NCBI GenBank assembly: GCA_017408585.1
Contig: JAFQUJ010000017.1
Span: forward strand, 1 to 64,000
Direction of reading: 5' to 3'
Source of the DNA: Clostridia bacterium
Lineage (GTDB): Bacteria; Bacillota; Clostridia; Oscillospirales; CAG-272
DNA length: 64,000 bases
In this document: piece after piece, positions 1-64,000 of the stretch
Position numbering within the stretch: the stretch's first letter is position 1
Layout of the letters: every line of letters begins with the position of its first letter
Program-made: the position numbers and the translations under genes
Notes under the pieces: model-generated
Seen by the model: the letters and a program-made list of their open reading frames with translations, nothing else
The model's database searches: none
What the model was told of the DNA's origin: nothing

Positions 1-63
1 ACCACCGCACTCGTCGCAAAAATCAAGCACAAAAGCAGTAAAAACGAAAAAATATGTATAAAC

Positions 64-285
64 TTATGTTTTATCCTCACCATAGTTTTCCTCCACGTCT
101 GATAAATCTATACCGTTTTCCTTGCACCAAATTATGAGCTTGCCGATGGCTCTCGCCTGTGGCTTGCGATTTTCACGCTCCCAACGGCTGACGGTTGAAT
201 AGGAAACGCCCACCGCATCGGCAAATTCCTGTTGGTTTAGTAGCCTCTCGGCTCTTATGTATCTTACCTTCTGTGACAGAGTCAT
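64..285 (-). CDS. XRE-family HTH transcriptional regulator
   Basis: A 73-residue DNA-binding protein of the XRE (Cro/C1) family. The helix-turn-helix covers about residues 5-58, and the stretch VGVSYSTVSRWERENRKP is the typical second and third helix with the following turn. The ATG follows a GGAGG ribosome site. It has its own near-consensus promoter (320-348), and a perfect 8-bp inverted repeat lies over the -35 box, so autorepression is likely (inference). It lies downstream of the restriction cassette but beyond that cassette's terminator, so it is a separate unit. What it regulates cannot be seen; a gene beyond the left edge could be co-transcribed. The fold is sure, the target is not. 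Confidence 0.85.
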   Translation of the reverse strand: MTLSQKVRYIRAERLLNQQEFADAVGVSYSTVSRWERENRKPQARAIGKLIIWCKENGIDLSDVEENYGEDKT

Positions 286-319
286 GCGTTTTCCTCCATA
301 TTCATTCTTAATATGTCAT

Positions 320-348
320 ATTATATCACAAAATCGCCGTTTCGTCAA
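320..348 (-). promoter_or_regulatory. Sigma-A promoter of the XRE gene
   Basis: On the minus strand TTGACG (348-343) and TATAAT (325-320) are separated by exactly 17 nt, about 35 nt upstream of the ATG at 285. Confidence 0.75.
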
Positions 349-362
349 TAATTCTTGACGAA
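341..362. promoter_or_regulatory. Inverted-repeat operator over the -35 box
   Basis: TTCGTCAA (341-348), a 6-nt spacer and TTGACGAA (355-362) form a perfect 8-bp inverted repeat that contains the -35 hexamer of the XRE promoter. This position fits a repressor site, most simply for the XRE protein itself (inference). Confidence 0.55.
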
Positions 363-375
363 TTTACGCGCGTCT

Positions 376-409
376 TTTATTAAAAAAGCATCGGATTTTT
401 CACCGATGC
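376..409 (-). terminator. Intrinsic terminator of the RM/OLD operon
   Basis: GCATCGG (388-394) pairs with CCGATGC (403-409) around an 8-nt loop. Read on the minus strand the hairpin is followed by TTTTTTAATAAAA. It lies about 90 nt beyond the stop of the OLD-like ATPase. Confidence 0.8.
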
Positions 410-500
410 CTGACTCGTTATTCGGTTGTATCCGATTGCACCTCCTGTTAGCACAACAACATACCACATAAGAGAGAGAAAGTCCAGAGTTTTTTGAAAA

Positions 501-2270
501 TTATTTTATAATGTTGAGGGCAAATAATATTGCTTTAATCTTTTCTAAACTTTCCTCGTCAAGTTTGATTTCTTTATCCATTGAAAGTTCCAAAAAGTGC
601 TTTGCGGTCAAGGTCTTTTGTCCACAATCGAACTTTACTTTATCATCAGAACTGAATATATCTTCTATCACCATAGGCGATGATATCATAGATGTGAGAT
701 CAAACTCTTTTGTTGCGACATTAAATACTTCTTTACCGCTTTCAAGACCAATGCAAGTTAGCCTTTCATATTCTCGATATGCAGCTTCGTCGAAATCGGT
801 TAAGATTTTGAAATCAAATCCCCAACCAAGCAAAATGCTAGCTATTTGGTTAATATTACTTACACCAATAGATGGGATTATGTAGGGCTGTTTTTGGGGA
901 TCAATTCCAAGCAAGTGCATAACGCCTTTTAAGTAATAATAATCCGTTATCCCTTCAACTATAATATTTTGCTTATCGTATGAAGGGCCAATATTATATT
1001 TTGCAGAAAATCCAAGTGCTTTGCATAAGGGAGACAATACTTCTTCTTTGCTTGATTCAGGCACTTTTAAATCTGAAACACTGTTAAAAATACTTGTGAA
1101 ACCATTTTCATTGCAAACCAGACGAATGTTGCTCAAATATGTAGAGTCAATCATAAACGGAGAATGAGTCGTATATAATATCTGATTTTTTGTACCAAAG
1201 TCATTGAGCAATTCTACAAGCTTTGCTTGTGCATCAATGTGAAGGTATACACCAGGCTCATCTAACAAAAGAACAACATTTTTGTCTAATAAATTCTGCT
1301 CTTTCAATTGTATATATAGATTTAAATACCAACGCAGTCCGTTACTGCGTTCAGTAATATACAATGACCTTCTTGTTGTTGCAATTAACAAGTGAAACCG
1401 ATTGGTTTCAAAGTTGATCTTAATGTATACTTTTTCTTTTTGATAGAATTGAGAAAATGATTCGGAAAGCAGTTCTAATTTTTGTTCTATTTCTTCTTGA
1501 TAAAATTGTTTTTCTCCCCCATCGGAAGATGAGCATGCCTTCACAATTGAATTCAAGTCAATGCCGGCACTCTTAAAGAAAGAGTTTATAATGGATTTAT
1601 TGTTGGCATTTTTATTGATTTCATCTATTGTATAACTCGCCGCGAAATCTTTTTCATCGAATTTGAAAAAAATAGGAAGTATGGCATCTAAATGAAGCAC
1701 ATATTGCTCATATATATCCAATTGAGTCGATGCTTCATTTTTTATCGTTGCATCAATTTGTGCACTTGATAGCAATGAACGAGTTGAACTAATATTCTGC
1801 GTTTGTCTACTTATATTAGTATCAAAATCAGAACCAAAGAATGCGGTTAAGTTCTTCTTTGTATCATTGCTTATATTACTTAATCCTTGAATAAATGCAC
1901 GAAAATATTCCTGTATAGGTTTGATTTTTTCTGCAATAAAATCTGCTAATCCACCTTGTATTTGAGGCAATTTCCCTTCTTCAAAAATGAACACTGATTT
2001 TTTGTCAAAATCATGATGAAATCCACTAAGTTCAGCATCAGAAAATTCCACTGTTACCTCAATCAACGGATTTTCGTTATTCATCTTATTTTTGTGTGCG
2101 TTTAACTTATTTACAGATCGAAAATTCAATGTGCTCAGGCAATCAAGAAGATTACTTTTTCCGCTTTCGTTCTTACCAATAATCACTGACACACTTTTTT
2201 CAGGATATAGGATGTTTTTTTCTTCCCCAATAGACTTGTAATTATTTATTGCTATTTTAATAATTCTCAT
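501..2270 (-). CDS. OLD-family ATP-dependent endonuclease (AAA ATPase + TOPRIM)
   Basis: A 589-residue protein with an ABC/SMC-type ATPase split by a helical insert and a C-terminal TOPRIM nuclease domain, the layout of the overcoming-lysogenization-defect (OLD) family. Visible parts are Walker A GKNESGKS at residues 32-39, the Walker B stretch VVLLLDEPG near 335, an H-switch TTHSPF near 368, and TOPRIM motifs NIIVEGITD near 438 and LTDFDE near 491. OLD proteins act as DNA nucleases, often in anti-phage systems (Gabija GajA belongs here). It is the last gene of the cassette, 15 nt after the restriction-modification gene, with the operon terminator behind it. No UvrD-like GajB partner is present, so it is not a standard Gabija pair. 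It may back up the neighbouring RM enzyme (inference). Confidence 0.85.
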   Translation of the reverse strand: MRIIKIAINNYKSIGEEKNILYPEKSVSVIIGKNESGKSNLLDCLSTLNFRSVNKLNAHKNKMNNENPLIEVTVEFSDAELSGFHHDFDKKSVFIFEEGKLPQIQGGLADFIAEKIKPIQEYFRAFIQGLSNISNDTKKNLTAFFGSDFDTNISRQTQNISSTRSLLSSAQIDATIKNEASTQLDIYEQYVLHLDAILPIFFKFDEKDFAASYTIDEINKNANNKSIINSFFKSAGIDLNSIVKACSSSDGGEKQFYQEEIEQKLELLSESFSQFYQKEKVYIKINFETNRFHLLIATTRRSLYITERSNGLRWYLNLYIQLKEQNLLDKNVVLLLDEPGVYLHIDAQAKLVELLNDFGTKNQILYTTHSPFMIDSTYLSNIRLVCNENGFTSIFNSVSDLKVPESSKEEVLSPLCKALGFSAKYNIGPSYDKQNIIVEGITDYYYLKGVMHLLGIDPQKQPYIIPSIGVSNINQIASILLGWGFDFKILTDFDEAAYREYERLTCIGLESGKEVFNVATKEFDLTSMISSPMVIEDIFSSDDKVKFDCGQKTLTAKHFLELSMDKEIKLDEESLEKIKAILFALNIIK

Positions 2271-2285
2271 TATAGTGCCTCACTT

Positions 2286-2732
2286 TTAGTTAAGAAAAGA
2301 TTCGACTATTTTTGTTTTTTCGCCTTTTAAGGCTATTAGCAACTTTTCAAGTTCGGATATTTTTGCTTCCAATTCAATCACTTGTTCCATAGCTTTCTTT
2401 TGTACATCATAATCTGGAACACTGAACGAGATACCTTCTACTCTATCAATTGATGCACGATAGGAACGAGAAAAGTTCATCTTCTTTCCTTCCGTTTCAA
2501 GAATTCTCGCCATATAACGAGGGTGTACCTTGTCTGTCAAAACTCTCAACACACCGCAATGGTCGGTAGGATAAAATTGATTTTCCTTTGGATAGAAGTT
2601 TACCATCCAATCTCCATCAATTCCCCACAAAACAGAATCCGTAGAAAAGTCTTTTATGAGAAGTTTGTTCACATATCCAAAAGGTTCAAATACATTAGCA
2701 CTGAACACAGGAATGGTGCCATCTGCAACCAA
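2286..2732 (-). CDS. Second target-recognition domain of the RM enzyme, out of frame after a poly-G tract
   Basis: This 148-residue reading frame is the C-terminal part of an HsdS-type specificity domain: a recognition domain (GTIPVFSANVFEPFGY is a typical start) and a closing coiled coil (VIELEAKISELEKLLIALK). Its only possible start codon is a TTG with no ribosome site, and the frame stays open upstream to the 11-G tract at 2802-2812. If the tract had 10 or 13 G, the upstream 1082-residue gene would read straight through into this frame and give one polypeptide of 1246 or 1247 residues with two recognition domains. It is therefore best read as the detached end of the same gene. Either real phase variation or a homopolymer error in the assembly could cause this. 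Confidence 0.75.
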   Translation of the reverse strand: MVADGTIPVFSANVFEPFGYVNKLLIKDFSTDSVLWGIDGDWMVNFYPKENQFYPTDHCGVLRVLTDKVHPRYMARILETEGKKMNFSRSYRASIDRVEGISFSVPDYDVQKKAMEQVIELEAKISELEKLLIALKGEKTKIVESFLN

Positions 2733-2778
2733 CTCAGAATTCAGTACACGCTTACCAATAGATACAGAAAAGCTCTTC

Positions 2779-5700
2779 TTATCCGATAGGGTTAATAGGT
2801 ACCCCCCCCCCCGATTTTTTGGTAATTATTTCCAATTCATCAAAGAGAGTTTCGATTTTGTTGCGATATTCTTCAATGCTCATACGGGTGGAGTTATATT
2901 CTTCATCAATTTTAGCACATGCTGCTATGATTTCTTCCTGAACGGGAATGGGCGGGATAGGAATATAAACTTCCTCCTTGAGATATGTACTATTTAAGCT
3001 TTTTCCAAATGCTTTGTCACCAACATTCTCAAGATCAATCAATCTACTACTAAAGAGGACAAACAAATATGCATCCAGCAATTCCTCACGGTCCAGAGGA
3101 ATAAGACCAGCTATTGCTTCATTAGTATACAAATCAGTTCCTGCAATAGCAGTTTTTCCAATACTTAACTTGAAACTAAGAAGTGTAGTTCCCGCAGGGA
3201 TGAGTTTAACATTGGAATTTTTAACTGCTTCATCGGTGATTTTTTCTTTTGTGTCAGTTATAATTTGTCCTTGCATTTCCGCTATAGAAACCCACAAATT
3301 CGTACCCATAAAATACTCGTAGTTTTCTCTTGATGGAGTGCCTCCAATAAGTACTTGGCACTTTGTTCCCAATTTGTGCAGAGGATATTTACTCTGCAAA
3401 TACTTTTTTGCCTTTACACTTGTCCTTATAGATTTGTTAAAAGCAACTCGAGAAAAATCAAGCATTCCAGAAGTAGTTACAATACCAGCATAGCGCTGAT
3501 TATCTTCTGTCAAAACTAATCCTTCATCTACAAAAGATTTTCTAATAGCATATGCCAGAGTGCCAGTAGCGCGGCGATCTTCATCCACATACATTTTTCC
3601 GCCACGTTTGATAATTTTAATGCCTTCGTTTCCATTCCGCCTGCTCCATTTATAACCGAGAAATTCTTTTTGTTGTTTATCTTCATTTGGAGCAGATATA
3701 ATGATTGTTTTTTGAGTATAAGTTAAAGCGAAAAAGAACAGTTTTTCAAATTCAATATTCTTCGCATATTGATAAAACCTTATTGCGAGTTGTTTTGCTT
3801 TTTCATCATCTGTAAGATTTTTAAATGCTTTTGTTCCCTTATACTTTATGGTGCTACTGTCAGATTCAAAGACCTCCAAATACATTTTGAAATATTCAAT
3901 CTCGACGATATCATCGAAAGTCAATGATTGCTTTGTAAATGCCGTATACAATTCTTCGCTGACATCGATTTTTGAAACATAGTTTTCGAATATTTCTTTG
4001 TCCTGCCAATCTTCTAATTCTGCACCAGAAAGAATAGCTGTAACGCTATCGTGAATCATGTCTTTATGCTTGGGCGGTTCATTGTATTTTTCAAGGAATA
4101 AAACCACCGTATTGGTTCCCGTTTCGCCAAATGTTAAGCTACCAAATTGCACAATTGCGCGAATCAAGAAATTTTTCAATATATGTTCTCTTGCCCCGGT
4201 ATAACTCGCAGAATCATTGCTCAATATACTTGATGGCAAAACAACGGCGGCAATACCTTTTGGCTTCAAAAGCTGCGCAATTCTTTCAACAAACAGCGTT
4301 TCAATTTCGCTTCCGTTATCACCGATTCTTTCAAGCAACTCAAAAGAGTTGTTTTTTATTTTTAAATGTTGCTTGAAATCCTTAACAGCGTAGGGAGGGT
4401 TAGCAACAAGTATATCAAAAGTTCCGTTTTCGATTTGTCTTTCGGGCAGATTTTCAAGGCCGTCACCGAAAACGATATTGCCTTCTCCCGCACCATTCAT
4501 ATAAAGCGAGATTTTTGCAACACGCGCAAGACGATAGTCCTTTTCAATGCCGAAAATATGATCTCTGACCCAAGCATTATCCCCATCAGATTCTACAAAC
4601 GCATTGATCGCTTCTACCGCTTCGGTCAAAAAATGTCCTGCACCGCAAGCATAGTCAATAATCTTGGGATAGATGGTGCCTTTTTCGGAGTGGGTAATCT
4701 GCTCAATGGGCAAACAATCCCAAATAAATCTCGTGATAGGCATGGGCGTAAAGAACTGACCTTCATTTTGCTTGAAACCCTTGTTTAACAATTGCTCAAA
4801 CAAATCACCAAGGAATTGATGCTTGGAAGGATAAACTATTCTATACTTTTCAAACAGTTGAACGACCTCAACCAAAATTTTGCCGTTTTGGTAGAACAGT
4901 TCTTCGTTGTGAACGTCTTTGAAGGAAAAATCGTTGTTGGAGAAGAATTTCAAAATTCGAATTTTGTCTTTCAGATCTTCAATTGCTTTTTTACGCTGAT
5001 GTCCTGTATAATTGCTAAATAGCCATTCTGGATAGTCGGCAGACACATAGAAAATTTCTTCATGCATGAAGGTTTCCATGCCTTCCTTGTGCAAACGCTG
5101 TAATCGGTCTTGCAAGGTTTCGTATGTATCTGTGCCTTGCTTGTATTGGAATTCCACCTCATCGGTATCGGATTTTTGAATTTCGTCCACCAACTTGCAA
5201 ATAAAGAGTGCAACAAGGCGGTTGAACGCATTTTCCTTGTCACTAACATTATTGTGGCGAAGAATTTCTTCAAACTTATTTACAATCTTGTCGTCGGGTG
5301 TGAAATCGCGCAAATCTTTTTTGAGCAAGGGTTTTATGCCAACTTTATAAGCAGTACTGTCAGACGAAAAAACAAGATCGTCATACCATGTACTTGCATA
5401 AGTATCTAGCCAAACAAGGTGTTTTTCTTCTGCAGTAAACGCAGAGGTGTAGAGCTTAATTGTGCTATCCTTTTTAGCACCAATCACAATATTAGGGTCG
5501 TCAGTGCAATTAATTGTAGGCGCTTTATAAGTGATAACTTCGCCATCAATGCCTGACGCATACAAAACAAGCCATTTAGTAGCTCTTTCTTGTTGCCAGT
5601 ATGAGAACAGCTGACCACCGTCCATAAAAGTATCTTTATATGCCTTATCAAATTCTCTTCCGATGGTTTTACATTCTACAATAAATAGCATTGATCCGTC

Positions 5701-6027
5701 AGGCGCAGAAACACATATATCTGCACGACCACTTTTCGCGTCGTGTCCCAAATGCCATTCTTTTTCAAGCTCTATGTGTTCAGGACGATAACCTTTTTCA
5801 AGCAAACGATTTACACATTCAAACACAACGAAATTTTCTGGTTGTTCGAAATCATCATTACGCTCACGACCTTTTATTTCTACAGGATATATAAGTTTTT
5901 CGGTCGCAAAATCAACGCTCAAGGAACAATTAAAAGCAGTGAACTTCTTTTCGAAAATATCACCATTTTCTGCAAATCCCAATACTCGCAACACATTTTT
6001 AAAATTGGTTTTCGTTATAATAGCCAT
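2779..6027 (-). CDS. Single-chain restriction-modification enzyme: nuclease, N6-adenine methylase, target recognition (type IIG-like)
   Basis: 1082 residues combining the activities of a type I system in one chain. The N-terminus has a PD-(D/E)xK nuclease of the HsdR-N kind: D103 in GRADICV, E118 and K120 in VECKT. A helical spacer follows, then an N6-DNA methylase with the SAM loop IIDYACGAGHF near residue 459 and the catalytic NPPY near 542. The C-terminus is an HsdS-like recognition domain (GTKCQVLIGGTPSRENYEYF onwards) and coiled coil. The frame then breaks at the 11-G tract, leaving a second recognition domain detached. It cuts and methylates DNA at specific sites, protecting against foreign DNA. 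The ATG lies 1 nt after the controller gene with GGAGG inside that gene, so the two are translationally close. BREX PglX is an alternative relative, but no other BREX gene is present. Confidence 0.88.
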   Translation of the reverse strand: MAIITKTNFKNVLRVLGFAENGDIFEKKFTAFNCSLSVDFATEKLIYPVEIKGRERNDDFEQPENFVVFECVNRLLEKGYRPEHIELEKEWHLGHDAKSGRADICVSAPDGSMLFIVECKTIGREFDKAYKDTFMDGGQLFSYWQQERATKWLVLYASGIDGEVITYKAPTINCTDDPNIVIGAKKDSTIKLYTSAFTAEEKHLVWLDTYASTWYDDLVFSSDSTAYKVGIKPLLKKDLRDFTPDDKIVNKFEEILRHNNVSDKENAFNRLVALFICKLVDEIQKSDTDEVEFQYKQGTDTYETLQDRLQRLHKEGMETFMHEEIFYVSADYPEWLFSNYTGHQRKKAIEDLKDKIRILKFFSNNDFSFKDVHNEELFYQNGKILVEVVQLFEKYRIVYPSKHQFLGDLFEQLLNKGFKQNEGQFFTPMPITRFIWDCLPIEQITHSEKGTIYPKIIDYACGAGHFLTEAVEAINAFVESDGDNAWVRDHIFGIEKDYRLARVAKISLYMNGAGEGNIVFGDGLENLPERQIENGTFDILVANPPYAVKDFKQHLKIKNNSFELLERIGDNGSEIETLFVERIAQLLKPKGIAAVVLPSSILSNDSASYTGAREHILKNFLIRAIVQFGSLTFGETGTNTVVLFLEKYNEPPKHKDMIHDSVTAILSGAELEDWQDKEIFENYVSKIDVSEELYTAFTKQSLTFDDIVEIEYFKMYLEVFESDSSTIKYKGTKAFKNLTDDEKAKQLAIRFYQYAKNIEFEKLFFFALTYTQKTIIISAPNEDKQQKEFLGYKWSRRNGNEGIKIIKRGGKMYVDEDRRATGTLAYAIRKSFVDEGLVLTEDNQRYAGIVTTSGMLDFSRVAFNKSIRTSVKAKKYLQSKYPLHKLGTKCQVLIGGTPSRENYEYFMGTNLWVSIAEMQGQIITDTKEKITDEAVKNSNVKLIPAGTTLLSFKLSIGKTAIAGTDLYTNEAIAGLIPLDREELLDAYLFVLFSSRLIDLENVGDKAFGKSLNSTYLKEEVYIPIPPIPVQEEIIAACAKIDEEYNSTRMSIEEYRNKIETLFDELEIITKKSGGGVPINPIG
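2802..2812 (-). repeat. Homopolymer G tract (11 G) inside the RM coding sequence
   Basis: Eleven C on the plus strand, read as G on the coding strand. It encodes part of Ser-Gly-Gly-Gly between the first and second target-recognition domains. Eleven G gives a stop seven residues later; ten restores the fused frame. Tracts of this type slip during replication. Confidence 0.9.
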
Positions 6028-6028
6028 T

Positions 6029-6235
6029 TTAGTTTTCCTCCGTTATTTCCATAATGTCGCCGATGTCGCATTCGAGTGTTTTGCAGACCCGGAGCAGGAT
6101 ATCCATTGAGACGGTTTCGTTTTTGCCGAGTTTGGCAAGGGTTGTTGTTGACATATCCGTAGCTATGCGGAGCTCGGTTTTTGTCATGCCCTTATCAATT
6201 AGCAATTTCCATAGTTTGTTATAACTTACAGCCAT
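6029..6235 (-). CDS. XRE-type controller protein of the RM cassette
   Basis: A 68-residue Cro/C1-type helix-turn-helix protein; the HTH runs from about residue 7 to 58, with MTKTELRIATDMSTTTLAKL as the DNA-reading part. It is the first gene of the defence operon, directly before the restriction-modification gene (1-nt gap). By analogy with controller proteins of RM systems it probably times expression of the enzyme after entry into a new host (inference; small HTH proteins of this kind also occur elsewhere). A strong promoter lies just upstream, and an AGAGG ribosome site precedes the ATG. Confidence 0.82.
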   Translation of the reverse strand: MAVSYNKLWKLLIDKGMTKTELRIATDMSTTTLAKLGKNETVSMDILLRVCKTLECDIGDIMEITEEN

Positions 6236-6268
6236 ACTTTCAAACCTCTTTTTAATAGCATTTTATAT

Positions 6269-6297
6269 ATTATAACATACTAATTTATAAGTTTCAA
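6269..6297 (-). promoter_or_regulatory. Sigma-A promoter of the RM/OLD operon
   Basis: Minus-strand TTGAAA (6297-6292), a 17-nt spacer and TATAAT (6274-6269), about 34 nt upstream of the controller ATG. Confidence 0.75.
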
Positions 6298-6343
6298 TAA
6301 AAAATCCACATTTGTAAACATTTTATTTGATTGTAGTGATTTT

Positions 6344-6371
6344 TTGACAATTTTCATTTTTGGGCTATTCT
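6344..6371 (+). promoter_or_regulatory. Possible promoter of a short transcript
   Basis: TTGACA (6344-6349), a 16-nt spacer and TATTCT (6366-6371). The -35 is perfect and the -10 is moderate. No reading frame follows, only a hairpin and a strong terminator. Confidence 0.4.
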
Positions 6372-6377
6372 TTGTTT

Positions 6378-6496
6378 ACTGCGACAGAAATTTTGAGGGC
6401 TGGTGATTGATTTTCGTCAGTCCTCGTGGTTTTGTGACGCTTGGAGGTTTTTCTTTGCATTAAAAAGCCCTATCGGTAATTTCGATAGGGCTTTTT
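6378..6496 (+). ncRNA. Candidate small RNA, about 119 nt
   Basis: The stretch between the possible promoter at 6344-6371 and the perfect terminator hairpin at 6462-6496 holds no credible reading frame but has an internal hairpin: GAGGGCTG (6395-6402) pairs with CAGTCCTC (6418-6425) with one G-U pair. Promoter, structured body and terminator in about 120 nt is the layout of a small RNA gene. It does not resemble a family I know. It could equally be an unused spacer where the terminator only serves the minus-strand gene. Confidence 0.3.
6462..6496. terminator. Bidirectional intrinsic terminator
   Basis: AAAAAGCCCTATCG (6462-6475) and its exact complement (6483-6496) around a 7-nt loop. The T-run is present on both strands. 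It ends the GH63-like gene on the minus strand and any plus-strand transcript from 6344. Confidence 0.85.
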
Positions 6497-6501
6497 GCTC
6501 G

Positions 6502-8118
6502 TTATAATAGTCTATAAGCGTTTGCGGTCCAGCTATACGCCTTACATTTTAATGAATCGCCTGTTAGCGGGTCATGATTTTCTGAAAATCCTGATTTTTC
6601 TATTGCCTTTTTATAGCCCGTTGCGATTTTCTCGCTTATTTCATGCTCGCCCATATTTCTAAGAGCTAAGGTAAAGATAATTTGGTCAGGTCCCCAAGCA
6701 GGCCCTCTCCAATAACCGTTTTGCGTATAGAACGGACTATGTATAGATTCGCTTGCGAGTCCGTATGGGCACAAGAAATCGTTTTTGAGCTTGCTTAGTA
6801 TGTATTCTCTTATATCGCTAGGAAGCTTATCCTCCAAAACAATCATTCTAAGGGGCATTAGGCTTTGAGGTCTATATATTTCCTCGGTCATTCCGTTACG
6901 AATAAAAATTTCCCCGTCCCAAAAATGAGTTACGCACTTCTCTAAAAGCTCATTTGATAGCATTTTATATATTCTGGTATCATTACACAAATTAAGCCTT
7001 TCTGCCATTTGTGACAAAACCTCACATTGAACAGACAAATACGCAATCAAATCAGGAGATTGGATAATCTCTGTATTATCGAAGCAGGTTGCGTTATCAT
7101 TGCCCGAATCGTTTCCATGATAATAGCAAGGGGTATTTCCACGATAGTTGAGCCACCAATCTGTATTCTTTTTCATAAAGTAATAAAGCTCGTCTAAAAT
7201 TTCAATATCCTCGTATTTTTTGTTTCGCTTTACAAGCTGTTTATAAATCCAGCCTTGGATTGGGGGCTTTACAAATGCCCTTTCCATATTTACCGTAGTA
7301 ACGGTATCGGGTGTTCTGCCATGGTTATCCATAAATCTATAAGGATAAATGAACTGATTATACGAAAGCTCAAAATCCTTGTCAGCCAAATCAAGAGCAT
7401 TAAAGGTATTATCCCAAGACCAAAGCTTGCACATGCCGGACTTACTCATTACAATTGCATCTCTGTCGTAATTGCCCTCACCGGATATAATGTTGCTCCA
7501 CAGAATGTATGCACACGCCTTATCATATTCGTTTTGGCACTTCATTTTTGCTTCCCAAGCAAGATATTCACTTTTTTTGCATTCCAAATACTCATTGTAT
7601 GTTAAATCGGTATAAACGGACTGCTCGCTTGTGCTAAGGCGAAGGGTGAACTCGTATTCTCCGTTTTCGTCCGGTAGAATAGTTATTTTTATGTAATCCT
7701 TGTATATTCTTCTTTCACTATCCCTTGTATCAAGAGATATTGTGCCTTTATGAATTTTGAAGGTATGGAATGTATTAGTAAAGCAATCGCAAAGCTTTAG
7801 AATGTTCTTTCCCTCATAAATATAGTTTGCATTATACACGCCCTTCATATAAATATAGCTAAAGCAGGGTGAGCTTCCTTTTCCATAGAAGCAAATTCCG
7901 TCCTTGCCAAACAAGCACATTTTGTGTATCTTGTCATCTGCTCTCACCTGAAGCTCCCATGGCAAAAAATCTTCGGTTACGGGGCTAGAAAATCCAAGCT
8001 CCATAAGTGGAACCATTCCGCCATTATGAAGCGAATGCAAAACCAAGCTTTCATTAACCTTTGCAACAGCAATCAAGGAGTTTCTTGCACTAAAATGAAA
8101 TTTATCAAAGCTTAACAT
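6502..8118 (-). CDS. GH63-like alpha-glycosidase (six-hairpin fold)
   Basis: A 538-residue intracellular glycosidase with no signal peptide. An N-terminal beta-rich region (to about residue 190) precedes an (alpha/alpha)6 barrel. Barrel signatures are SGMCKLWSWDNTFNALDLA, NTDWWLNYRG, the aromatic GYWRGPAWGPDQ and, near the end, FSENHDPLTGD with YSWTANAYRLL; these match GH63 and related GH37-type enzymes such as glucosidases and mannosylglycerate hydrolases. It probably removes glucose- or mannose-type residues from an imported oligosaccharide; the exact substrate cannot be read. The start follows TTGGAG. It is single-gene, with its own promoter (8163-8191) and terminator. Confidence 0.75.
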   Translation of the reverse strand: MLSFDKFHFSARNSLIAVAKVNESLVLHSLHNGGMVPLMELGFSSPVTEDFLPWELQVRADDKIHKMCLFGKDGICFYGKGSSPCFSYIYMKGVYNANYIYEGKNILKLCDCFTNTFHTFKIHKGTISLDTRDSERRIYKDYIKITILPDENGEYEFTLRLSTSEQSVYTDLTYNEYLECKKSEYLAWEAKMKCQNEYDKACAYILWSNIISGEGNYDRDAIVMSKSGMCKLWSWDNTFNALDLADKDFELSYNQFIYPYRFMDNHGRTPDTVTTVNMERAFVKPPIQGWIYKQLVKRNKKYEDIEILDELYYFMKKNTDWWLNYRGNTPCYYHGNDSGNDNATCFDNTEIIQSPDLIAYLSVQCEVLSQMAERLNLCNDTRIYKMLSNELLEKCVTHFWDGEIFIRNGMTEEIYRPQSLMPLRMIVLEDKLPSDIREYILSKLKNDFLCPYGLASESIHSPFYTQNGYWRGPAWGPDQIIFTLALRNMGEHEISEKIATGYKKAIEKSGFSENHDPLTGDSLKCKAYSWTANAYRLL

Positions 8119-8162
8119 ATTTGTTCTCCAATCTATTTTTATTCTATTTTTATTATAAAATT

Positions 8163-8191
8163 ATTTTATCATATAATCGAGCGAAATTCAA
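8163..8191 (-). promoter_or_regulatory. Sigma-A promoter of the GH63-like gene
   Basis: Minus-strand TTGAAT (8191-8186), a 17-nt spacer and TAAAAT (8168-8163), about 45 nt before the ATG. The region is very AT-rich, so chance matches are possible. Confidence 0.5.
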
Positions 8192-8265
8192 TCAAATAAT
8201 CAAAAATATTTTCTTTGCTTTGCGTATTGTAACAAGGATTTAAAGCACAAAATTTCTCATAGTTA

Positions 8266-8294
8266 TTGAAAAAGGGGGGATTTTGTGCTATAAT
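8266..8294 (+). promoter_or_regulatory. Sigma-A promoter of the AEC permease
   Basis: TTGAAA (8266-8271), 17 nt, TATAAT (8289-8294); it lies 48 nt upstream of the ATG and is divergent from the GH63-like promoter. Confidence 0.75.
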
Positions 8295-8342
8295 CACGCG
8301 GTGAGGGAGCTTCCTTGTGGCTCAGCTTAGGGGGATTTTTTT

Positions 8343-9278
8343 ATGGCAACTTTTTGGACGACGCTTAGTCAAATTTCGTATTTATTTTTATTGATTGGCG
8401 CAGGCTTTATTGTTATGAAGCTTTGCAAGCTACCGAACATGGCGACAAATGTGCTTTCAAAGCTTGTCAGCACGCTTTTTATGCCTGCCTTGATTTTGAC
8501 TAATTTCATGGAAAACTTCACTGTTGCGCGTCTTAGCTCGGCGTGGCCCTTTGCCCTAGCCGGCGTGATTGTGGTGGGCTTATCAATTACCTTTGCCAAG
8601 CTATTTTCTTATATTAGCGCAAAGGACGATTATCGTCGCAAAATTCACACCTATTGTCTTGCGTTTTCCAATTTTGGATTTATGGGAACGGCAGTTGTTT
8701 CGACGCTTATGCCCGATTTGTTTATGTCGTATTTAATTCTTTGCACTCCTATGTGGATTGTGAACTATTCTTGGGCTGTTCCTGCGCTTTTGATACCCAG
8801 CGACAAGCCTAGAGGCTTCAGCTTTAAAAATCTTTTAAACCCTCTGTTTATCGCCATGATAATTGGTATCATAATCGGCATGACTCGCTTGCCTGTTCCG
8901 TCATTTTTAGATGTAACGATTGATTCTCTTAGCAAATGTATGTCGCCCAGCACCATGCTACTGACCGGTATGTGTGTGGCAAAAATTGATATTAAGGGCG
9001 TGCTAAAAATCAAAAGCATTTACATTCTAAGCGCACTAAGGCTATTATTAATTCCCTCAATTTTTCTTGTGGTGTTACTAATTTACAAGCTTGACTATGG
9101 AGTTTCGCTTTGCGTTTTGGCGGTATTATCAATGCCTCTTGGGCTAAATAGCGTTGTCATTCCCGAGGCTCACGGTCAGGACACGAGCGAGGCATCGGGC
9201 ATGGCAATCGTTTCGCACCTTGCGTCTGCCTTAACAATCCCCTTAATGTTTACATTATTTGAGCTTATCTTTGCATAA
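8343..9278 (+). CDS. AEC-family (auxin efflux carrier type) permease
   Basis: A 311-residue inner-membrane protein made almost wholly of hydrophobic helices, about ten. The start FLLIGAGFIVMKLCKLP followed by SKLVSTLFMPALILTNF, and the repeated second half, are typical of the auxin efflux carrier family. In bacteria these carry organic acids such as malate or malonate; the substrate is unknown here. The ATG follows AGGGGG at a proper distance, and the gene stands alone between its promoter and a bidirectional terminator. Confidence 0.85.
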   Translation: MATFWTTLSQISYLFLLIGAGFIVMKLCKLPNMATNVLSKLVSTLFMPALILTNFMENFTVARLSSAWPFALAGVIVVGLSITFAKLFSYISAKDDYRRKIHTYCLAFSNFGFMGTAVVSTLMPDLFMSYLILCTPMWIVNYSWAVPALLIPSDKPRGFSFKNLLNPLFIAMIIGIIIGMTRLPVPSFLDVTIDSLSKCMSPSTMLLTGMCVAKIDIKGVLKIKSIYILSALRLLLIPSIFLVVLLIYKLDYGVSLCVLAVLSMPLGLNSVVIPEAHGQDTSEASGMAIVSHLASALTIPLMFTLFELIFA

Positions 9279-9283
9279 ATTTT

Positions 9284-9314
9284 AAAACAGCCTCGCTTTA
9301 AATGAGGCTGTTTT
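9284..9314. terminator. Bidirectional terminator between convergent genes
   Basis: AAAACAGCCTC (9284-9294) and its complement (9304-9314) around a 9-nt loop; it separates the AEC permease from the convergent GH2 gene. Confidence 0.85.
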
Positions 9315-9321
9315 GTGTTTT

Positions 9322-11727
9322 TTAGTGTGCTTTTGAAATGTCATAGACGCTGAAAATTGAGATTTCTTTTTTCAAGGTGGCGAGGGGGAGTGTCGTTTTT
9401 GCATGGATTGTATATAAGTCGGCGCTTGAAATATCAAAATAGTTATCGCTTAGCTCTATATCGTAATTTTCAAATGACACATACACGCCCTTGGCTAGTG
9501 CCTTGGCGCTTAGCGTTATGCTCACGCCATCGCCTACATATTCAATTCCTTCAATTTTGATTTGAGGGTTTAGGAATTTAAAGTGCTTGGGCTTTGTGCC
9601 AAGCTCGACTCCTCTTGCAATCAGCGCTCCGCTCTCATCATACAAATCAGCAAAGAAATATGCGTCCCTGTGGTTGTTAAACGCATCATTTGCGACGCTT
9701 TCTACATCGAGCGAGGACAATGGCTCGATGGTGATTTCCTTTGTCTGCTCAAGCACGCTTGTGAAATCGCTTTTCATAATTCCGTATTTCAGGTAGCCCT
9801 TAAAGGCTTCTCTTGTTTCGTTTGAAAGGTTGATTGTGAGTTCCTTGTCCTCGTTAAAGAGTCCAAGGGACACGCCCTGATAGAACCTTCTTGCGAAATA
9901 GTGTAGCGCCTTGTATCTGCCATAGTAGTCGATGCTCGACCATGATGCGACGGGCCAAGAATCGTTTAACTGCCAATAAATTGAGCCCATTGTATAGCCA
10001 CGACAGCGTCTAAAATGGTCAACTCCATATTTGATGGCTGTTGCTTGGTTTAGCTGTGAGGCATAGACGGTTGCCTCAAGGGTTGTTGGGAGCTGATATT
10101 TTTCGGCAAGGAATTTTAGAATTTTAACATTTCCGTGCCAATGCTTTTGGTGAGCTTCCATTGTGTATGAGAGCAAATTTCGCTCGTCGCGAGGACAAAA
10201 TTCGTCTATTGTTTTGACACAGGGTAGGCTCTCAAAGCCATATTCGGAGCAGAAGCGAAATTTATGATTTCTGTACTCGTCAAAATCGCAATCTCCGTTC
10301 CAAACATTCCAAAAATGAACATCTCCGCGGGTGTTATTTGTAGGATCGTCAAAGCCTCCGCCTGATGTTGGGCTTGATGGGATATATGACACAAAGGGGG
10401 CATATTCCGCGCAAATTTCGGGCAAAATTTGCTCGTACAATCTTAGATAATCCTTACGCACCAACGGATCGTCGCCATCGGCGCAGTCCCAATAGCAGAT
10501 TGCCTCCTCCATTTCGTTGTTTCCGCAAAGGAGTCCTAGGCACGCGTGGTGGCGTATCCTTTTTATGTTATAAATTGCCTCATTTACAAATTCTCTTTCA
10601 AAATCCTCTCTTAGCCAAACATTAGCGCACGCGACCATAAAATCCTGCCATACAACAAGACCGTATTTATCGCAAAGCTCGTAAAAATAATCTCGAGGAT
10701 AGTATGCTCCGCCCCAGACTCTTACGCAGTTAAAGTTTGCAAAAACGCAACCCTGTATGAGCTTTTCGAGGCGTTCGTTTGTTTCTCTTGATGGTAGGCT
10801 ATCAATTGGAACATGGTTTGCGCCCATGGCAAATATTTTCACGCCATTAACCTCAAAGCAAAATTCCTTTCCGTATTCGTCGGGGTCTTGGCACAAGCGA
10901 AGGGTGCGTAGTCCAATCGATTTTGTGAGTGTATCAATTAGAGTGTCACCATCATAGAGCGAAAATGAAATCTCGTACAGAAACTGCTCTCCATATCCGT
11001 TTGGCCACCACAGGGTAGGGTTTTCTATTGTGATTTGACATTTTCCGTTTTCTAAGGCTACCTCTTTGCCATCAATTGTGCAAATAATGGTTAGCCCTTC
11101 TCTTTTGTGCTTTGTTGTGGCACTTATATCAAGAGTGACCTTGCCATTTTCGTGGTGCTGAGAAATTAAAGTGTCCTCAATTTTATCGACATTATAGGAG
11201 CGCACCTCAACAACACGGAAAATGCCCATGTTGGGAAGGGTTGGCGCCCAGTCCCAGCCTGACATGAAAAGTGCCTTTCTCAGATGCGACGCGCCCGGAA
11301 CAGACGCACCATCCATATAGAGATGGTGGATTTTTTCCATTTTTTCAAAGTATTGAACGGGAGATTTAAATTCAAGCCTAATCTCATTTTTCTCTTTTGC
11401 AAGGGCTTTAATATCATATTCATACATACGATGCATATTCATTGTATGACCGAGCAAATGACCATTAAAATATATATCGCAAATGGTGTCAAGTCCATAG
11501 AAAATCAACTCGATATGCTCGTCCTTGAGCGTTTCCTCTCTTAAGTCAAGCTCGCTAAAAAAGGTGCAATCGCGCCTTGAAAGCTCTAAAAGCCCCGCCT
11601 CGTTTGTACCATAATACGGGTCTGGAATTAGTCCGTGCGCATACAAAACGCTATACATATCGCAAGGCGACACGCACTCCAGCTCCTCATAGCCCTCAAG
11701 CTTCATTTTCCAATCATTAATAAGCAT
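9322..11727 (-). CDS. GH2 beta-mannosidase
   Basis: An 801-residue cytoplasmic glycoside hydrolase of family 2. The N-terminal jelly-roll holds the sugar-binding stretch HIELIFYGLDTICDIYFNGH. Immunoglobulin-like domains and then a TIM barrel follow. The acid/base glutamate is in LLCGNNEMEE (about residue 402) and the nucleophile in FCSEYGFES (about 493); RGYTMGSIYWQLNDSWPVAS is the beta-mannosidase form of the barrel end. It should release terminal beta-mannose from manno-oligosaccharides or glycan cores. The start was set at 11727: GGAGGG precedes it, and a 20-residue in-frame extension would begin inside the -35 box of the promoter. A single-gene unit. Confidence 0.88.
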   Translation of the reverse strand: MLINDWKMKLEGYEELECVSPCDMYSVLYAHGLIPDPYYGTNEAGLLELSRRDCTFFSELDLREETLKDEHIELIFYGLDTICDIYFNGHLLGHTMNMHRMYEYDIKALAKEKNEIRLEFKSPVQYFEKMEKIHHLYMDGASVPGASHLRKALFMSGWDWAPTLPNMGIFRVVEVRSYNVDKIEDTLISQHHENGKVTLDISATTKHKREGLTIICTIDGKEVALENGKCQITIENPTLWWPNGYGEQFLYEISFSLYDGDTLIDTLTKSIGLRTLRLCQDPDEYGKEFCFEVNGVKIFAMGANHVPIDSLPSRETNERLEKLIQGCVFANFNCVRVWGGAYYPRDYFYELCDKYGLVVWQDFMVACANVWLREDFEREFVNEAIYNIKRIRHHACLGLLCGNNEMEEAICYWDCADGDDPLVRKDYLRLYEQILPEICAEYAPFVSYIPSSPTSGGGFDDPTNNTRGDVHFWNVWNGDCDFDEYRNHKFRFCSEYGFESLPCVKTIDEFCPRDERNLLSYTMEAHQKHWHGNVKILKFLAEKYQLPTTLEATVYASQLNQATAIKYGVDHFRRCRGYTMGSIYWQLNDSWPVASWSSIDYYGRYKALHYFARRFYQGVSLGLFNEDKELTINLSNETREAFKGYLKYGIMKSDFTSVLEQTKEITIEPLSSLDVESVANDAFNNHRDAYFFADLYDESGALIARGVELGTKPKHFKFLNPQIKIEGIEYVGDGVSITLSAKALAKGVYVSFENYDIELSDNYFDISSADLYTIHAKTTLPLATLKKEISIFSVYDISKAH

Positions 11728-11758
11728 AAAAACCCTCCTGTCCTCTTGCCTTGCTTTG

Positions 11759-11787
11759 ATTGTATCACAATTCCCACGCCTTTGCAA
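11759..11787 (-). promoter_or_regulatory. Sigma-A promoter of the beta-mannosidase gene
   Basis: Minus-strand TTGCAA (11787-11782), 17 nt, TACAAT (11764-11759), about 32 nt before the ATG at 11727. Confidence 0.65.
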
Positions 11788-11814
11788 TAAAAATCTAAAA
11801 AGGAAAGAAAAATA

Positions 11815-11843
11815 TAGACTTATTATTTATTTTGTGGTAGAAT
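11815..11843 (+). promoter_or_regulatory. Possible promoter of the TPR/DUF4037 operon
   Basis: TAGACT (11815-11820), 17 nt, TAGAAT (11838-11843), 46 nt upstream of the TPR gene. Both boxes deviate from consensus but the spacing is ideal. Confidence 0.45.
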
Positions 11844-11889
11844 AGATAAAGAAGCGGGGCTTAGGCTTTAGTATTAGGGGGGACAGGCT

Positions 11890-12645
11890 ATGGCTAGTGG
11901 GCGAATTTCGAGTGAGAGGGTTCTTGCTCGGCTTGATGAGCATTTAGGCAGAAACGATTATGAGAGTGCCAGAAAGCACCTTTTATATTGGCTTGACGAG
12001 GCGCGCAGTGTCGAGGATTTCAAGGCTGAAATTCTTATTTTGAATGAGCTTATGGGGCTTTTTAGGAAGCTTGGAGAGCGTGATTTAGCCTTGGAGCACG
12101 CGTCGCTTGCGATGCAAAGGCTTACCGAGCTAGGCATTGAAAATCAGGTGGGCGCAGGCACGACATATCTTAACTGTGCGACGGTTTTCAAGGCGTTTGG
12201 AATGGCGCAAAGGTCTATTGAAGTGTTCGAGATAGCTCGAGCAATATACGAGGGCTCTCTTGACGAAAGCGACACAAGACTCGCGGGGTTATACAACAAC
12301 ATGGCGCTGACGCTAGTTGACCTTGGGCGCTTTGTTGATGCAATGGAGCTATATGACAGAGCAATTTCCATTCTTAGCGAGAGTGGAGGCTCTGCGCTTG
12401 AAATTGCGATTACCAATCTTAACATAGCAAGCGCCCTTGAGCTTGAATTGGGACTTGAGGAGGCAGAGGCTAAAATTAAGGAGCGCGTTGAGCTTGCCTT
12501 TTCTTTAATTGATGGCGTAACGGAGCGAAACGGATATTACGCATTTGTGTGCGAAAAGTGCGCCCCTGTGTTTGGATATTACGGTTTTTTTATGTATGAG
12601 AATGACTTGAAGGAAAGGGCGAGGAAAATCTATGAAGGGGCTTGA
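11890..12645 (+). CDS. Tetratricopeptide-repeat protein
   Basis: A 251-residue soluble helical protein with several TPR units between about residues 20 and 190; YNNMALTLVDLGRFVDAMEL and TNLNIASALELELGLEEAEA are clear examples. TPR proteins are docking surfaces for partner proteins. Its end overlaps the DUF4037 gene by 14 nt, so the two are made together and this protein probably binds the putative nucleotidyltransferase (inference). The ATG follows AGGGGGGA. First gene of a four-gene operon ending at 15315. Confidence 0.8.
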   Translation: MASGRISSERVLARLDEHLGRNDYESARKHLLYWLDEARSVEDFKAEILILNELMGLFRKLGERDLALEHASLAMQRLTELGIENQVGAGTTYLNCATVFKAFGMAQRSIEVFEIARAIYEGSLDESDTRLAGLYNNMALTLVDLGRFVDAMELYDRAISILSESGGSALEIAITNLNIASALELELGLEEAEAKIKERVELAFSLIDGVTERNGYYAFVCEKCAPVFGYYGFFMYENDLKERARKIYEGA

Positions 12646-13573
12646 GCTTTGCAAAAGATTTTATTACGAGCACGGAGAAAAAATGCTCAAAAACGAGTTT
12701 AGCGACATTCTCGACAAGATAGCGATTGGGCTTATTGGAGGTGGCTCTGAGTGTCTGGGCTATGACGATGAGCTTTCGCAGGATCACGATTTTGAGGGTG
12801 GCTTTTGCATTTTCTTGCCGGGTGAGGACATAGTTGACAGAAAAACCGCATTCAAGCTGGAGCGTGCTTATTCTAAGCTACCAAAGGAGTTTATGGGCTT
12901 TAAGCGCGCGCCTCTTAGCCCTGTTGGTGGAAATCGTCATGGTGTTATTCGCATATCTGATTTTTTAATGGACAAAACCGGCACAGCAGATGGTGCGCTT
13001 TCCTTGCGTGAGTGGCTACGAGTTCCCGAGCAAGCGCTTTTAGAGGCTACTAATGGACAGATTTTCTATGATGGACTAGGCGAGCTTACAAGGATTAGAG
13101 AGGCTCTTTCATATTTACCCGAGGACATAAGGTTAAAGAAGCTTGCGGGGCATTTACTTAACATGGCTCAATCGGGACAATACAACTATTTGCGTTGTAT
13201 TGAGCGTGGAGAGTCGGGTGGCGCTCAGCTTGCGATTTTCGAGCTTGTAAAAAGTGCGCTTTGCGTGATATTTTTGTTAAATAAGAAATACATTCCCTAC
13301 TACAAGTGGAGCTTTCGCGCGCTTTTGGAGCTTGATGTGCTATCGTCGCTTCATGACCCTCTTGAATATCTAATATCAAGCGCAAATACGCCCTCTCTTG
13401 CCAAAGAAAAGCAAGAAATCATTGAGAGAGTCTGCTCTCTTATAATAGACGAATTACGCACACAGGGTCTTACAAATTACTGTGGTGACGAGCTTGAGGG
13501 GCACGCATACTCGGTGAACAATCATATTGGCTGTGCCGAGGTGCGAAATTTACACATTTTATGCGCAATTTAA
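12632..13573 (+). CDS. DUF4037 putative nucleotidyltransferase
   Basis: A 313-residue protein with the DUF4037 layout. The N-terminus has GGGSECLGYDDELSQDHDFE, a version of the nucleotidyltransferase G-S..D-x-D motif with D51 and D53 as likely metal ligands; the rest is helical. It resembles minimal nucleotidyltransferases that modify small molecules or proteins, but no reaction is established. It starts inside the preceding TPR gene (14-nt overlap) and is followed after 9 nt by the YjbR-like gene. Aminoglycoside-type adenylyltransferases are distant relatives; a resistance role cannot be claimed. Confidence 0.75.
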   Translation: MKGLELCKRFYYEHGEKMLKNEFSDILDKIAIGLIGGGSECLGYDDELSQDHDFEGGFCIFLPGEDIVDRKTAFKLERAYSKLPKEFMGFKRAPLSPVGGNRHGVIRISDFLMDKTGTADGALSLREWLRVPEQALLEATNGQIFYDGLGELTRIREALSYLPEDIRLKKLAGHLLNMAQSGQYNYLRCIERGESGGAQLAIFELVKSALCVIFLLNKKYIPYYKWSFRALLELDVLSSLHDPLEYLISSANTPSLAKEKQEIIERVCSLIIDELRTQGLTNYCGDELEGHAYSVNNHIGCAEVRNLHILCAI

Positions 13574-13582
13574 GGAGCTTTT

Positions 13583-13954
13583 ATGAATCGCCAAGAGCTT
13601 GAAAAATTAATTTTAGAGAAATACAATGTTGTAGGAGATTGCCCTTGGGCAAAATATCCGGAATACAAGGTTTTTAGACACGCCGACACAAAAAAGTGGT
13701 TTGCGGTTGCGATGACAATCCCAAGGTGCAAGCTAGGGCTTTCGGGTGATGGAAGCATTGATGTAGTGAATTTAAAGTGTGGCGAGGAAATTTTATTCTC
13801 TATGCTTGACGAGGGTGGGGTTTTCCCGGCTTATCATATGGCAAAGGGCTCGTGGGTGAGTGTTGCGCTTGACGAAAGTGCTAGCGACGAAAATATATGC
13901 TTTATTTTGGGTGTCAGCTACGAGCTTACAAAATCCAAGAAGGGACAAAACTAA
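13583..13954 (+). CDS. MmcQ/YjbR-family protein
   Basis: A 123-residue protein of the MmcQ/YjbR (CyaY-like fold) family, whose members are small, abundant and of unclear function, sometimes called DNA-binding. Recognisable parts are the start with YPEYKVFRHADTKKWFAVAM, the strand VVNLKCGEE and the late helix-turn VFPAYHMAKGSWVSVALD. The ATG follows AGGAG and lies 9 nt behind the DUF4037 gene, so it is co-transcribed. Confidence 0.8.
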   Translation: MNRQELEKLILEKYNVVGDCPWAKYPEYKVFRHADTKKWFAVAMTIPRCKLGLSGDGSIDVVNLKCGEEILFSMLDEGGVFPAYHMAKGSWVSVALDESASDENICFILGVSYELTKSKKGQN

Positions 13955-13956
13955 TT

Positions 13957-15315
13957 ATGGAAGATTTTAGAAATGAGCTTGAGGAGCTTCTTGCAAGGGT
14001 AAAGAACGAAAATGCGCGTCTTTGCGTTTCTCTTTGCGACGAGGTATATTTAACTGATTATAATCCAAGGGGCAACATTTGGACCGAGGCCTTGCAAAGC
14101 GCGCTTGACGAGCACGAGAGAGTTATTATTCCCCCATCGAGCGAGCCTTACATAATTGACAACTCTATTATCATTCCGTCGGGGCGACACATTATTGCCT
14201 TAGATGGCGCAACGATTAGGCTTTTTGACGGGGTTCGAGTGCTTATGATGCGCAACTCTAACACCTCTGATGGCACGCATCTGCCAATTAGCACTCCAAG
14301 AAATGAAAATATCACAATTGAGGGTGGCGTTTGGGAGGACTGGTGCACTAGGCGCTTAGGCTATGGTAATAGTGGAATGTACGACACAGAGCGCTCGTTT
14401 TTTGGTGTTTCGACATATATGCTACTTGAAAACATCGACCATCTTACGCTACGAAATATGACCTTCAAAAATTGTGGTGGCTTTGCTGTTCAAATTGGAG
14501 AGGCTAGCAATATTGTTATTGAAAAAATTCGCTTTATCGATTGCTTTGCCGACGGGCTACACATAAACGGAAATGTTGAAAGCATTTATATTAGTGATGT
14601 AAGTGGAGAGGTTGGCGACGACCTTGTGGCGTTTAATATGTTTGATTGGCAGGACTCATCAATAAACTTTGGACCTTGCAAGAATGTTATTTGCGAGGGG
14701 CTTGAGCTATCGCCTCAAAGTCATTACAAGGCGCTCCGCATTGAGCCCGGGGTTTACACCTTTGATAACGGAGAGTCGGTTGATTGCTCTCTTGCCAATG
14801 CGATTTTCCGTCGCGTTTCGGGCATAAATACCTTTAAGCTATACTGTCAAACTCCACCATATTCTCCCAAGGCAGAGCCTGAGAGAGCGGGCGTTGGCAG
14901 TGGCGATAACATTTTATTCGAGGACATAAAAATCGACCTTGACACCCCGATTGACAAGCTAGATGAATATATGAACAGTGACCCCATCAAGGGCACATTC
15001 GCAGGCTTTGAGCTTGGACTGAATGCGAAAAGAATATATTTAAAGAACATTTCCATTGTGCTACACAGAGATAAATATCCTCTTTCCTATCTTGTGTGCA
15101 TTGGTCCAAAATCGGCAAGGTTTAGCGATGGCGTCGAGGTGTTTGACCCTTATTTTTCGTCAAGGGTTGATGAGCTTTATCTTGAAGGCATCACCATAAA
15201 CGGTGAGCGTCCGAGCGATATAACGCCGTATCTTAAAGAGATTGAGTTTGACCACCTTTATGACGACATTCCGTCCACAGGGTGTGGCAAATTTGGGAAA
15301 ATTATATATAAATAA
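13957..15315 (+). CDS. GH28-like right-handed beta-helix glycosidase
   Basis: A 452-residue protein folding as a parallel beta-helix (pectin-lyase fold). Repeated turns such as NITIEGGVWEDW, HLTLRNMTFKNCGG and NIVIEKIRFIDC carry the helix. FADGLHINGNVESIYI followed by GEVGDDLVAFN supplies the paired acidic residues expected in GH28 polygalacturonase-like enzymes. There is no signal peptide, so it would act on imported fragments, perhaps of pectin. Start 13957 has a GAAGGGA ribosome site two codons after the YjbR gene ends; an in-frame ATG 60 nt earlier lies inside that gene. Last gene of the operon, directly before a terminator. Confidence 0.72.
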   Translation: MEDFRNELEELLARVKNENARLCVSLCDEVYLTDYNPRGNIWTEALQSALDEHERVIIPPSSEPYIIDNSIIIPSGRHIIALDGATIRLFDGVRVLMMRNSNTSDGTHLPISTPRNENITIEGGVWEDWCTRRLGYGNSGMYDTERSFFGVSTYMLLENIDHLTLRNMTFKNCGGFAVQIGEASNIVIEKIRFIDCFADGLHINGNVESIYISDVSGEVGDDLVAFNMFDWQDSSINFGPCKNVICEGLELSPQSHYKALRIEPGVYTFDNGESVDCSLANAIFRRVSGINTFKLYCQTPPYSPKAEPERAGVGSGDNILFEDIKIDLDTPIDKLDEYMNSDPIKGTFAGFELGLNAKRIYLKNISIVLHRDKYPLSYLVCIGPKSARFSDGVEVFDPYFSSRVDELYLEGITINGERPSDITPYLKEIEFDHLYDDIPSTGCGKFGKIIYK

Positions 15316-15316
15316 G

Positions 15317-15349
15317 AAAAACGCATATGCTCGTAGCATATGCGTTTTT
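15317..15349. terminator. Bidirectional terminator between convergent operons
   Basis: AAAAACGCATATGCT (15317-15331) and its exact complement (15335-15349) with a 3-nt loop; T-runs on both strands. Confidence 0.9.
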
Positions 15350-15351
15350 GT

Positions 15352-16674
15352 TTAATTTTCTATTTTTGCTCCACCCCACTCAACTACTACAAAGCCATTT
15401 CGCTTTGGCGCGTCAAGCTCCTGTGGTGCTATTTCAATATGTTCGGTAAGAGGCTTCCATACCATAAACACTCTTATGAGTGTGTCGGGTGTTTGAGATA
15501 TTTCAAGTACGGCATTATCTGTATATTCCTTTCCTTGAAATGAAATCAAATTATATGGGTTGTTCTGCATAAGCGGTAACCAATACACTATAAACTCGTT
15601 TGCCTCTCTTCTGGTAAGTCCTAGCTTATCAAGCGCTATTTCGAGAAACTCCGCGGTATCCTCACCCCTCACGCAAAAGCCCCTTGACATATCGTATTCG
15701 GCATACACATCTCCCTCCCAATACAGATAATTGTAGCTTTGCCCCTTTTCGTCTATTAAGGTTGAGTCGGGATTTGCTAAAACATTCCAGCCATTATTAT
15801 AGGCAGGATAGGTACAGCTAAGAGAGCCATTTAAGCTTAGCCTTACGCTCAGCTGTGTCTGCTTTTCGGGGTATAAATATATTACAGGCTTATAGCACAT
15901 ATCGGGATCGGGCACAAATGTGCCACTTTTTACAGATATCATATCTGTTTCCATTTTGTCATATCCGTTATAATACGATACGCCGTGAGTCACCTCTATT
16001 TGATCTCCTACGCAAAAGCCATCGGGAAGCTTGCCATTAAATTTTATCGTATGTGGCATTGGAATAACAGGCTCGGCAAAAAAGCAATTTGAGTATATTT
16101 CAGTTATTATAACATCGCCTACCGAAAATTCGCCCTCTCGATACACCTCCGCACTGCTTTTGTCGAGAAATGTGTCTGTATATTCAAGATGCGAAAGGTT
16201 TTTTGTAAGCCTCCACGACACAACATCGAGCGTTGCAGGATATGTCTCTCTTATCAATCCTTTGTAAACCACCTCAACAACATCTCCTACGAGCACCTCG
16301 GCGCTCTTGAGCTTATCTGTTGAGATGCTTATGCGATTTGCGCTACTTGCCTCATCCTCGCCTGCTATTGGCTCTACTATTGCTATATTGCCATTCAACT
16401 CAATAACTGTTGCACGAAAGCTCTTTTCCATCAAGAGCTGTTCCCTCTCCCAAAGCTCGTCTGCGCTTGTGCTTTTATTCTTAAACCAATACACGCTTGT
16501 GCTTTTATACGGCTTGCCTTGCTCTGTGAAGGTGTCCCATTTTACTATTGTGTAGCTTAATGAGTTCAAAATTACCGTTCCGCCATCGTCAAGTGCTCTA
16601 ACCGAAAACGGAACGAACAAAACCACAAGCACAGCTATCACGATAAACGCGGTGCAAATAATTCTTTTTTTCAT
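15352..16674 (-). CDS. Exported protein of unknown function in the sigma-factor operon
   Basis: A 440-residue protein with a signal peptide (positively charged MKKR, hydrophobic core to about residue 24, likely cleavage after VRA). The mature part is beta-rich: three or four small barrel-like segments marked by phrases such as VGDVVEVVYKG and VGDQIEVTHG, then a C-terminal domain beginning CYKPVIYLYPEKQTQLSVRL. The KPVIYLYPE phrase occurs in other secreted Gram-positive proteins, but I cannot name a function. It is the third gene of a sigma/anti-sigma-like operon (9 nt behind the second), so it may act in sensing or responding to envelope stress (inference). Confidence 0.7.
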   Translation of the reverse strand: MKKRIICTAFIVIAVLVVLFVPFSVRALDDGGTVILNSLSYTIVKWDTFTEQGKPYKSTSVYWFKNKSTSADELWEREQLLMEKSFRATVIELNGNIAIVEPIAGEDEASSANRISISTDKLKSAEVLVGDVVEVVYKGLIRETYPATLDVVSWRLTKNLSHLEYTDTFLDKSSAEVYREGEFSVGDVIITEIYSNCFFAEPVIPMPHTIKFNGKLPDGFCVGDQIEVTHGVSYYNGYDKMETDMISVKSGTFVPDPDMCYKPVIYLYPEKQTQLSVRLSLNGSLSCTYPAYNNGWNVLANPDSTLIDEKGQSYNYLYWEGDVYAEYDMSRGFCVRGEDTAEFLEIALDKLGLTRREANEFIVYWLPLMQNNPYNLISFQGKEYTDNAVLEISQTPDTLIRVFMVWKPLTEHIEIAPQELDAPKRNGFVVVEWGGAKIEN

Positions 16675-16683
16675 ATTAGCCTC

Positions 16684-17223
16684 CTATTCTATTTTAAGGG
16701 CTTGCTTTAACAGGACAAGCTCTTCGCTTGACAAAATATAAGCCTCTTCATTATAAATTAAATAGCTTCCGTTAAGAGTAAATTTTTCTTCTACACTATA
16801 TCCTATAAAGGTGATTGTATATTTTTCTTCCTCACTTGGCGCTTGCTCCGGAATAAAATGGATAGAATCATTCTCATCCATGACTCTGTTAATTGCATAA
16901 TACGCATTTTTAACATCATCATCGGTCAAGATTTTTTTGCCATAAGGAAAACATTTTTCCCCTCCCGCTATTTCAGCCGATGTGTATGGAAAGTCCGTTA
17001 TCGAGCCTACATTTGCACCACCGTCAAGCGTGCCGGTTGCTCCGGGATCTCCCTTTTCGTCACTTGGCGGATATATAAGAAGCGGAAGCGAGCATATTAT
17101 TGTCAAGCTCACAAAGGTGGGAAGCACAAGCGATAAAAGAAATTTTCTTTGCTTCGCCTTTTTAGCCTTCTTTTCATTACCTCGGCGGAAAATTTCCGCC
17201 TTACATTCATTTATTGTTCTCAA
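16684..17223 (-). CDS. Single-pass membrane protein, probable anti-sigma factor
   Basis: A 179-residue protein with a short basic cytoplasmic part (residues 1-27), one membrane helix (about 28-51, RKFLLSLVLPTFVSLTIICS) and an outer domain of about 125 residues with a glycine-rich linker. Its start overlaps the sigma-factor stop by 4 nt (ATGA), the usual translational coupling of ECF sigma and anti-sigma genes. The cytoplasmic part is much shorter than a normal anti-sigma domain (no zinc motif), so the assignment rests on context and topology. Confidence 0.6.
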   Translation of the reverse strand: MRTINECKAEIFRRGNEKKAKKAKQRKFLLSLVLPTFVSLTIICSLPLLIYPPSDEKGDPGATGTLDGGANVGSITDFPYTSAEIAGGEKCFPYGKKILTDDDVKNAYYAINRVMDENDSIHFIPEQAPSEEEKYTITFIGYSVEEKFTLNGSYLIYNEEAYILSSEELVLLKQALKIE

Positions 17224-17765
17224 AATAATTCACCGTCCTCTAAAAGACGCTCTCTTAATTCCTTCTTGGCTCTATATAGAAGATTGTCAACCTGCTTTGG
17301 CTTGATCTTCATAACCATAGCAATCTCCTTATAGCTCATATCCTCAAAATATGCAAGATGAATTACAAGTCGCATCTGCTCGGGTAGCCCTTCTATTGCC
17401 TTGCTTATCTTTTTCTTGCGCTCGCTATCTAGAATTTTTTCTTCAAGGCCTTCCTCCTCGCTTACATTTTCGGAGGCTTCGCTTAATGGAAGCTCTGCTC
17501 TTGAACGATTTTTTCTTATATAATCAATCGCCTTGCTTTTTCCTCTCATAAACAAATAGGTTTTAAGAGAAGCCTTGAAATTATATTTACGATAGGCAAA
17601 CAAATCAGAAAAAATTTCTATGGCTATGTCCTCTGATGCATAGACATCGTGCACATATCCATTAATAAAAAACACGAGTGCGTGAAAATATTCATTTACA
17701 ATTTCATCGAAGGCGCTTTTGTCTCCGTCAAGGAAACGGCGGTAGCTACTTGCACCGTTATCCAT
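17220..17765 (-). CDS. ECF-type RNA polymerase sigma factor
   Basis: A 181-residue sigma-70 family protein of the two-domain extracytoplasmic-function type. Region 2 covers about residues 5-85 (FDEIVNEYFHALVFFINGYV and YASEDIAIEIFSDLF); region 4 holds the HTH MSYKEIAMVMKIKPKQVDNL at about 140-165. It directs RNA polymerase to a small regulon. The next gene encodes a membrane protein overlapping by 4 nt, a likely anti-sigma factor. GGAGG precedes the ATG. I found no convincing ECF-type self-promoter upstream. Confidence 0.88.
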   Translation of the reverse strand: MDNGASSYRRFLDGDKSAFDEIVNEYFHALVFFINGYVHDVYASEDIAIEIFSDLFAYRKYNFKASLKTYLFMRGKSKAIDYIRKNRSRAELPLSEASENVSEEEGLEEKILDSERKKKISKAIEGLPEQMRLVIHLAYFEDMSYKEIAMVMKIKPKQVDNLLYRAKKELRERLLEDGELF

Positions 17766-17849
17766 TTTTGTCCTCCATTTTACCCTCTGTACCTCTTATA
17801 CGAAAAGGAGCTGTTAATTTCCTTATAAATTTTGAAAATTTTTCAAATA

Positions 17850-17906
17850 AAAAAGCAAAAGCGATGCCGAGACAAAATTACTCAAGCAAAAACGCTTTTG
17901 CTTTTT
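17850..17906 (-). terminator. Terminator of the ZIP/amidohydrolase/BCP operon
   Basis: AAAAAGCAAAAGCG (17850-17863) pairs exactly with 17893-17906 around a 29-nt loop; on the minus strand it ends in a T-run. It starts 6 nt after the peroxiredoxin stop. Confidence 0.65.
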
Positions 17907-17911
17907 AACTT

Positions 17912-18364
17912 TTAAAGTGCTTCCAGAATTTCTTGGGGGTTAGTGTCGGGTTTGACATCGTACATGATTTTTTCGATATTGCCATTTTCGTCGATTATGA
18001 AGCTTGAACGAACGACGCCCATTGACACCTTACCGCATCTTTTCTTTTCCTGCCATACGCCATAGGCGTTGATTGCCACAAGCTCCGGGTCGGATAGCAG
18101 AATGAATGGAAGATTGTATTTTTCGGCAAACTTTTGGTGCGAGGCTACGCTATCACGACTAATTCCAATAACCACTGCGTTCTTTTCCAAAAATCCGTTA
18201 TATGCTCCCGCAAAGGCGCACGCCTGACGAGTACAGCCCGGGGTGTTATCCTTTGAATAGAAATATACAACTACTTTTTTGCCTATAAATGATGAAAGGG
18301 TTATCGCCTCTCCGTCCTTATTAATCAGTGTAAAATCCGGTGCCTTTTGTCCTACCTGTAACAT
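17912..18364 (-). CDS. bcp: Thioredoxin-dependent thiol peroxidase (BCP/PrxQ)
   Basis: A 150-residue thioredoxin-fold peroxiredoxin. The active site reads DNTPGCTRQACAF: C44 is the peroxidatic cysteine and C49 the resolving cysteine, five residues apart as in atypical 2-Cys PrxQ/BCP proteins. It reduces hydrogen peroxide and organic peroxides in the cytoplasm with thioredoxin as the reductant, fitting an anaerobe that must survive oxygen. Length and start (MLQVGQKAPDFTL) are normal for the family. It lies 16 nt behind the amidohydrolase gene and closes a three-gene operon. Confidence 0.92.
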   Translation of the reverse strand: MLQVGQKAPDFTLINKDGEAITLSSFIGKKVVVYFYSKDNTPGCTRQACAFAGAYNGFLEKNAVVIGISRDSVASHQKFAEKYNLPFILLSDPELVAINAYGVWQEKKRCGKVSMGVVRSSFIIDENGNIEKIMYDVKPDTNPQEILEAL

Positions 18365-18380
18365 TTTTGTTTCTCCTTTT

Positions 18381-19448
18381 TTATTTTAAGTATTTACTAT
18401 ACAATGGCTCAATATTCAGCCACTCCTCGTCACTTAATAGTGATTTGTATTTATCTATGTATGCCTTTAATGCACTTTTGTTTATTTGCTTTGGAGTGGG
18501 TGACACTCTGCGCTCAAAGTTTTTATAAAGGATATCCTTCTTTTCCTCTCCATCAAGCGCTATGCCCGTTAAAATACTGTCATCAAACGCCATTATCTTG
18601 TCATTTGTGGCAATAAAGCGATATAGCACATCCATACACCAAACATGTCCCTTAGTTTGCCAAGGGAATGAGCCATCTGTGCCGAGCATTACTCTTTTTG
18701 AGTGTCTTTTAAAGAATTCCTTATAATAATCGTGATGCGCCTCGAACGAGTGATACATTTCACAGCCGGGTGTCAAATCCACACACACCTCGGGGCATTT
18801 TTCAAAAATCTCCTCAAGTAGCTCGGGTGTTTCTCCGCAGAAAAAGAAATGTGCAAGGGTTGCCTTTAGATTGGGGTGATTTTTAAGTAGGGTGAGCGCC
18901 TGCTCTTGAATTTCCTTATAGGTGAGATATGTTCCGTCACCATAGAACCAGCCTCTTTTAACAAACTCCGGATCTACCTTGCTTATGTCCCAAAACTCCT
19001 CGGGGTCATTTATATGGAACACGATATGAGTGCCGTCCTTCTCCATTTCGCTATATAAGCGGTCAAGGGCGATGTGGTTTAGGTTATTACCTAGGGGCTT
19101 GAGCGCGGTTGGCTTGCCCTCTATTAGCTTAATTCCGTCAAAGCCGATTTCCATTAGCTCCTTATACTGCGTTACAAGGTCCATGCCCTCGGGCATATTT
19201 TCGGTAATAGGCCAAATTATGTGGTCGAGCGCGCCGTGAGCAAACGAATTTTCGTGTGCGATTTTATAAAACGCCATCATCATATTTTGGCACACAGCCC
19301 TCATAGGCGTGGGTAGGGCGCATAGGTTGAAGGAGCTCAAGCCCGATTGCTCTCTGTGTCCCTCAAAGCAATCAATAAAGCTATCGTATTCCTCGTTTTT
19401 CCACGCCTCAATGTGAAGGTGGGTATCAATGATTTTTTCAGGTATCAT
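18381..19448 (-). CDS. Amidohydrolase-superfamily (Amidohydro_2 type) metal-dependent hydrolase
   Basis: A 355-residue TIM-barrel protein of the amidohydrolase_2 group. Metal-binding marks are the first-strand DTHLHIE (residues 8-14), HIVFHINDPEEFW, LAHFFFCG and the late aspartate in VMLGTDGSFPW. Family members hydrolyse or decarboxylate varied substrates; the substrate here is unknown. AAGGAG precedes the ATG, 19 nt after the ZIP gene, so it belongs to the ZIP-amidohydrolase-BCP operon; the metal transporter may supply its metal (inference). Confidence 0.8.
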   Translation of the reverse strand: MIPEKIIDTHLHIEAWKNEEYDSFIDCFEGHREQSGLSSFNLCALPTPMRAVCQNMMMAFYKIAHENSFAHGALDHIIWPITENMPEGMDLVTQYKELMEIGFDGIKLIEGKPTALKPLGNNLNHIALDRLYSEMEKDGTHIVFHINDPEEFWDISKVDPEFVKRGWFYGDGTYLTYKEIQEQALTLLKNHPNLKATLAHFFFCGETPELLEEIFEKCPEVCVDLTPGCEMYHSFEAHHDYYKEFFKRHSKRVMLGTDGSFPWQTKGHVWCMDVLYRFIATNDKIMAFDDSILTGIALDGEEKKDILYKNFERRVSPTPKQINKSALKAYIDKYKSLLSDEEWLNIEPLYSKYLK

Positions 19449-19467
19449 TTTTTGTTCTCCTTTTAAA

Positions 19468-20220
19468 TTATCCTAGTAATGTATCGCAAATCAGCATAAC
19501 CGAAAAGCCAACAAGTAGTGCATAGGTTGCCCCTCGCTCACTTCCGTGGGCGTGAGTTTCGGGTATCATTTCGTCACTTATTACATATAACATTGTTCCA
19601 CCCGCAAAGGCGAGGGCAAACGGCAAAATCACCTGTGAAACGCTAACCGCAAGATATCCAATAAGTGTGCCGACAACCTCGACAAGTCCCGTTCCCATAG
19701 CGATTAGGAATACTCTTTTTGGCTTTACGCCCGATGCAAGCATCGGTCCTATTATAACCATTCCCTCGGGGATATTTTGAAGGGCAATTCCACCGGCAAT
19801 CAAGAGCGCCTGCGCTGTGTCTGCTCCACCAAAGCCGACGCCTGCGGCAATTCCCTCGGGCAAGTTATGAATAGCTATTGCAGTAACGAACAGTAGCACC
19901 TTGGACAGCCCCGTGTCCTTATGCGCCTCGATATCTGTGCCTGCAATTTTGTGAAGGTGAGGCACGAGCTTATCAACCAAATTAAGACAGACAGCACCGA
20001 CAAAGATGCCTATAATCGTAGTTATAATTCCAAATTTTCCGCCATATTCAACCGATGGCAAAATCAAGCCCAGAACAGAGGCGGAAAGCATAACGCCTGC
20101 GGCAAAGGACAAAATTATGTCTGAGAATTTATGTGATATGTTTTTAAAGGCAAAGCCGATAATTGCACCGATTACGGTTGCGCCACCGACACCGAGTGCG
20201 GTCAAAAGCACCATTCCCAT
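19468..20220 (-). CDS. ZIP-family divalent metal transporter (ZupT-like)
   Basis: A 250-residue inner-membrane protein of about eight helices. The two metal-site helices carry HNLPEG and QNIPEG, the hallmark of ZIP zinc/iron transporters. A His-containing loop (KLVPHLHKIAGTDIEAH) lies on the cytoplasmic side. It takes up zinc, iron or manganese. The ATG follows AAGGAGGG, and a promoter is at 20254-20282. First gene of a three-gene operon. Confidence 0.9.
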   Translation of the reverse strand: MGMVLLTALGVGGATVIGAIIGFAFKNISHKFSDIILSFAAGVMLSASVLGLILPSVEYGGKFGIITTIIGIFVGAVCLNLVDKLVPHLHKIAGTDIEAHKDTGLSKVLLFVTAIAIHNLPEGIAAGVGFGGADTAQALLIAGGIALQNIPEGMVIIGPMLASGVKPKRVFLIAMGTGLVEVVGTLIGYLAVSVSQVILPFALAFAGGTMLYVISDEMIPETHAHGSERGATYALLVGFSVMLICDTLLG

Positions 20221-20253
20221 TGCAAAATCCCTCCTTTTTGTTATTCTAAGTAT

Positions 20254-20282
20254 ATTATATCGTTTATTTTAATTAAATACAA
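20254..20282 (-). promoter_or_regulatory. Promoter of the ZIP operon
   Basis: Minus-strand TTGTAT (20282-20277), 17 nt, TATAAT (20259-20254), 33 nt before the ATG. Confidence 0.6.
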
Positions 20283-20325
20283 TATTTTTTACAAAAGTAA
20301 TTATATTTATTTTAAGCCTCTGCCA

Positions 20326-20354
20326 TTGACTTTTACGCCCCGTGGGGCTATAAT
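20326..20354 (+). promoter_or_regulatory. Promoter of the MATE/GH78 operon
   Basis: TTGACT (20326-20331), 17 nt, TATAAT (20349-20354). The distance to the ATG at 20392 is 37 nt. An earlier in-frame ATG lies at the -35 box and so cannot be the start. Confidence 0.8.
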
Positions 20355-20391
20355 TATTATAGCGTGTCTTTTATTTTTTCGAGGTGATTTT

Positions 20392-21792
20392 ATGAACGGC
20401 TCTTCTAAAAGAGATTCTCAATATGTCAAGCTGACTCAAACGCCTATTCCACGCCTTATTATTTCCCTTGGAATACCGACGACAATCAGCATGCTGATAA
20501 CCAATATTTACAACATGGCAGACTCTTATTTTGTCAGCCAAATCTCGCTTAGCGCAGGTGGTGCGACGAGCGTTGTTTTCGGTCTTATGTCAATAATTCA
20601 GGCCTTTGGCTTTATGTTCGGTCACGGGGCAGGTAGTCATGTTAGTCGCTTGCTTGGTGCTAAGGACACAAAAAGGGCGAGTGAATATGCCTCTACCTCG
20701 CTTGCGTGGGCGCTTGGCTGTGGGCTTCTTATTATGACGCTAGGTCTTATATTTATTGAGCCTCTTATGCGTCTGCTGGGGAGCACGGATACGATTTTGC
20801 CCCACGCAATAGATTACGGAATGTTTATTTTGATTGCCTCTCCGTTTATGGCGCTTAGCTGTGTGCTCAATAACATTTTGCGCTACGAGGGTAAGGCGGC
20901 CTTTGCCATGATAGGACTAACGACAGGTGGTATTCTTAACATAATTTTAGACCCTGTGTTCATTTTTGGCTTAAATATGGGTGCTATGGGCGCAGGGCTT
21001 GCAACCGCGATTTCACAGCTTATATCGTTTGGAATTTTGCTTTATATGTTCCTTTGTGGCAAAACTCAAAGCAAGCTGTCAATAAGGAATATAGCAAAAG
21101 GGTGGCGCACGATTGGTAGCGTTATTTTAACAGGACTTCCCTCGCTTGCAAGGCAAGGACTTAATAGCGTGTCAACGATGGTGCTTAACGCCTCGGCTAA
21201 GCCCTTTGGAGATGTCGCAATTGCGTCAATGGGCTATGTAGGCAGAACATCTAGCATGATTTTCAGCGTTGGACTTGGAATAGGTCAGGGCTTTCAGCCC
21301 GTGAGCGCCTTTAACTATGGCGCGAAAAAATATTCAAGGGTTAAGAGTGGCTCACTTTTCACGCTTGCCTTTGGAACAGCGTTTATCGGTGTTATCGCAA
21401 GCATCTGCTTTGCGCTTGCGCCTAATATAATTTCACTATTTAGAAAAGAGGCAGAGGTAGTTTCTCTTGGTGGCGAGGCGCTTCGTATTCAATGCGTGGC
21501 TTTGCTACTTTTACCGATATCGGTTGTGGCAACAATGCTATTTCAAAGCATTGGAAAAAGCGCGCCTGCGCTTATCCTTTCGTGCCTACAAAGTGGACTT
21601 ATTTTCATACCTCTGTGTGCGATTTTGCCACATTTTATTGGCGTTTTGGGAATTGAAATTTCCCAACCGCTTGCGTATCTTGTATCGGCAATCGTATCTC
21701 TTCCACTTATGCTTATTTTCTTCAAAAGGCTTCCACCGGATAATACTTCAAATGATTGCGAGGTAACAGAAAATGATTTTCAAGAAGGCTAA
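20392..21792 (+). CDS. MATE-family multidrug/sodium efflux protein
   Basis: A 466-residue inner-membrane antiporter with about twelve helices in two homologous halves. TPIPRLIISLGIPTTISMLI followed by YNMADSYFVSQIS is the typical MATE start, and GHGAGSHVSRLLGAKD is the characteristic loop. MATE proteins expel cationic drugs in exchange for Na+ or H+. The start at 20392 has GAGGTGA before it and fits the promoter at 20326-20354. It overlaps the GH78-like gene by 20 nt, so the two are coupled. Confidence 0.88.
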   Translation: MNGSSKRDSQYVKLTQTPIPRLIISLGIPTTISMLITNIYNMADSYFVSQISLSAGGATSVVFGLMSIIQAFGFMFGHGAGSHVSRLLGAKDTKRASEYASTSLAWALGCGLLIMTLGLIFIEPLMRLLGSTDTILPHAIDYGMFILIASPFMALSCVLNNILRYEGKAAFAMIGLTTGGILNIILDPVFIFGLNMGAMGAGLATAISQLISFGILLYMFLCGKTQSKLSIRNIAKGWRTIGSVILTGLPSLARQGLNSVSTMVLNASAKPFGDVAIASMGYVGRTSSMIFSVGLGIGQGFQPVSAFNYGAKKYSRVKSGSLFTLAFGTAFIGVIASICFALAPNIISLFRKEAEVVSLGGEALRIQCVALLLLPISVVATMLFQSIGKSAPALILSCLQSGLIFIPLCAILPHFIGVLGIEISQPLAYLVSAIVSLPLMLIFFKRLPPDNTSNDCEVTENDFQEG

Positions 21793-23893
21793 TTTCAAGA
21801 GTGCTAAGCCAATTTGGCTCTGTGAGCGTTCAAATGAAATGAACCTTAGCGTGCTTTTCGAGGCTAAGGTGACAAGAAAGAGTGGCATGATGCTTCACCT
21901 TTGTGCGCAAAACAGCTATCAGGTGTTTGTAAACGACACACTAATTCATAGTGGCCCTGCACGCGCAGGCAGAGGCTATTTTAGAGTTGACCACTTACCA
22001 CTTGACGCATATCTGCACGATGGCGAAAACAGAATTTGCGTGCTTGTTTTTGCGTATCATTGTAATAACTTTTATTTAATAAATCAAGGTGCATTTTTCT
22101 GCGCTGAAATCATCGCAGATGGGCGCACCCTGTGTGCGACAGGCGACGATAGTGCTTGGAGCGCATACATATACGAGCAAAAGCTGCAAAGGGTGCAAAG
22201 ATACGCCTATCAGCGCACCTTCTGTGAGGTATATGATTTTTCATCAAGCGCTCCCTTATGCGTTGACGCTCTTTCCCTCGTTAAAACTAAGGAGCAACAA
22301 ATTGATACATTTATTGAGCGAGAGGTCAGCTACCCCGAGCTTCCGTTTGAGAGCTACGAGCGCTTAAGTGACCACGGAAGCGCCTCACTAGATGGTGAGA
22401 GTGGGCGCTTTAACCCTTGGTGGTATGGTGAGGTTGGGCGCTCCTATTCGGGCTTTTTAAAGGAAGACCTTAGCGTATGCTCAACCGATATTGCAGACGC
22501 GTTAATTTTAAGCTCGAAATGCGACACTCCCTCGACAATTTTAGAGAAAAACACTTATTTTACTGCGCAAATGCGTTGCAATTTAAGTGGCTTTATTCAA
22601 ATAGAGCTTGAATGTGTATCCAATACAACGCTTTGCGTGATTTTTGACGAGCTAGAGCTTGATGGCAAAATAAAATATGATCGCTCCGATTGCGCAAATG
22701 TTATTATATACAAGCTTGGTGCAGGCAAAAAATACAAGCTCATTAGCGCTGAGCCTTACACCTTCAAGCACATTAGTCTAATTTCGCTTGGTGGCGAGGT
22801 AAGGGTATCGGAGCTTGGCATTGTACGCACCGATTTTAACAGAGATGATATTATAGTAAAATTAAGCGACAGAGCCGATGAGCAGATTGCAAGAATTTAC
22901 TATGCAGGTATTGAAACCTTCTGCCAAAACGCATACGATATTTTTATGGACTGCCCCTCTCGTGAGCGTGCAGGCTGGCTATGTGACAGCTTCTTCACTT
23001 CAAGGGTTGAATATCTTTTGAGTGGCAGATGTGTCACAGAAGCATCATTTTTATCCAACTTCTTGATGGAAAAGGAATATGCAAAATTACCGAAGGGTAT
23101 GCTCCCTATGTGCTACCCTGCCGACCATATGGACGGAAACTTTATTCCCAACTGGGCTATGTGGTATGTGCTTGAATTAAGTGAGCATATAAAGCGCAGT
23201 GGCAATTCCGCATTCGCTGAATTTGCACGCGACAGGGTTTATTCTCTGCTCGATTATTTTCGCGCCTTTGAGGACAAGGACGGCGTGCTTGTCAGCCTCG
23301 AAAAATGGATTTTCGTCGAATGGAGCGAATGCAACAATCTTGTCCGTGATATAAGTTATCCTACAAATATGCTCTATTACAAGCTAAAGCGTGTTGTTGG
23401 CGAGTTATATAATGATAGTGCTTTATTAGACGAGGCAAGCGCTCTTAGGCGTGCGATACGAGCTCGTGCAAGGCTTGGACTGTTCTTTGGTGATAACGCG
23501 CTCTTAACAGATGGCGAATACAAAATGACGGGCAAAATAACAGAAACCTGTCAATATTATGCCTTCTTTACGGGCGTGGCAACTCCTGACGAGGATGCAG
23601 AGCTTTGGCATACGATGCTTTGCGATTTTGGTCCTAAGAGAAGGGAAAGCGGAAAATGGAGCGATATCTATTTTTCTAACGCCTTCATTGGCAACTATTT
23701 AAGATGCGAGCTTTTGATGCTAAATGGGGAAAGGGAGAGTCTTGAGGAGGACATCCGCTCTTATTTTGACTATATGGCGATAAGAACAGGCACTCTTTGG
23801 GAATATGTTGACGATTATGCAAGCTGTAATCACGGCTTTGCCTCGCATGTGCTTATATGGCTTGACTATCTTGGATATATTGACAAAAAATAG
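21773..23893 (+). CDS. GH78-like alpha-L-rhamnosidase
   Basis: A 706-residue protein with N-terminal beta-sandwich domains (YQVFVNDTLIHSGPARAGRG is the sugar-binding-like part) and a C-terminal (alpha/alpha)6 barrel. IFMDCPSRERAGWLCDS near residue 400 matches the GH78 region that carries the acidic catalytic residues (usual form DCPQRDERLGW). A later barrel acid may be in FVEWSEC. It probably removes terminal alpha-L-rhamnose from plant or bacterial glycans; no signal peptide, so cytoplasmic. It begins inside the MATE gene. No clear terminator follows. Confidence 0.72.
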   Translation: MIFKKANFKSAKPIWLCERSNEMNLSVLFEAKVTRKSGMMLHLCAQNSYQVFVNDTLIHSGPARAGRGYFRVDHLPLDAYLHDGENRICVLVFAYHCNNFYLINQGAFFCAEIIADGRTLCATGDDSAWSAYIYEQKLQRVQRYAYQRTFCEVYDFSSSAPLCVDALSLVKTKEQQIDTFIEREVSYPELPFESYERLSDHGSASLDGESGRFNPWWYGEVGRSYSGFLKEDLSVCSTDIADALILSSKCDTPSTILEKNTYFTAQMRCNLSGFIQIELECVSNTTLCVIFDELELDGKIKYDRSDCANVIIYKLGAGKKYKLISAEPYTFKHISLISLGGEVRVSELGIVRTDFNRDDIIVKLSDRADEQIARIYYAGIETFCQNAYDIFMDCPSRERAGWLCDSFFTSRVEYLLSGRCVTEASFLSNFLMEKEYAKLPKGMLPMCYPADHMDGNFIPNWAMWYVLELSEHIKRSGNSAFAEFARDRVYSLLDYFRAFEDKDGVLVSLEKWIFVEWSECNNLVRDISYPTNMLYYKLKRVVGELYNDSALLDEASALRRAIRARARLGLFFGDNALLTDGEYKMTGKITETCQYYAFFTGVATPDEDAELWHTMLCDFGPKRRESGKWSDIYFSNAFIGNYLRCELLMLNGERESLEEDIRSYFDYMAIRTGTLWEYVDDYASCNHGFASHVLIWLDYLGYIDKK

Positions 23894-23940
23894 ATTTTTC
23901 ATAAAATTTTCTTATTTTTTTGAATTTTTCTCTAATACTG

Positions 23941-23970
23941 TTGAAAATTCAGCATATTTTGAGATATAAT
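23941..23970 (+). promoter_or_regulatory. Promoter of the flavodiiron gene
   Basis: TTGAAA (23941-23946), 18 nt, TATAAT (23965-23970), 34 nt before the ATG at 24005. Confidence 0.75.
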
Positions 23971-24004
23971 TATGTTAGTATAAATCAAAATGGAGGAAAT
24001 AAAA

Positions 24005-25795
24005 ATGTTTATCACCGACACTATAAAATATATTGGCGTAAACGACCACAAGGTAGATTTGTTCGAGGGTCAATATGATGTGCCTAATGGTATATCGTAC
24101 AACTCATATGTAATTTTAGACGATAAGATTGCGATAATGGACACAGTTGACGCTAATTTCACACATGAATGGCTTGACAATCTGCAAGGCGCAATAGGTA
24201 ACAGAGCTCCGGATTATCTTATCGTTCAGCACATGGAGCCTGACCATTCAGCCAATATTGCGACCTTCGCAAAGGCTTATCCAAATGCAAAAATCGTTTC
24301 ATCAGCTAAGGCGTTTGTCATGATGAAGAACTTCTTTGGAACTGATTTTGCAGACAGACAAATCGTTGTTGGCGAGGGAGATACTCTTTGCCTTGGAAAG
24401 CACACTCTTACCTTTGTTGGTGCTCCTATGGTGCACTGGCCGGAGGTTATTGTAACATATGACTCTTATGATAAGGTTCTCTTCTCAGCTGACGGATTTG
24501 GAAAATTCGGCGCACTTGACATCGAAGAGGATTGGGCGTGCGAGGCAAGACGCTACTACATTGGAATTGTTGGAAAGTATGGCGCGCAGGTTCAAGCTCT
24601 GCTCAAAAAGGCGAGTGGGCTTGACATTCAAAAAATCTGCCCTCTACACGGTCCTGTTCTAAGCGAAAATCTTGGATATTATATCGGACTTTACAACACA
24701 TGGTCAAGCTATGTACCCGAGGAAGAAGGAATTGTTATTGCATATACCTCTGTTTATGGTAATACTAAGAAGGCAGTTCTTCTTTTGGCTGAAATGTTGA
24801 AGGCTAAGGGCTGTCCTAAGGTTGTAGTAAATGACCTTGCAAGATGCGATATGGCTGAGGCTGTCGAGGACGCGTTTAGATATAGCAAGCTTGTTTTGGC
24901 GACGACCACCTATAATGCGGAGATTTTCCCATTTATGCGTGAGTTTATCAACCATCTAACAGAGCGTGGCTACAAGAACAGAACCGTTGCATTTATTGAA
25001 AATGGTAGCTGGTCACCCCTTGCAACAAAGGTTATGAAGGAAATGCTAGAGGGTAGCAAGAACCTAACCTATGCTGAAACAAATGTTAGAATTTTGTCCT
25101 CGCTCAATGCAGATAGCTCCTCTCAGCTAGAGGCACTATCCGACGAGCTATGCAAGGAATATCTTGCAATTGATAGTGCAAGAGCAAACAAGAATGACCT
25201 TAGTGCTCTATTTAATATCGGTTATGGTCTTTATGTTGTTACCTCAAACGATGGCAAAAAGGACAATGGTCTTATTGTAAACACTGTAACACAGGTTACA
25301 AATATGCCAAACAGAATTGCAGTTACAATAAATAAGGAAAATTACTCTCACCATGTAATTAAGCAAACAGGCGTTATGAATGTAAACTTCCTAACAACTG
25401 ATGCTCCGTTCTCGGTGTTTGAGAGGTTCGGCTTTACAAGTGGAAGAAATACCGACAAGTTCGAGGGCTGTGAGCCTCTTCGCTCTGACAATGGTCTTAT
25501 CTTCTTGCCAAAATATATAAACTCATTTATGTCGCTCAAGGTTGAGCAGTATATTGATCTTGATACTCACGGAATGTTCATTTGCTCGGTAACTGAGTCA
25601 AGAGTGATTTCAAATCAGCCTAGCATGACATATACCTATTATCTTGAGAATGTCAAGCCAAAGCCACAAACAGAGGGCAAGAAGGGCTATGTTTGCAAGA
25701 TTTGTGGTTGGATTTACGAGGGTGATGAGCTTCCCGAGGATATTGTTTGCCCACTTTGTAAGCATGGCTATGCTGATTTTGAGGAAATAGTTTGA
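24005..25795 (+). CDS. Flavodiiron protein fused to flavin reductase and rubredoxin domains
   Basis: A 596-residue oxygen/NO reductase carrying its own electron chain. Order: metallo-beta-lactamase-like diiron domain (1-245, iron ligands in HMEPDH at 76-81, then ADGFGKFG and CPLHGPVL); flavodoxin domain with the FMN loop YTSVYGNTKKA (about 250-390); flavin-reductase-like domain (DLSALFNIGYGLYVVTSNDG onward, about 395-540); C-terminal rubredoxin with VCKICGWIY and CPLCKHGY as the four iron cysteines. It reduces O2 to water or NO to N2O in anaerobes. The true start is 24005 after GGAGG; the ATG 15 nt earlier overlaps the ribosome site. A free rubredoxin gene follows. Confidence 0.93.
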   Translation: MFITDTIKYIGVNDHKVDLFEGQYDVPNGISYNSYVILDDKIAIMDTVDANFTHEWLDNLQGAIGNRAPDYLIVQHMEPDHSANIATFAKAYPNAKIVSSAKAFVMMKNFFGTDFADRQIVVGEGDTLCLGKHTLTFVGAPMVHWPEVIVTYDSYDKVLFSADGFGKFGALDIEEDWACEARRYYIGIVGKYGAQVQALLKKASGLDIQKICPLHGPVLSENLGYYIGLYNTWSSYVPEEEGIVIAYTSVYGNTKKAVLLLAEMLKAKGCPKVVVNDLARCDMAEAVEDAFRYSKLVLATTTYNAEIFPFMREFINHLTERGYKNRTVAFIENGSWSPLATKVMKEMLEGSKNLTYAETNVRILSSLNADSSSQLEALSDELCKEYLAIDSARANKNDLSALFNIGYGLYVVTSNDGKKDNGLIVNTVTQVTNMPNRIAVTINKENYSHHVIKQTGVMNVNFLTTDAPFSVFERFGFTSGRNTDKFEGCEPLRSDNGLIFLPKYINSFMSLKVEQYIDLDTHGMFICSVTESRVISNQPSMTYTYYLENVKPKPQTEGKKGYVCKICGWIYEGDELPEDIVCPLCKHGYADFEEIV

Positions 25796-25896
25796 TGATA
25801 ATCTTCTAGCAAGCCTTGTTCTCGTGCAGTCCTTATTTTAAGCACTCACGAAACGATATTAATTAACAAATTATTTTATTATAGGAGGATATAATT

Positions 25897-26052
25897 ATGA
25901 AATATGTATGCGATGTATGCGGATGGGAATACGACGAGGAGGCAGGCGCACCGGAATACGGAATTGAGCCGGGCACTAAGTTCGAGGATCTCCCGGAGGA
26001 TTTTGAATGCCCACTTTGCGGTGTTGGCAAGGATAGCTTCAGCGAGCAATAA
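25897..26052 (+). CDS. Rubredoxin
   Basis: A 51-residue one-iron electron carrier, complete. Start [15 protein letters not shown] and late [11 protein letters not shown] supply the four cysteine ligands in two C-x2-C knuckles (residues 5, 8, 38, 41), with the normal acidic surface. AGGAGGA precedes the ATG. It follows the flavodiiron gene by 101 nt and ends at a strong terminator, so it probably shares that transcript and passes electrons to the flavodiiron or other oxygen-defence enzymes. Confidence 0.95.
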
Positions 26053-26064
26053 TATTTAAAACAA

Positions 26065-26097
26065 AGAAATGGCAGAGCCACAGGCTCTGCCATTTCT
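26065..26097. terminator. Bidirectional terminator
   Basis: AGAAATGGCAGAGCC (26065-26079) and its exact complement (26083-26097) with a 3-nt loop; it separates rubredoxin from the convergent sbcC gene. Confidence 0.85.
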
Positions 26098-26111
26098 ATT
26101 TGTGTTGCTTT

Positions 26112-28871
26112 TTAGCAAATAATCTCTGCTGTGCTACCGCCACTCTTTTTCTTTTTGACGACGATTTGCTTTTCGATTTTCTCCTTTAGCTCGCTAACAT
26201 GAGATATAATTCCAACCAAACGGTTTCCGTCTGCTAGGCTATATAGCGCTCTCATTGCCTGAGATAAGGATTCCTCGTCGAGCGAGCCGAAGCCCTCGTC
26301 AACAAACATTGTATCAAGGCGCACGCCACCCGAGCTTGACTGAATTTCGTCGGATAGTCCAAGCGCAAGCGACAAGGACGCCTTAAAGGATTCTCCACCG
26401 GAAAGAGATCTAACATCGCGCTCTGTGCCATTATAGTGGTCAATTACATCAAGGTCAAGTCCTATTTGACGCTGACGCCCACCACTCTTGCGACGCTTTA
26501 GCTCGTATTGACCGCTTGACATTATCATAAGACGAGTGTTTGCTCTCGCAATTATTCTATCAAAGTAGGTCATTTGAATATAGGTTTCAAGCATTATTTT
26601 TTCCTTGCCCGAGAGTAAGCCATTGGCAGTGTCGGAGAGTGCCTTAACCCATGTGTATTTTTCTTCAAGCTCCTGAATAGAGGCAGATAATGCTTCGATT
26701 TTTTCAAGTGCGCTTTGGTTTGTGCTAAGCCTTACATTAACGCCATCTCGCTTATCCGTTAGCGTCTTCTTTTTAGCTATAAGCTCTTCCTTTTTCGCCC
26801 TTAGCTCATCCTCGTTTGCCTCGCTTGATTCGCTAAGCGTCTGCCTTAGGCTCTCGATTTTAGCTTTAAGCTCTGTAATTTTCTTATCACATTCGTCAAA
26901 GCTATTTTTTGCATTTTCAATCAAAAGCTTAATTTCCTTGTGGCTCTTTTCAAGCGTTGTCTTGTGGGCAATCGCCTCGTCCAAGCTATTGAATTTAAGG
27001 CTTGTCCTTGTCTGCTCAATTATCCTTGAAAGCTCCTCGGCAGCTGCCCTTTTTGCGCTTAGCTTCTTTTCAAGCTCAAGAATTTCGCTCTTGATTTTTT
27101 CAAGCTCGTCCTCACGAGACGGAATTATCCTTGATATCTCTTTCTGGCGCGAAATTTGCTCTTCCTTTTCTTTAAGAGCGATTTCTGTGTCAGCAAGCCG
27201 AGCCTCGATTTCCTTTAGCATACTAAGGATAGTGTCTTGCGCACCAAATGCGTCTGCGATTTCAAGCCTTTGTAGCTCCTCTAAAAGTCTATTGCTTCTT
27301 TCCTCGAGCGTTGCCTTAGCCTCAGCACAAGTCCCAGATAGCTTCACCATCTTATCGTGCGCGTCATCGCATTGGCGCTTTAGCTCCTTAAGATATGACT
27401 CTGTCGGTGCGCTCTCTGATGTGCAAGCGGGGCTTGGGTGAGCCATTGAGCCACATACAGGGCATGGCTCGTCAGCCTTTAGCTCCTTTGCCAAAATTCC
27501 TGCCTGCTCACGAAGGAAGGCGTTATAGCTGTTATTATAGCTATTTAGAAGCTCGTTATATTTTTCCTCGCTTGCCTTATATTTTTCTTGATTTTCAAAC
27601 AGCGCCTCTCTTGCCTTATCTGTGCTATCAATAAGCGCCAAAAGCTCTTTTAGGCGTGCTATTTTTTCTTCCAGCTCCTTTTTAGCCAAGAGTAGCTTTT
27701 GCTTTTTCTCGCCTGCTCCCTCAAGGGACAAAAGCTCCTCTCTTAGACGCTTGATTTCATTCTCTAATGCCTTAGCCTGCTCTGCTCGATTACCAAGCCT
27801 TTCGCTTATTTCGTCAATTTGCCCTTTTAGATTATCAAGATTACTTGTATTATTCTTAAATTCATTGTATTTTGGTAGCTCTGCCTCAATGAGCGCAATT
27901 TGCCTCAATAGCTCATCAAGCTCGCCCTGCCTCTTTTTCGCCTCTTCTAATTTTGTTTTAAGCTCAGCTAGGCGTTCTCTTTGACTGGCAAGCTCTGCCT
28001 CGCTATCCTCGATAGCTTTTTTGTTTTTTCGTTGATTATCAATTAGCGTAAGCGCCTTTTCGATTTCGTTTAGCGCCTTTTCCCACTCGTTAATATCGCA
28101 ATTTATCGCTTCAAGGAATCCTTTGTCCTCAGATATAATTTTGTTTATCAGCAAAATGGTATCACAAATTAACATTTCGCCTCTTTTAGCAAGAGCCAGC
28201 TCGACACTAAGAGGGCTATCCTCGTTTACCAAAAGCCCGTCTATGTATTGCTTTACGCTTTTTTTAGCGTCCTCTCTTTTATCGTTTAGCGCCCTTGTCT
28301 CATTAGATAAAAGATCCTGTAAGCGCTTATATGGCTCTGTCTTGAACAGGTGACGGAAGATTTCTATTCTATCCTTAGTAGGCGCTAGAAGTAGCTTTAA
28401 AAATTCGCCCTGCGCTATCATAGCAATTTGCAAAAATTGGTCACGATTAACGCCGATTATTTCCTCGATTGCGCCTGTGACCTCGTTTACCTTGGTAATA
28501 ACCTTGCCATCGGGCAAAATAAGGGTTGCCTCAGCGCTTTGCTTCGTTGTGCCCTCGCCCCTTGCCTTTGGGCGTTCATATTCGGGGACACGCCTTACTG
28601 TGTAGCGCTTCCCGTGGCAATCAAAAATTAACTCCACCTCGGTGGGAGTGTCGGGCGTTGCGTATTTTGAGCGAAGCATTTCGCCCCTTCTGTTAGCTCC
28701 GCTTGGCTCTCCATAGAGTGCATAAGCAATTCCGTCAAAAATGGTGGTTTTGCCCGCACCTGTGTCGCCTGTTATTAGATAAAGTCCGCTCTCGCCTAAG
28801 CTATCAAGGTCTAAAGTGGTCTTATTAGCGTATGGCCCAAAGGCGGACATTGTAAGCCTTATCGGTCTCAT
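26112..28871 (-). CDS. sbcC: DNA exonuclease subunit SbcC (Rad50-like)
   Basis: A 919-residue SMC-type ATPase of the SbcCD (Mre11-Rad50) nuclease, which opens hairpins and blocked double-strand ends. Walker A GDTGAGKT is at 35-42, with the Q-loop phrase IAQGEFLKLLLAPTKDR following; two long coiled coils flank the zinc hook CPVCGSMAHPSPAC near 470; the signature SLSGGES (about 825) and Walker B TMFVDEGFGSLDEES close the head. The start at 28871 overlaps the sbcD stop in an ATGA and has GGGAGGG before it; a 5-residue extension upstream would lie on that ribosome site. It is the last gene of the recQ-sbcD-sbcC operon. Confidence 0.93.
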   Translation of the reverse strand: MRPIRLTMSAFGPYANKTTLDLDSLGESGLYLITGDTGAGKTTIFDGIAYALYGEPSGANRRGEMLRSKYATPDTPTEVELIFDCHGKRYTVRRVPEYERPKARGEGTTKQSAEATLILPDGKVITKVNEVTGAIEEIIGVNRDQFLQIAMIAQGEFLKLLLAPTKDRIEIFRHLFKTEPYKRLQDLLSNETRALNDKREDAKKSVKQYIDGLLVNEDSPLSVELALAKRGEMLICDTILLINKIISEDKGFLEAINCDINEWEKALNEIEKALTLIDNQRKNKKAIEDSEAELASQRERLAELKTKLEEAKKRQGELDELLRQIALIEAELPKYNEFKNNTSNLDNLKGQIDEISERLGNRAEQAKALENEIKRLREELLSLEGAGEKKQKLLLAKKELEEKIARLKELLALIDSTDKAREALFENQEKYKASEEKYNELLNSYNNSYNAFLREQAGILAKELKADEPCPVCGSMAHPSPACTSESAPTESYLKELKRQCDDAHDKMVKLSGTCAEAKATLEERSNRLLEELQRLEIADAFGAQDTILSMLKEIEARLADTEIALKEKEEQISRQKEISRIIPSREDELEKIKSEILELEKKLSAKRAAAEELSRIIEQTRTSLKFNSLDEAIAHKTTLEKSHKEIKLLIENAKNSFDECDKKITELKAKIESLRQTLSESSEANEDELRAKKEELIAKKKTLTDKRDGVNVRLSTNQSALEKIEALSASIQELEEKYTWVKALSDTANGLLSGKEKIMLETYIQMTYFDRIIARANTRLMIMSSGQYELKRRKSGGRQRQIGLDLDVIDHYNGTERDVRSLSGGESFKASLSLALGLSDEIQSSSGGVRLDTMFVDEGFGSLDEESLSQAMRALYSLADGNRLVGIISHVSELKEKIEKQIVVKKKKSGGSTAEIIC

Positions 28872-30007
28872 TTCTCGCCCTCCCATACCTTTTCAATTAG
28901 CTTTCTTAGTAGCTCGAGCTGACTGTCGCTTAGCCCACTACCGTTTTGCTCCTCGTAGAGCTGAGCAAAGAGCTCCTCGGGTGATTTTCTTTCGACATCC
29001 TCGACGCCATCAAGGCTAGCGCTTGACCTTGTTCTTGCGTTGTCATAGTCAAGCCTCATGAGATTATGATAGATGGCTCTGAGCTTGCCGATGGCATCAA
29101 CAATATCGTCCTCGTCTGTTAAGGTTATATGAACATAGTCCTGTGTATAGCTTGTTCCATCATAAAAGCTTTTTAGGGTGATTTCCTCGTATTTTCCTCG
29201 TATTTCGACCATATCCCTCATTGGCGTAAGTGGGATTGTATCGACACAGAGCTCACCCTTTTTGCCAAGCTCGACAACAGTTACGGACTTTTTATCATTT
29301 ACCTCGCTAAATGAATATTTTAGGGGCGTTCCCGAGTATCTTATGCGCTCGCCTACGCAATTTTGAGGTCTGTGTATGTGTCCTAGCGCCACATAATCAA
29401 AATCGTCAAAAACGCTTGCATCGACATTATCCGTTCCACCAACTGAGAGCTCCTCGCTCTCGGTGCGCGATGCTCCTGTAACGAATTGATGCGTTATCAA
29501 GACATTTCGCTTTGATTTGTCAATTTCCATGTGCTCTATTGCCACACGGAGCGCATCTGTGTATGAATTTATGCTCTCATCATCAAAGACGCGATGCACA
29601 TGTATCGGCTTAACAAAGGGTAGCATATACACACATACCTCGCCATTTTCGTCCTTTAGGGTGATTGGCTCAACATTTCCGTTATATACGGGGGATATAT
29701 GTATTCCGCTTCCCTCTATGAGCCTTGACGCAAACGCAAGTCGCTCACAAGAGTCATGATTTCCACTAATTATAAACACAGGTAGCCCTCTTTTTGAGAG
29801 CTTAACCAAAAAATCGTCAAGCAGGGAAACTGCCTCGGCGCTTGGGACACTCTTATCGTAAACATCGCCTGCAATTATGACGCCATCGGGAGTGGTGCTG
29901 TCGATTATGGTCAAAATTTCCTTTAGGATGTATGCTTGGTCGTCTATCATGGAGTAATCGTTTACTCTTTTGCCAATGTGCAAATCCGACAGATGTATTA
30001 GCTTCAT
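28868..30007 (-). CDS. sbcD: DNA exonuclease subunit SbcD (Mre11-like)
   Basis: A 379-residue calcineurin-like metallophosphoesterase, the nuclease half of SbcCD. Metal ligands lie in SDLHIGK (D8, H10), AGDVYD (D48), SGNHDS (N83-H84) and ALGHIHRPQN. The C-terminal cap and the SbcC-binding helix follow. The stop overlaps the sbcC start by 4 nt, so the subunits are made in balance. It starts 12 nt after recQ. Confidence 0.93.
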   Translation of the reverse strand: MKLIHLSDLHIGKRVNDYSMIDDQAYILKEILTIIDSTTPDGVIIAGDVYDKSVPSAEAVSLLDDFLVKLSKRGLPVFIISGNHDSCERLAFASRLIEGSGIHISPVYNGNVEPITLKDENGEVCVYMLPFVKPIHVHRVFDDESINSYTDALRVAIEHMEIDKSKRNVLITHQFVTGASRTESEELSVGGTDNVDASVFDDFDYVALGHIHRPQNCVGERIRYSGTPLKYSFSEVNDKKSVTVVELGKKGELCVDTIPLTPMRDMVEIRGKYEEITLKSFYDGTSYTQDYVHITLTDEDDIVDAIGKLRAIYHNLMRLDYDNARTRSSASLDGVEDVERKSPEELFAQLYEEQNGSGLSDSQLELLRKLIEKVWEGEK

Positions 30008-30019
30008 ATTCTCTCCTTT

Positions 30020-32095
30020 TTATTCTTGATCGCTTGTGCTTGCAAGCACGAACGGGTAAACCGCCGATGCGCCCGCTTCTCTTAGCATATGTCCGCACAC
30101 GGTGAGCGTCCAGCGAGAGCTGAGGGTATCGTCAAGCAAAATTACAGGCGTGGGTGTGTCTGTAATTAGGCTAAAATTAGGCTTTAACGAATGTGCTCTC
30201 AGCGCATTTGCGCATCTGTGAGCGCCATTCTCCATTTCCGCTTGCTTTGGACAGATTTTTTTATCAAATGGCTCTAAAAGAGTAACGCCGAGCGCCTTGG
30301 AAAGTCGAAGGGCGAAATCCCTTATTTGCTCATTATTTGATGTTGGAATATAGGCAAGATGCATAATGCCCTTTTCCCTTACGAGTGGCAAAAGCAGCTC
30401 TGCGCTCTTTCCTACCAGCTCGTCCGTTATGCGCTCGCCCTGCTCGATACACCTTTTTACCTGCTCGCCATAGCCCACCTCGCCATATTGGCTAAGGCAA
30501 ATTCCCTCCTCGTTTGGAAGGTCAATCCTTGACGATGGTAGCTCGTCAAGCGCCGGCCACATTTTCCTTGGCTGAATTATTAGGCTTAGGTGGTTTATAT
30601 AGCTTGACGCAATTTCCTTGTATTCAAGGGATACCTCGGGTGACAAAAGAGGGCGTCCCAGACACCTTTCGCATCTGCCACATGGCGTTGCGCTATGGTC
30701 GTCTATGCAATTGACTATATATTTGCTAAAGCACTCACCCTGTGTCGCTAAATCGTACATTTGTCTTGCTTCAAGACGACGGGCGCTGATTATTGCGCTA
30801 TACCGTTCCTCGTCATAAAAAAGCTCCTTGCCTGTTGCGACATAGGCGTATTTTACCTTTTCGATTACCAGCTCATTTTCAAGATATTCGAGCGTGCGCT
30901 CTATTCTTCTTTTGCTTATATTAAGTGATGCCTCAATGGCTCTTGCCTTGATGCCCTTAGGTGCGCCTTTTATAAGAGCAAATATTGCCTCGGCGTCCTC
31001 TCTTGACGGGAAGATTGTGTCAATGAAATAGTTGACAATCGTCATGTCCTCTTTTCCATACATCAGGAAAACGCTTGCGTTATCTATGCTTCTTCCCGCC
31101 CTGCCTATTTGCTGATAATATGATACAATATTGGAGGGCATTTGATAGTGAATTACAAAGGCGATATCGCCCTTATCGTAGCCCATTCCGAGCTTTATTG
31201 TAGCGACGAGCGCCTTGATTTCATTGTTTTTGAACTTGCGCTCCGCCTCTATGTTTTGCTCCTCGCTACCCTTTTCGGAATAATAGGGCATAGCGCTAAC
31301 GCCATTTTTATTCAAGAAATCGGCAAGGTAGTCGCAATCGCGCTTGGTTAGGCAATATATAATTCCGCTTCCATCTAGCTTACCTATGTTTTCAAGTATC
31401 CAACCATAACGCTCCACCCTTGATGGCATATTTAGCACCTGTATTGAGAGTGTTTCTCTTGTAAGAGGGCCTCTAGAAATATACGCATCAGCCCCGAGCT
31501 GAGCCCTTAAATCCTCGATAACTCTATTATTTGCAGTGGCGGTGGTGGCAAGAATTGGGATTTTCTTGTCAAGGCGCGAAATTATTTCTCTTAGCCTTGA
31601 ATATTCAATTCTAAAATCGTGTCCCCAATCGGAGATACAATGCGCCTCGTCGATTACAAAAAGCCCGATTTTAGCGCCCTCAAGCTTCTCTCTTACCTCT
31701 TCCTTGAATAGTGTTTCGGGAGTTACGAGCACAAGGTCGATTTTGTTGCTTTTTATGTCCTTTAAAATTTCGTCATGGCGCTCGATGGTGGTTTTATTGA
31801 GCATTTCGCACCTAAGCCCTAAGCCTTGTCCTGCCTCCAGCTGATTTTGCATAAGCGCGAGAAGGGGACTGACAACTATTGTCACTCCCTCGCCATTTTC
31901 TCTTAAAAGCTTGGTGCATGTAAAATATACAAGGCTTTTTCCCCAGCCTGTGCGCTGAACAACGAGGGTGTGCTTTTTTGTCATGGTCGCCTCGATTGCC
32001 TCGTATTGACCCTCTCTAAAGCTTGCGCCCTCTCCCAGTAGCGTTTTTAATATTTTTTGCGCCTTTTCAAAAATTTCGTAATTGTTTATAATCAT
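30020..32095 (-). CDS. RecQ-like DNA helicase with C-terminal phosphoribosyltransferase-like domain
   Basis: A 691-residue superfamily-2 helicase. Walker A RTGWGKS is at 48-54, the DEAH box is in VIDEAHCISDWGHDFR, the helicase C-core is in LVATIKLGMGYDKGD and YYQQIGRAGRS, and a RecQ zinc cluster ends in PCGRCERC. No HRDC domain is visible. Instead the last 200 residues look like a phosphoribosyltransferase fold, with VILLDDTLSSRWTLT resembling its PRPP-binding loop. Similar fusions are known in Gram-positive bacteria, but the role of that domain is unclear. First gene of the repair operon; its promoter is at 32135-32163. Confidence 0.88.
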   Translation of the reverse strand: MIINNYEIFEKAQKILKTLLGEGASFREGQYEAIEATMTKKHTLVVQRTGWGKSLVYFTCTKLLRENGEGVTIVVSPLLALMQNQLEAGQGLGLRCEMLNKTTIERHDEILKDIKSNKIDLVLVTPETLFKEEVREKLEGAKIGLFVIDEAHCISDWGHDFRIEYSRLREIISRLDKKIPILATTATANNRVIEDLRAQLGADAYISRGPLTRETLSIQVLNMPSRVERYGWILENIGKLDGSGIIYCLTKRDCDYLADFLNKNGVSAMPYYSEKGSEEQNIEAERKFKNNEIKALVATIKLGMGYDKGDIAFVIHYQMPSNIVSYYQQIGRAGRSIDNASVFLMYGKEDMTIVNYFIDTIFPSREDAEAIFALIKGAPKGIKARAIEASLNISKRRIERTLEYLENELVIEKVKYAYVATGKELFYDEERYSAIISARRLEARQMYDLATQGECFSKYIVNCIDDHSATPCGRCERCLGRPLLSPEVSLEYKEIASSYINHLSLIIQPRKMWPALDELPSSRIDLPNEEGICLSQYGEVGYGEQVKRCIEQGERITDELVGKSAELLLPLVREKGIMHLAYIPTSNNEQIRDFALRLSKALGVTLLEPFDKKICPKQAEMENGAHRCANALRAHSLKPNFSLITDTPTPVILLDDTLSSRWTLTVCGHMLREAGASAVYPFVLASTSDQE

Positions 32096-32134
32096 TTTTG
32101 CTCCGTTTTATAGTTGTGGAGATTTGTTATTTTT

Positions 32135-32163
32135 AGTATAACACAAAATCGCCCTTGTAGCAA
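32135..32163 (-). promoter_or_regulatory. Promoter of the recQ-sbcDC operon
   Basis: Minus-strand TTGCTA (32163-32158), 17 nt, TATACT (32140-32135), about 40 nt before the recQ ATG. Confidence 0.6.
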
Positions 32164-32197
32164 GGGATAAATTAAAAGAGAGCTTATTTAAAAATAC

Positions 32198-32227
32198 AAA
32201 GAGCAGAAATTTTAATTTCTGCTCTTT
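32198..32227 (-). terminator. Terminator of the T7SS-like operon
   Basis: AAAGAGCAGAAATT (32198-32211) pairs with 32214-32227; on the minus strand the hairpin is followed by a T-rich stretch. It lies 14 nt behind the last gene of the 21-kb operon. Confidence 0.75.
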
Positions 32228-32241
32228 AAATATTATATTTT

Positions 32242-33072
32242 TTATAAAATACTATATCCAACGACCATAGCTATGCTATCGGCTACTCCAAAAAGGACAA
32301 ATGCGAGCACTATTGCAACAATTATTTTCACTATTGTAGAAATTCTGTTGCTCTTTAGCTCCATTTTTCTGCCAAAGATTATCATTAAGACAATCGAGGC
32401 AACAAAAAGCAAAATCGGGCAAAGCGAGCCAACCAAGGCAAAGGCTAGGTATGATAGGAAAAACAGTAAGAATCTAAGCACGAAGTACGCAATTAAAAAC
32501 GCAATTGCTCCCACCGGTAATATGAATATATTGACCTTCTCCAAAATAGTAAGGATTGTATCCACGAAGCCAAATTTTTTCGTACAGATTATTATTGCCA
32601 CCACTAAGCACACCGCAACTAAACCAAGGGTAATAAAAGCTGAAAGAGCTCCCTCTCCCTCAATATCTTGTGGTAAGAAATATCTAAGTGACGAGGATGG
32701 AATAAGCTCCTCGGCAACCCATTCAAGAGCGCCTATTGGTATTAAGAACAGCGTTACCACGAGCGATAAAACGGTTGCAAAAATGAGAGGAAGGTTTACC
32801 CATCTTGCGCGTTGGCGATCCCTCTTTTTTCTTGCCTCAACATCTCGCTCTGTTGCAAGACGCGCTCTTTCGGTGCGCTGTATCTCGCTTAGTGCGTTAT
32901 TGAATTTGGATTTTTCTTGCCCTAGGCGAGAATAATACGCATTTCTTTTTCTTGAATAGCTATCCGTGTTATCGGTTGAATATGTACCTATCAGCGGTCT
33001 TATCGTGTTGCCTGTCAGCATATCACGATAACTCACCGAGGTTTCCTTTAATATTGAGTCTTTAAAATCCAT
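32242..33072 (-). CDS. Multi-spanning membrane protein with the shared N-terminal module
   Basis: A 276-residue membrane protein, last gene of the T7SS-like operon. Residues 1-75 are a divergent copy of the module shared with the three genes upstream: SYRDMLTGNTIRPL corresponds to KYIQMLDGSTPPPY, and YSRKRNAYYSRLGQEKSKFN to YSSKRDRYYNRLSQERSEFN. A basic stretch (residues 75-90) and about six hydrophobic helices follow, starting at WVNLPLIFATVLSLVVTLFL. There is no outer domain. It could be a channel or anchor component of the apparatus rather than a client (inference). No known family recognised. It lies 10 nt behind the Hint gene. Confidence 0.72.
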   Translation of the reverse strand: MDFKDSILKETSVSYRDMLTGNTIRPLIGTYSTDNTDSYSRKRNAYYSRLGQEKSKFNNALSEIQRTERARLATERDVEARKKRDRQRARWVNLPLIFATVLSLVVTLFLIPIGALEWVAEELIPSSSLRYFLPQDIEGEGALSAFITLGLVAVCLVVAIIICTKKFGFVDTILTILEKVNIFILPVGAIAFLIAYFVLRFLLFFLSYLAFALVGSLCPILLFVASIVLMIIFGRKMELKSNRISTIVKIIVAIVLAFVLFGVADSIAMVVGYSIL

Positions 33073-33082
33073 AATGTCCTCT

Positions 33083-34846
33083 CTATTTTACAGAATTTGG
33101 GTCATAATATAGCTTTATAAGTCCCAAGAGCCTTGTATATGTAAACTCTCCCCTTGCAATTGCTACCTTATAATATTTGAATGGGAAAATTTGATAAACC
33201 TCATATGGAACATATTCCTTGAAGTCATCATAGGTAAACAATCCGTATCTTTCAATATCGGCAAGCATTTTTTCCTCGTCGTATTTCATACTGCTGTCAT
33301 ACTCGAACAGATTTGCCATTCCGGCAGATAGAGTCAGTATGTCATTTGCGACAAGATTAATGTGCCAAATTGATGCGGGATTGTAAATTTTTGTTAGCTC
33401 CCTTGTTATGCTAACGCCCTCAAGAGTTGTCTCGGCGCTAACGATTTTATCGCCTTGATGCTCAATACACGCAAATCGATGACCGATAAAGTCGCTTGCG
33501 TTTTCTACATTTAAGTAAACATAGCGATTTAGATCCTTATCAAAAAGCCCATGCTCGTCAATTATTTTTAGCTCTTTTCCGTTTGAGAATGTTAAGGCTA
33601 TTACATCAAAATAATCAGCGGGAGTGTTTGCGTGAATGTTTGCAAGAAGCGCCTGAGGCTCATATTTTCCACTTTCATGGTTAAATACTAGGAGAACATC
33701 ACCCACCTCTAGCTCCTCGACGAGCTTTGTCGTTCCATCATAAAGCACAATCTCTGTGCCCGGAGCGATACAGCCCGGGTCAGAGCTACGAGCTGAGAAG
33801 CTCATATTCTTTTCTAGCGTAAAGGTATATGGGTAGCTTGAGCTTGTACCATTTACGCTAAATGATTTGTCTGAATAATAATGCTCAACATTAACAGTTA
33901 TCTTTGTGCCACACTGCACCTCAAGCTTTTCGCCCGATTTTGGCGTTACATTTGTACCATTATAGCTTACTATATAGCTTGCATTACTTGCGGAAAAGCT
34001 GAGTGTTGCCCATTTTTTATCTCTAAATATCGCCCTTGCGGTGTACCAGCCATCAAGCTCTATCTTTTCGCCTGCACGATATTTTTCTCCATCAATCTCC
34101 CAATAATCAAAGGTGTATCGAATGAAATGGTCTTCCTTGATATCGTCAGATTTTTTAAGTGTTGGAAGAGTATATGTAGAGCCTTTTTCGGTATAAATTA
34201 TTTCTCTGCGATCTGCACCAACCAGAACAAGCTTTCCCTTGCCCAAATTGGCAATCAAGTTGGAAACATTTATCATCACAATGATTAAAGTAATCGCCAA
34301 AACAACAATAGCTATTATATTATATTTTTTAACGCCAACTGTGTTTGTACGATTTATATATCGTTCGTTACGATACATTTTTACATTGAGGAAAATTGCC
34401 GATACCGCAAGGCATAAAATACAGAAAACAACATACAAAAAGATAACAAATCCAAGCTCCATGCCGATATCATATTGTATCTTATCCATCAGTCCGTGCG
34501 ATTCGTTAAACACATCAAGACCGACCAAAAGAGCCACAAGCACAGGAAGGATAAAAATTATCGTCCTTATGGCCTGTCTTTTCTTGAATTTTGCACGAGC
34601 TTTTCCCTCAAGAGCATTATTTTCAGCCATTAGGCGAAGATTTTCCGTGTCTACAACCTTGTTTAAGGCGTTATTAAATTCGCTTCTCTCCTGAGATAGT
34701 CGATTATAGTATCGGTCACGCTTGCTTGAATAAGCGCGCGTTGCATCGAGCTCTAGCTCCCCCTCGTATGGCGAGGGGGTTGAGCCGTCAAACATTTGAA
34801 CATATTTTCTGTTGGTTTCTTGTCTTACTGTTTGTCTGAAGTTCAT
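33083..34846 (-). CDS. Membrane protein with shared N-terminal module and Hint (hedgehog/intein) domain
   Basis: 587 residues. The shared module (1-70: KYVQMFDGSTPSPYEG, YSSKRDRYYNRLSQERSEFN) is followed by three membrane helices (about 90-200), which place the rest outside if the N-terminus is inside. A beta-rich region follows, with one InlB-type repeat (FDYWEIDGEKYRAGEKIEL). At C359 a Hint domain starts: CIAPGTEIVLYDGTTKLVEE, LEVGDVLLVFN, and DEHGLFD as the histidine block. The usual splice-end HN pair is absent, so any self-processing would cut at the N-side of C359 rather than splice. A helical tail of about 100 residues ends the protein. Hint domains in secreted proteins release or attach segments; that role here is inference. 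Confidence 0.78.
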   Translation of the reverse strand: MNFRQTVRQETNRKYVQMFDGSTPSPYEGELELDATRAYSSKRDRYYNRLSQERSEFNNALNKVVDTENLRLMAENNALEGKARAKFKKRQAIRTIIFILPVLVALLVGLDVFNESHGLMDKIQYDIGMELGFVIFLYVVFCILCLAVSAIFLNVKMYRNERYINRTNTVGVKKYNIIAIVVLAITLIIVMINVSNLIANLGKGKLVLVGADRREIIYTEKGSTYTLPTLKKSDDIKEDHFIRYTFDYWEIDGEKYRAGEKIELDGWYTARAIFRDKKWATLSFSASNASYIVSYNGTNVTPKSGEKLEVQCGTKITVNVEHYYSDKSFSVNGTSSSYPYTFTLEKNMSFSARSSDPGCIAPGTEIVLYDGTTKLVEELEVGDVLLVFNHESGKYEPQALLANIHANTPADYFDVIALTFSNGKELKIIDEHGLFDKDLNRYVYLNVENASDFIGHRFACIEHQGDKIVSAETTLEGVSITRELTKIYNPASIWHINLVANDILTLSAGMANLFEYDSSMKYDEEKMLADIERYGLFTYDDFKEYVPYEVYQIFPFKYYKVAIARGEFTYTRLLGLIKLYYDPNSVK

Positions 34847-34873
34847 GGTTAAATCTCCGATGGCTTTATATCA

Positions 34874-37800
34874 TCACTTGCGGAACCAATAGTAATTTAC
34901 ATATGTTGATCTTAAATATGTTAAAGCTGTTGATGTGTTTGAAAGACCACTTATGCTATTACCGCTTGTATCATACTCAACATTCGAATAATACCATCCA
35001 CTTGTTGATACGAATTTTACGCCTGTAAGTCCATAACAGTTGTTAATTATTCCCTTACCTATCTTTTTCACACCACTTCCAATGGTTAGTGTTGTAAGAT
35101 TGCTACACATATCAAATGCGTAATTGCCTATTTTTGTAACACTGCTTGGTATTGTTATGCTTGTAATATTTCTACAGTTTCTAAATGCGCCTTCTTGTAT
35201 TTCTGCAACTCCGTTTGATATAGTTATACTTGTAAGTAAGGTACAACCATTAAATGCGCCATTACCAATAACCGTTACACCACTGGGTATAGTAAAACTA
35301 GTGTTAGATTTGTTCCTAGGATAAAGCAATAGCGTTTTTCCGTCTTTACTATATAATACTCCATCTAGCGATTTAAATGTTTGATTGTTTCCATCAACTA
35401 CTATGCTCGCAAACGAGGTACAGCCATAGAATACATTGTCGCCTATCGTGGTTACTTTTTCCGGGATCTCTATGCTTACAAGCGAGGTGCAACCAGAGAA
35501 CGCAAGGCTTGATATTGAAATTAGATTGTCAGGAAGAGTTATGCTTGCAAGCACCTTGCAACCATTAAACGCCGAGCCTCCTATTGAGGTTAGGTTAGAA
35601 GGTACTGTCACTTTTTTAAGCGCAATGCAATTATAAAATGTTTCGCTGTTTATTACGGTTACCTTCTCCGGAATCTCTATGCTTTCAAGCTTGGTGCAAC
35701 CATAAAATGCTGAGCTTCCTATTGAGGTTAGATTAGAAGGCAAGCTCACGCTTTTAAGTGATGAGCAACCATAGAATGTAGAATACTCTATCGCAGTTAC
35801 ACCACTTGGAATTTCTATGCCTTCAAGCAAGGTACAGCCATAAAATGCCGAGCTTCCTATTGAGGTTAGGCTAGAAGGCAAGGACACGCTTTTTAGTGAT
35901 GAGCAACCATAGAATGCTGAACCTCCTATTGAGGATAGGTTGGCAGAAAGGGTAACGCTTGCAAGAGAAGTACATCCATAGAATGTAGAATCCTCTATTA
36001 CAGTTACACCACTTGGAATTTCTATGCCTTCGAGCAAGGTACAGCCATAAAATGCCGAGCTTCCTATTAAGGTTAGGCTAGAAGGCAAGCTCACGCTTTT
36101 AAGTGATGAGCAACCATTAAACGCACCTGTTCCTATTTCTTTTACTTTATTAGGAATTGTTATACTGTTAAGAAAAGTACAATTGGAGAATGCAAAATTA
36201 TATATATATTCGGTGTCGGCGTGTATATCACAAGAGGTAATGCTTTCGTTCTTTGCTTTTACAAGTGCTCTATATGGGTTATCTTGGGTTCCCAAATAAT
36301 ATGCATTACTGTATGTGGTATACTCAAAATGCTCGCATCCATCAAATGCGTCATTACAAATAACTCTTGTATCTTCGTGAATTTCGCACGAGGTTATGCT
36401 AGTATTTTTTGCCTTTACGAGAATTACATATGGGTTTGTATCATTTCCAAGATAATATGCATTATCATATTCGTTATACTTAAGCGCAGAGCAACCATTA
36501 AACACACCCGTTCCTATCGAGGTTATTGTGCTTGGTATTGTTATGCTTTCGAGCGCTGTACAATTTGAAAACGCGTCTGATCCCATCGTAGTTACGCTGT
36601 CTGGAATTGTCACGCTTGTAAGCGCAGTGCAACCACGGAACGCGCCATTTGCTATCGAGGTTACGCTATCCGGAATTGTCACGCTTTCAAGTGCGGCACA
36701 TCCCGAAAACGCGGAATTTCCTATCAAGGTTCCACCATTTATAACTACTGTTTTCAAATTGCTTTTAGGAACATATGAAGCCACATGAGCAGGCATAGTA
36801 GCGTTTTCTATTGGACAACCATAGAAAGCATTGGTTCCTATTAAGGTTACACTATCAGGAATGGTTATTTCGGTTAGTCCGGTACAGCCATTAAATGCGT
36901 AATTATTTATAATTTCCAAGCCAGCTGGGAGCGTTACGCTTTCAATTGAGGTACAGCCACTGAAGGTATATGATAAAATCCTTAATGTTGTGCCTCCATC
37001 GCTCCAGCTTTCAACATATGTTCCCTTGGTTATGTTTACCTTTTTCAAGCTATTTGGAATATAATAGGTTTCGAAGTTTTGGTCAACCTCGGTTGCGTTG
37101 GTAAAGCTAGATGTTCCAAAGAAATAGCCCAAAACGGTTGTGCTTGAAGCTCCTTCTGATGCCATAAGGGTTTTTCCAATATATGGAGTGGTGAGCTCCT
37201 CAAGGCTTGAACAGCCGTAGAATACCTTCTCGCCTATCTCGTCGATTTTGTCGCCGAGGGTTACCTTTTTAAGATTGGAGCAGTTATAGAACGCGCCATA
37301 GAAAAGCTTTCCACCTGTTATTGTTACAGATTTAAGGCTTTCGGGGATATAATAGGTTGCGCTACTGCCCGATTTGTAATACTGTCTTGTTGCTACCCCA
37401 CTCTTATTTGATGTGCCAAAAATATAGCCAAACAAGGTTTTTTGTGATGCTGATGATTCACTATTACTTGCGCCAACAAAAGGAAGAGTTATGCTTTCAA
37501 GTCCTGTGCACGCACCAAACACACCCTCGGAGAGTGAGGTTACCTTGTCAGGAACGGTTATGCTTTTAAGTGAGGAACAGCCCCAGAAGGCATATGCGCC
37601 AATCAAGGTTACATTATCTAATGCGATAACCTCAAGTGATTTACAGTCTAGGAATGCACGCTCGCTAATTGTGCTAGCGGTGTTTTCGGGCATTCTTTTA
37701 AGGCTTGAACAACCCGAGAAGGCGTATGCGCCAATAGAATTTGCGGGCTTTTCGTATGTAACTCTTTCAAGTAGGTCACAGTTGACAAACGCATAATCGC

Positions 37801-39679
37801 AAATTGTTTGCTGATCTGTTACCTTTACTATTTTAAGAGATTTTGGGATTAAGAACGCATATCCGTTTTGCGTGGTGTGCTCGCTTGAATCACTTGTTAC
37901 ATATTGAGATGATGTAGATGACATTGAATTGTTGTCGCTTGAATCACCAAAAATATATCCAAGGGTTGAAAAGCGAACCTCCTCCGGTTGCTTGTTTTTA
38001 CCAATGAACGGAAGTGTTATCTCCTCAAGAGAATCGCACTTTCCAAATGCGCCATAGCGAATTTGTGTTATGGTTTTTGGAATAACGATGCTCTTAAGTC
38101 CTGTACAGCCATAGAATGAGTATTCACCGATTTCGGTCAAGGTGCTTGGAAGCGCTAATGCTTCAAGAGAGGTACAGTTTTTAAACACTCCCTTGCCGAG
38201 CGCCTTAAGCTCAAACTTAGGCATTGACTTCATTTTTGAGCAATTTTCAAATGCGTACTCTCCGACTTCGGTTAGAGTCTTTTCGTACACGATTTGCTCT
38301 AGCAAATCACAGTTGACAAATGCTCTTGCGCAAACAGAGCTTTGGTCTGTTATTGTTACCTTTTTAAGAGAGTCGGGAATCTTAAAGATATATCCCAATT
38401 GAGTGGTGTATTCGCTATCTTCACTGCTTGTCAAATAGCTTTTTGACGAGCTGTTCATGTTTCCGTCCTTGTCTCCATCACCAAAAATGTAGCCGAAGGT
38501 TGACCAGCGTGTTTCGTCGGGATTTCTGGTTTTTCCTATAAATGGTATTGTCAATTCTTTAAGAGCAGGACAGCCACCAAATGCGCCGAAGCCTATGGTT
38601 GTTACACTATTTGGAATAACCGCGCTTTCAAGAGAGGTGCAATCGAAAAACTCGTAGCTGGGAATTTCTGCTCCGCCATTGATTACTACCTTTTTCAAGC
38701 TTGAACCAAAGCTCAAGCAGTTAAGTAGCTCTGCGGGAACATTTATTTCTTCTATATTTAAATTGCTATCTTCTCCAAAGGCATTTTTATATACTACAAG
38801 CTCTTTGATGGTTATAGCATCCGAGGATGGGTACGACACATTATAGTCTATATCGTCCTTTACTAAAACGGTTAAGCTCTTGATATCACAGCCATCAAAC
38901 GCTTCCTCGCCAATAAAGGTTACGCCCATTGGAATTACAACAGTGCTTATATCGGTACGATCCTTAAATGCTCTTGATGCGATTGCATAGCTTTGCCCCT
39001 TATAGCTATCGGGCAAAACAAGAACAGATGCGCTTCCGTCATAGCTTGTAAGATAGTAGCGTCCATCATTTTCCACGAATGAAAAATCGTCCTCTTGAGA
39101 TATGAGTCCTGTTGTAAGTGAAATAAACACTATCGCTATTGCGAGCACAACTGCAATAACGAATATTGCCAGCGCTGAATATTTCACCTTGCCCTCAACA
39201 TGATTTCGATTGTAGTAAATTTCGTTTTGGTTAAGAGAACGAATTAGCACTACTGCAATCACGAGGGTAGCTAATGCGAATAGCACCCAGAAAAAGATAT
39301 ATGGCGCGCCGGTTAGCTGGTCATACAGGGTTTTGTTTGAAAAAATATTAATTCCTGTAAATATTGCAAGAACTATTGGAAGCAAGAATGCGATGGTTTT
39401 GAGCATTTTGAAAAGCTTATATCTTGCCTTTGCGCCTTTTTCAAGGTCTGCCTCCTCGCTTCTTAGACGAGCGCTTTCGGCGCTTTGAACCTTGCTTAGT
39501 GCGCTATTAAATTCGCTTCTCTCCTGAGAGAGTCGATTATAGTATCGGTCACGCTTGCTTGAATAAGTGCGCGACGCGTCGATTTCGACATCACCCTCGT
39601 ATGGGGGTGGTGTCGAGCCATCGAGCATTTGTATGTATTTTCTATCGGCGTGTTGCCTTGTCGTTTTTTTGAAGTCCAT
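34874..39679 (-). CDS. Giant membrane-anchored BspA-type leucine-rich-repeat protein
   Basis: 1601 residues. The shared module at 1-70 (KYIQMLDGSTPPPYEGD, YSSKRDRYYNRLSQERSEFN) precedes a basic stretch and three membrane helices (MLKTIAFLLPIVLAIFTGINIF, YIFFWVLFALATLVIAVVLI, ALAIFVIAVVLAIAIVFISL). From about residue 230 to the end there are several dozen LRR_5 units of about 23 residues (example CTSLESAVIPNSVTTIGFGAFGG). A 69-residue triplet of repeats is duplicated almost exactly. The C-terminus YLRSTYVNYYWFRK matches that of the neighbouring LRR protein. BspA-type LRRs bind host or bacterial surface proteins. The lack of a signal peptide and the presence of the module suggest insertion by the local machinery (inference). 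Confidence 0.85.
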   Translation of the reverse strand: MDFKKTTRQHADRKYIQMLDGSTPPPYEGDVEIDASRTYSSKRDRYYNRLSQERSEFNSALSKVQSAESARLRSEEADLEKGAKARYKLFKMLKTIAFLLPIVLAIFTGINIFSNKTLYDQLTGAPYIFFWVLFALATLVIAVVLIRSLNQNEIYYNRNHVEGKVKYSALAIFVIAVVLAIAIVFISLTTGLISQEDDFSFVENDGRYYLTSYDGSASVLVLPDSYKGQSYAIASRAFKDRTDISTVVIPMGVTFIGEEAFDGCDIKSLTVLVKDDIDYNVSYPSSDAITIKELVVYKNAFGEDSNLNIEEINVPAELLNCLSFGSSLKKVVINGGAEIPSYEFFDCTSLESAVIPNSVTTIGFGAFGGCPALKELTIPFIGKTRNPDETRWSTFGYIFGDGDKDGNMNSSSKSYLTSSEDSEYTTQLGYIFKIPDSLKKVTITDQSSVCARAFVNCDLLEQIVYEKTLTEVGEYAFENCSKMKSMPKFELKALGKGVFKNCTSLEALALPSTLTEIGEYSFYGCTGLKSIVIPKTITQIRYGAFGKCDSLEEITLPFIGKNKQPEEVRFSTLGYIFGDSSDNNSMSSTSSQYVTSDSSEHTTQNGYAFLIPKSLKIVKVTDQQTICDYAFVNCDLLERVTYEKPANSIGAYAFSGCSSLKRMPENTASTISERAFLDCKSLEVIALDNVTLIGAYAFWGCSSLKSITVPDKVTSLSEGVFGACTGLESITLPFVGASNSESSASQKTLFGYIFGTSNKSGVATRQYYKSGSSATYYIPESLKSVTITGGKLFYGAFYNCSNLKKVTLGDKIDEIGEKVFYGCSSLEELTTPYIGKTLMASEGASSTTVLGYFFGTSSFTNATEVDQNFETYYIPNSLKKVNITKGTYVESWSDGGTTLRILSYTFSGCTSIESVTLPAGLEIINNYAFNGCTGLTEITIPDSVTLIGTNAFYGCPIENATMPAHVASYVPKSNLKTVVINGGTLIGNSAFSGCAALESVTIPDSVTSIANGAFRGCTALTSVTIPDSVTTMGSDAFSNCTALESITIPSTITSIGTGVFNGCSALKYNEYDNAYYLGNDTNPYVILVKAKNTSITSCEIHEDTRVICNDAFDGCEHFEYTTYSNAYYLGTQDNPYRALVKAKNESITSCDIHADTEYIYNFAFSNCTFLNSITIPNKVKEIGTGAFNGCSSLKSVSLPSSLTLIGSSAFYGCTLLEGIEIPSGVTVIEDSTFYGCTSLASVTLSANLSSIGGSAFYGCSSLKSVSLPSSLTSIGSSAFYGCTLLEGIEIPSGVTAIEYSTFYGCSSLKSVSLPSNLTSIGSSAFYGCTKLESIEIPEKVTVINSETFYNCIALKKVTVPSNLTSIGGSAFNGCKVLASITLPDNLISISSLAFSGCTSLVSIEIPEKVTTIGDNVFYGCTSFASIVVDGNNQTFKSLDGVLYSKDGKTLLLYPRNKSNTSFTIPSGVTVIGNGAFNGCTLLTSITISNGVAEIQEGAFRNCRNITSITIPSSVTKIGNYAFDMCSNLTTLTIGSGVKKIGKGIINNCYGLTGVKFVSTSGWYYSNVEYDTSGNSISGLSNTSTALTYLRSTYVNYYWFRK
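35100..38950 (-). repeat. LRR_5 (BspA) coding repeats, first array
   Basis: Tandem units of about 69 nt. Runs near 35740-35780, 35876-35917 and 36081-36122 are nearly identical at DNA level, a sign of recent internal expansion and of likely copy-number change. Array limits are approximate. Confidence 0.8.
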
Positions 39680-39705
39680 TGTTATTTTCCTGTTTTGTTT
39701 ATTGT

Positions 39706-42700
39706 TTATTTGTTACGCCAATAATACTGGTCGTAACTAGATGTTAAATATTTCGCTGCAGTTGATGCATCTGACAAATAATTCAACGAGTAGCTTGGCG
39801 AGAAGCCAGACCAGGTTGAGTATTCCCATCCGGATGCATCTTCAAATATTACGCTTTTAAGTGCTGTACAGTATGAGAACGCATATATTTCGATAGTCTT
39901 TACACTAGCCGGAATAGTTATGCTTTCTAGCGCAGAACAGCTAGAGAACGCATTACCTTCTATTGTTTCTAAGACGCTTGGAAGCGTTATACTCTTAAGC
40001 TTGCTGCAACCACTGAAGGCGTATCCTCCTATTTCGGTTACACCACTTGGAATTGTTATGCTTTCAAGCGATGAGCAATGATAGAATGTTTGATATCCTA
40101 TTTTTGTAAGACCACTTGGAAGAGTAACTGTTTTTAATCTGTAACAGCACCAAAATGTAGCGTTTCCCATTGAAATTACGCTATCTGGTATCAAAACCTC
40201 TTCGAGCGAATTACATTCAAGGAACACGCTTTTGCCCAGTTCAGTTACACTGTTTGGAATTTTCACTGTTTTGAGATATTTAGAATATGCAAACGCCTCG
40301 TCTGCAATTATAGCCACGCTGTTTGGTATTTCGAAAGTTGTATCCTGTTTACCAATAGCATATAAAACAAGTGTCTTTCCGTCCTTGGAATAAAGAGAGC
40401 CATCAACTGACTTGTAATTTGCGTTGTCTTTACTTACCACAATGTTTTCAATTGCGGTACACTCCAAAAATGCTTGCTCTCCTATCTTGGTTAGTCCCTT
40501 TCCAATCGTTATGCTCTTAATTGCGTTATTGCCATAGAATGCATATGGCTTTATTTCTGTAATAGCATCCGGTATTACCAGCTCTGTTATAGTAGCACCG
40601 TTTATGTTCAAGCTATGTGAATAATTTTGAGGATTTGACCACTCGTCAAAGAAAGATATATTACACCATTGCTCTAATGTTCCAAGATAATTTACGATTT
40701 CAAGGCGGTTACAATTTATAAATTGTTGTTCTCCTATTTCGGTTACACTAGATGGAATTGTTATGCTTGTAATTCCTGCGCAATTACTAAATACGCAATC
40801 TCCTATTTTGGTTACGCCGTTTGGAATAACAACGCTTGTTATTGAATCGCAATTATTGAAAATATAGTCTTTTATTTCAGTAATGGAGTTAGGTATCACA
40901 AGGTCTGTCAAAAGAACGCCCTTTATACTAAATGTTTCAGCATAATATGTTGGAGTGGAATATTCATTACTAAATGAAATATTACACCATTTCTCTAGCG
41001 TTCCAAGATAATTGACTGTCGAAATGCTATAGCAGTAATCAAAGGCATCGTTTCCAACTTGGGATACACCATTTCCAATTGTCACGCTTTCAAGAGACTC
41101 ACAAGAACGAAAAGCACTATCGCCTATTGTTGTCACACTATCAGGAATTGTTATGCTTGTAAGAGAGTCACAGTCGTAGAACGCTGACGAATAGATAAAT
41201 TTTGTATTCTCATGTATTTTACAAGAGGTAATATTTTCGTCCGTCACATTTAGCAATAGCAAATAAGGATTGGTATCGTTTCCTAAATATAATGCATTAT
41301 CATATGCATTGCATTTCATAGCAACGCTATCTGGTAATATGTATTCTCCCATCTCGGTAATGCTACTTGGAATTGTTATTGTTTCAAGGAGATCGCAGTC
41401 ATAGAATGCATAGTTTCCTATTTTGGTCACTCCGTCGGAAATTGTTGCGCTTATAAGCGAGGTGCAATCTGAGAACGCATATGCACCTATTATTTTCACA
41501 TTACCCGGAACAACTATGCTTGCAAGTGCAGTACAGTTTTGGAATGCCGATTTTCCAATTGTCGTAACACCATCAGGAATTGTTATGCTTGTAAGTGCTG
41601 TGCAATTATAAAATGCGCTATTGTTAATATACTTTGTATCTTCATGTATTTGACAAGAGGCAATCTTCTTGTCATTTGCGTTCATGAGCCAAAGGAACGG
41701 ATTATCTGCGTTTCCAAGATAACTTGCTGTATCATACACATTATATTTAAGTGCGGTACAGTTAGAGAACGCATAATCAGCTATTGATGTTACGCTATTG
41801 GGGATTGTTACATTCTCAAGAGATGTGGCATTTGCAATCGCATATGTTCCTATTGCTGTCACACCTGATGGAATTGTTATCTTTGTTATGTCGTCCTGAT
41901 AATAAAATGCATATTTATATATTTCGTAATCTTTACCATTATAGCTATCGGGCAAGGTTATTTCCGTTATGTTGCCCTTGTACGCCATGAGATAAATTTT
42001 ATTATCTCTTGTCCAAAATACATAGTCGTTTATTGTTTTTAATACGCTTTGTTCACTTGATGAGGTGTGTATTATCAAGTCAGAATCACTTGCTGACGAA
42101 ATGTCAAGTGAGGTTAAATTGTAAATCTCCACTAACTTATTACAGTTGTTAAACGCATAATCTTCTATTGTAATAACATTAGACGGAATTGTTACGCTTA
42201 AAAGAGAATTACAGTTAGAAAATGCACTATTTCCTATTGTAGTCACACTAGATGGAATTGTTATCTGCGTAAGAGAGCTACAATTGGAAAACGCATTAGC
42301 GCCTATTGTAATTACGCCTTCTGGAATGCTTATACTTTCAAGTGCGGTACAACTACTAAATACAGCTTTTTCTATTATTGTAATCTGGCTTGGGATATTT
42401 ACACTTTTAAGCGAATGGCACGCACTAAATGCGCATTCTCCTATCTCTTTTACATTAGCGCCAAGAGATATCCTTTCAATTTCCGAGCAATTGCCAAACG
42501 CGCCATATGCAAGAGTTCCACCATTAACAGTAACGCTCTTTAATGTGTTTGGAATGAAATAATTATGATAATCTCTCCATTGATTTGAATAATGTTGTTC
42601 CGTTTTTTTTGCTCCGTCAAACTCGTTTGAACCAAAAATATGGCCAAAATTATTTGAATAATAGGAACTAGAGAAATCTTTATTTGAGCCAACAAATGGG

Positions 42701-44358
42701 ATTGTCAAGCTTTCGAGACTTGAGCACCCCTCTAATATCCCATCTGGTATCGTAGTTAATCCGTTTCCAATAACGAGTTCTTTTAGTGATGTGCAATATT
42801 TAAAGGCTTCTCTGCCCACTGAGGTTACACTATCTGGTATAGTTAAGCTTACAAGTGAGGAGCACCTAACAAACGCGCCATTGCCTATCTGCGTTACTTT
42901 GCTTGGAATTGTTATGCTTTTAAGAACAGAACAGCCTTGAAATGCACCATTCTCTATTCTTGTTAAGCTTTCAGGAAGCGTTATGCTTTCAAGAGCAGAA
43001 CAGCCTTGGAAGGCGGAGTTTCCAATTGCAGTTACGCTATCAGACATGGTTACACTTGTAAGCGCAGTACAGCCATGAAATGCCCTTCCTCCTATTGAGG
43101 TCACGCTATTTATTGTTACGCTCTTAAGCAATGTGCAATTTTCAAATGCATAGCTTGGTATTTCCTCTCCACCAATTATTGATACAGTTTCTACTGTATT
43201 AAACGAAAAATTATCAAGCACTCCTGCATAACAAGTAAGATTTTTTATGTTATTACAACCATTAAACGCCGAATATCCAACTGACGCATTTCCCTTAATT
43301 GTCAAGTTCGTGAGCGAGGTACATCCTTCAAACATTCCACTTGATATAGAGGTTATACCGCTTCCAATCACAACCGTTTCAAGCGCGGTACAGCCGCTAA
43401 ATGTGTCGCTTTGTATTGATTCAATGGTGTCAGCAATAATCAAGCTTTTAAGAGATGTATAATCTCGGAAATCTGCATACATCTGACCTTTTCCACCATT
43501 TATGAAAAGTGTTTCTATTGTTTTTGGCAGATTACCAACACTAGAAGCCGGAGCCTCAACATCCTTAAGCGATGTACAATTTCTAAAATTGCAGCTGCCG
43601 GTTGCTGTGGCAGGAATAACAAGCTTTGTCATGCTTTTAACATTATCGCCGGAGAAGGCCTCGTAACTTATTTGGTAAGCTTCTCCTTCGTATTTCTCGG
43701 GCAAAATTACAATTTCGGCATCTCCCTTGTATTCAATAAGAACGCAACCTCTGTCGCCCTTAATAAAAACAAAATCGTCCTTGCTTGAAACTGATGGCTT
43801 TGCTGAAAGGAACAAAATTCCAACCAATATAGTAACCGCAGTAACTATAATGGCAAGTGCGGAAAATTTCACTCCGTTTTTAACATTTGTTCTACTATAA
43901 TAAATTTCTTTTTTATATAGGCTAACGATAAGTATGATTGCCAAAATCACACTAGCAAACATACCAAAAATCCATATTGACTCAAAATCAATGGAGCTTA
44001 CATAATAATAGTTTCTTGAAAAAATATTAATTCCTGTAAAGACCACCAGCACAATTGGTAGCAAAAACGCAATGGTTTTGAGCATTTTGAAAAGCTTATA
44101 TCTTGATCTTGCCTTTGCCTCAATGTCTGCCTCCTCGCTTCTTAGACGAGCACCTTCGGCGCTTTGAACCTTGCTCAGCGCGCTATTAAATTCGCTTCTC
44201 TCCTGAGAGAGTCGATTATAGTATCGGTCGCGCTTGCTTGAATAAGTGCGCGATGCGTCGATTTCGGTGTCGCTCTCGTATGGGGGTGGTGTCGAGCCAT
44301 CGAGCATTTGTATGTATTTTCTGTCGGCGTGTTGCCTTGTCGTTTTTTTGAAATCCAT
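39706..44358 (-). CDS. Giant membrane-anchored BspA-type leucine-rich-repeat protein (paralogue)
   Basis: 1550 residues with the same plan as the next gene: shared module at 1-70 (KYIQMLDGSTPPPYESD), basic stretch, three membrane helices up to about 187, then dozens of LRR_5 units such as CTALTSVTMSDSVTAIGNSA. Two BspA-type inserts occur twice each (LGTLEKWCNISF / LGTLEQWCNISF, and SCQIHEDTKYI / SCKIHENTKFI). The C-terminus is YLTSSYDQYYWRNK. The first 240 nt are almost identical to the paralogue, while the LRR parts differ, so the presented surface varies while the anchor is kept. It follows the WXG-like gene by 13 nt. Surface adhesin or contact protein is the most likely role (inference). 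Confidence 0.85.
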   Translation of the reverse strand: MDFKKTTRQHADRKYIQMLDGSTPPPYESDTEIDASRTYSSKRDRYYNRLSQERSEFNSALSKVQSAEGARLRSEEADIEAKARSRYKLFKMLKTIAFLLPIVLVVFTGINIFSRNYYYVSSIDFESIWIFGMFASVILAIILIVSLYKKEIYYSRTNVKNGVKFSALAIIVTAVTILVGILFLSAKPSVSSKDDFVFIKGDRGCVLIEYKGDAEIVILPEKYEGEAYQISYEAFSGDNVKSMTKLVIPATATGSCNFRNCTSLKDVEAPASSVGNLPKTIETLFINGGKGQMYADFRDYTSLKSLIIADTIESIQSDTFSGCTALETVVIGSGITSISSGMFEGCTSLTNLTIKGNASVGYSAFNGCNNIKNLTCYAGVLDNFSFNTVETVSIIGGEEIPSYAFENCTLLKSVTINSVTSIGGRAFHGCTALTSVTMSDSVTAIGNSAFQGCSALESITLPESLTRIENGAFQGCSVLKSITIPSKVTQIGNGAFVRCSSLVSLTIPDSVTSVGREAFKYCTSLKELVIGNGLTTIPDGILEGCSSLESLTIPFVGSNKDFSSSYYSNNFGHIFGSNEFDGAKKTEQHYSNQWRDYHNYFIPNTLKSVTVNGGTLAYGAFGNCSEIERISLGANVKEIGECAFSACHSLKSVNIPSQITIIEKAVFSSCTALESISIPEGVITIGANAFSNCSSLTQITIPSSVTTIGNSAFSNCNSLLSVTIPSNVITIEDYAFNNCNKLVEIYNLTSLDISSASDSDLIIHTSSSEQSVLKTINDYVFWTRDNKIYLMAYKGNITEITLPDSYNGKDYEIYKYAFYYQDDITKITIPSGVTAIGTYAIANATSLENVTIPNSVTSIADYAFSNCTALKYNVYDTASYLGNADNPFLWLMNANDKKIASCQIHEDTKYINNSAFYNCTALTSITIPDGVTTIGKSAFQNCTALASIVVPGNVKIIGAYAFSDCTSLISATISDGVTKIGNYAFYDCDLLETITIPSSITEMGEYILPDSVAMKCNAYDNALYLGNDTNPYLLLLNVTDENITSCKIHENTKFIYSSAFYDCDSLTSITIPDSVTTIGDSAFRSCESLESVTIGNGVSQVGNDAFDYCYSISTVNYLGTLEKWCNISFSNEYSTPTYYAETFSIKGVLLTDLVIPNSITEIKDYIFNNCDSITSVVIPNGVTKIGDCVFSNCAGITSITIPSSVTEIGEQQFINCNRLEIVNYLGTLEQWCNISFFDEWSNPQNYSHSLNINGATITELVIPDAITEIKPYAFYGNNAIKSITIGKGLTKIGEQAFLECTAIENIVVSKDNANYKSVDGSLYSKDGKTLVLYAIGKQDTTFEIPNSVAIIADEAFAYSKYLKTVKIPNSVTELGKSVFLECNSLEEVLIPDSVISMGNATFWCCYRLKTVTLPSGLTKIGYQTFYHCSSLESITIPSGVTEIGGYAFSGCSKLKSITLPSVLETIEGNAFSSCSALESITIPASVKTIEIYAFSYCTALKSVIFEDASGWEYSTWSGFSPSYSLNYLSDASTAAKYLTSSYDQYYWRNK
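39850..43680 (-). repeat. LRR_5 (BspA) coding repeats, second array
   Basis: Tandem units of about 69 nt encoding the leucine-rich repeats of the 1550-residue protein; less uniform than the first array. Limits approximate. Confidence 0.75.
44119..44358 (-). repeat. Near-identical 5' coding block shared with 39440-39679
   Basis: The first 240 nt of the two LRR genes differ at only a small number of positions. Part of the block (around 34675-34740) is also almost unchanged in the Hint gene. Such uneven similarity between otherwise diverged genes points to gene conversion or recent module swapping. Confidence 0.8.
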
Positions 44359-44371
44359 TTCTCGCTCCTAC

Positions 44372-44665
44372 TTAATATACATTTCTCTTTTTATAGATTT
44401 GCGCTTCGTATTCGGGCAATCTTGAAAGTCTTTCGTCGATTGATGCTTGATTTTCGTCAACACAGCCCTTAACTGATGCGTTAAATCGGTCTATTACCGA
44501 TACAAATGCTTGAATTGCGCCATGAATGCTTTGGTCAAGGTTACCAATATTAGCATTTAGCTCCGAGGAGCACTTAATGGTGAGAGCCTCGACCTTGGCT
44601 TTGAACTGTTCTATTGCCGATCGAGCGCTTAAAAGCGCGTTATCTGTAACACTTATTTTATCCAT
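44372..44665 (-). CDS. Small helical WXG100-like protein
   Basis: A 97-residue all-helical protein with no membrane helix or signal. Two helices, about 10-35 (ALLSARSAIEQFKAKVEALT) and 45-75 (DQSIHGAIQAFVSVIDRFNA), are joined by a turn, the size and shape of WXG100 proteins, but there is no W-x-G. The assignment to the WXG100 group rests on length, helicity and position (4 nt after one small gene, 13 nt before an LRR gene). A chaperone or co-secreted partner role is inference. Confidence 0.55.
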   Translation of the reverse strand: MDKISVTDNALLSARSAIEQFKAKVEALTIKCSSELNANIGNLDQSIHGAIQAFVSVIDRFNASVKGCVDENQASIDERLSRLPEYEAQIYKKRNVY

Positions 44666-44669
44666 TACC

Positions 44670-45170
44670 CTAATCCTGCTCCTTTAATTCCTTGTATGCC
44701 CATTTGAAGAAATGGTGGCTATATTTATGATATAGCTTTCTTATTTTTCTATCGAACAAAACATCATAGATTGTCACTAGCTTTTTTAGAATACTCCTTT
44801 GCTCCTCACCCTTTATGTCGGTGAAAACAAATTCTCTTACTTTCATATAAAGCTCTGTAAAATCGCCGATGCTTGTTTCTCTGTCATAATTAAGCTCCCA
44901 CTTTGAGTCTGCGTCTGTTGCCGAGATTGGCTCTACAAACTCGCCGAGGTCGAGCGTATCTATTTTCTGCTGATAAATTTCAGTCGGTGGCTCGATTTTT
45001 TCGATTGATCCGTTTCCCTCGTTTCTTGTCATTTTGCAAACGAGAAATTTATCAACTATGCTTCCGTTATTATCATATCCTAGTATTGGATAAAGCAGGC
45101 TTGATGGAAAGCTTCTGTCGTTTTCAAAAAACGATTTCATTGCCCTGCTTATAATTTCGCGATATTCCAT
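44670..45170 (-). CDS. Conserved-looking protein of unknown function next to the peptidase effector
   Basis: A 166-residue soluble protein I do not recognise. It has no membrane helix or signal; the C-terminal third is basic and aromatic (IRKLYHKYSHHFFKWAYKEL) and the N-terminus is mixed. It starts 6 nt after the WXG/cysteine-peptidase gene and is followed after 4 nt by a WXG-like gene. The position directly behind a possible effector is where an immunity protein or dedicated chaperone would lie (inference from gene order only). Confidence 0.6.
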   Translation of the reverse strand: MEYREIISRAMKSFFENDRSFPSSLLYPILGYDNNGSIVDKFLVCKMTRNEGNGSIEKIEPPTEIYQQKIDTLDLGEFVEPISATDADSKWELNYDRETSIGDFTELYMKVREFVFTDIKGEEQRSILKKLVTIYDVLFDRKIRKLYHKYSHHFFKWAYKELKEQD

Positions 45171-45176
45171 TTTTAC

Positions 45177-46310
45177 CTACCTTATTATCGTTTTTGTTAT
45201 GTTCATCTCTGCGCCTGTTGGAGCAAGTGCAAATCTCATTACCTCGACGGGAACGAGCCTTGCGCTTGATTCTCCCCTGTCACCCGAGTCGCAAACATAA
45301 ACGCCTGTTATTTCGTTTGTATGGGCATCTCTTTGAATGCTTGTTATAGTGATTGCGTGAAATGCGGGTACAGAGCCATGGCTTTGATACCATAGCATAT
45401 TCGCGTCAACAGTAGCGATTACTCCTCGTCCCTGCTCAACATATTCTGCGATTTTCTCAACTGAGCCATATTCTATGTCCGACTCAATTCCAAAATGTCT
45501 TAAAACCGCTTGTCTATCCTTGGCGTATGTACCACCATTATTTTCAGGTGAGCTATCAATTGTGCACATTGGACGAATTCCCTTAAATCCAATGATTTTA
45601 TGCGTTCTTGCGTAATTAACCACCTTTTCCTCGGTGATGTTAACGCCTGCCATACGGAGTATGTTTTCGACGCTTACAAGTCCGCATGTTCCCTCAAAGC
45701 CCTCGACGCCCTCTCCACCACGGCTTACAGGAACGCCTTGGTTTGAGTTTAGCTTTTCACCGGTTTGCTTAGGGGTATTGAAGGTTTTTACATATCCGTC
45801 TCTTTGCCATGTCTGTCTTGTTCTATTTAGCTTTGTAGGGCGTATTCCGTCTGAGATAAATTCGCCCTTTTCAAGCCGATCTGCCGATTGTGTCGCGCTC
45901 GGTGCGCTTGTGCTTGGAGCTGTACTTGTTCTTTTCGGCGGTGTGCTTGCTGATGTTGCACCGCTATTTGCGCTAGCAGTCACAGGTGACGATGCGGAAT
46001 AGGTCGATGCCACAGGAGAAGATGATGCTATACCGATACCCGTTGTACGATCGACAATTTCAAGCGCCTTATCACGAAAATATCGTGGATATGTAGCGCT
46101 GATTTCCTCGATAATGGTGTGAATTCTGGTTCTTAGAACCTCAATTTCTCTCATTAAATTGCCAAATGTGTGGTCATCGTCCCACTCACCTTGCAAATTC
46201 ACCATGTCTCTACAATAATCATCAAGTATTTGATTTTGACTTTCGCAGTATGCTTCTATTGAATCTGCAACCTCGCCTAGCACATCGGGGTCTAATATAA
46301 GCTCATCCAT
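45177..46310 (-). CDS. WXG-like protein fused to a papain-like cysteine peptidase (candidate effector)
   Basis: 377 residues in three parts. Residues 1-92 are a helical-hairpin domain clearly related to the separate 94-residue protein at 47348-47632; its turn reads GEWDDDH with W43. Residues 95-145 are an Ala/Ser/Thr/Pro-rich linker. Residues 195-377 look like a papain/C39-type peptidase: C209 in EGTCGLVSVENILRMAG, H318 in PAFHAITITSIQRD and D341 in VYVCDSGD form the expected triad order. WXG/LXG head, flexible linker and enzymatic tail is the layout of T7SS polymorphic effectors. It may cut a rival's proteins or process the neighbouring surface proteins. The next gene is a possible immunity gene. 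Confidence 0.75.
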   Translation of the reverse strand: MDELILDPDVLGEVADSIEAYCESQNQILDDYCRDMVNLQGEWDDDHTFGNLMREIEVLRTRIHTIIEEISATYPRYFRDKALEIVDRTTGIGIASSSPVASTYSASSPVTASANSGATSASTPPKRTSTAPSTSAPSATQSADRLEKGEFISDGIRPTKLNRTRQTWQRDGYVKTFNTPKQTGEKLNSNQGVPVSRGGEGVEGFEGTCGLVSVENILRMAGVNITEEKVVNYARTHKIIGFKGIRPMCTIDSSPENNGGTYAKDRQAVLRHFGIESDIEYGSVEKIAEYVEQGRGVIATVDANMLWYQSHGSVPAFHAITITSIQRDAHTNEITGVYVCDSGDRGESSARLVPVEVMRFALAPTGAEMNITKTIIR

Positions 46311-46379
46311 AGTTTCTCCTAATGATTTATAGCATTGTGGGCAAGCGCCCTTCTCTTACTACTTAGAGTAATGCTTTGT

Positions 46380-47075
46380 TTATTTCTTTAATTTTGCAGA
46401 GAAATCCTCGCTTTGAAGTCTTGATGGGAAAAATATTGGCTTACTTGCGAGATATTCATTTATTTTTGCGATTAATGCATTTAATTCCATCGCATTGTAC
46501 TCAGCCTCCTCTTGCATAAGGCCTAAGTACTTTTTCATTTCATACATACATTCCTGTATTGTGTCAAGTGCGCTTGCTACCGCGTCCTCCATCTCCTTAA
46601 AATAGGTGACGGTTGCTGAGGCGTCGTTTGCGAGGCTACGCGCAAGCTCATACTTTTTTCTATAATGATTGTAGTTATTAGTCGCCTCTTCTAATCTTCG
46701 ACGAGCAGCGCTAAGCGCATATTCGTCCACATCAGGCACTGTTTTTGTAGTTGAGTTTCCATCTGAATCGGTAACTGTCACCGTTTTGGTTCTGCTAAGA
46801 ATATAGTCTATTTCTCTTTCGATGCTTTGCATTTCTGCGTAATATTCCTGCATTTGATATTCATATGTTGTCGCCTTTGAGGACGCCTCGTCATATATTA
46901 TCTCGGCACGATTGATTTGAATTCTTATCTTTTGCAGATCCGACTCAACATCAAAATACAAGCGCTGAGCCTTGAAAATCAGCTGATCTGCGATGCTCAT
47001 GATTACATCGTATGTGTCATCAGTGTGGCTAGCAAATCTTTCAAGCGCTGATAGCTCTGTTTTTATACTTGCCAT
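46380..47075 (-). CDS. Coiled-coil protein of the T7SS-like operon
   Basis: A 231-residue, almost wholly helical protein with long heptad-like stretches (YEYQMQEYYAEMQSIEREID and ALSAARRRLEEATNNYNHYR) broken by a beta-hairpin-like insert (TVTVTDSDGNSTTKTVPD) at about residues 105-122. No membrane helix or signal. The start at 47075 lies 1 nt after the preceding stop with GGCGGAG before it; an in-frame extension of 18 residues would lie inside that gene. Long helical hairpins of this type occur in T7SS substrates of the LXG class and in their chaperones; no family assigned. Confidence 0.65.
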   Translation of the reverse strand: MASIKTELSALERFASHTDDTYDVIMSIADQLIFKAQRLYFDVESDLQKIRIQINRAEIIYDEASSKATTYEYQMQEYYAEMQSIEREIDYILSRTKTVTVTDSDGNSTTKTVPDVDEYALSAARRRLEEATNNYNHYRKKYELARSLANDASATVTYFKEMEDAVASALDTIQECMYEMKKYLGLMQEEAEYNAMELNALIAKINEYLASKPIFFPSRLQSEDFSAKLKK

Positions 47076-47076
47076 A

Positions 47077-47331
47077 TCACAACTCCGCCAATCTTGCGCT
47101 GAGCTTGTCGAGCATTTGATCAAACTCACTTTCGCTATAATTTTCCTTTACCAGCTCGTGCATTTCAACCGCAACAAGATTTTGTTGCCATGTATTAAAC
47201 GAAAAACGCTCGAAGTTTTCGTGTATAGCCTCGTAGGAGGGAGCGGTTTGGTCCTTCCAAATCGCTCTTAACTCACTTACGCTATCCTTTAAGTTGAAAA
47301 TTGACTGGGTAAACTCTCCGTAATTATCCAT
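47077..47331 (-). CDS. Small WXG100-like protein
   Basis: An 84-residue helical protein of WXG100 size. The first helix ends in LRAIWKDQTAPSY, where W25-K-D takes the place of W-x-G at the hairpin turn; the second helix runs from about 30 to 80. It has no signal peptide. It stands 16 nt after the 94-residue relative and 1 nt before the coiled-coil gene. WXG100 proteins form dimers and are exported by FtsK/EssC-type ATPases; here export by the neighbouring FtsK-like ATPase is inferred. Confidence 0.65.
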   Translation of the reverse strand: MDNYGEFTQSIFNLKDSVSELRAIWKDQTAPSYEAIHENFERFSFNTWQQNLVAVEMHELVKENYSESEFDQMLDKLSARLAEL

Positions 47332-47347
47332 ATCTTATCTCTTTAAC

Positions 47348-47632
47348 TTATCCTATATCCTCTGGTCTTGACTCGATTAGTCTTGCCTTTTCTCTAAAGA
47401 ATCTTGGGTATTCTCTCTTTATATCGTTCATTATTGATTCAATTCTGCTTTTGAGAGTCCTTACCTCCTCAAGAAGAGGGCCTATTGTCTGGTCGTCGTC
47501 CCACTCACTTTGCAAAGCGCCCATTTTTGAAAGATAATCTGCCATTACCTGTGTTTGAGTTTCGCAATAAAATCCAATATCGTCCGCAGTTTCATATAGC
47601 ACTCTCGGGTCCAGCTCTAATATATCGTCCAT
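47348..47632 (-). CDS. Small WXG100-like protein with a W-D-D-D turn
   Basis: A 94-residue helical-hairpin protein. Start MDDILELDPRVLYETADDI, turn SEWDDDQT with W44, second helix PLLEEVRTLKSRIESIMNDI, end YPRFFREKARLI. It is related along its full length to residues 1-92 of the peptidase fusion (LDP, YCE, EWDDD, YPR-FFR are shared), so this is the stand-alone form of that head domain and possibly its dimer partner. The W-x-G glycine is replaced by aspartate. Confidence 0.72.
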   Translation of the reverse strand: MDDILELDPRVLYETADDIGFYCETQTQVMADYLSKMGALQSEWDDDQTIGPLLEEVRTLKSRIESIMNDIKREYPRFFREKARLIESRPEDIG

Positions 47633-47647
47633 ATTATCCCCCTCCTA

Positions 47648-47914
47648 TCAAGTGTTTCTATAATCGTTTATCCATTGGATTATTCTTCGACAATAGGTTT
47701 CTATTTGCTCCATTTTGTCGCTAACTGTTCTGAGCATGATTTGCATTTCCTCGGATAATTCGAGATACTTTTTTATGGTTGGATCTTGAAGTCCGGCAAA
47801 TTTAGCATTAACATCGGAATCAAGAACTCTCATGTTCATTGAAAGATCCTCGGCTGCCTCGTTTGAAAGCTTAATAGCCTCGTTAGCTGCTCTTTCAGAA
47901 ATCTTAAATTTCAT
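47648..47914 (-). CDS. Small helical protein of the T7SS-like operon
   Basis: An 88-residue protein predicted to be two helices (about 8-35 and 45-85), of WXG100 size but without a W-x-G or W-D-D turn; the turn region reads FAGLQDPTIKKYLELSEEMQ. It has no signal peptide or membrane helix. It is placed between the solitary FtsK gene and the W-D-D protein, with a 15-nt gap to the latter. Classed as WXG100-like by size, helicity and context only. Confidence 0.55.
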   Translation of the reverse strand: MKFKISERAANEAIKLSNEAAEDLSMNMRVLDSDVNAKFAGLQDPTIKKYLELSEEMQIMLRTVSDKMEQIETYCRRIIQWINDYRNT

Positions 47915-47942
47915 AAAATTCTCCTTGGTGCTCTAAGAGCGT

Positions 47943-48019
47943 TTTATATTTTTATACCGCGTAAGCGTTTGATTTGATCTAGCTTTTCATTTACTCTGTG
48001 TAGGATTTGAGATGCTCCC
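47943..48019 (-). repeat. 77-bp direct repeat, copy 1
   Basis: Identical to 48898-48974. It contains the last 25 codons and stop of the W-D-D gene, but here it is read in another frame as the end of the solitary FtsK gene (stop at 47991) and then untranslated spacer. Confidence 0.95.
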
Positions 48020-48875
48020 ACCTTTTTATTATTGATTTAATAATCTCTAAGCGTTCATTGTAATCTGCAAAGCCTATTTGAAGGTAAATGCCATTTCTGC
48101 CATAACGAATATCATTAAATAGCGATATTCCTGTTGGAGCATTTTTAAGCTCTTCTGCCCTTTGCAGATCAACATAAAAACTCGTTAGCACACTTAAATC
48201 AGGGAGAGGAAGGTAGATTTTGCTTCCACATTGGCTAAGCACGGTGGTTCTTGTTATTGGATATTTTATAATGATACTACTGCTCAACGACATAACCACA
48301 TTTATTCCAAATCGTCTTCCACACTTAAGTAAGAACTGCAGGCGATCAATTATACAGCTTCTTGTATTTTCATTTTCAAGAACAAGATCAACCTCATCAA
48401 TAACAATAAGAATTCTTGACTTTGCGACATATTGAGAGAGGGTTAGTCCCTGTTCTTTGCATTCCTGACCTCGACGCATAATCTCCTCTTCAAGTTCGCA
48501 AAGAGCAGACTTGGTCGCGTCCATACCGCGAGCTACAAGTTTAATATGGGGCAAGTGCAGATTTTCATAGCACTCAAATTCCACGCTTCCCTTAGGATCT
48601 AAAAGGTAAACATTTAATTCATTGGGGCTGTATTTATAACATGCACTCATGATAAGAGTGTGAATAAAGTTGCTTTTTCCACTTTTTTCTCCACCGAGCA
48701 CCATCGCGTTCATTTGATTTTCTATCAGATCCAAGGAATGTACTCCCTCGTTTGACATACCAATTGGAATTCTTAATCCCTCCGACGCTGATATGCTTTC
48801 GGTATGCGTATCAATATGTGACAAAAGCGTTTCAACACATACGATATGAGATGCATCAGAACTTGTAAAATCCAT
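47991..48875 (-). CDS. Solitary FtsK/SpoIIIE-type ATPase domain
   Basis: A 294-residue ATPase corresponding to only the middle lobe of the 1193-residue ATPase upstream. Walker A GGEKSGKS (61-68) and Walker B RILIVIDEVD (154-163) are intact, and MSACYKYSP and NDIRYG are shared with the large protein, yet the rest has diverged. Its last nine residues are encoded by the 77-bp repeat copied from the end of the W-D-D gene, so its natural C-terminus seems to have been replaced by recombination. It may assemble with the large ATPase as a regulatory or alternate motor, or be a decaying paralogue. AAGG precedes the ATG. Confidence 0.78.
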   Translation of the reverse strand: MDFTSSDASHIVCVETLLSHIDTHTESISASEGLRIPIGMSNEGVHSLDLIENQMNAMVLGGEKSGKSNFIHTLIMSACYKYSPNELNVYLLDPKGSVEFECYENLHLPHIKLVARGMDATKSALCELEEEIMRRGQECKEQGLTLSQYVAKSRILIVIDEVDLVLENENTRSCIIDRLQFLLKCGRRFGINVVMSLSSSIIIKYPITRTTVLSQCGSKIYLPLPDLSVLTSFYVDLQRAEELKNAPTGISLFNDIRYGRNGIYLQIGFADYNERLEIIKSIIKRWEHLKSYTE

Positions 48876-48897
48876 ACCTTTTCTTTCCTATTCTTTA

Positions 48898-48974
48898 TTT
48901 ATATTTTTATACCGCGTAAGCGTTTGATTTGATCTAGCTTTTCATTTACTCTGTGTAGGATTTGAGATGCTCCC
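48898..48974 (-). repeat. 77-bp direct repeat, copy 2 (probable source)
   Basis: Identical to 47943-48019, 955 nt apart. This copy is in its coding context, the 3' end of the W-D-D gene at 48899-49177. Confidence 0.95.
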
Positions 48975-49177
48975 TGCTCAATGGTATCTATATCTGCCAT
49001 AAAAGAGCTTATGGCAGATAATAGATTTTCATAGTCCTCGTCATCCCAATCTCCGTTGTTTGATTGGATTCGTTTTAGCGTCTCATCGAGCGCTTCCTTT
49101 ATTCCCTGAGTATATGTGCTAATGCTTAACGATGTAATCTCTAAGGCTTGCTCGTCAATGATTACGGTTTCACTCAT
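48899..49177 (-). CDS. Small WXG100-like protein with a W-D-D-E turn
   Basis: A 92-residue helical hairpin placed 2 nt after the large FtsK-like ATPase gene, the usual neighbour of a WXG100 gene. First helix about 8-40 (ITSLSISTYTQGIKEALDET), turn NNGDWDDEDY with W44, second helix 50-85. The conserved glycine of W-x-G is aspartate, as in the two related proteins downstream. No C-terminal Y-x-x-x-D/E export signal is seen. It is probably the main partner/substrate of the ATPase (inference). Confidence 0.72.
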   Translation of the reverse strand: MSETVIIDEQALEITSLSISTYTQGIKEALDETLKRIQSNNGDWDDEDYENLLSAISSFMADIDTIEQGASQILHRVNEKLDQIKRLRGIKI

Positions 49178-49179
49178 TA

Positions 49180-52100
49180 TTAGCCTCCAAGCTTTCTGTA
49201 GGTTTCACATAGCTTCTTATACCACTCGCTATCCACATCTGCATTATAACGATAGATTCTAATCTTGGTGGTTTCGTCAGCGTTTGCAACAATTGCAACC
49301 TTTGGATTGTTAAGTCCACTTGTTACCTTAAGATTGCTCATGAGGTGTGATACAGAGCTTGAATCAACACCCTTTGTCAAAATCTTATATGTCATACTGC
49401 TACCAAGCTCATTTCTGATTGCAGAAATGGTTGAGGTATTGTTGATAGAAATGATAAAGTGAATTCCATACTGTCCACCCTTTTCAAGCAAGTCCTTAAA
49501 TGCGGTAGCGAAAGAAATTCTATCGGGCATTTTTGAAGAGCTTGGTGTAGCGACAGATGAAGGTGCAGAGTTTCTGTTTTTGAACTTGCTACGAGCAGCG
49601 TCAGCAGAGCTTCCACCACTTGTTGTAGCCGGTTCCTCTTGTACCTCTGTTTCCTCGCTGAGAATAAGAGTTGGGTTTTCGTTAAAGAGGTCTGCGTATC
49701 TTTGGATAGAGTGAATAACGACATATCTTGGTGAGTTGTCGCTGATTTCTCCACCGAGAACATCACGCTCGTTATCTCTTTCCTTATAAAGCTTAAAGAG
49801 AGTCTTTATGCAGTTCTTGAGTGCCTCGGTCGAGGATACGGTTTCAACAACATTAGGAAAGTCGTCGCGTATTACATTGAAGAGGTCGCTCTTGTTCTCG
49901 GAGTTTATCATTTCTCCGTTTGCACAGTAAATCTTAGCTCCCTTTTGAGCGCAATCGGCATCAGTTAGTCTATTCGCTACAAGTGAAAGAAGTGAGAAAC
50001 CCATCATATCTCTGATAACCTCAATATCGATACCTGCCAAAAGCATATTCATCTTTTCGCCGTCATTTCTCATATCGATATTAAATGGCTTTCCTGTTAC
50101 ATAGTCTTGACCTAGCTGTAGTCTGTAGCTCTTCTTCTCTTGCTCGAGCTGTGGAGCAACAGTATAAATAGTTGTTCCCTCAACAGGTGATGGATCTTCG
50201 TTTCCACCGACAATAAACATAGGCTCTTGAGGTATGCTATCTGTAACCTTCTTCCATTTCTTAGTAATTTCTGTGGAGAAGCTTACACGCTCCTCTACGC
50301 TATATGCATAAGCGACACGGAACTCTACGCTATTGTTACCATAACGAATATCGTTGATAACACCAAGACCCTTTTCCGGTCTGTTAAGGTTTTTAACTGC
50401 TTTTGGATCGATTTTGATTTCCAACGCCTCATCCGGCTCGTTAAGACGCAAGCTGATTCTGTTTCCAATATGGTTGAGGACCTCCTCGCGAAGTCTTGGG
50501 AACTTTGGAACATTTTGTGATGCCCAGAGAATGTTGATACCAAATGCACGGCCCTCTCTGAATAGGAAGCCAAGAGATTTGATTGCCTCTGCGCCCGCCT
50601 GCTCGTCTGCGAAAAGAACCTGAATTTCGTCGATGATAACAAGAATTCTTGGCATCTTATAGCCCTTAGCAACATATTGAACGATATCGGAAACTCCACA
50701 CTCCTTGAACAGATTTCCTCTGCGCTCCTTCTCAATCATAAGGTTCTTGAAGATAGCAAGAGCGGAGTTGATGTCCTCGCGAAGATCAACACCCAAAAGC
50801 TTGATGTGAGGTAGGCGATGATTTTCGTAATACTTAAATTCTACGCCCTCCTTCAAGTCGAGAAGGTAAATGTTGAGCTCCTCGGGGCTATACTTATAGC
50901 AGGCACTCATAATGATAGCATGGAGAAGGTTAGATTTACCTGAACCGGTACCACCGATTGCAACTGCGTGAGCAGAGCCGTCGCCTGCGGTTTTAAGGAC
51001 AAGGCTTTGTACCTCTGCACCTCTTTTACCAATAGGAATGTCGAGAACCTCTGCAGTTGGAGCGATACCCTTGGGGCTCTTAAGTCGAGCGTTGGTGTCG
51101 TCGAACATTTCTTCAAGATAAATTGGCTTACTTGCGATTTCTTGTGCGTGATCCTTCATCATTTCGATAATTGAATCAAGCTGTGAAACGCTAATGTCGC
51201 GCTTTGGCTCAAAGTAGTTGCTTACTCCAAGAGAAAGCTCAAATCTATTGCCTATTTTATTAATCACAAGAGCGCTCTTTGATGCGGATTCAACAAAGCG
51301 CTGATGCTCAGCAGGCTTATACATAGAGCCTAGGGAGCAAGCCTTGTTGTTTATAATAATGCTAAATACGCCCGTCTTGTTTCCGGCTTGCATAAGTCTA
51401 AGGAGCTTCTTTGAGGTTTCATCTCTTAAGCCTGATGGATAGTTAGCAAGAACAAATAGATAAACATTTTGAGGGTTAGCCTGGAATTTTGAGTTGTACT
51501 CGTAAATATCCGAAACGCTATTGTAACTTAGAACCTCGTCATTAATTTTGTTCATTCTCTGCTCCATATCCTTGATGGTGTCCTCAAGCTGACGGTCATC
51601 ACGAATAATTCCGCTGAGCAAAATTCCGTTACTTATTTTAGTTAGCTTTGCAAAATGTGAAAATTCCATTACATTATCAATATCCACTAGACAGAAATTA
51701 ATTCTGTTTGCAGGGAATGACAAAAGGAATTGAATTATAAGCTGATTTACGAAATTTATCGTTTTCTCGGAGTAGTTTTCCTCGTCGATATTAAGCATGA
51801 TATTTCCACACTTTTTAAGGTCGAGAACAAGAGGTGCGCTCAGGTGTCCCATCTCTAGATATCTGTCAAGAATTGGGCTATCAGCAATATAGCCAAGATG
51901 CTTTAGGTTATCCTCAACAAGAAGCTTAATATCACCGATATTGATGCTTTGATTATAGGTATCCGTTCCTGCTACAATATCAACATCAGATTTCTTTCCG
52001 TCCTCTTCAAGCTCTACAAAAAACTTCTTTGGAATTGCCTCTACGCTTTCATCAACAAATAGCTCGTCAAAGCGCTTGGAATATGTTGCGCGAAGCTTTG

Positions 52101-52761
52101 ATTCAAACTCGGCAAGCCATGCGTTTGCGCTTCCTCCAACAAAGGAATTAAAGCCTGCGATATTGAATTTCTTATCGTAAAGCGCAATCAATGCGTCAAT
52201 GCAAGCAATTGCCTTTTTACAGCAAGGGAAAATTTCGGATACGATGTTGGCAATTGGGCGTGGGTCATTAATTTGCTTCCTTTGTTTTGCGCCTGTGTCA
52301 TATTTGGTTACATTTTGATGGTTACCTGTGTAGGTGATAAAGGTTTCTCCATCAACCTCAACCTTGATAGGTGGAACCAGCGCATCAAAGTCAACTGAAT
52401 TTAGCTTTGCTATGCAATCGTTTATCTTGTCAAGAAGCTCGTGAAGAATCCTTTCGTTTTCCTCGTAGCTCTTGCGAGAATATTCCTTTGTGTCAACGCT
52501 TGTGCGATTCCACTCGTCCTTATAGTCTTTGCATAGAAGCTCGACTAAGTCGTTTATATCTTCTTGAATGCTGATAAAGTGCGTCGCCTTAAACTCCTCG
52601 TACTTTTGCTTCATTTCAGCTATCATTTCAGCTGACGCTCTCTCGATTGATCTCTTTTCGTTTGAGTATTGATTTGTCAATCTCGCTTCAAGATTATCAA
52701 TTTCAATACAATGGGAGTTGATTTTTCTAATCACTTCCATAATTTTGGTAATTTCTATCAT
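49180..52761 (-). CDS. Large three-lobed FtsK/SpoIIIE-type ATPase (EssC-like, without membrane helices)
   Basis: 1193 residues, the motor of the operon. Residues 1-130 are coiled coil, with no FHA domain and no membrane helix, unlike EssC/EccC. A degenerate first lobe follows (about 300-540, APLVLDLKKCGNIMLNID). The middle lobe is intact: Walker A GGTGSGKSN near 600, Walker B RILVIIDEIQ near 705, and a sensor-like WASQNVP. The third lobe (about 850-1193) is degenerate and carries a Ser/Thr-rich disordered insert. In T7SS the three FtsK lobes drive substrate export, usually with only one or two active. It may instead attach to the membrane through the shared-module proteins. The next gene, 2 nt away, is WXG100-like. 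Confidence 0.85.
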   Translation of the reverse strand: MIEITKIMEVIRKINSHCIEIDNLEARLTNQYSNEKRSIERASAEMIAEMKQKYEEFKATHFISIQEDINDLVELLCKDYKDEWNRTSVDTKEYSRKSYEENERILHELLDKINDCIAKLNSVDFDALVPPIKVEVDGETFITYTGNHQNVTKYDTGAKQRKQINDPRPIANIVSEIFPCCKKAIACIDALIALYDKKFNIAGFNSFVGGSANAWLAEFESKLRATYSKRFDELFVDESVEAIPKKFFVELEEDGKKSDVDIVAGTDTYNQSINIGDIKLLVEDNLKHLGYIADSPILDRYLEMGHLSAPLVLDLKKCGNIMLNIDEENYSEKTINFVNQLIIQFLLSFPANRINFCLVDIDNVMEFSHFAKLTKISNGILLSGIIRDDRQLEDTIKDMEQRMNKINDEVLSYNSVSDIYEYNSKFQANPQNVYLFVLANYPSGLRDETSKKLLRLMQAGNKTGVFSIIINNKACSLGSMYKPAEHQRFVESASKSALVINKIGNRFELSLGVSNYFEPKRDISVSQLDSIIEMMKDHAQEIASKPIYLEEMFDDTNARLKSPKGIAPTAEVLDIPIGKRGAEVQSLVLKTAGDGSAHAVAIGGTGSGKSNLLHAIIMSACYKYSPEELNIYLLDLKEGVEFKYYENHRLPHIKLLGVDLREDINSALAIFKNLMIEKERRGNLFKECGVSDIVQYVAKGYKMPRILVIIDEIQVLFADEQAGAEAIKSLGFLFREGRAFGINILWASQNVPKFPRLREEVLNHIGNRISLRLNEPDEALEIKIDPKAVKNLNRPEKGLGVINDIRYGNNSVEFRVAYAYSVEERVSFSTEITKKWKKVTDSIPQEPMFIVGGNEDPSPVEGTTIYTVAPQLEQEKKSYRLQLGQDYVTGKPFNIDMRNDGEKMNMLLAGIDIEVIRDMMGFSLLSLVANRLTDADCAQKGAKIYCANGEMINSENKSDLFNVIRDDFPNVVETVSSTEALKNCIKTLFKLYKERDNERDVLGGEISDNSPRYVVIHSIQRYADLFNENPTLILSEETEVQEEPATTSGGSSADAARSKFKNRNSAPSSVATPSSSKMPDRISFATAFKDLLEKGGQYGIHFIISINNTSTISAIRNELGSSMTYKILTKGVDSSSVSHLMSNLKVTSGLNNPKVAIVANADETTKIRIYRYNADVDSEWYKKLCETYRKLGG

Positions 52762-52806
52762 AATTAATCTCCTATTTCAATGTTTTGTTTTTGTTAAATT
52801 TTTAAG

Positions 52807-53157
52807 CTAAGCGATTTTTCTCTCGCTCTCAAAAAAGAACAGTAATCTAACCACTCTTTCCTTGCGTCGTCTTAGCGCCTCGCTCATCTCATAGGCGTAA
52901 CGCATATTTCCTTCTGCGATGGTGGCAAGCGTGTTGCGTAGCCCTTGTTGCTTGCGCTTGTAGGCGCGTAGCCTCTTAACATATTCCTTAGTCGAGGAAA
53001 TGCTATCCGGCTCTCTCTTATAAGGAGAGGGCGCATCGCCTAGGTACATATCAAAATATGTCTTATCGACAGTATCTAATACGCTATTTTTGAAGCACTC
53101 GCCAAAACAGCTAATAGGTGGCGAGGTGGCTCTGTATTGTCCTGTTGTGTTTTTCAT
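52807..53157 (-). CDS. Stand-alone shared N-terminal module protein
   Basis: A 116-residue soluble protein, first gene of the 21-kb operon. Residues 30-90 match the module that starts the four membrane proteins at the operon's end: TYFDMYLGDAPSPYKRE aligns with KYIQMLDGSTPPPYEGD, and YVKRLRAYKRKQQGLRNTL with YSSKRDRYYNRLSQERSEF. It stops where the others enter the membrane (RVVRLLFFFESERKIA). Being first and separate, it could be an adaptor or regulator that competes for the docking site used by the membrane clients (inference). No known family. Confidence 0.68.
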   Translation of the reverse strand: MKNTTGQYRATSPPISCFGECFKNSVLDTVDKTYFDMYLGDAPSPYKREPDSISSTKEYVKRLRAYKRKQQGLRNTLATIAEGNMRYAYEMSEALRRRKERVVRLLFFFESERKIA

Positions 53158-53227
53158 ATATCTTCCTTTATGTAATCCTTTAAGTTTTGTTTATATTCAC
53201 TTTGCTTTCACAAAAAGCTCAATATAT

Positions 53228-53257
53228 ATTATACTATAATAAATATATAATTGTCAA
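53228..53257 (-). promoter_or_regulatory. Strong promoter of the T7SS-like operon
   Basis: Minus-strand TTGACA (53257-53252), 18 nt, TATAAT (53233-53228), both perfect consensus, about 70 nt upstream of the first ATG. No other convincing promoter was seen inside the operon. Confidence 0.8.
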
Positions 53258-53275
53258 TATGCACAATAAACAAAG

Positions 53276-53286
53276 CCCCCCCCCCC
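53276..53286 (+). repeat. Homopolymer C tract (11 C) between divergent promoters
   Basis: It begins 18 nt upstream of the -35 box of the T7SS-like promoter and 112 nt before the -35 of the MBL promoter. It has the same length as the tract in the RM gene. Length change here could alter promoter strength. Confidence 0.9.
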
Positions 53287-53371
53287 ATTTTTTGTGCATT
53301 TTATACAAAAACTCCAAAATTTTGATACTTTCAACAAATTTATTCTTGTCGATTTTTAAAATTATTTAGAA

Positions 53372-53389
53372 TGTGCAAAAAATGGTACA
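53372..53389. promoter_or_regulatory. Putative WYL-regulon operator, site 1
   Basis: On the minus strand it reads TGTACCATTTTTTGCACA, matching site 3 at 16 of 18 positions. It ends 8 nt upstream of the -35 box of the MBL-WYL promoter, which suits autoregulation (inference). Confidence 0.55.
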
Positions 53390-53397
53390 TATATCAT

Positions 53398-53426
53398 TTG
53401 ACAGGGCACTTAATATATGGTACAAT
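53398..53426 (+). promoter_or_regulatory. Promoter of the MBL-WYL operon
   Basis: TTGACA (53398-53403), 17 nt, TACAAT (53421-53426), 18 nt before the ATG at 53445. Confidence 0.8.
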
Positions 53427-53444
53427 TATTACGAGGTGATTAAG

Positions 53445-54041
53445 ATGATTAAATGCTTTTATGGTGGCGTTCTAGACTCAAACGCCTATCTTTTATATGA
53501 TGGTGGCGAGGCGATGCTAATTGACTGTGGAGTTGCCCCTCAAAAAATTTGCGAATTTTTGCGTGAAAGCTCCCTTAAATTAAAGTACATTATCCTAACT
53601 CATGGGCATTTTGACCATGTGGAATATTCCGAGGAATACGAAAAGCTTTTCCCTGATGCTATGGTGCTTTGCCATAAGGACGAAATTCCCGTTTTACGCG
53701 ACCCTGTGGCTAATGTTACTGCTCTTTTCTCGGCTGGGCGCACATACGAGCTTAGCGCCCACGCCCTAGAGGGTGGCGAGAGGCTATTTATCGGCAACAC
53801 AGAGGTGGAAATCATACACACCCCCGGACATTCTGTCGGTGGAATATGTATTTTTTGTCCTAAGGAGAATGCTATTTTTGTGGGTGATACTCTATTTCGT
53901 AACGGATATGGCAGAACTGATTTTAAGGGTGGGAGCATGACGCTTCTTCGCGCCTCGCTCAAATTATTGTTCTCGCTTGATGGTAGCATAGAGGTTTACT
54001 CGGGACATGGTCCTAAAACGACAATAGGTCAGGAGAGTTAA
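53445..54041 (+). CDS. Metallo-beta-lactamase-fold hydrolase (glyoxalase II-like)
   Basis: A 198-residue zinc hydrolase. THGHFDH at residues 52-58 is the first metal motif; TPGHSVGGI, GDTLFRNGYGRTD and YSGHGPKT supply the other ligands. This small single-domain form resembles hydroxyacylglutathione hydrolase-like enzymes that cleave thioesters; the substrate is unknown. The start at 53445 follows GAGGTGA. An in-frame ATG 72 nt earlier lies inside the operator and upstream of the promoter, so it is excluded. It is the first gene of a two-gene operon with the WYL regulator (1-nt gap). Confidence 0.85.
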   Translation: MIKCFYGGVLDSNAYLLYDGGEAMLIDCGVAPQKICEFLRESSLKLKYIILTHGHFDHVEYSEEYEKLFPDAMVLCHKDEIPVLRDPVANVTALFSAGRTYELSAHALEGGERLFIGNTEVEIIHTPGHSVGGICIFCPKENAIFVGDTLFRNGYGRTDFKGGSMTLLRASLKLLFSLDGSIEVYSGHGPKTTIGQES

Positions 54042-54042
54042 A

Positions 54043-55041
54043 ATGGATTCACTTGAAAAAAAGAAGCTTGCGCTCCTTAGAATTTTACAGATTTTATGGC
54101 GTGACAGTGACGAAAATCACCCTCTTATGCAAGAGGATATTATACGAATTCTCGACACAGAGTACGGTGTTTTAGTTGACAGACGCACAATTGGACGCAA
54201 TATTGCGCTCTTAAAGGATGCGGGATTTGAGATTGAGTCCACAAGGCGTGGCTCTTATCTTGTACAGAGAGTCTTTGAGGATAGCGAGCTACGACTTTTG
54301 ATTGATAGCGTGCTTGCCAGCGCACACATAAGCCCAAGTCACTCTAAGGCTATAATTGAAAAGCTATGCTCTCTTTCGTGCAAGCATTTCAAAAGGCATG
54401 TAAAAAACATCTATTCAGTAAATGACTGGGGAAAAAGCGACAGCCCTCTTTTGTTTTTCAATATTGAAATAATTGACGAGGCAATTGAGCGTGGCCTTAT
54501 GCTTTCCTTTGATTATAATAAGTATTCCTCGGATAAGCGCCTACATAAGTCGGCATCTCACATCGTAAGCCCTTACCAGATGCTCCTTCACAATCAGCAC
54601 TATTATCTTATGGCGCTAAACGAAAAATGGGGAAACATTACCTTTTATAGAATGGATAGAATTATGAACATCGCTCTTACCACCAAACCACTAACTCCCT
54701 TGCGCTCGGTAAAGGGATACGAGGGTGGAATTGATTATAAAAAAATTGCGTGCTCTCTTCCCTATATGTTCACCGACGAGCCAAGGCGAATAACCTTTGT
54801 CGCAAAGGAGTGGGCAATTGATCAAATCGTCGATTGGTTTGGGCGTGATATTACGATTACTCCCGAGGGCGAGGACCTTCGCGTTAGTGTTTTGGCAAGC
54901 CCTAACGCTATGCTCTATTGGTGCTTGCAGTATTCGGGCGCAGTTGAGGTAATAGAGCCACAGGATCTAAGAGAAAGGGTAAAAAATGCACTACGAGAGG
55001 CACTCGAAAAATACGAAAAACAGCCCTCTCCAAATAGATAA
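54043..55041 (+). CDS. WYL-domain transcriptional regulator
   Basis: A 332-residue regulator with an N-terminal winged HTH (about 10-70; LMQEDIIRILDTEYG and DRRTIGRNIALLKDAGFEI) and a central WYL ligand-sensing domain (about 135-220; QHYYLMALNEKWGNITFYRM), followed by the WCX-type C-terminal part that helps form dimers or hexamers. WYL proteins sense nucleotides or nucleic acids and often control defence or DNA-damage genes. Three similar 18-bp sites lie before this operon, before the helicase operon and before the FtsH-like gene, so this protein is the best candidate for binding them (inference). Confidence 0.88.
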   Translation: MDSLEKKKLALLRILQILWRDSDENHPLMQEDIIRILDTEYGVLVDRRTIGRNIALLKDAGFEIESTRRGSYLVQRVFEDSELRLLIDSVLASAHISPSHSKAIIEKLCSLSCKHFKRHVKNIYSVNDWGKSDSPLLFFNIEIIDEAIERGLMLSFDYNKYSSDKRLHKSASHIVSPYQMLLHNQHYYLMALNEKWGNITFYRMDRIMNIALTTKPLTPLRSVKGYEGGIDYKKIACSLPYMFTDEPRRITFVAKEWAIDQIVDWFGRDITITPEGEDLRVSVLASPNAMLYWCLQYSGAVEVIEPQDLRERVKNALREALEKYEKQPSPNR

Positions 55042-55044
55042 AAG

Positions 55045-55063
55045 TGTCCCAAATTTTGGGACA
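55045..55063. promoter_or_regulatory. Perfect inverted repeat after the WYL gene
   Basis: TGTCCCAAA (55045-55053), one T, TTTGGGACA (55055-55063), starting 4 nt behind the WYL stop and followed by TTTT. It could be a short terminator. Its left half differs by one base from the left part of operator site 2 (TGTGCCAAATTT), so a second regulator site is also possible. Confidence 0.5.
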
Positions 55064-55118
55064 TTTTCTATCCTTATCTATGTTACAATGCTATATGTAG
55101 TAATTGGCTTCAGACTTG

Positions 55119-55152
55119 TGTGCCAAATTTGGCTCATTATATATGAGATAAT
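55119..55152 (+). promoter_or_regulatory. Putative WYL-regulon operator, site 2, with -10 box of the helicase operon
   Basis: TGTGCCAAATTTGGCTCA (55119-55136) has a perfect 12-bp core palindrome. Exactly 10 nt later comes the -10 box GATAAT (55147-55152). No -35 hexamer fits at the right distance; the operator occupies that place, as expected for an activator-dependent promoter. Confidence 0.55.
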
Positions 55153-55184
55153 ATTGGCACTTAGTAAGGGAAAGGATGATTTGA

Positions 55185-58100
55185 ATGAAGCTATCACAAA
55201 AATATGTAGAGCTGTTTCTATCGGAGCTTAAGCTATACAGAAGGCTCACCGTCGCAGAGATGAACTACTACGCTCACCATCACGACGAGCTTCTTATGGA
55301 GCTCAAGGAGCTACGCAAGCGTGCTAAGCTTGCGCGCGACAAGAAATGGTTAGAGGAGCAGGCTAGGCTCGAGGAAAAGAGGCTGGCGCGAGAGGAGGCG
55401 GAGCGTGCCGAGGCAGAGCGTCAAAGAATTCTCGAGGACGAGCGTGTTGAGAGCATAACCTGTATGGATTTGCCAACCGATTTTGAGAACCTCTACACAC
55501 AAGACGAAAATACAGAGCTTGAGCACACCGATAATGTCGGTGATGCGCTTATCAGCTCACTAAACAAGCTCGCAAGGGTTGATATCGAATACATCTCAGC
55601 TATCACGGGGCTTGATTACAAGAGCGTTATTTTAGCGCTCAAGGGTGCGATTTATCAAAATCCGCAGAAGTGGAACGAGTGCTTCTATTTAGGCTGGGAA
55701 ACGGCTGAGGAATATCTTAGTGGCTCTCTTCGTGAAAAGCTACAGGTTGCAATTGAGGCAAACGAGCGCTACAAGGGCTACTTCTCCGACAATGTAAGAG
55801 CGCTTGAAAGGGTTATCCCATCAGGACTTAGCATAAATGATATATATGTAACTCTTGGCTCTCCGTGGCTACCCACTACTGTAATTGACGATTTTATAGT
55901 TTATTTGCTTGGCGATGTAAGCAATCGTTTTCCGGAGGGTGCTCTTAGATGCTATCACGACGAGGGTAGCGGAACATGGGAGATACCTGTCAAGAACAGA
56001 TATACGGGTACAAGATACAATGGCAGATGCTTTGACACCTATGGCACGCGCGATTTGAATGCGCTGATTATCATTGAAAAAACGCTAAATCAAGCGCCAA
56101 TTGAGGTCTATGACGAATTTCCGTCAAGGACCAATCCGGGCAAGCTGGAAAAGCGCTTAAACGAGGGACGCACCTTCCGTGCGCTTGAAAAGCAAGAGGT
56201 CATTATCAAGGCGTTCAAGAGCTGGATTTGGACCTCGCCTGAGCGTCGAGCAGAGCTTGAAAGGATATATGAAACGAGGTATTCCTCTAACAGAGTGCGT
56301 CATTTTGACGGCTCGTTTCTCACTTTACCGGGGCTTAGTCCTGACATAGAGCTTTATCCTTATCAAAGAAATGCGGTTGCTCGTATTCTCTTCACCCCTA
56401 ACACTCTGCTTGCTCACGATGTTGGAAGCGGTAAAACCTACATTATGATTGCAAGCGCTATGGAGCTAAAAAGAACAGGCATCTCCAAAAAGAACATATT
56501 TGTCGTTCCAAATAACCTGGTTGGTCAGTGGAAGGATATTTTCTTATCGATGTATCCCGAGGCTAAGCTCCTTTGCGTTGAGCCAAAGAGCTTTACTCCT
56601 AAAAAGCGTCTTGGTGTCTTAAAGCAGATGCGCGACGAGGAATTTGACGGAATTATTATTGCGTATAGCTCCTTTGAGCTTATTCCATTTTCAAAGAAAG
56701 CACAAATCGAGGCGCTCGAGGCAGAGCTGGCAGAATACAACAAGGCAACAACCAATCTTTACACAGACCGCTATGCAAGGCAAAAGAAGGCGCTTGAAAA
56801 GAAAATAGCAGAGCTATACGAGAAAACAGAGCTATCCCTTGGCTCAATTTTCTTTGACGAGCTAGGTATAAGCACTATCTTCATTGACGAGGCGCACAAC
56901 TATAAAAATGTGCCACTTCACACTCACACGGGCAGGGTTTTGGGAATTAGCTCCTCGGGTAGCACAAAGTGTCAGGATATATTAAACAAGGTTCGCTATG
57001 TTCAAAGGACAAATGGCGGACGAGGCTGTGTTTTAGCGACAGGAACGCCCATTACAAACTCGATAACTGATGCGTTTATTATGCAGAAATTTCTTCAAGA
57101 TGGCGAGCTAAAGCTACTTGGACTTTCCAGCTTTGATGGCTGGATTGGTATGTTTGCCGAAAAGCACACGGACTTTGAAATAGATGTCGATACAAGCTCG
57201 TATCGCTTGACCACTCGCTTTTCGAGATTTCACAACCTACCCGAGCTAACTAAGCTCCTTGCCAGCGTTGCCGACTTCCATGTCGTTGACCAAAGCGATG
57301 GCGTTCCCTTGCTTGACGGATATACGGATTGCGTGTGCTCTCGCTCAAGCGAGTTTAAGGGCTATCTCAAGGTAATATCCGCTCGTGCTGAGGATGTGCG
57401 CTCACGCAGAGTTCCAAGAACGGAGGACAATATGCTTCTTATCACAACAGATGGTCGTAAGGCGGCGCTTGATATGCGTCTTATTGACGACACAATCGTG
57501 GTAAGTGGTCACTCCTCAAAGGCGCAGGCGTGCGCAGATAACGCCTTCGATATTTACAAGCGATATGAGCTTACGAAAAGCACACAGCTTATATTCTGTG
57601 ACTACTCTACCCCAAAGGCAACATTTAATCTCTATGACGAGATACGCACACTGCTTGTTGCTAAGGGCGTTCCCTATGACGAGATTGCGTTTGTTCATTC
57701 GGCGACAACACCCGCATCACGCGATAAGCTCTTTGAGGCAGTAAGGCGCGGAGAGATACGAATTTTGATTGGCTCTACCTTCAAGCTGGGGCTTGGCGTA
57801 AATGTTCAGGACAAGCTAATTGCAATCCATCACCTTGATGTTCCGTGGCGTCCTGCCGACATGACACAGCGTGAGGGCCGTATTCTTCGTCAAGGAAATG
57901 AAAACGAGAGGGTTTTCATATTTAGATATATAACCAAGGGTAGCTTTGATGCGTATTCTTGGCAATTGCTTGAAACTAAGCAACGCTTTATCAGCTCTAT
58001 TTTGTGTGGACACATGACAGAAAGAAGCGGAAGCGATGTGTGTGATACGGTGCTTTCATATGCCGAGGTAAAGGCGCTAGCTGTCGGAAATCCGCTTATC

Positions 58101-58691
58101 AAGAAAAGGGTTGAGATAGCAAACGAGCTTGACAGGCTATCAATTTTGAAGCGTGAGCGAGTTTTGCGCTTTGAGAGCTTAAAGCTAGAGCTTGAGGCTC
58201 TCCCATCTAAGATTGAGGCACAAGAGGTCATATTAGAGCGTGCAAGGCTTGACATGGCGTTTCTTGGCGAGCAAGAAGCTCCGCCCGAGCTTTCGCCCGA
58301 CGAGCGTCGCGCATTTAGAGAGCGTCTTGAAATCGCTCTGCGCTCAAATACTCTTGCAAGCGAGGAAAGAGAGCTATTTGAGCATCGTGGCTTTATGCTT
58401 GTGCTGGGGGCAGGAATGAAGGCTGACGAGCCATTTATTTGGCTTACGCGCGAGGGCAAATACCACCTTGAGCTAGGCGAGGCCAGCCTTGGCTATTTAC
58501 CTCGTATCAACAATTTCCTTGACAGCTTCAAAAAGCATCTTGAAAGGCTTGAGGAGGGCTACGAGGCGCTTATAAACAGGCGTCGAGATATTGAAATTGC
58601 ACTTAGCGAGCGTGACGAGTACTCACAAAGAATAGAGGAGCTAAAAGCAGAGCTACAACAATTAGATAAGAAATTAGGAGTTACACAATGA
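55185..58691 (+). CDS. SNF2-type DEAD/DEAH helicase-like ATPase
   Basis: 1168 residues. Residues 1-90 are charged and helical (a long Glu/Arg coiled coil). The ATPase lies in the middle: YQRNAVARILF, Walker A AHDVGSGKTY near 412, DEAH in IFIDEAHNYKN near 567, motif III LATGTPITNS, and the C-core with GSTFKLGLGVNVQ and MTQREGRILRQGN near 862-905. This Q-x-x-R-x-G-R-I-x-R-Q-G form belongs to the large helicases found with mobile elements and defence islands, often joined to a methylase; no methylase domain is present here. The C-terminal 250 residues are coiled coil. It overlaps the MoxR gene by 4 nt (ATGA). Confidence 0.85.
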   Translation: MKLSQKYVELFLSELKLYRRLTVAEMNYYAHHHDELLMELKELRKRAKLARDKKWLEEQARLEEKRLAREEAERAEAERQRILEDERVESITCMDLPTDFENLYTQDENTELEHTDNVGDALISSLNKLARVDIEYISAITGLDYKSVILALKGAIYQNPQKWNECFYLGWETAEEYLSGSLREKLQVAIEANERYKGYFSDNVRALERVIPSGLSINDIYVTLGSPWLPTTVIDDFIVYLLGDVSNRFPEGALRCYHDEGSGTWEIPVKNRYTGTRYNGRCFDTYGTRDLNALIIIEKTLNQAPIEVYDEFPSRTNPGKLEKRLNEGRTFRALEKQEVIIKAFKSWIWTSPERRAELERIYETRYSSNRVRHFDGSFLTLPGLSPDIELYPYQRNAVARILFTPNTLLAHDVGSGKTYIMIASAMELKRTGISKKNIFVVPNNLVGQWKDIFLSMYPEAKLLCVEPKSFTPKKRLGVLKQMRDEEFDGIIIAYSSFELIPFSKKAQIEALEAELAEYNKATTNLYTDRYARQKKALEKKIAELYEKTELSLGSIFFDELGISTIFIDEAHNYKNVPLHTHTGRVLGISSSGSTKCQDILNKVRYVQRTNGGRGCVLATGTPITNSITDAFIMQKFLQDGELKLLGLSSFDGWIGMFAEKHTDFEIDVDTSSYRLTTRFSRFHNLPELTKLLASVADFHVVDQSDGVPLLDGYTDCVCSRSSEFKGYLKVISARAEDVRSRRVPRTEDNMLLITTDGRKAALDMRLIDDTIVVSGHSSKAQACADNAFDIYKRYELTKSTQLIFCDYSTPKATFNLYDEIRTLLVAKGVPYDEIAFVHSATTPASRDKLFEAVRRGEIRILIGSTFKLGLGVNVQDKLIAIHHLDVPWRPADMTQREGRILRQGNENERVFIFRYITKGSFDAYSWQLLETKQRFISSILCGHMTERSGSDVCDTVLSYAEVKALAVGNPLIKKRVEIANELDRLSILKRERVLRFESLKLELEALPSKIEAQEVILERARLDMAFLGEQEAPPELSPDERRAFRERLEIALRSNTLASEERELFEHRGFMLVLGAGMKADEPFIWLTREGKYHLELGEASLGYLPRINNFLDSFKKHLERLEEGYEALINRRRDIEIALSERDEYSQRIEELKAELQQLDKKLGVTQ

Positions 58692-59800
58692 AGGATTTTG
58701 GAAAAATAAACATTCCCATTTTGAGCGTTGACAAAACCGTTGAGGCTCTATCAAGCATATATATATCTGCTGTAATATCGGACACCCCCTTTAAGAGCCT
58801 ACCATCAATCATGCTCTGGGGTGCGCCCGGTATCGGTAAATCTCAGCTTGTGCGTGCTCTTGCCGAGGAAATTCAAGGCGGAACGGGCAAAAGGTGCGTT
58901 GTAACCGATGTGCGCTTGCTTTTGTTCAACCCGATTGACCTTCGTGGCATTCCAACCGCAAGCGCCGACAAGACCCTTGCGGTTTGGCTAAAGCCAAAGA
59001 TATTCCAAATGGACGAAAGCGACGAGGTTGTAAACATTCTGTTCCTTGATGAGATTTCGGCTGCACCTCAATCGGTTCAAGCGGCGGCATACCAAATCAC
59101 GCTTGACAGAATTATAGGTGAGCATTCTCTGCCCGACAACTGCATAGTTATTGCGGCAGGAAACAGAGTAACAGACAAGAGCGTTGCGTACAAGATGCCT
59201 CGTGCGCTTGCCAACCGTCTTTGCCACATTGAAATTGAGGCGAATTTTGATTCATGGCTTCGTTGGGCTGTATCACACGAAATTTCACCAAAGATTGTCG
59301 GTTTTTTATCGTTTAGGCACGATATGCTTCTGGAAAATGATGCGTCAAGCGACAATCAAGCATTTCCAACTCCTCGTTCATGGGAGATGGTAAGCAATCT
59401 ATTAAAGGTTTCGGGTGATGACCCAAGCGCAATTTATCCACTTATATCGGGCTGTGTAGGTGGTGGCGTTGCAACTGAATTCTGCTCCTGGTGCAGAGTC
59501 TTTTCAAGGCTTCCAAAAATAGAGGATGTATTCACGGGACGCTACACAGAAATCCCCTCAGAAACAGATGTGCTTTATGCGCTGATTTCCTCGATGACCT
59601 CATATGTAAGGGAGCATCAAAATGATATAAGAGGAATTGAGCTTTCTATTCAATACGCTATGAGGCTTCCCGCCGACTTCTCTGTTGTTCTGCTTAAAAA
59701 CTACATGGCAATAAACGAGGATTTCAAGCGATATCTTATGACCATTCCAAGCTTCACAAGATGGCTTAGCTCAAAGGGGAGATACCTAAATGGCAATTGA
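58688..59800 (+). CDS. MoxR-type AAA+ ATPase
   Basis: A 370-residue AAA+ ATPase of the MoxR/AAA_5 type. Walker A GAPGIGKS is at 45-52, Walker B LFLDE at 119-123 with the following ISAAPQSVQAAAYQI helix, sensor 1 AAGNR, and an arginine-finger region ALANRLCHIEIE. MoxR ATPases remodel protein targets together with a VWA partner. That partner is encoded next with an 11-nt overlap, and the helicase gene overlaps on the other side, so the three proteins form one coupled unit. Confidence 0.88.
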   Translation: MKDFGKINIPILSVDKTVEALSSIYISAVISDTPFKSLPSIMLWGAPGIGKSQLVRALAEEIQGGTGKRCVVTDVRLLLFNPIDLRGIPTASADKTLAVWLKPKIFQMDESDEVVNILFLDEISAAPQSVQAAAYQITLDRIIGEHSLPDNCIVIAAGNRVTDKSVAYKMPRALANRLCHIEIEANFDSWLRWAVSHEISPKIVGFLSFRHDMLLENDASSDNQAFPTPRSWEMVSNLLKVSGDDPSAIYPLISGCVGGGVATEFCSWCRVFSRLPKIEDVFTGRYTEIPSETDVLYALISSMTSYVREHQNDIRGIELSIQYAMRLPADFSVVLLKNYMAINEDFKRYLMTIPSFTRWLSSKGRYLNGN

Positions 59801-61082
59801 TATGACAAGGGCTCGTGCCTGCGCTAACAGGCTTTTGATGTCGAGGCTTCGCATTCTTGGAAATCACGGCTTTTACGGACTTCTTTTGTCGCATATTACC
59901 TTCGCTCTTGACGAGAGCCTGGATACTGCGGCAACTGATGCGAAAAAAATCTACTTTTCGCCCGATTTTCTTGATAAGCTCTCCGACTCGGAGCTTGATT
60001 TTATTATGATGCACGAAATTATGCATGTGGTGCTTCAGCATTGCTTTCGTGATGGGGATAGAAACCCCGATGCGTTTAATATCGCGTGTGACATTGTCGT
60101 AAATTCAAACATTTTAAAGAGCCTAGGTGGCAATTTAAGCAGTATTACTGTTAGGTGCGCCGGTGGTGAGTCGATGCATCTAGCTCCCGATGGCAAGGAG
60201 GGGCATCTATACACAGCCGAGGAGGTTTATGAGATGCTCCCCGATTCAATTAAAAATCAGCGTCCCAAGAGTGGCTCAGGCGAGGGTGACGGGGACAGTC
60301 AGGACAATTCCTCGGGCAATCCGCAGAGTCGTGGCTCTGCCTCGACGAGTGGCAAGCTAAAGCCACTTGATGACCATTCAAGATGGGGAACGGGCGAAAT
60401 TGACAACGAAATAGTTGACCTTTGGGCAGGGCATCTGGAGGATGCGATTAAGGTTATCACCATAACAGAGCCCTCTAACACATGGGGCAACATTCCCGCC
60501 TTTGCACAAAGAATGCTACGCGAGCGAAGCGAGGGACAAACGAATTGGCGCGAGGTGCTAAGCAACTTCGTTCAAGAGGAGATAAACGATTATTCCTTCT
60601 CTCCACCCGACAGGCGCTTTGGAGAATTCGATTTCTTCTTGCCCGATTACAACGAAACGGACGAGAGCGTAAAGGATATTTTATTTATGATAGATACCTC
60701 GGGCTCAATGACTGACCAAATGATAACTGATGCCTTTAACGAGGTGCGTGGAGCTATACTCCAATTTAACGGACGCCTCGAAGCGCATCTTGGCTTCTTT
60801 GATGCTACTGTCGTCGAACCTGTCACTCCGTTTTCGAGCATTGACGAGCTTGACATTATTCGTCCTATTGGTGGCGGTGGCACGAATTTCCACTGTGTTT
60901 TCCATTATGTGCGCTCAAAAATGGACACTCTCCCCTCTAGTATTATAATTTTGACTGATGGCTACGCTCCGTTTCCACAAAAGCAGGATGCTATGGACAT
61001 TCCTGTGCTTTGGGTTATCAACAATGAAGAGGTTGACCCACCGTGGGGCAAGGTTATAAGAATTAAGGACATCTCAAAATAA
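59790..61082 (+). CDS. DUF2201-type protein: HExxH metallopeptidase-like domain plus VWA domain
   Basis: 430 residues. The N-terminal part (to about 130) is a metallopeptidase-like domain with HEIMH at 75-79 in MMHEIMHVVLQH. A disordered Gly/Ser/Asp-rich linker follows (about 155-200), then a VWA domain with the MIDAS start MIDTSGSM near 302 and the later GGGTNFHCVF and ILTDGYAPF. This is the DUF2201 layout known to occur beside MoxR ATPases. The MIDAS site probably binds the MoxR ring while the metallopeptidase-like domain acts on the target; whether it is catalytic is unknown. Last gene of the trio, ending at a terminator. Confidence 0.88.
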   Translation: MAIDMTRARACANRLLMSRLRILGNHGFYGLLLSHITFALDESLDTAATDAKKIYFSPDFLDKLSDSELDFIMMHEIMHVVLQHCFRDGDRNPDAFNIACDIVVNSNILKSLGGNLSSITVRCAGGESMHLAPDGKEGHLYTAEEVYEMLPDSIKNQRPKSGSGEGDGDSQDNSSGNPQSRGSASTSGKLKPLDDHSRWGTGEIDNEIVDLWAGHLEDAIKVITITEPSNTWGNIPAFAQRMLRERSEGQTNWREVLSNFVQEEINDYSFSPPDRRFGEFDFFLPDYNETDESVKDILFMIDTSGSMTDQMITDAFNEVRGAILQFNGRLEAHLGFFDATVVEPVTPFSSIDELDIIRPIGGGGTNFHCVFHYVRSKMDTLPSSIIILTDGYAPFPQKQDAMDIPVLWVINNEEVDPPWGKVIRIKDISK

Positions 61083-61087
61083 AGCAA

Positions 61088-61120
61088 AAAATCTCGACAT
61101 GTGTCGAGATTTTCGCTTTT
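61088..61120. terminator. Terminator between the helicase operon and the FtsH-like gene
   Basis: AAAATCTCGACA (61088-61099) pairs with TGTCGAGATTTT (61102-61113); outer AAAGC/GCTTT bases extend it with mismatches. A T-run follows on the plus strand, and an A-rich side serves the minus strand. Confidence 0.75.
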
Positions 61121-61144
61121 TGGGCTTTTATTTATGAATTGAGC

Positions 61145-62404
61145 TTAGGCAATATCAACCTTAACTATGCTATGCTCTGAGCGAATTCTTGCAATATCCG
61201 AGGCAAGAAGTGTTTTCCTTTCAAGGAGCTCTCTTGCAACTGCCTCGTAGAAGCCCCTGTTTTTGCAAAGCATTTCCTTTGCCTTGAACAAATATTCGTC
61301 AAGCTTTGCTCTTGTAAGTAGCTCACTTTCGTGCTGACTGCGCTCCGAGGTATCACTATATCCACATCCGAGAACATGGTTGCCCATAGTTCCGCTATCC
61401 GTTATTGCGTCCTTTATATGAGCTTGCGCTCTATACAAATCGTTTTGCGCTCCACTTGCGACTCTGCCTAAGGTAAGCTCCGCTCCTGCCTTGCCACCGA
61501 GAATAGTCAAGATTATGTGTGCTCGTCTTCTGTGCTCCTTGCATTTACGGACAAATCCTATTCTGTCCGAGCCACAAAGGGCAGAAATTGAAACCATTCC
61601 GACGCTTCCCTCCAAAATAAGCTCCGATATTACTGCGTGTCCCGCCTCGTGATAGGCTACCTCGGTTAGTTCGTCCTCAGTTAGCTCGTTAAGGCTTCTT
61701 ATATGATAGTTTTCGCGTAGGGTTGCCATTACAAGATGACGCATTTCGACCTTGTCGCATCTTTCATATGCTGCGTAAACTGCGGCATCGTTAATTGTCG
61801 CCTCAAGTGTTGCACAGGAATCGCCTGCAAGCATTTTTGCAACATCGTCAATATTTACATCTGCGACAATCGGCTTGCCCTTAAGATAATGCTCTATTAT
61901 CTTCGTTGCATCGTCTATGCTCGGCGCTTCAACAACAATTCGTCTATCAAAGCGACCACTTCTTATAAGTGATTTTGGGATATCTCCGAGATCATTTGCG
62001 GTGGCAATTATAAACACATCATCGCACTTAACCTTATCAATCCACGCTTGAACTGCCGATAGCTCCTCTTGACTTCCGTCTTGACAGGGGAACTTGTCAA
62101 GGTCGTCGAGAAGTATGATTGACGGGGCGTTTTGCTGTGCCTCGGTAAAGACTCTTTCTATCTCTCTTATAAAGTCCCCGTCGCCCTTTGTTCTGCGTAG
62201 AATATATGAATTTATGCCACACGCCTCAATCAAGGTATGCGCCATAAGTGATTTGCCAAGTCCGGGTGCGCCATTTATCAAAATTCCGTTGGGCATATTT
62301 GCGCCCATTTTCTTGTAAATGTCACGATTTTGCACGATGTCGCAGATTTGCTTTAATTCGTCCTTAATTTTCTCATAGCCAATAATTTTTTCAAATGCTT
62401 TCAT
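61145..62404 (-). CDS. Soluble FtsH-like AAA+ metallopeptidase (M41 type)
   Basis: 419 residues. An AAA+ module (Walker A GAPGLGKS at 45-52; sensor IIATAND; SRH RSGRFDRRI near 149) is followed by an M41-type peptidase domain with HEAGH at 252-256 and a late aspartate in GAQNDLYRA. Unlike FtsH there are no membrane helices, so it is cytosolic. Walker B reads IILLDDLDKF: the usual glutamate after the first aspartate is aspartate. It probably unfolds and degrades proteins; the shared operator suggests its targets include parts of the helicase-MoxR-VWA system (inference). Start 62404 has GGAG before it; a 55-residue longer frame would begin upstream of the promoter. Confidence 0.85.
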   Translation of the reverse strand: MKAFEKIIGYEKIKDELKQICDIVQNRDIYKKMGANMPNGILINGAPGLGKSLMAHTLIEACGINSYILRRTKGDGDFIREIERVFTEAQQNAPSIILLDDLDKFPCQDGSQEELSAVQAWIDKVKCDDVFIIATANDLGDIPKSLIRSGRFDRRIVVEAPSIDDATKIIEHYLKGKPIVADVNIDDVAKMLAGDSCATLEATINDAAVYAAYERCDKVEMRHLVMATLRENYHIRSLNELTEDELTEVAYHEAGHAVISELILEGSVGMVSISALCGSDRIGFVRKCKEHRRRAHIILTILGGKAGAELTLGRVASGAQNDLYRAQAHIKDAITDSGTMGNHVLGCGYSDTSERSQHESELLTRAKLDEYLFKAKEMLCKNRGFYEAVARELLERKTLLASDIARIRSEHSIVKVDIA

Positions 62405-62443
62405 TTTCTTTTCTCCTGTTCGTTTTGGTTTTGGTGTACTAAT

Positions 62444-62477
62444 ATTGTACCATTTCTTATGTGCTAAAAATGGCACA
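62444..62477 (-). promoter_or_regulatory. Putative WYL-regulon operator, site 3, with -10 box of the FtsH-like gene
   Basis: Minus strand: TGTGCCATTTTTAGCACA (62477-62460), a 10-nt gap, then TACAAT (62449-62444). A 7-bp inverted repeat TATGTGC/GCACATA frames the site. No -35 box is present; the geometry equals that of site 2. Confidence 0.6.
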
Positions 62478-62700
62478 TAAATGACGGTGGCGCGATTTTT
62501 TTCGTAATTACGATTTTCAAGGAGAAATCGCTTATCTCCCTCAGCTGTTTTTTGATTGTAGCACAGCATAGGGTCAAAAGTCTACTACATTTTGGGACTT
62601 TTTTTCGCCACAGGGTATCTTGTCATATTTTTGCGACACCAAGGGCGATTTTGAGAGGTTTTTTGAAAATTTTTTATCAAAAATCGCACACAGGGTATCA
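62478..62700. other. Non-coding spacer with a repeated 11-mer
   Basis: Between the FtsH-like promoter and the next terminator I see no gene. CACAGGGTATC occurs at 62609-62619 and again at 62689-62699, exactly 80 nt apart. The whole gene-free stretch 62405-62790 otherwise holds the promoter/operator and the terminator listed separately. Confidence 0.6.
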
Positions 62701-62756
62701 AAAAAGTGAGTAGCTCTGCTCTTTTACAAGAGCATTACTTACTCACTTATTTTTAT
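62701..62756. terminator. Bidirectional terminator
   Basis: AAGTGAGTA (62705-62713) pairs with TACTCACTT (62741-62749), with an inner stem GCTCTT/AAGAGC. Runs of A and T flank it, so it works on both strands and ends the DUF4886 gene. Confidence 0.75.
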
Positions 62757-62790
62757 TAATTTTTTGACTATAATAATTTATATTAGAAAA

Positions 62791-63495
62791 TCAAAGCGCC
62801 TTTAGCTTTTCGATAATAGCGGGGTCTGTGCCCTCGGGTGCGAAGGCTACTGTTTTTTTGCTCTTGCCCGTAAAGAACTCGTACATTGTAAGTCCGGCAA
62901 GGTATCTGCCATAATCAAGTGACAGATGGAAGCCATCACGATTTATTGACACTCCACCCTTCTCCTCGTTAAATTCGTCAAGCGCACGCGCCCTTTGAAT
63001 TGAGGTTGCGTTATCAATTATCGGCAAGGAATATTTTGATGTGATTTTACTTGTCGCCTCGACGATTTTTTCGTACATTAAATTTGTATCTCTATTATAG
63101 TATGGGAAGCCACCATGGTTTGATTTTGGGTCGTATGACCATGTTCTGTGGAACACAATTTTAGCATTTGGGCAAGCGCTCTTGATGTAGTCTATTACAT
63201 ATTTAATAAAAGGCTCATATGTCCATTCAATTCCGGAAAAATGGCTTACCTGTTGGATTGTGATAAAGTCCCATTGCGCAAGAGTTAGCGCCTCGTTTAT
63301 TGATTTCATTTCGAGCGCCTCGCCATCAAGCTGATACTCATAATATGCATTGTTTTCCTTGATATTGTTCATGTGCGTTTCAAGTGAGCAACCACCAATA
63401 TAGAGATTACGCACATAGATTTCGTCATTTGAGATTTGTCTTAGGTATCTTGTTGCGTCCTGTGAAAAGCTGTTTCCAATACATAATACATTCAT
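62791..63495 (-). CDS. DUF4886 SGNH-hydrolase-like protein
   Basis: A 234-residue protein of the DUF4886 group within the SGNH/GDSL hydrolase fold. CIGNSFSQDATRYL carries the nucleophile serine block (GNSFS), YIGGCSLE the glycine block, TIQQVS the Asn/Gln block and NRDGFHLS the Asp-His pair near 195. Such enzymes remove acyl groups, mostly from carbohydrates. No signal peptide. A single-gene unit between intergenic spacers; the ATG is preceded by AAGAGGG. Confidence 0.82.
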   Translation of the reverse strand: MNVLCIGNSFSQDATRYLRQISNDEIYVRNLYIGGCSLETHMNNIKENNAYYEYQLDGEALEMKSINEALTLAQWDFITIQQVSHFSGIEWTYEPFIKYVIDYIKSACPNAKIVFHRTWSYDPKSNHGGFPYYNRDTNLMYEKIVEATSKITSKYSLPIIDNATSIQRARALDEFNEEKGGVSINRDGFHLSLDYGRYLAGLTMYEFFTGKSKKTVAFAPEGTDPAIIEKLKAL

Positions 63496-63620
63496 TTTTC
63501 AAGCCCTCTTTTCGTCTTTTATAGCTATATTTTATCACTCCATTGGGCGTTTTTCAAGCCTTAGACGCAAAAATCACGCCTTGTCTTGATTTTTTGTTTT
63601 TCCTTTTAATATATGTGTAT

Positions 63621-63641
63621 TATTGCTCATTTTTGGCAATA
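63621..63641. promoter_or_regulatory. Short inverted repeat upstream of ptsI
   Basis: TATTGC (63621-63626) and GCAATA (63636-63641), 9 nt apart, about 90 nt before the ptsI start. It may be an operator; the evidence is weak. Confidence 0.25.
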
Positions 63642-63728
63642 CTTTAACAAAAGAGCTATGTCACAGCTAGGCGTATTTAACGGTATAAATTATGGTTGTG
63701 TCAGAGCCTAAACAAAAACGAGGTACTT

Positions 63729-64000
63729 ATGATAAAATTCAAGGGCAAGGGCGCGTATGGCGCTATCGCAATCGGTAGGGCAAAAATCCTGAAGGGATAC
63801 AGCACGAGGGTTAAGCGCATCAAGGTAGCAAGCGTTGAGGGCGAGCTATTACGCCTTAATGATGCCAAGGCACTAGCGCGCGAGCAGTTAAATGAGATTT
63901 ATAACAGGGCAAGGGCCGAGGTAGGCGACGAGAGCGCGCAAATTTTCCAAATACATCTAATGATGCTTGATGACGAGGATTTTTGCGAGCTTATAGCCAA
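63729..64000 (+). CDS. ptsI: PTS enzyme I, phosphoenolpyruvate-protein phosphotransferase (N-terminal part)
   Basis: A reading frame of 90 codons that runs off the right edge. Start MIKFKGKGAYGAIAIGRAKI resembles the enzyme I N-terminus (GIAIGKA type), and the later SAQIFQIHLMMLDDEDF matches the conserved AxIFxAHxxMLxD region of the HPr-binding domain. The active-site histidine lies beyond the window. Enzyme I passes phosphate from PEP to HPr for sugar uptake. The ATG follows GAGG at a normal distance. Confidence 0.85.
   Translation, partial: MIKFKGKGAYGAIAIGRAKILKGYSTRVKRIKVASVEGELLRLNDAKALAREQLNEIYNRARAEVGDESAQIFQIHLMMLDDEDFCELIA

What the first reader, a model, noticed from the sequence alone, without database searches (positions are those of the whole stretch)
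32242..53257. A 15-gene T7SS-like operon with non-standard parts
One strong promoter (53228-53257) and one terminator (32198-32227) bracket 15 same-strand genes with small gaps: a large FtsK-type ATPase, a second FtsK domain, several WXG100-size helical proteins, a WXG-like peptidase fusion, and four membrane proteins. Standard Firmicutes T7SS partners (EsaA, EssA, EssB, YukD) are not recognisable. Established knowledge: FtsK/EssC ATPases export WXG100 proteins. Inference: this is a distinct export or surface-display machine whose membrane part is built from the shared-module proteins.
Basis: partly seen in the sequence, partly recalled or inferred. Interest (0 to 1): 0.88.

Follow-up and report, generated by a model that had tools for sequence, protein, structure and literature searches.

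The report
Membrane-free type VII-like toxin island
A 21-kb block of 15 genes in an unnamed bacterium joins a known but little-studied, membrane-free cousin of a type VII secretion motor to a likely enzyme toxin and to membrane proteins with a shared new anchor, and it looks acquired and possibly switchable.

Summary
In detail: 15 minus-strand genes (32242-53157), a 12-of-12 promoter match and a terminator. It is not a canonical T7SS. The 1193-aa motor has no membrane helix and one intact ATPase site. Its nearest relatives are soluble EssC-like ATPases with small WXG-like partners, in print as 'mobile versions of T7SS' (2012) and as CoCoNuT add-ons (2024). g9 joins a predicted helical hairpin (W-D-D at the bend) by a linker to a papain-like C39 domain seen in two relatives; other relatives have a Gln-deamidase or HExxH protein there. 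YukD was found in both genomes with membrane EssC and in none of six with the soluble motor. In a same-genus genome the flanking genes lie 84 bp apart, without the block. New here: four membrane proteins (two LRR_5, one Hint, one short) sharing an N-terminal module not found elsewhere, and a C11 tract 18 bp upstream of the promoter; the window's only other such tract lies in a split restriction gene, so phase variation is proposed. That the module proteins form an export channel is untested, and no relative has them. Best reading: an acquired polymorphic-toxin cassette, a new variant of a known kind.

The parts
53276..53286 (.). C11 tract, 18 bp upstream of the -35 box: possible slippage switch
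   Evidence: one run of 10 or more in 200 simulated windows
53228..53257 (-). promoter, 12 of 12 consensus
52807..53157 (-). g1, 116 aa, weak copy of the shared module, no membrane helix
49180..52761 (-). g2, 1193 aa soluble EssC-like FtsK ATPase, one Walker A/B pair
48899..49177 (-). g3, 92 aa WXG-like, W-D-D
47991..48875 (-). g4, 294 aa separate FtsK domain, 37% identical to the middle of g2
47648..47914 (-). g5, 88 aa, small protein
   Evidence: no convincing family match
47348..47632 (-). g6, 94 aa WXG-like, W-D-D, 49% identical to the N-terminus of g9
47077..47331 (-). g7, 84 aa, small protein (W25-K-D, W48-Q-Q)
46380..47075 (-). g8, about 231 aa, no curated family match
45177..46310 (-). 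g9, hairpin, disordered linker and papain-like C39 domain: candidate toxin
44670..45170 (-). g10, 166 aa, candidate immunity protein by position only
44372..44665 (-). g11, 97 aa, small protein
39706..44358 (-). g12, module, 3 membrane helices, LRR_5 ectodomain
34874..39679 (-). g13, module, 3 membrane helices, LRR_5 ectodomain
33083..34846 (-). g14, module, 3 membrane helices, Hint-like domain
32242..33072 (-). g15, module and 5 membrane helices
32197..32228 (-). terminator

Best explanation
An acquired polymorphic-toxin cassette driven by a soluble EssC-like motor. Shown by sequence: g2 is a membrane-free FtsK/EssC relative with one intact ATPase site beside WXG-like proteins; g9 joins such a domain to a papain-like C39 domain; the block is absent at the same place in a same-genus genome. 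Inferred: g2, perhaps with g4, forms a ring that grips the W-x-D hairpins, unfolds and threads g9, and g9 is delivered to a neighbouring cell while g10 protects the producer. Inferred, weaker: g12 to g15 sit in the membrane with the module inside and, in g12 to g14, the LRR_5 or Hint part outside, as contact or display parts. Inferred: slippage of the C11 tract by the promoter raises or lowers expression.
For: g2 aligns to L025 over 302-1112 at 25% (E 9e-48) and to L022 at 29% (E 3e-44); one Walker A at 603, Walker B at 706. The soluble type is in 6 of 394 genomes of the order, all six already in the profile. C39 of g9: L015 31%, E 9e-21; L014 28%, E 4e-18; Cys and His kept in 4 of 4. The same domain lies in an RTX-repeat protein of Burkholderia stagnalis (31%, E 5e-14), so it occurs in a protein of another export type. 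Other relatives carry Gln_amidase (2.3e-8) or an HExxH protein with W-N-D (read). Model of g9: helices 8-42 and 46-92, bend at W43-D-D. Empty site in G027; GC 0.397 against 0.449 and 0.457. Loop charges.
Against: No pore is identified. A profile of the window's four small domains alone finds no WXG100 structure; the one that does contains a protein already named WXG100. g10 has no significant similarity to its counterparts (best E 0.48). The g9 model has mean pLDDT 52 and no fold search ran. The C39 protein of L015 lacks the hairpin. Relatives beside kinase, phosphatase, VWA or Hsp70 genes fit an intracellular role as well.
Confidence: 0.55

Rival explanations
1. An intracellular conflict system: the motor and hairpins hold or activate the C39 enzyme inside the producing cell, for instance on phage infection, and nothing is secreted.
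For: No membrane helix on g2; relatives lie with STK, VWA and PP2C genes or Hsp70 and GrpE; three of ten relatives have no membrane protein in the run; the CoCoNuT authors place such ATPases in defence loci.
Against: The window lacks kinase, phosphatase, VWA and Hsp70 genes in the operon and has four membrane proteins; the g9 layout is that of exported toxins.
Confidence: 0.27
2. One reading: a distinct export machine whose membrane part is built from the module proteins, with the soluble motor docking on the module.
For: One operon; module at the N-terminus of four membrane proteins and, weakly, of g1; predicted module inside; relatives L018 and L054 also have membrane proteins in the run, unrelated by name.
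Against: Module in no relative of the motor; 3-helix anchors with large ectodomains do not look like a channel (inference).
Confidence: 0.13
3. The C39 domain is a processing peptidase that trims the hairpins or the surface proteins; the operon is an adhesin display unit without toxin.
For: C39 peptidases cut leaders of exported peptides (PMC3482391 passage); large LRR_5 proteins in the same operon.
Against: The domain recurs in L014 and L015, where no LRR_5 protein was seen, and other relatives hold different enzymes in that slot.
Confidence: 0.05

Closest known systems
'Mobile versions of T7SS': solo WXG proteins with a distinct YueA-like ATPase of three FtsK/HerA domains, only the middle one active (Zhang 2012, PMC3482391, Table 1 note 6; passage read)
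   Same: motor with a single central ATPase site, WXG-like partners, sporadic
   Different: that note speaks of solo WXG domains in other lineages; here there is a hairpin-C39 fusion, a second FtsK gene and LRR_5/Hint membrane proteins
EssC-like ATPase and WXG100 extension of Type III-A CoCoNuTs (PMC11090510 section 10; passages read)
   Same: EssC homologue without membrane helices, WXG proteins next to it
   Different: no VWA, phosphatase or kinase among the operon's Pfam matches
HP0062 and HP0066 of Helicobacter pylori (PMC4978471, PMC3397514; passages read)
   Same: HP0062 is a dimeric helical hairpin with W-R-D at the bend, clustered with an FtsK-domain gene
   Different: no LRR_5 or C39 protein named in the passages seen
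T7SSb of Firmicutes (EssC, EssB, EsaA, YukD, LXG toxins)
   Same: related ATPase domain; trafficking domain plus enzyme
   Different: no FHA or membrane helix on the motor, no YukD or EsaA found

Membership tests
Canonical T7SSb | EssC with FHA domain and membrane helices | tested here: not met
   no membrane helix, no FHA match
Canonical T7SSb | YukD/EsaB | tested here: not met
   absent in 6 of 6 soluble-motor genomes including the own one and in two same-genus genomes; present in 2 of 2 with membrane EssC; own genome 69% complete
Canonical T7SSb | EssB | tested here: inconclusive
   0 of 10 genomes, two with membrane EssC among them
Canonical T7SSb | EsaA | tested here: not met
   0 of 10 over cut-off; one sub-cut-off match in G027, 6e-4
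WXG100 superfamily | helical hairpin of about 100 aa with W-x-G at the bend | tested here: inconclusive
   hairpin in the g9 model with W-D-D; ten-row profile finds HP0062 7.9e-7 and EsxA 6.5e-6; window-only profile finds none; PF06013 none in the own genome
Mobile T7SS with three-domain ATPase | only the middle FtsK domain active | tested here: met
   one Walker A and B pair, at 603 and 706 of 1193
Mobile T7SS with three-domain ATPase | three FtsK folds | tested here: inconclusive
   alignment with relatives only; the fold job was never accepted
Mobile T7SS with three-domain ATPase | N-terminal coiled coil in place of FHA and membrane helices | tested here: inconclusive
   about 300 residues without membrane helix or Pfam match; no coiled-coil program run
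Mobile T7SS with three-domain ATPase | mobile or sporadic | tested here: met
   6 of 394 genomes; empty site
Polymorphic toxin | N-terminal trafficking domain and variable C-terminal enzyme | tested here: met
Polymorphic toxin | immunity gene next door | tested here: inconclusive
   g10 by position only
TerY-P triad | VWA, PP2C and kinase in the operon | tested here: not met

The most novel reading that the evidence does not exclude
A split type VII machine: the soluble motor docks on the shared cytosolic module of the g12 to g15 membrane proteins, whose LRR_5 or Hint ectodomains sense or bind a neighbour and gate delivery of the C39 toxin, the whole unit being phase-variable through the C11 tract at its promoter.
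Probability: 0.13. Interest if true: 0.85.

Novelty: new variant of a known kind. Interest (0 to 1): 0.5.

Why it matters
How membrane-free EssC-like motors act is open: the CoCoNuT authors predict secretion but say a different mechanism seems likely. This operon ties such a motor to a candidate enzyme toxin and to membrane proteins with one shared cytosolic module, which makes the question testable. It also suggests a W-x-D bend in partners of soluble motors, and that such a unit may be switched by slippage.

Tried and rejected
Nothing found: pattern searches for relatives of g2 and of the module in genome contigs and viral contigs; module in phages; C39 domain in viral contigs, phages and 397 other genomes of the phylum; solved structures like the C39 profile; flank repeats of 10 or more bases. 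The module's plasmid match (Serratia, TraY type, E 0.02) and the four weak matches (read) were taken as chance. PADLOC gave SspH (1.4e-23), mad8 and HerA matches for g2 over its FtsK domain, taken as generic. DUF2207_C matches of g12 to g15 are below the cut-off and were left aside. A conserved immunity family for g10 was dropped. The 2012 TerY paper is not held and is known here only through the passages of others. The empty site could not be checked in G089, where the helicase lies near a contig end.

Full report
What is there. Fifteen minus-strand ORFs run from 53157 down to 32242, with gaps of -53 to 76 bp, a full-consensus promoter and a strong terminator at the ends.

The motor. g2 matches FtsK_SpoIIIE and, far below their cut-offs, EssC and EccC models. 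It has no hydrophobic helix and one Walker A/B pair. Its better relatives are ATPases with at most one borderline hydrophobic stretch, in a faecal contig (L025), Caballeronia (L022), Deinococcus (L023), Rhodococcus (L024) and genomes of the same order. With g2 alone, 11 of 394 genomes of the order match at 1e-15, membrane-type EssC among them; a profile of ten soluble ones gives 6 of 394 at 1e-60, all six already in the profile, and only the two best candidates per genome were scored. g4 is a separate FtsK domain, 37% identical to g2's middle part.

What goes with it. Relatives carry small proteins next to the motor, and some carry kinase, phosphatase and VWA genes (L015; L022) or Hsp70 and GrpE (L013; L024). 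Near the place of g9 lie a C39-like protein (L014, L015), a Gln_amidase (L018) or an HExxH protein (L025, read). Cys and His of the C39 domain are kept in 4 of 4. In a sample of 398 genomes of the phylum only the own one had it; L014 and L015 come from the order sample.

WXG-like partners. Pfam's WXG100 finds none in the own genome. A ten-row profile, four rows of the window and six of relatives, finds HP0062 (7.9e-7) and EsxA (6.5e-6), and also designed and viral helical proteins; the window's four alone find no WXG100 structure. One search listed 32 ORFs around eleven soluble motors with a W at residues 28 to 62. By eye I took those that look like hairpins: g3, g6, g9, L023 (12478), L025 (6322) and L054 (9832) all read W-x-D; L022's WXG100 protein and a second one of L023, read, do too. 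So W-x-D occurs in eight proteins of 5 of 11 loci. Not fitting: short proteins with another residue there are g7 (W48-Q-Q), L025 7399 (W-V-T) and L023 9201 (W-R-S), and the other six loci have no W at a bend. g6 and g9 are close paralogues. The membrane-EssC locus L017 has W-K-G, and HP0062 has W-R-D (PMC3397514, passage). In the g9 model the bend falls at W43-D-D, pLDDT 64 to 75 there, 52 overall.

No standard system. YukD: 2 of 2 genomes with membrane EssC, 0 of the 8 others searched. EsaA: 0 of 10 over cut-off, with one sub-cut-off match in G027. EssB: 0 of 10, uninformative.

The module. g12 to g15 share about 93 residues and g1 has a weaker copy; the genome's five matches are these. g12 and g13 are 170 of 180 identical in their first bases and 57 to 62% beyond base 360: the anchor is shared or recently exchanged, the outer part differs. 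Loop charges put the module inside and the LRR_5 part outside. No relative of the motor was found to have it.

An acquired block. In G027 the orthologues of the RecQ gene (64.5%) and of the metallo-beta-lactamase gene (46%) lie 84 bp apart; here 21 kb lie between. GC is 0.397 against 0.449 and 0.457. No integrase was seen in the block and no end repeats were found. Loss in G027 is not excluded.

A possible switch. Two runs of eight or more C or G exist in the window, both C11: one 18 bp upstream of the operon's -35 box, one inside a restriction-methylation gene whose second specificity domain follows in another frame. Two hundred simulated windows gave one run of ten or more; twelve fetched loci gave one, in L043. 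Slippage is the usual reading (general knowledge), so phase variation is proposed; an assembly shows one length only and can misread such runs.

Verdict. The core is a known kind, described from comparative genomics (passages). The paper searches, in an open-licence library, listed no report of the LRR_5/Hint combination. New is the variant: a hairpin-C39 fusion beside this motor, a second FtsK, module-anchored membrane proteins and the tract.

Noticed in passing
2286-6027: Restriction-methylation gene (N6_Mtase, Methylase_S) with a C11 tract at 2802-2812 near its end; a second Methylase_S stretch follows in another frame: a likely phase-variable gene.
   Followed up: partly
54043-61082: WYL regulator, helicase, an AAA gene and a DUF2201/VWA gene; not beside the same neighbours in G027, while helicase, AAA and VWA genes are together in G089.
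   Followed up: partly
501-2270: AAA ATPase with OLD-like TOPRIM match beside the restriction gene, a possible defence gene.
   Followed up: no
L045:6761-11026: Burkholderia stagnalis RTX-repeat protein with the same C39-like domain; the next gene reads like a peptidase-containing exporter.
   Followed up: partly
L018:11318-12980: Soluble-motor locus with a Gln_amidase protein and a 290-aa protein with a weak WXG100 match at its start.
   Followed up: partly
L054:3983-10101: Soluble-motor locus from the viral collection with genes that by reading look JAB- and ThiF-like and a W-N-D protein.
   Followed up: no
L015:1839-3020: Phage-type integrase just upstream of the soluble-motor cluster.
   Followed up: no
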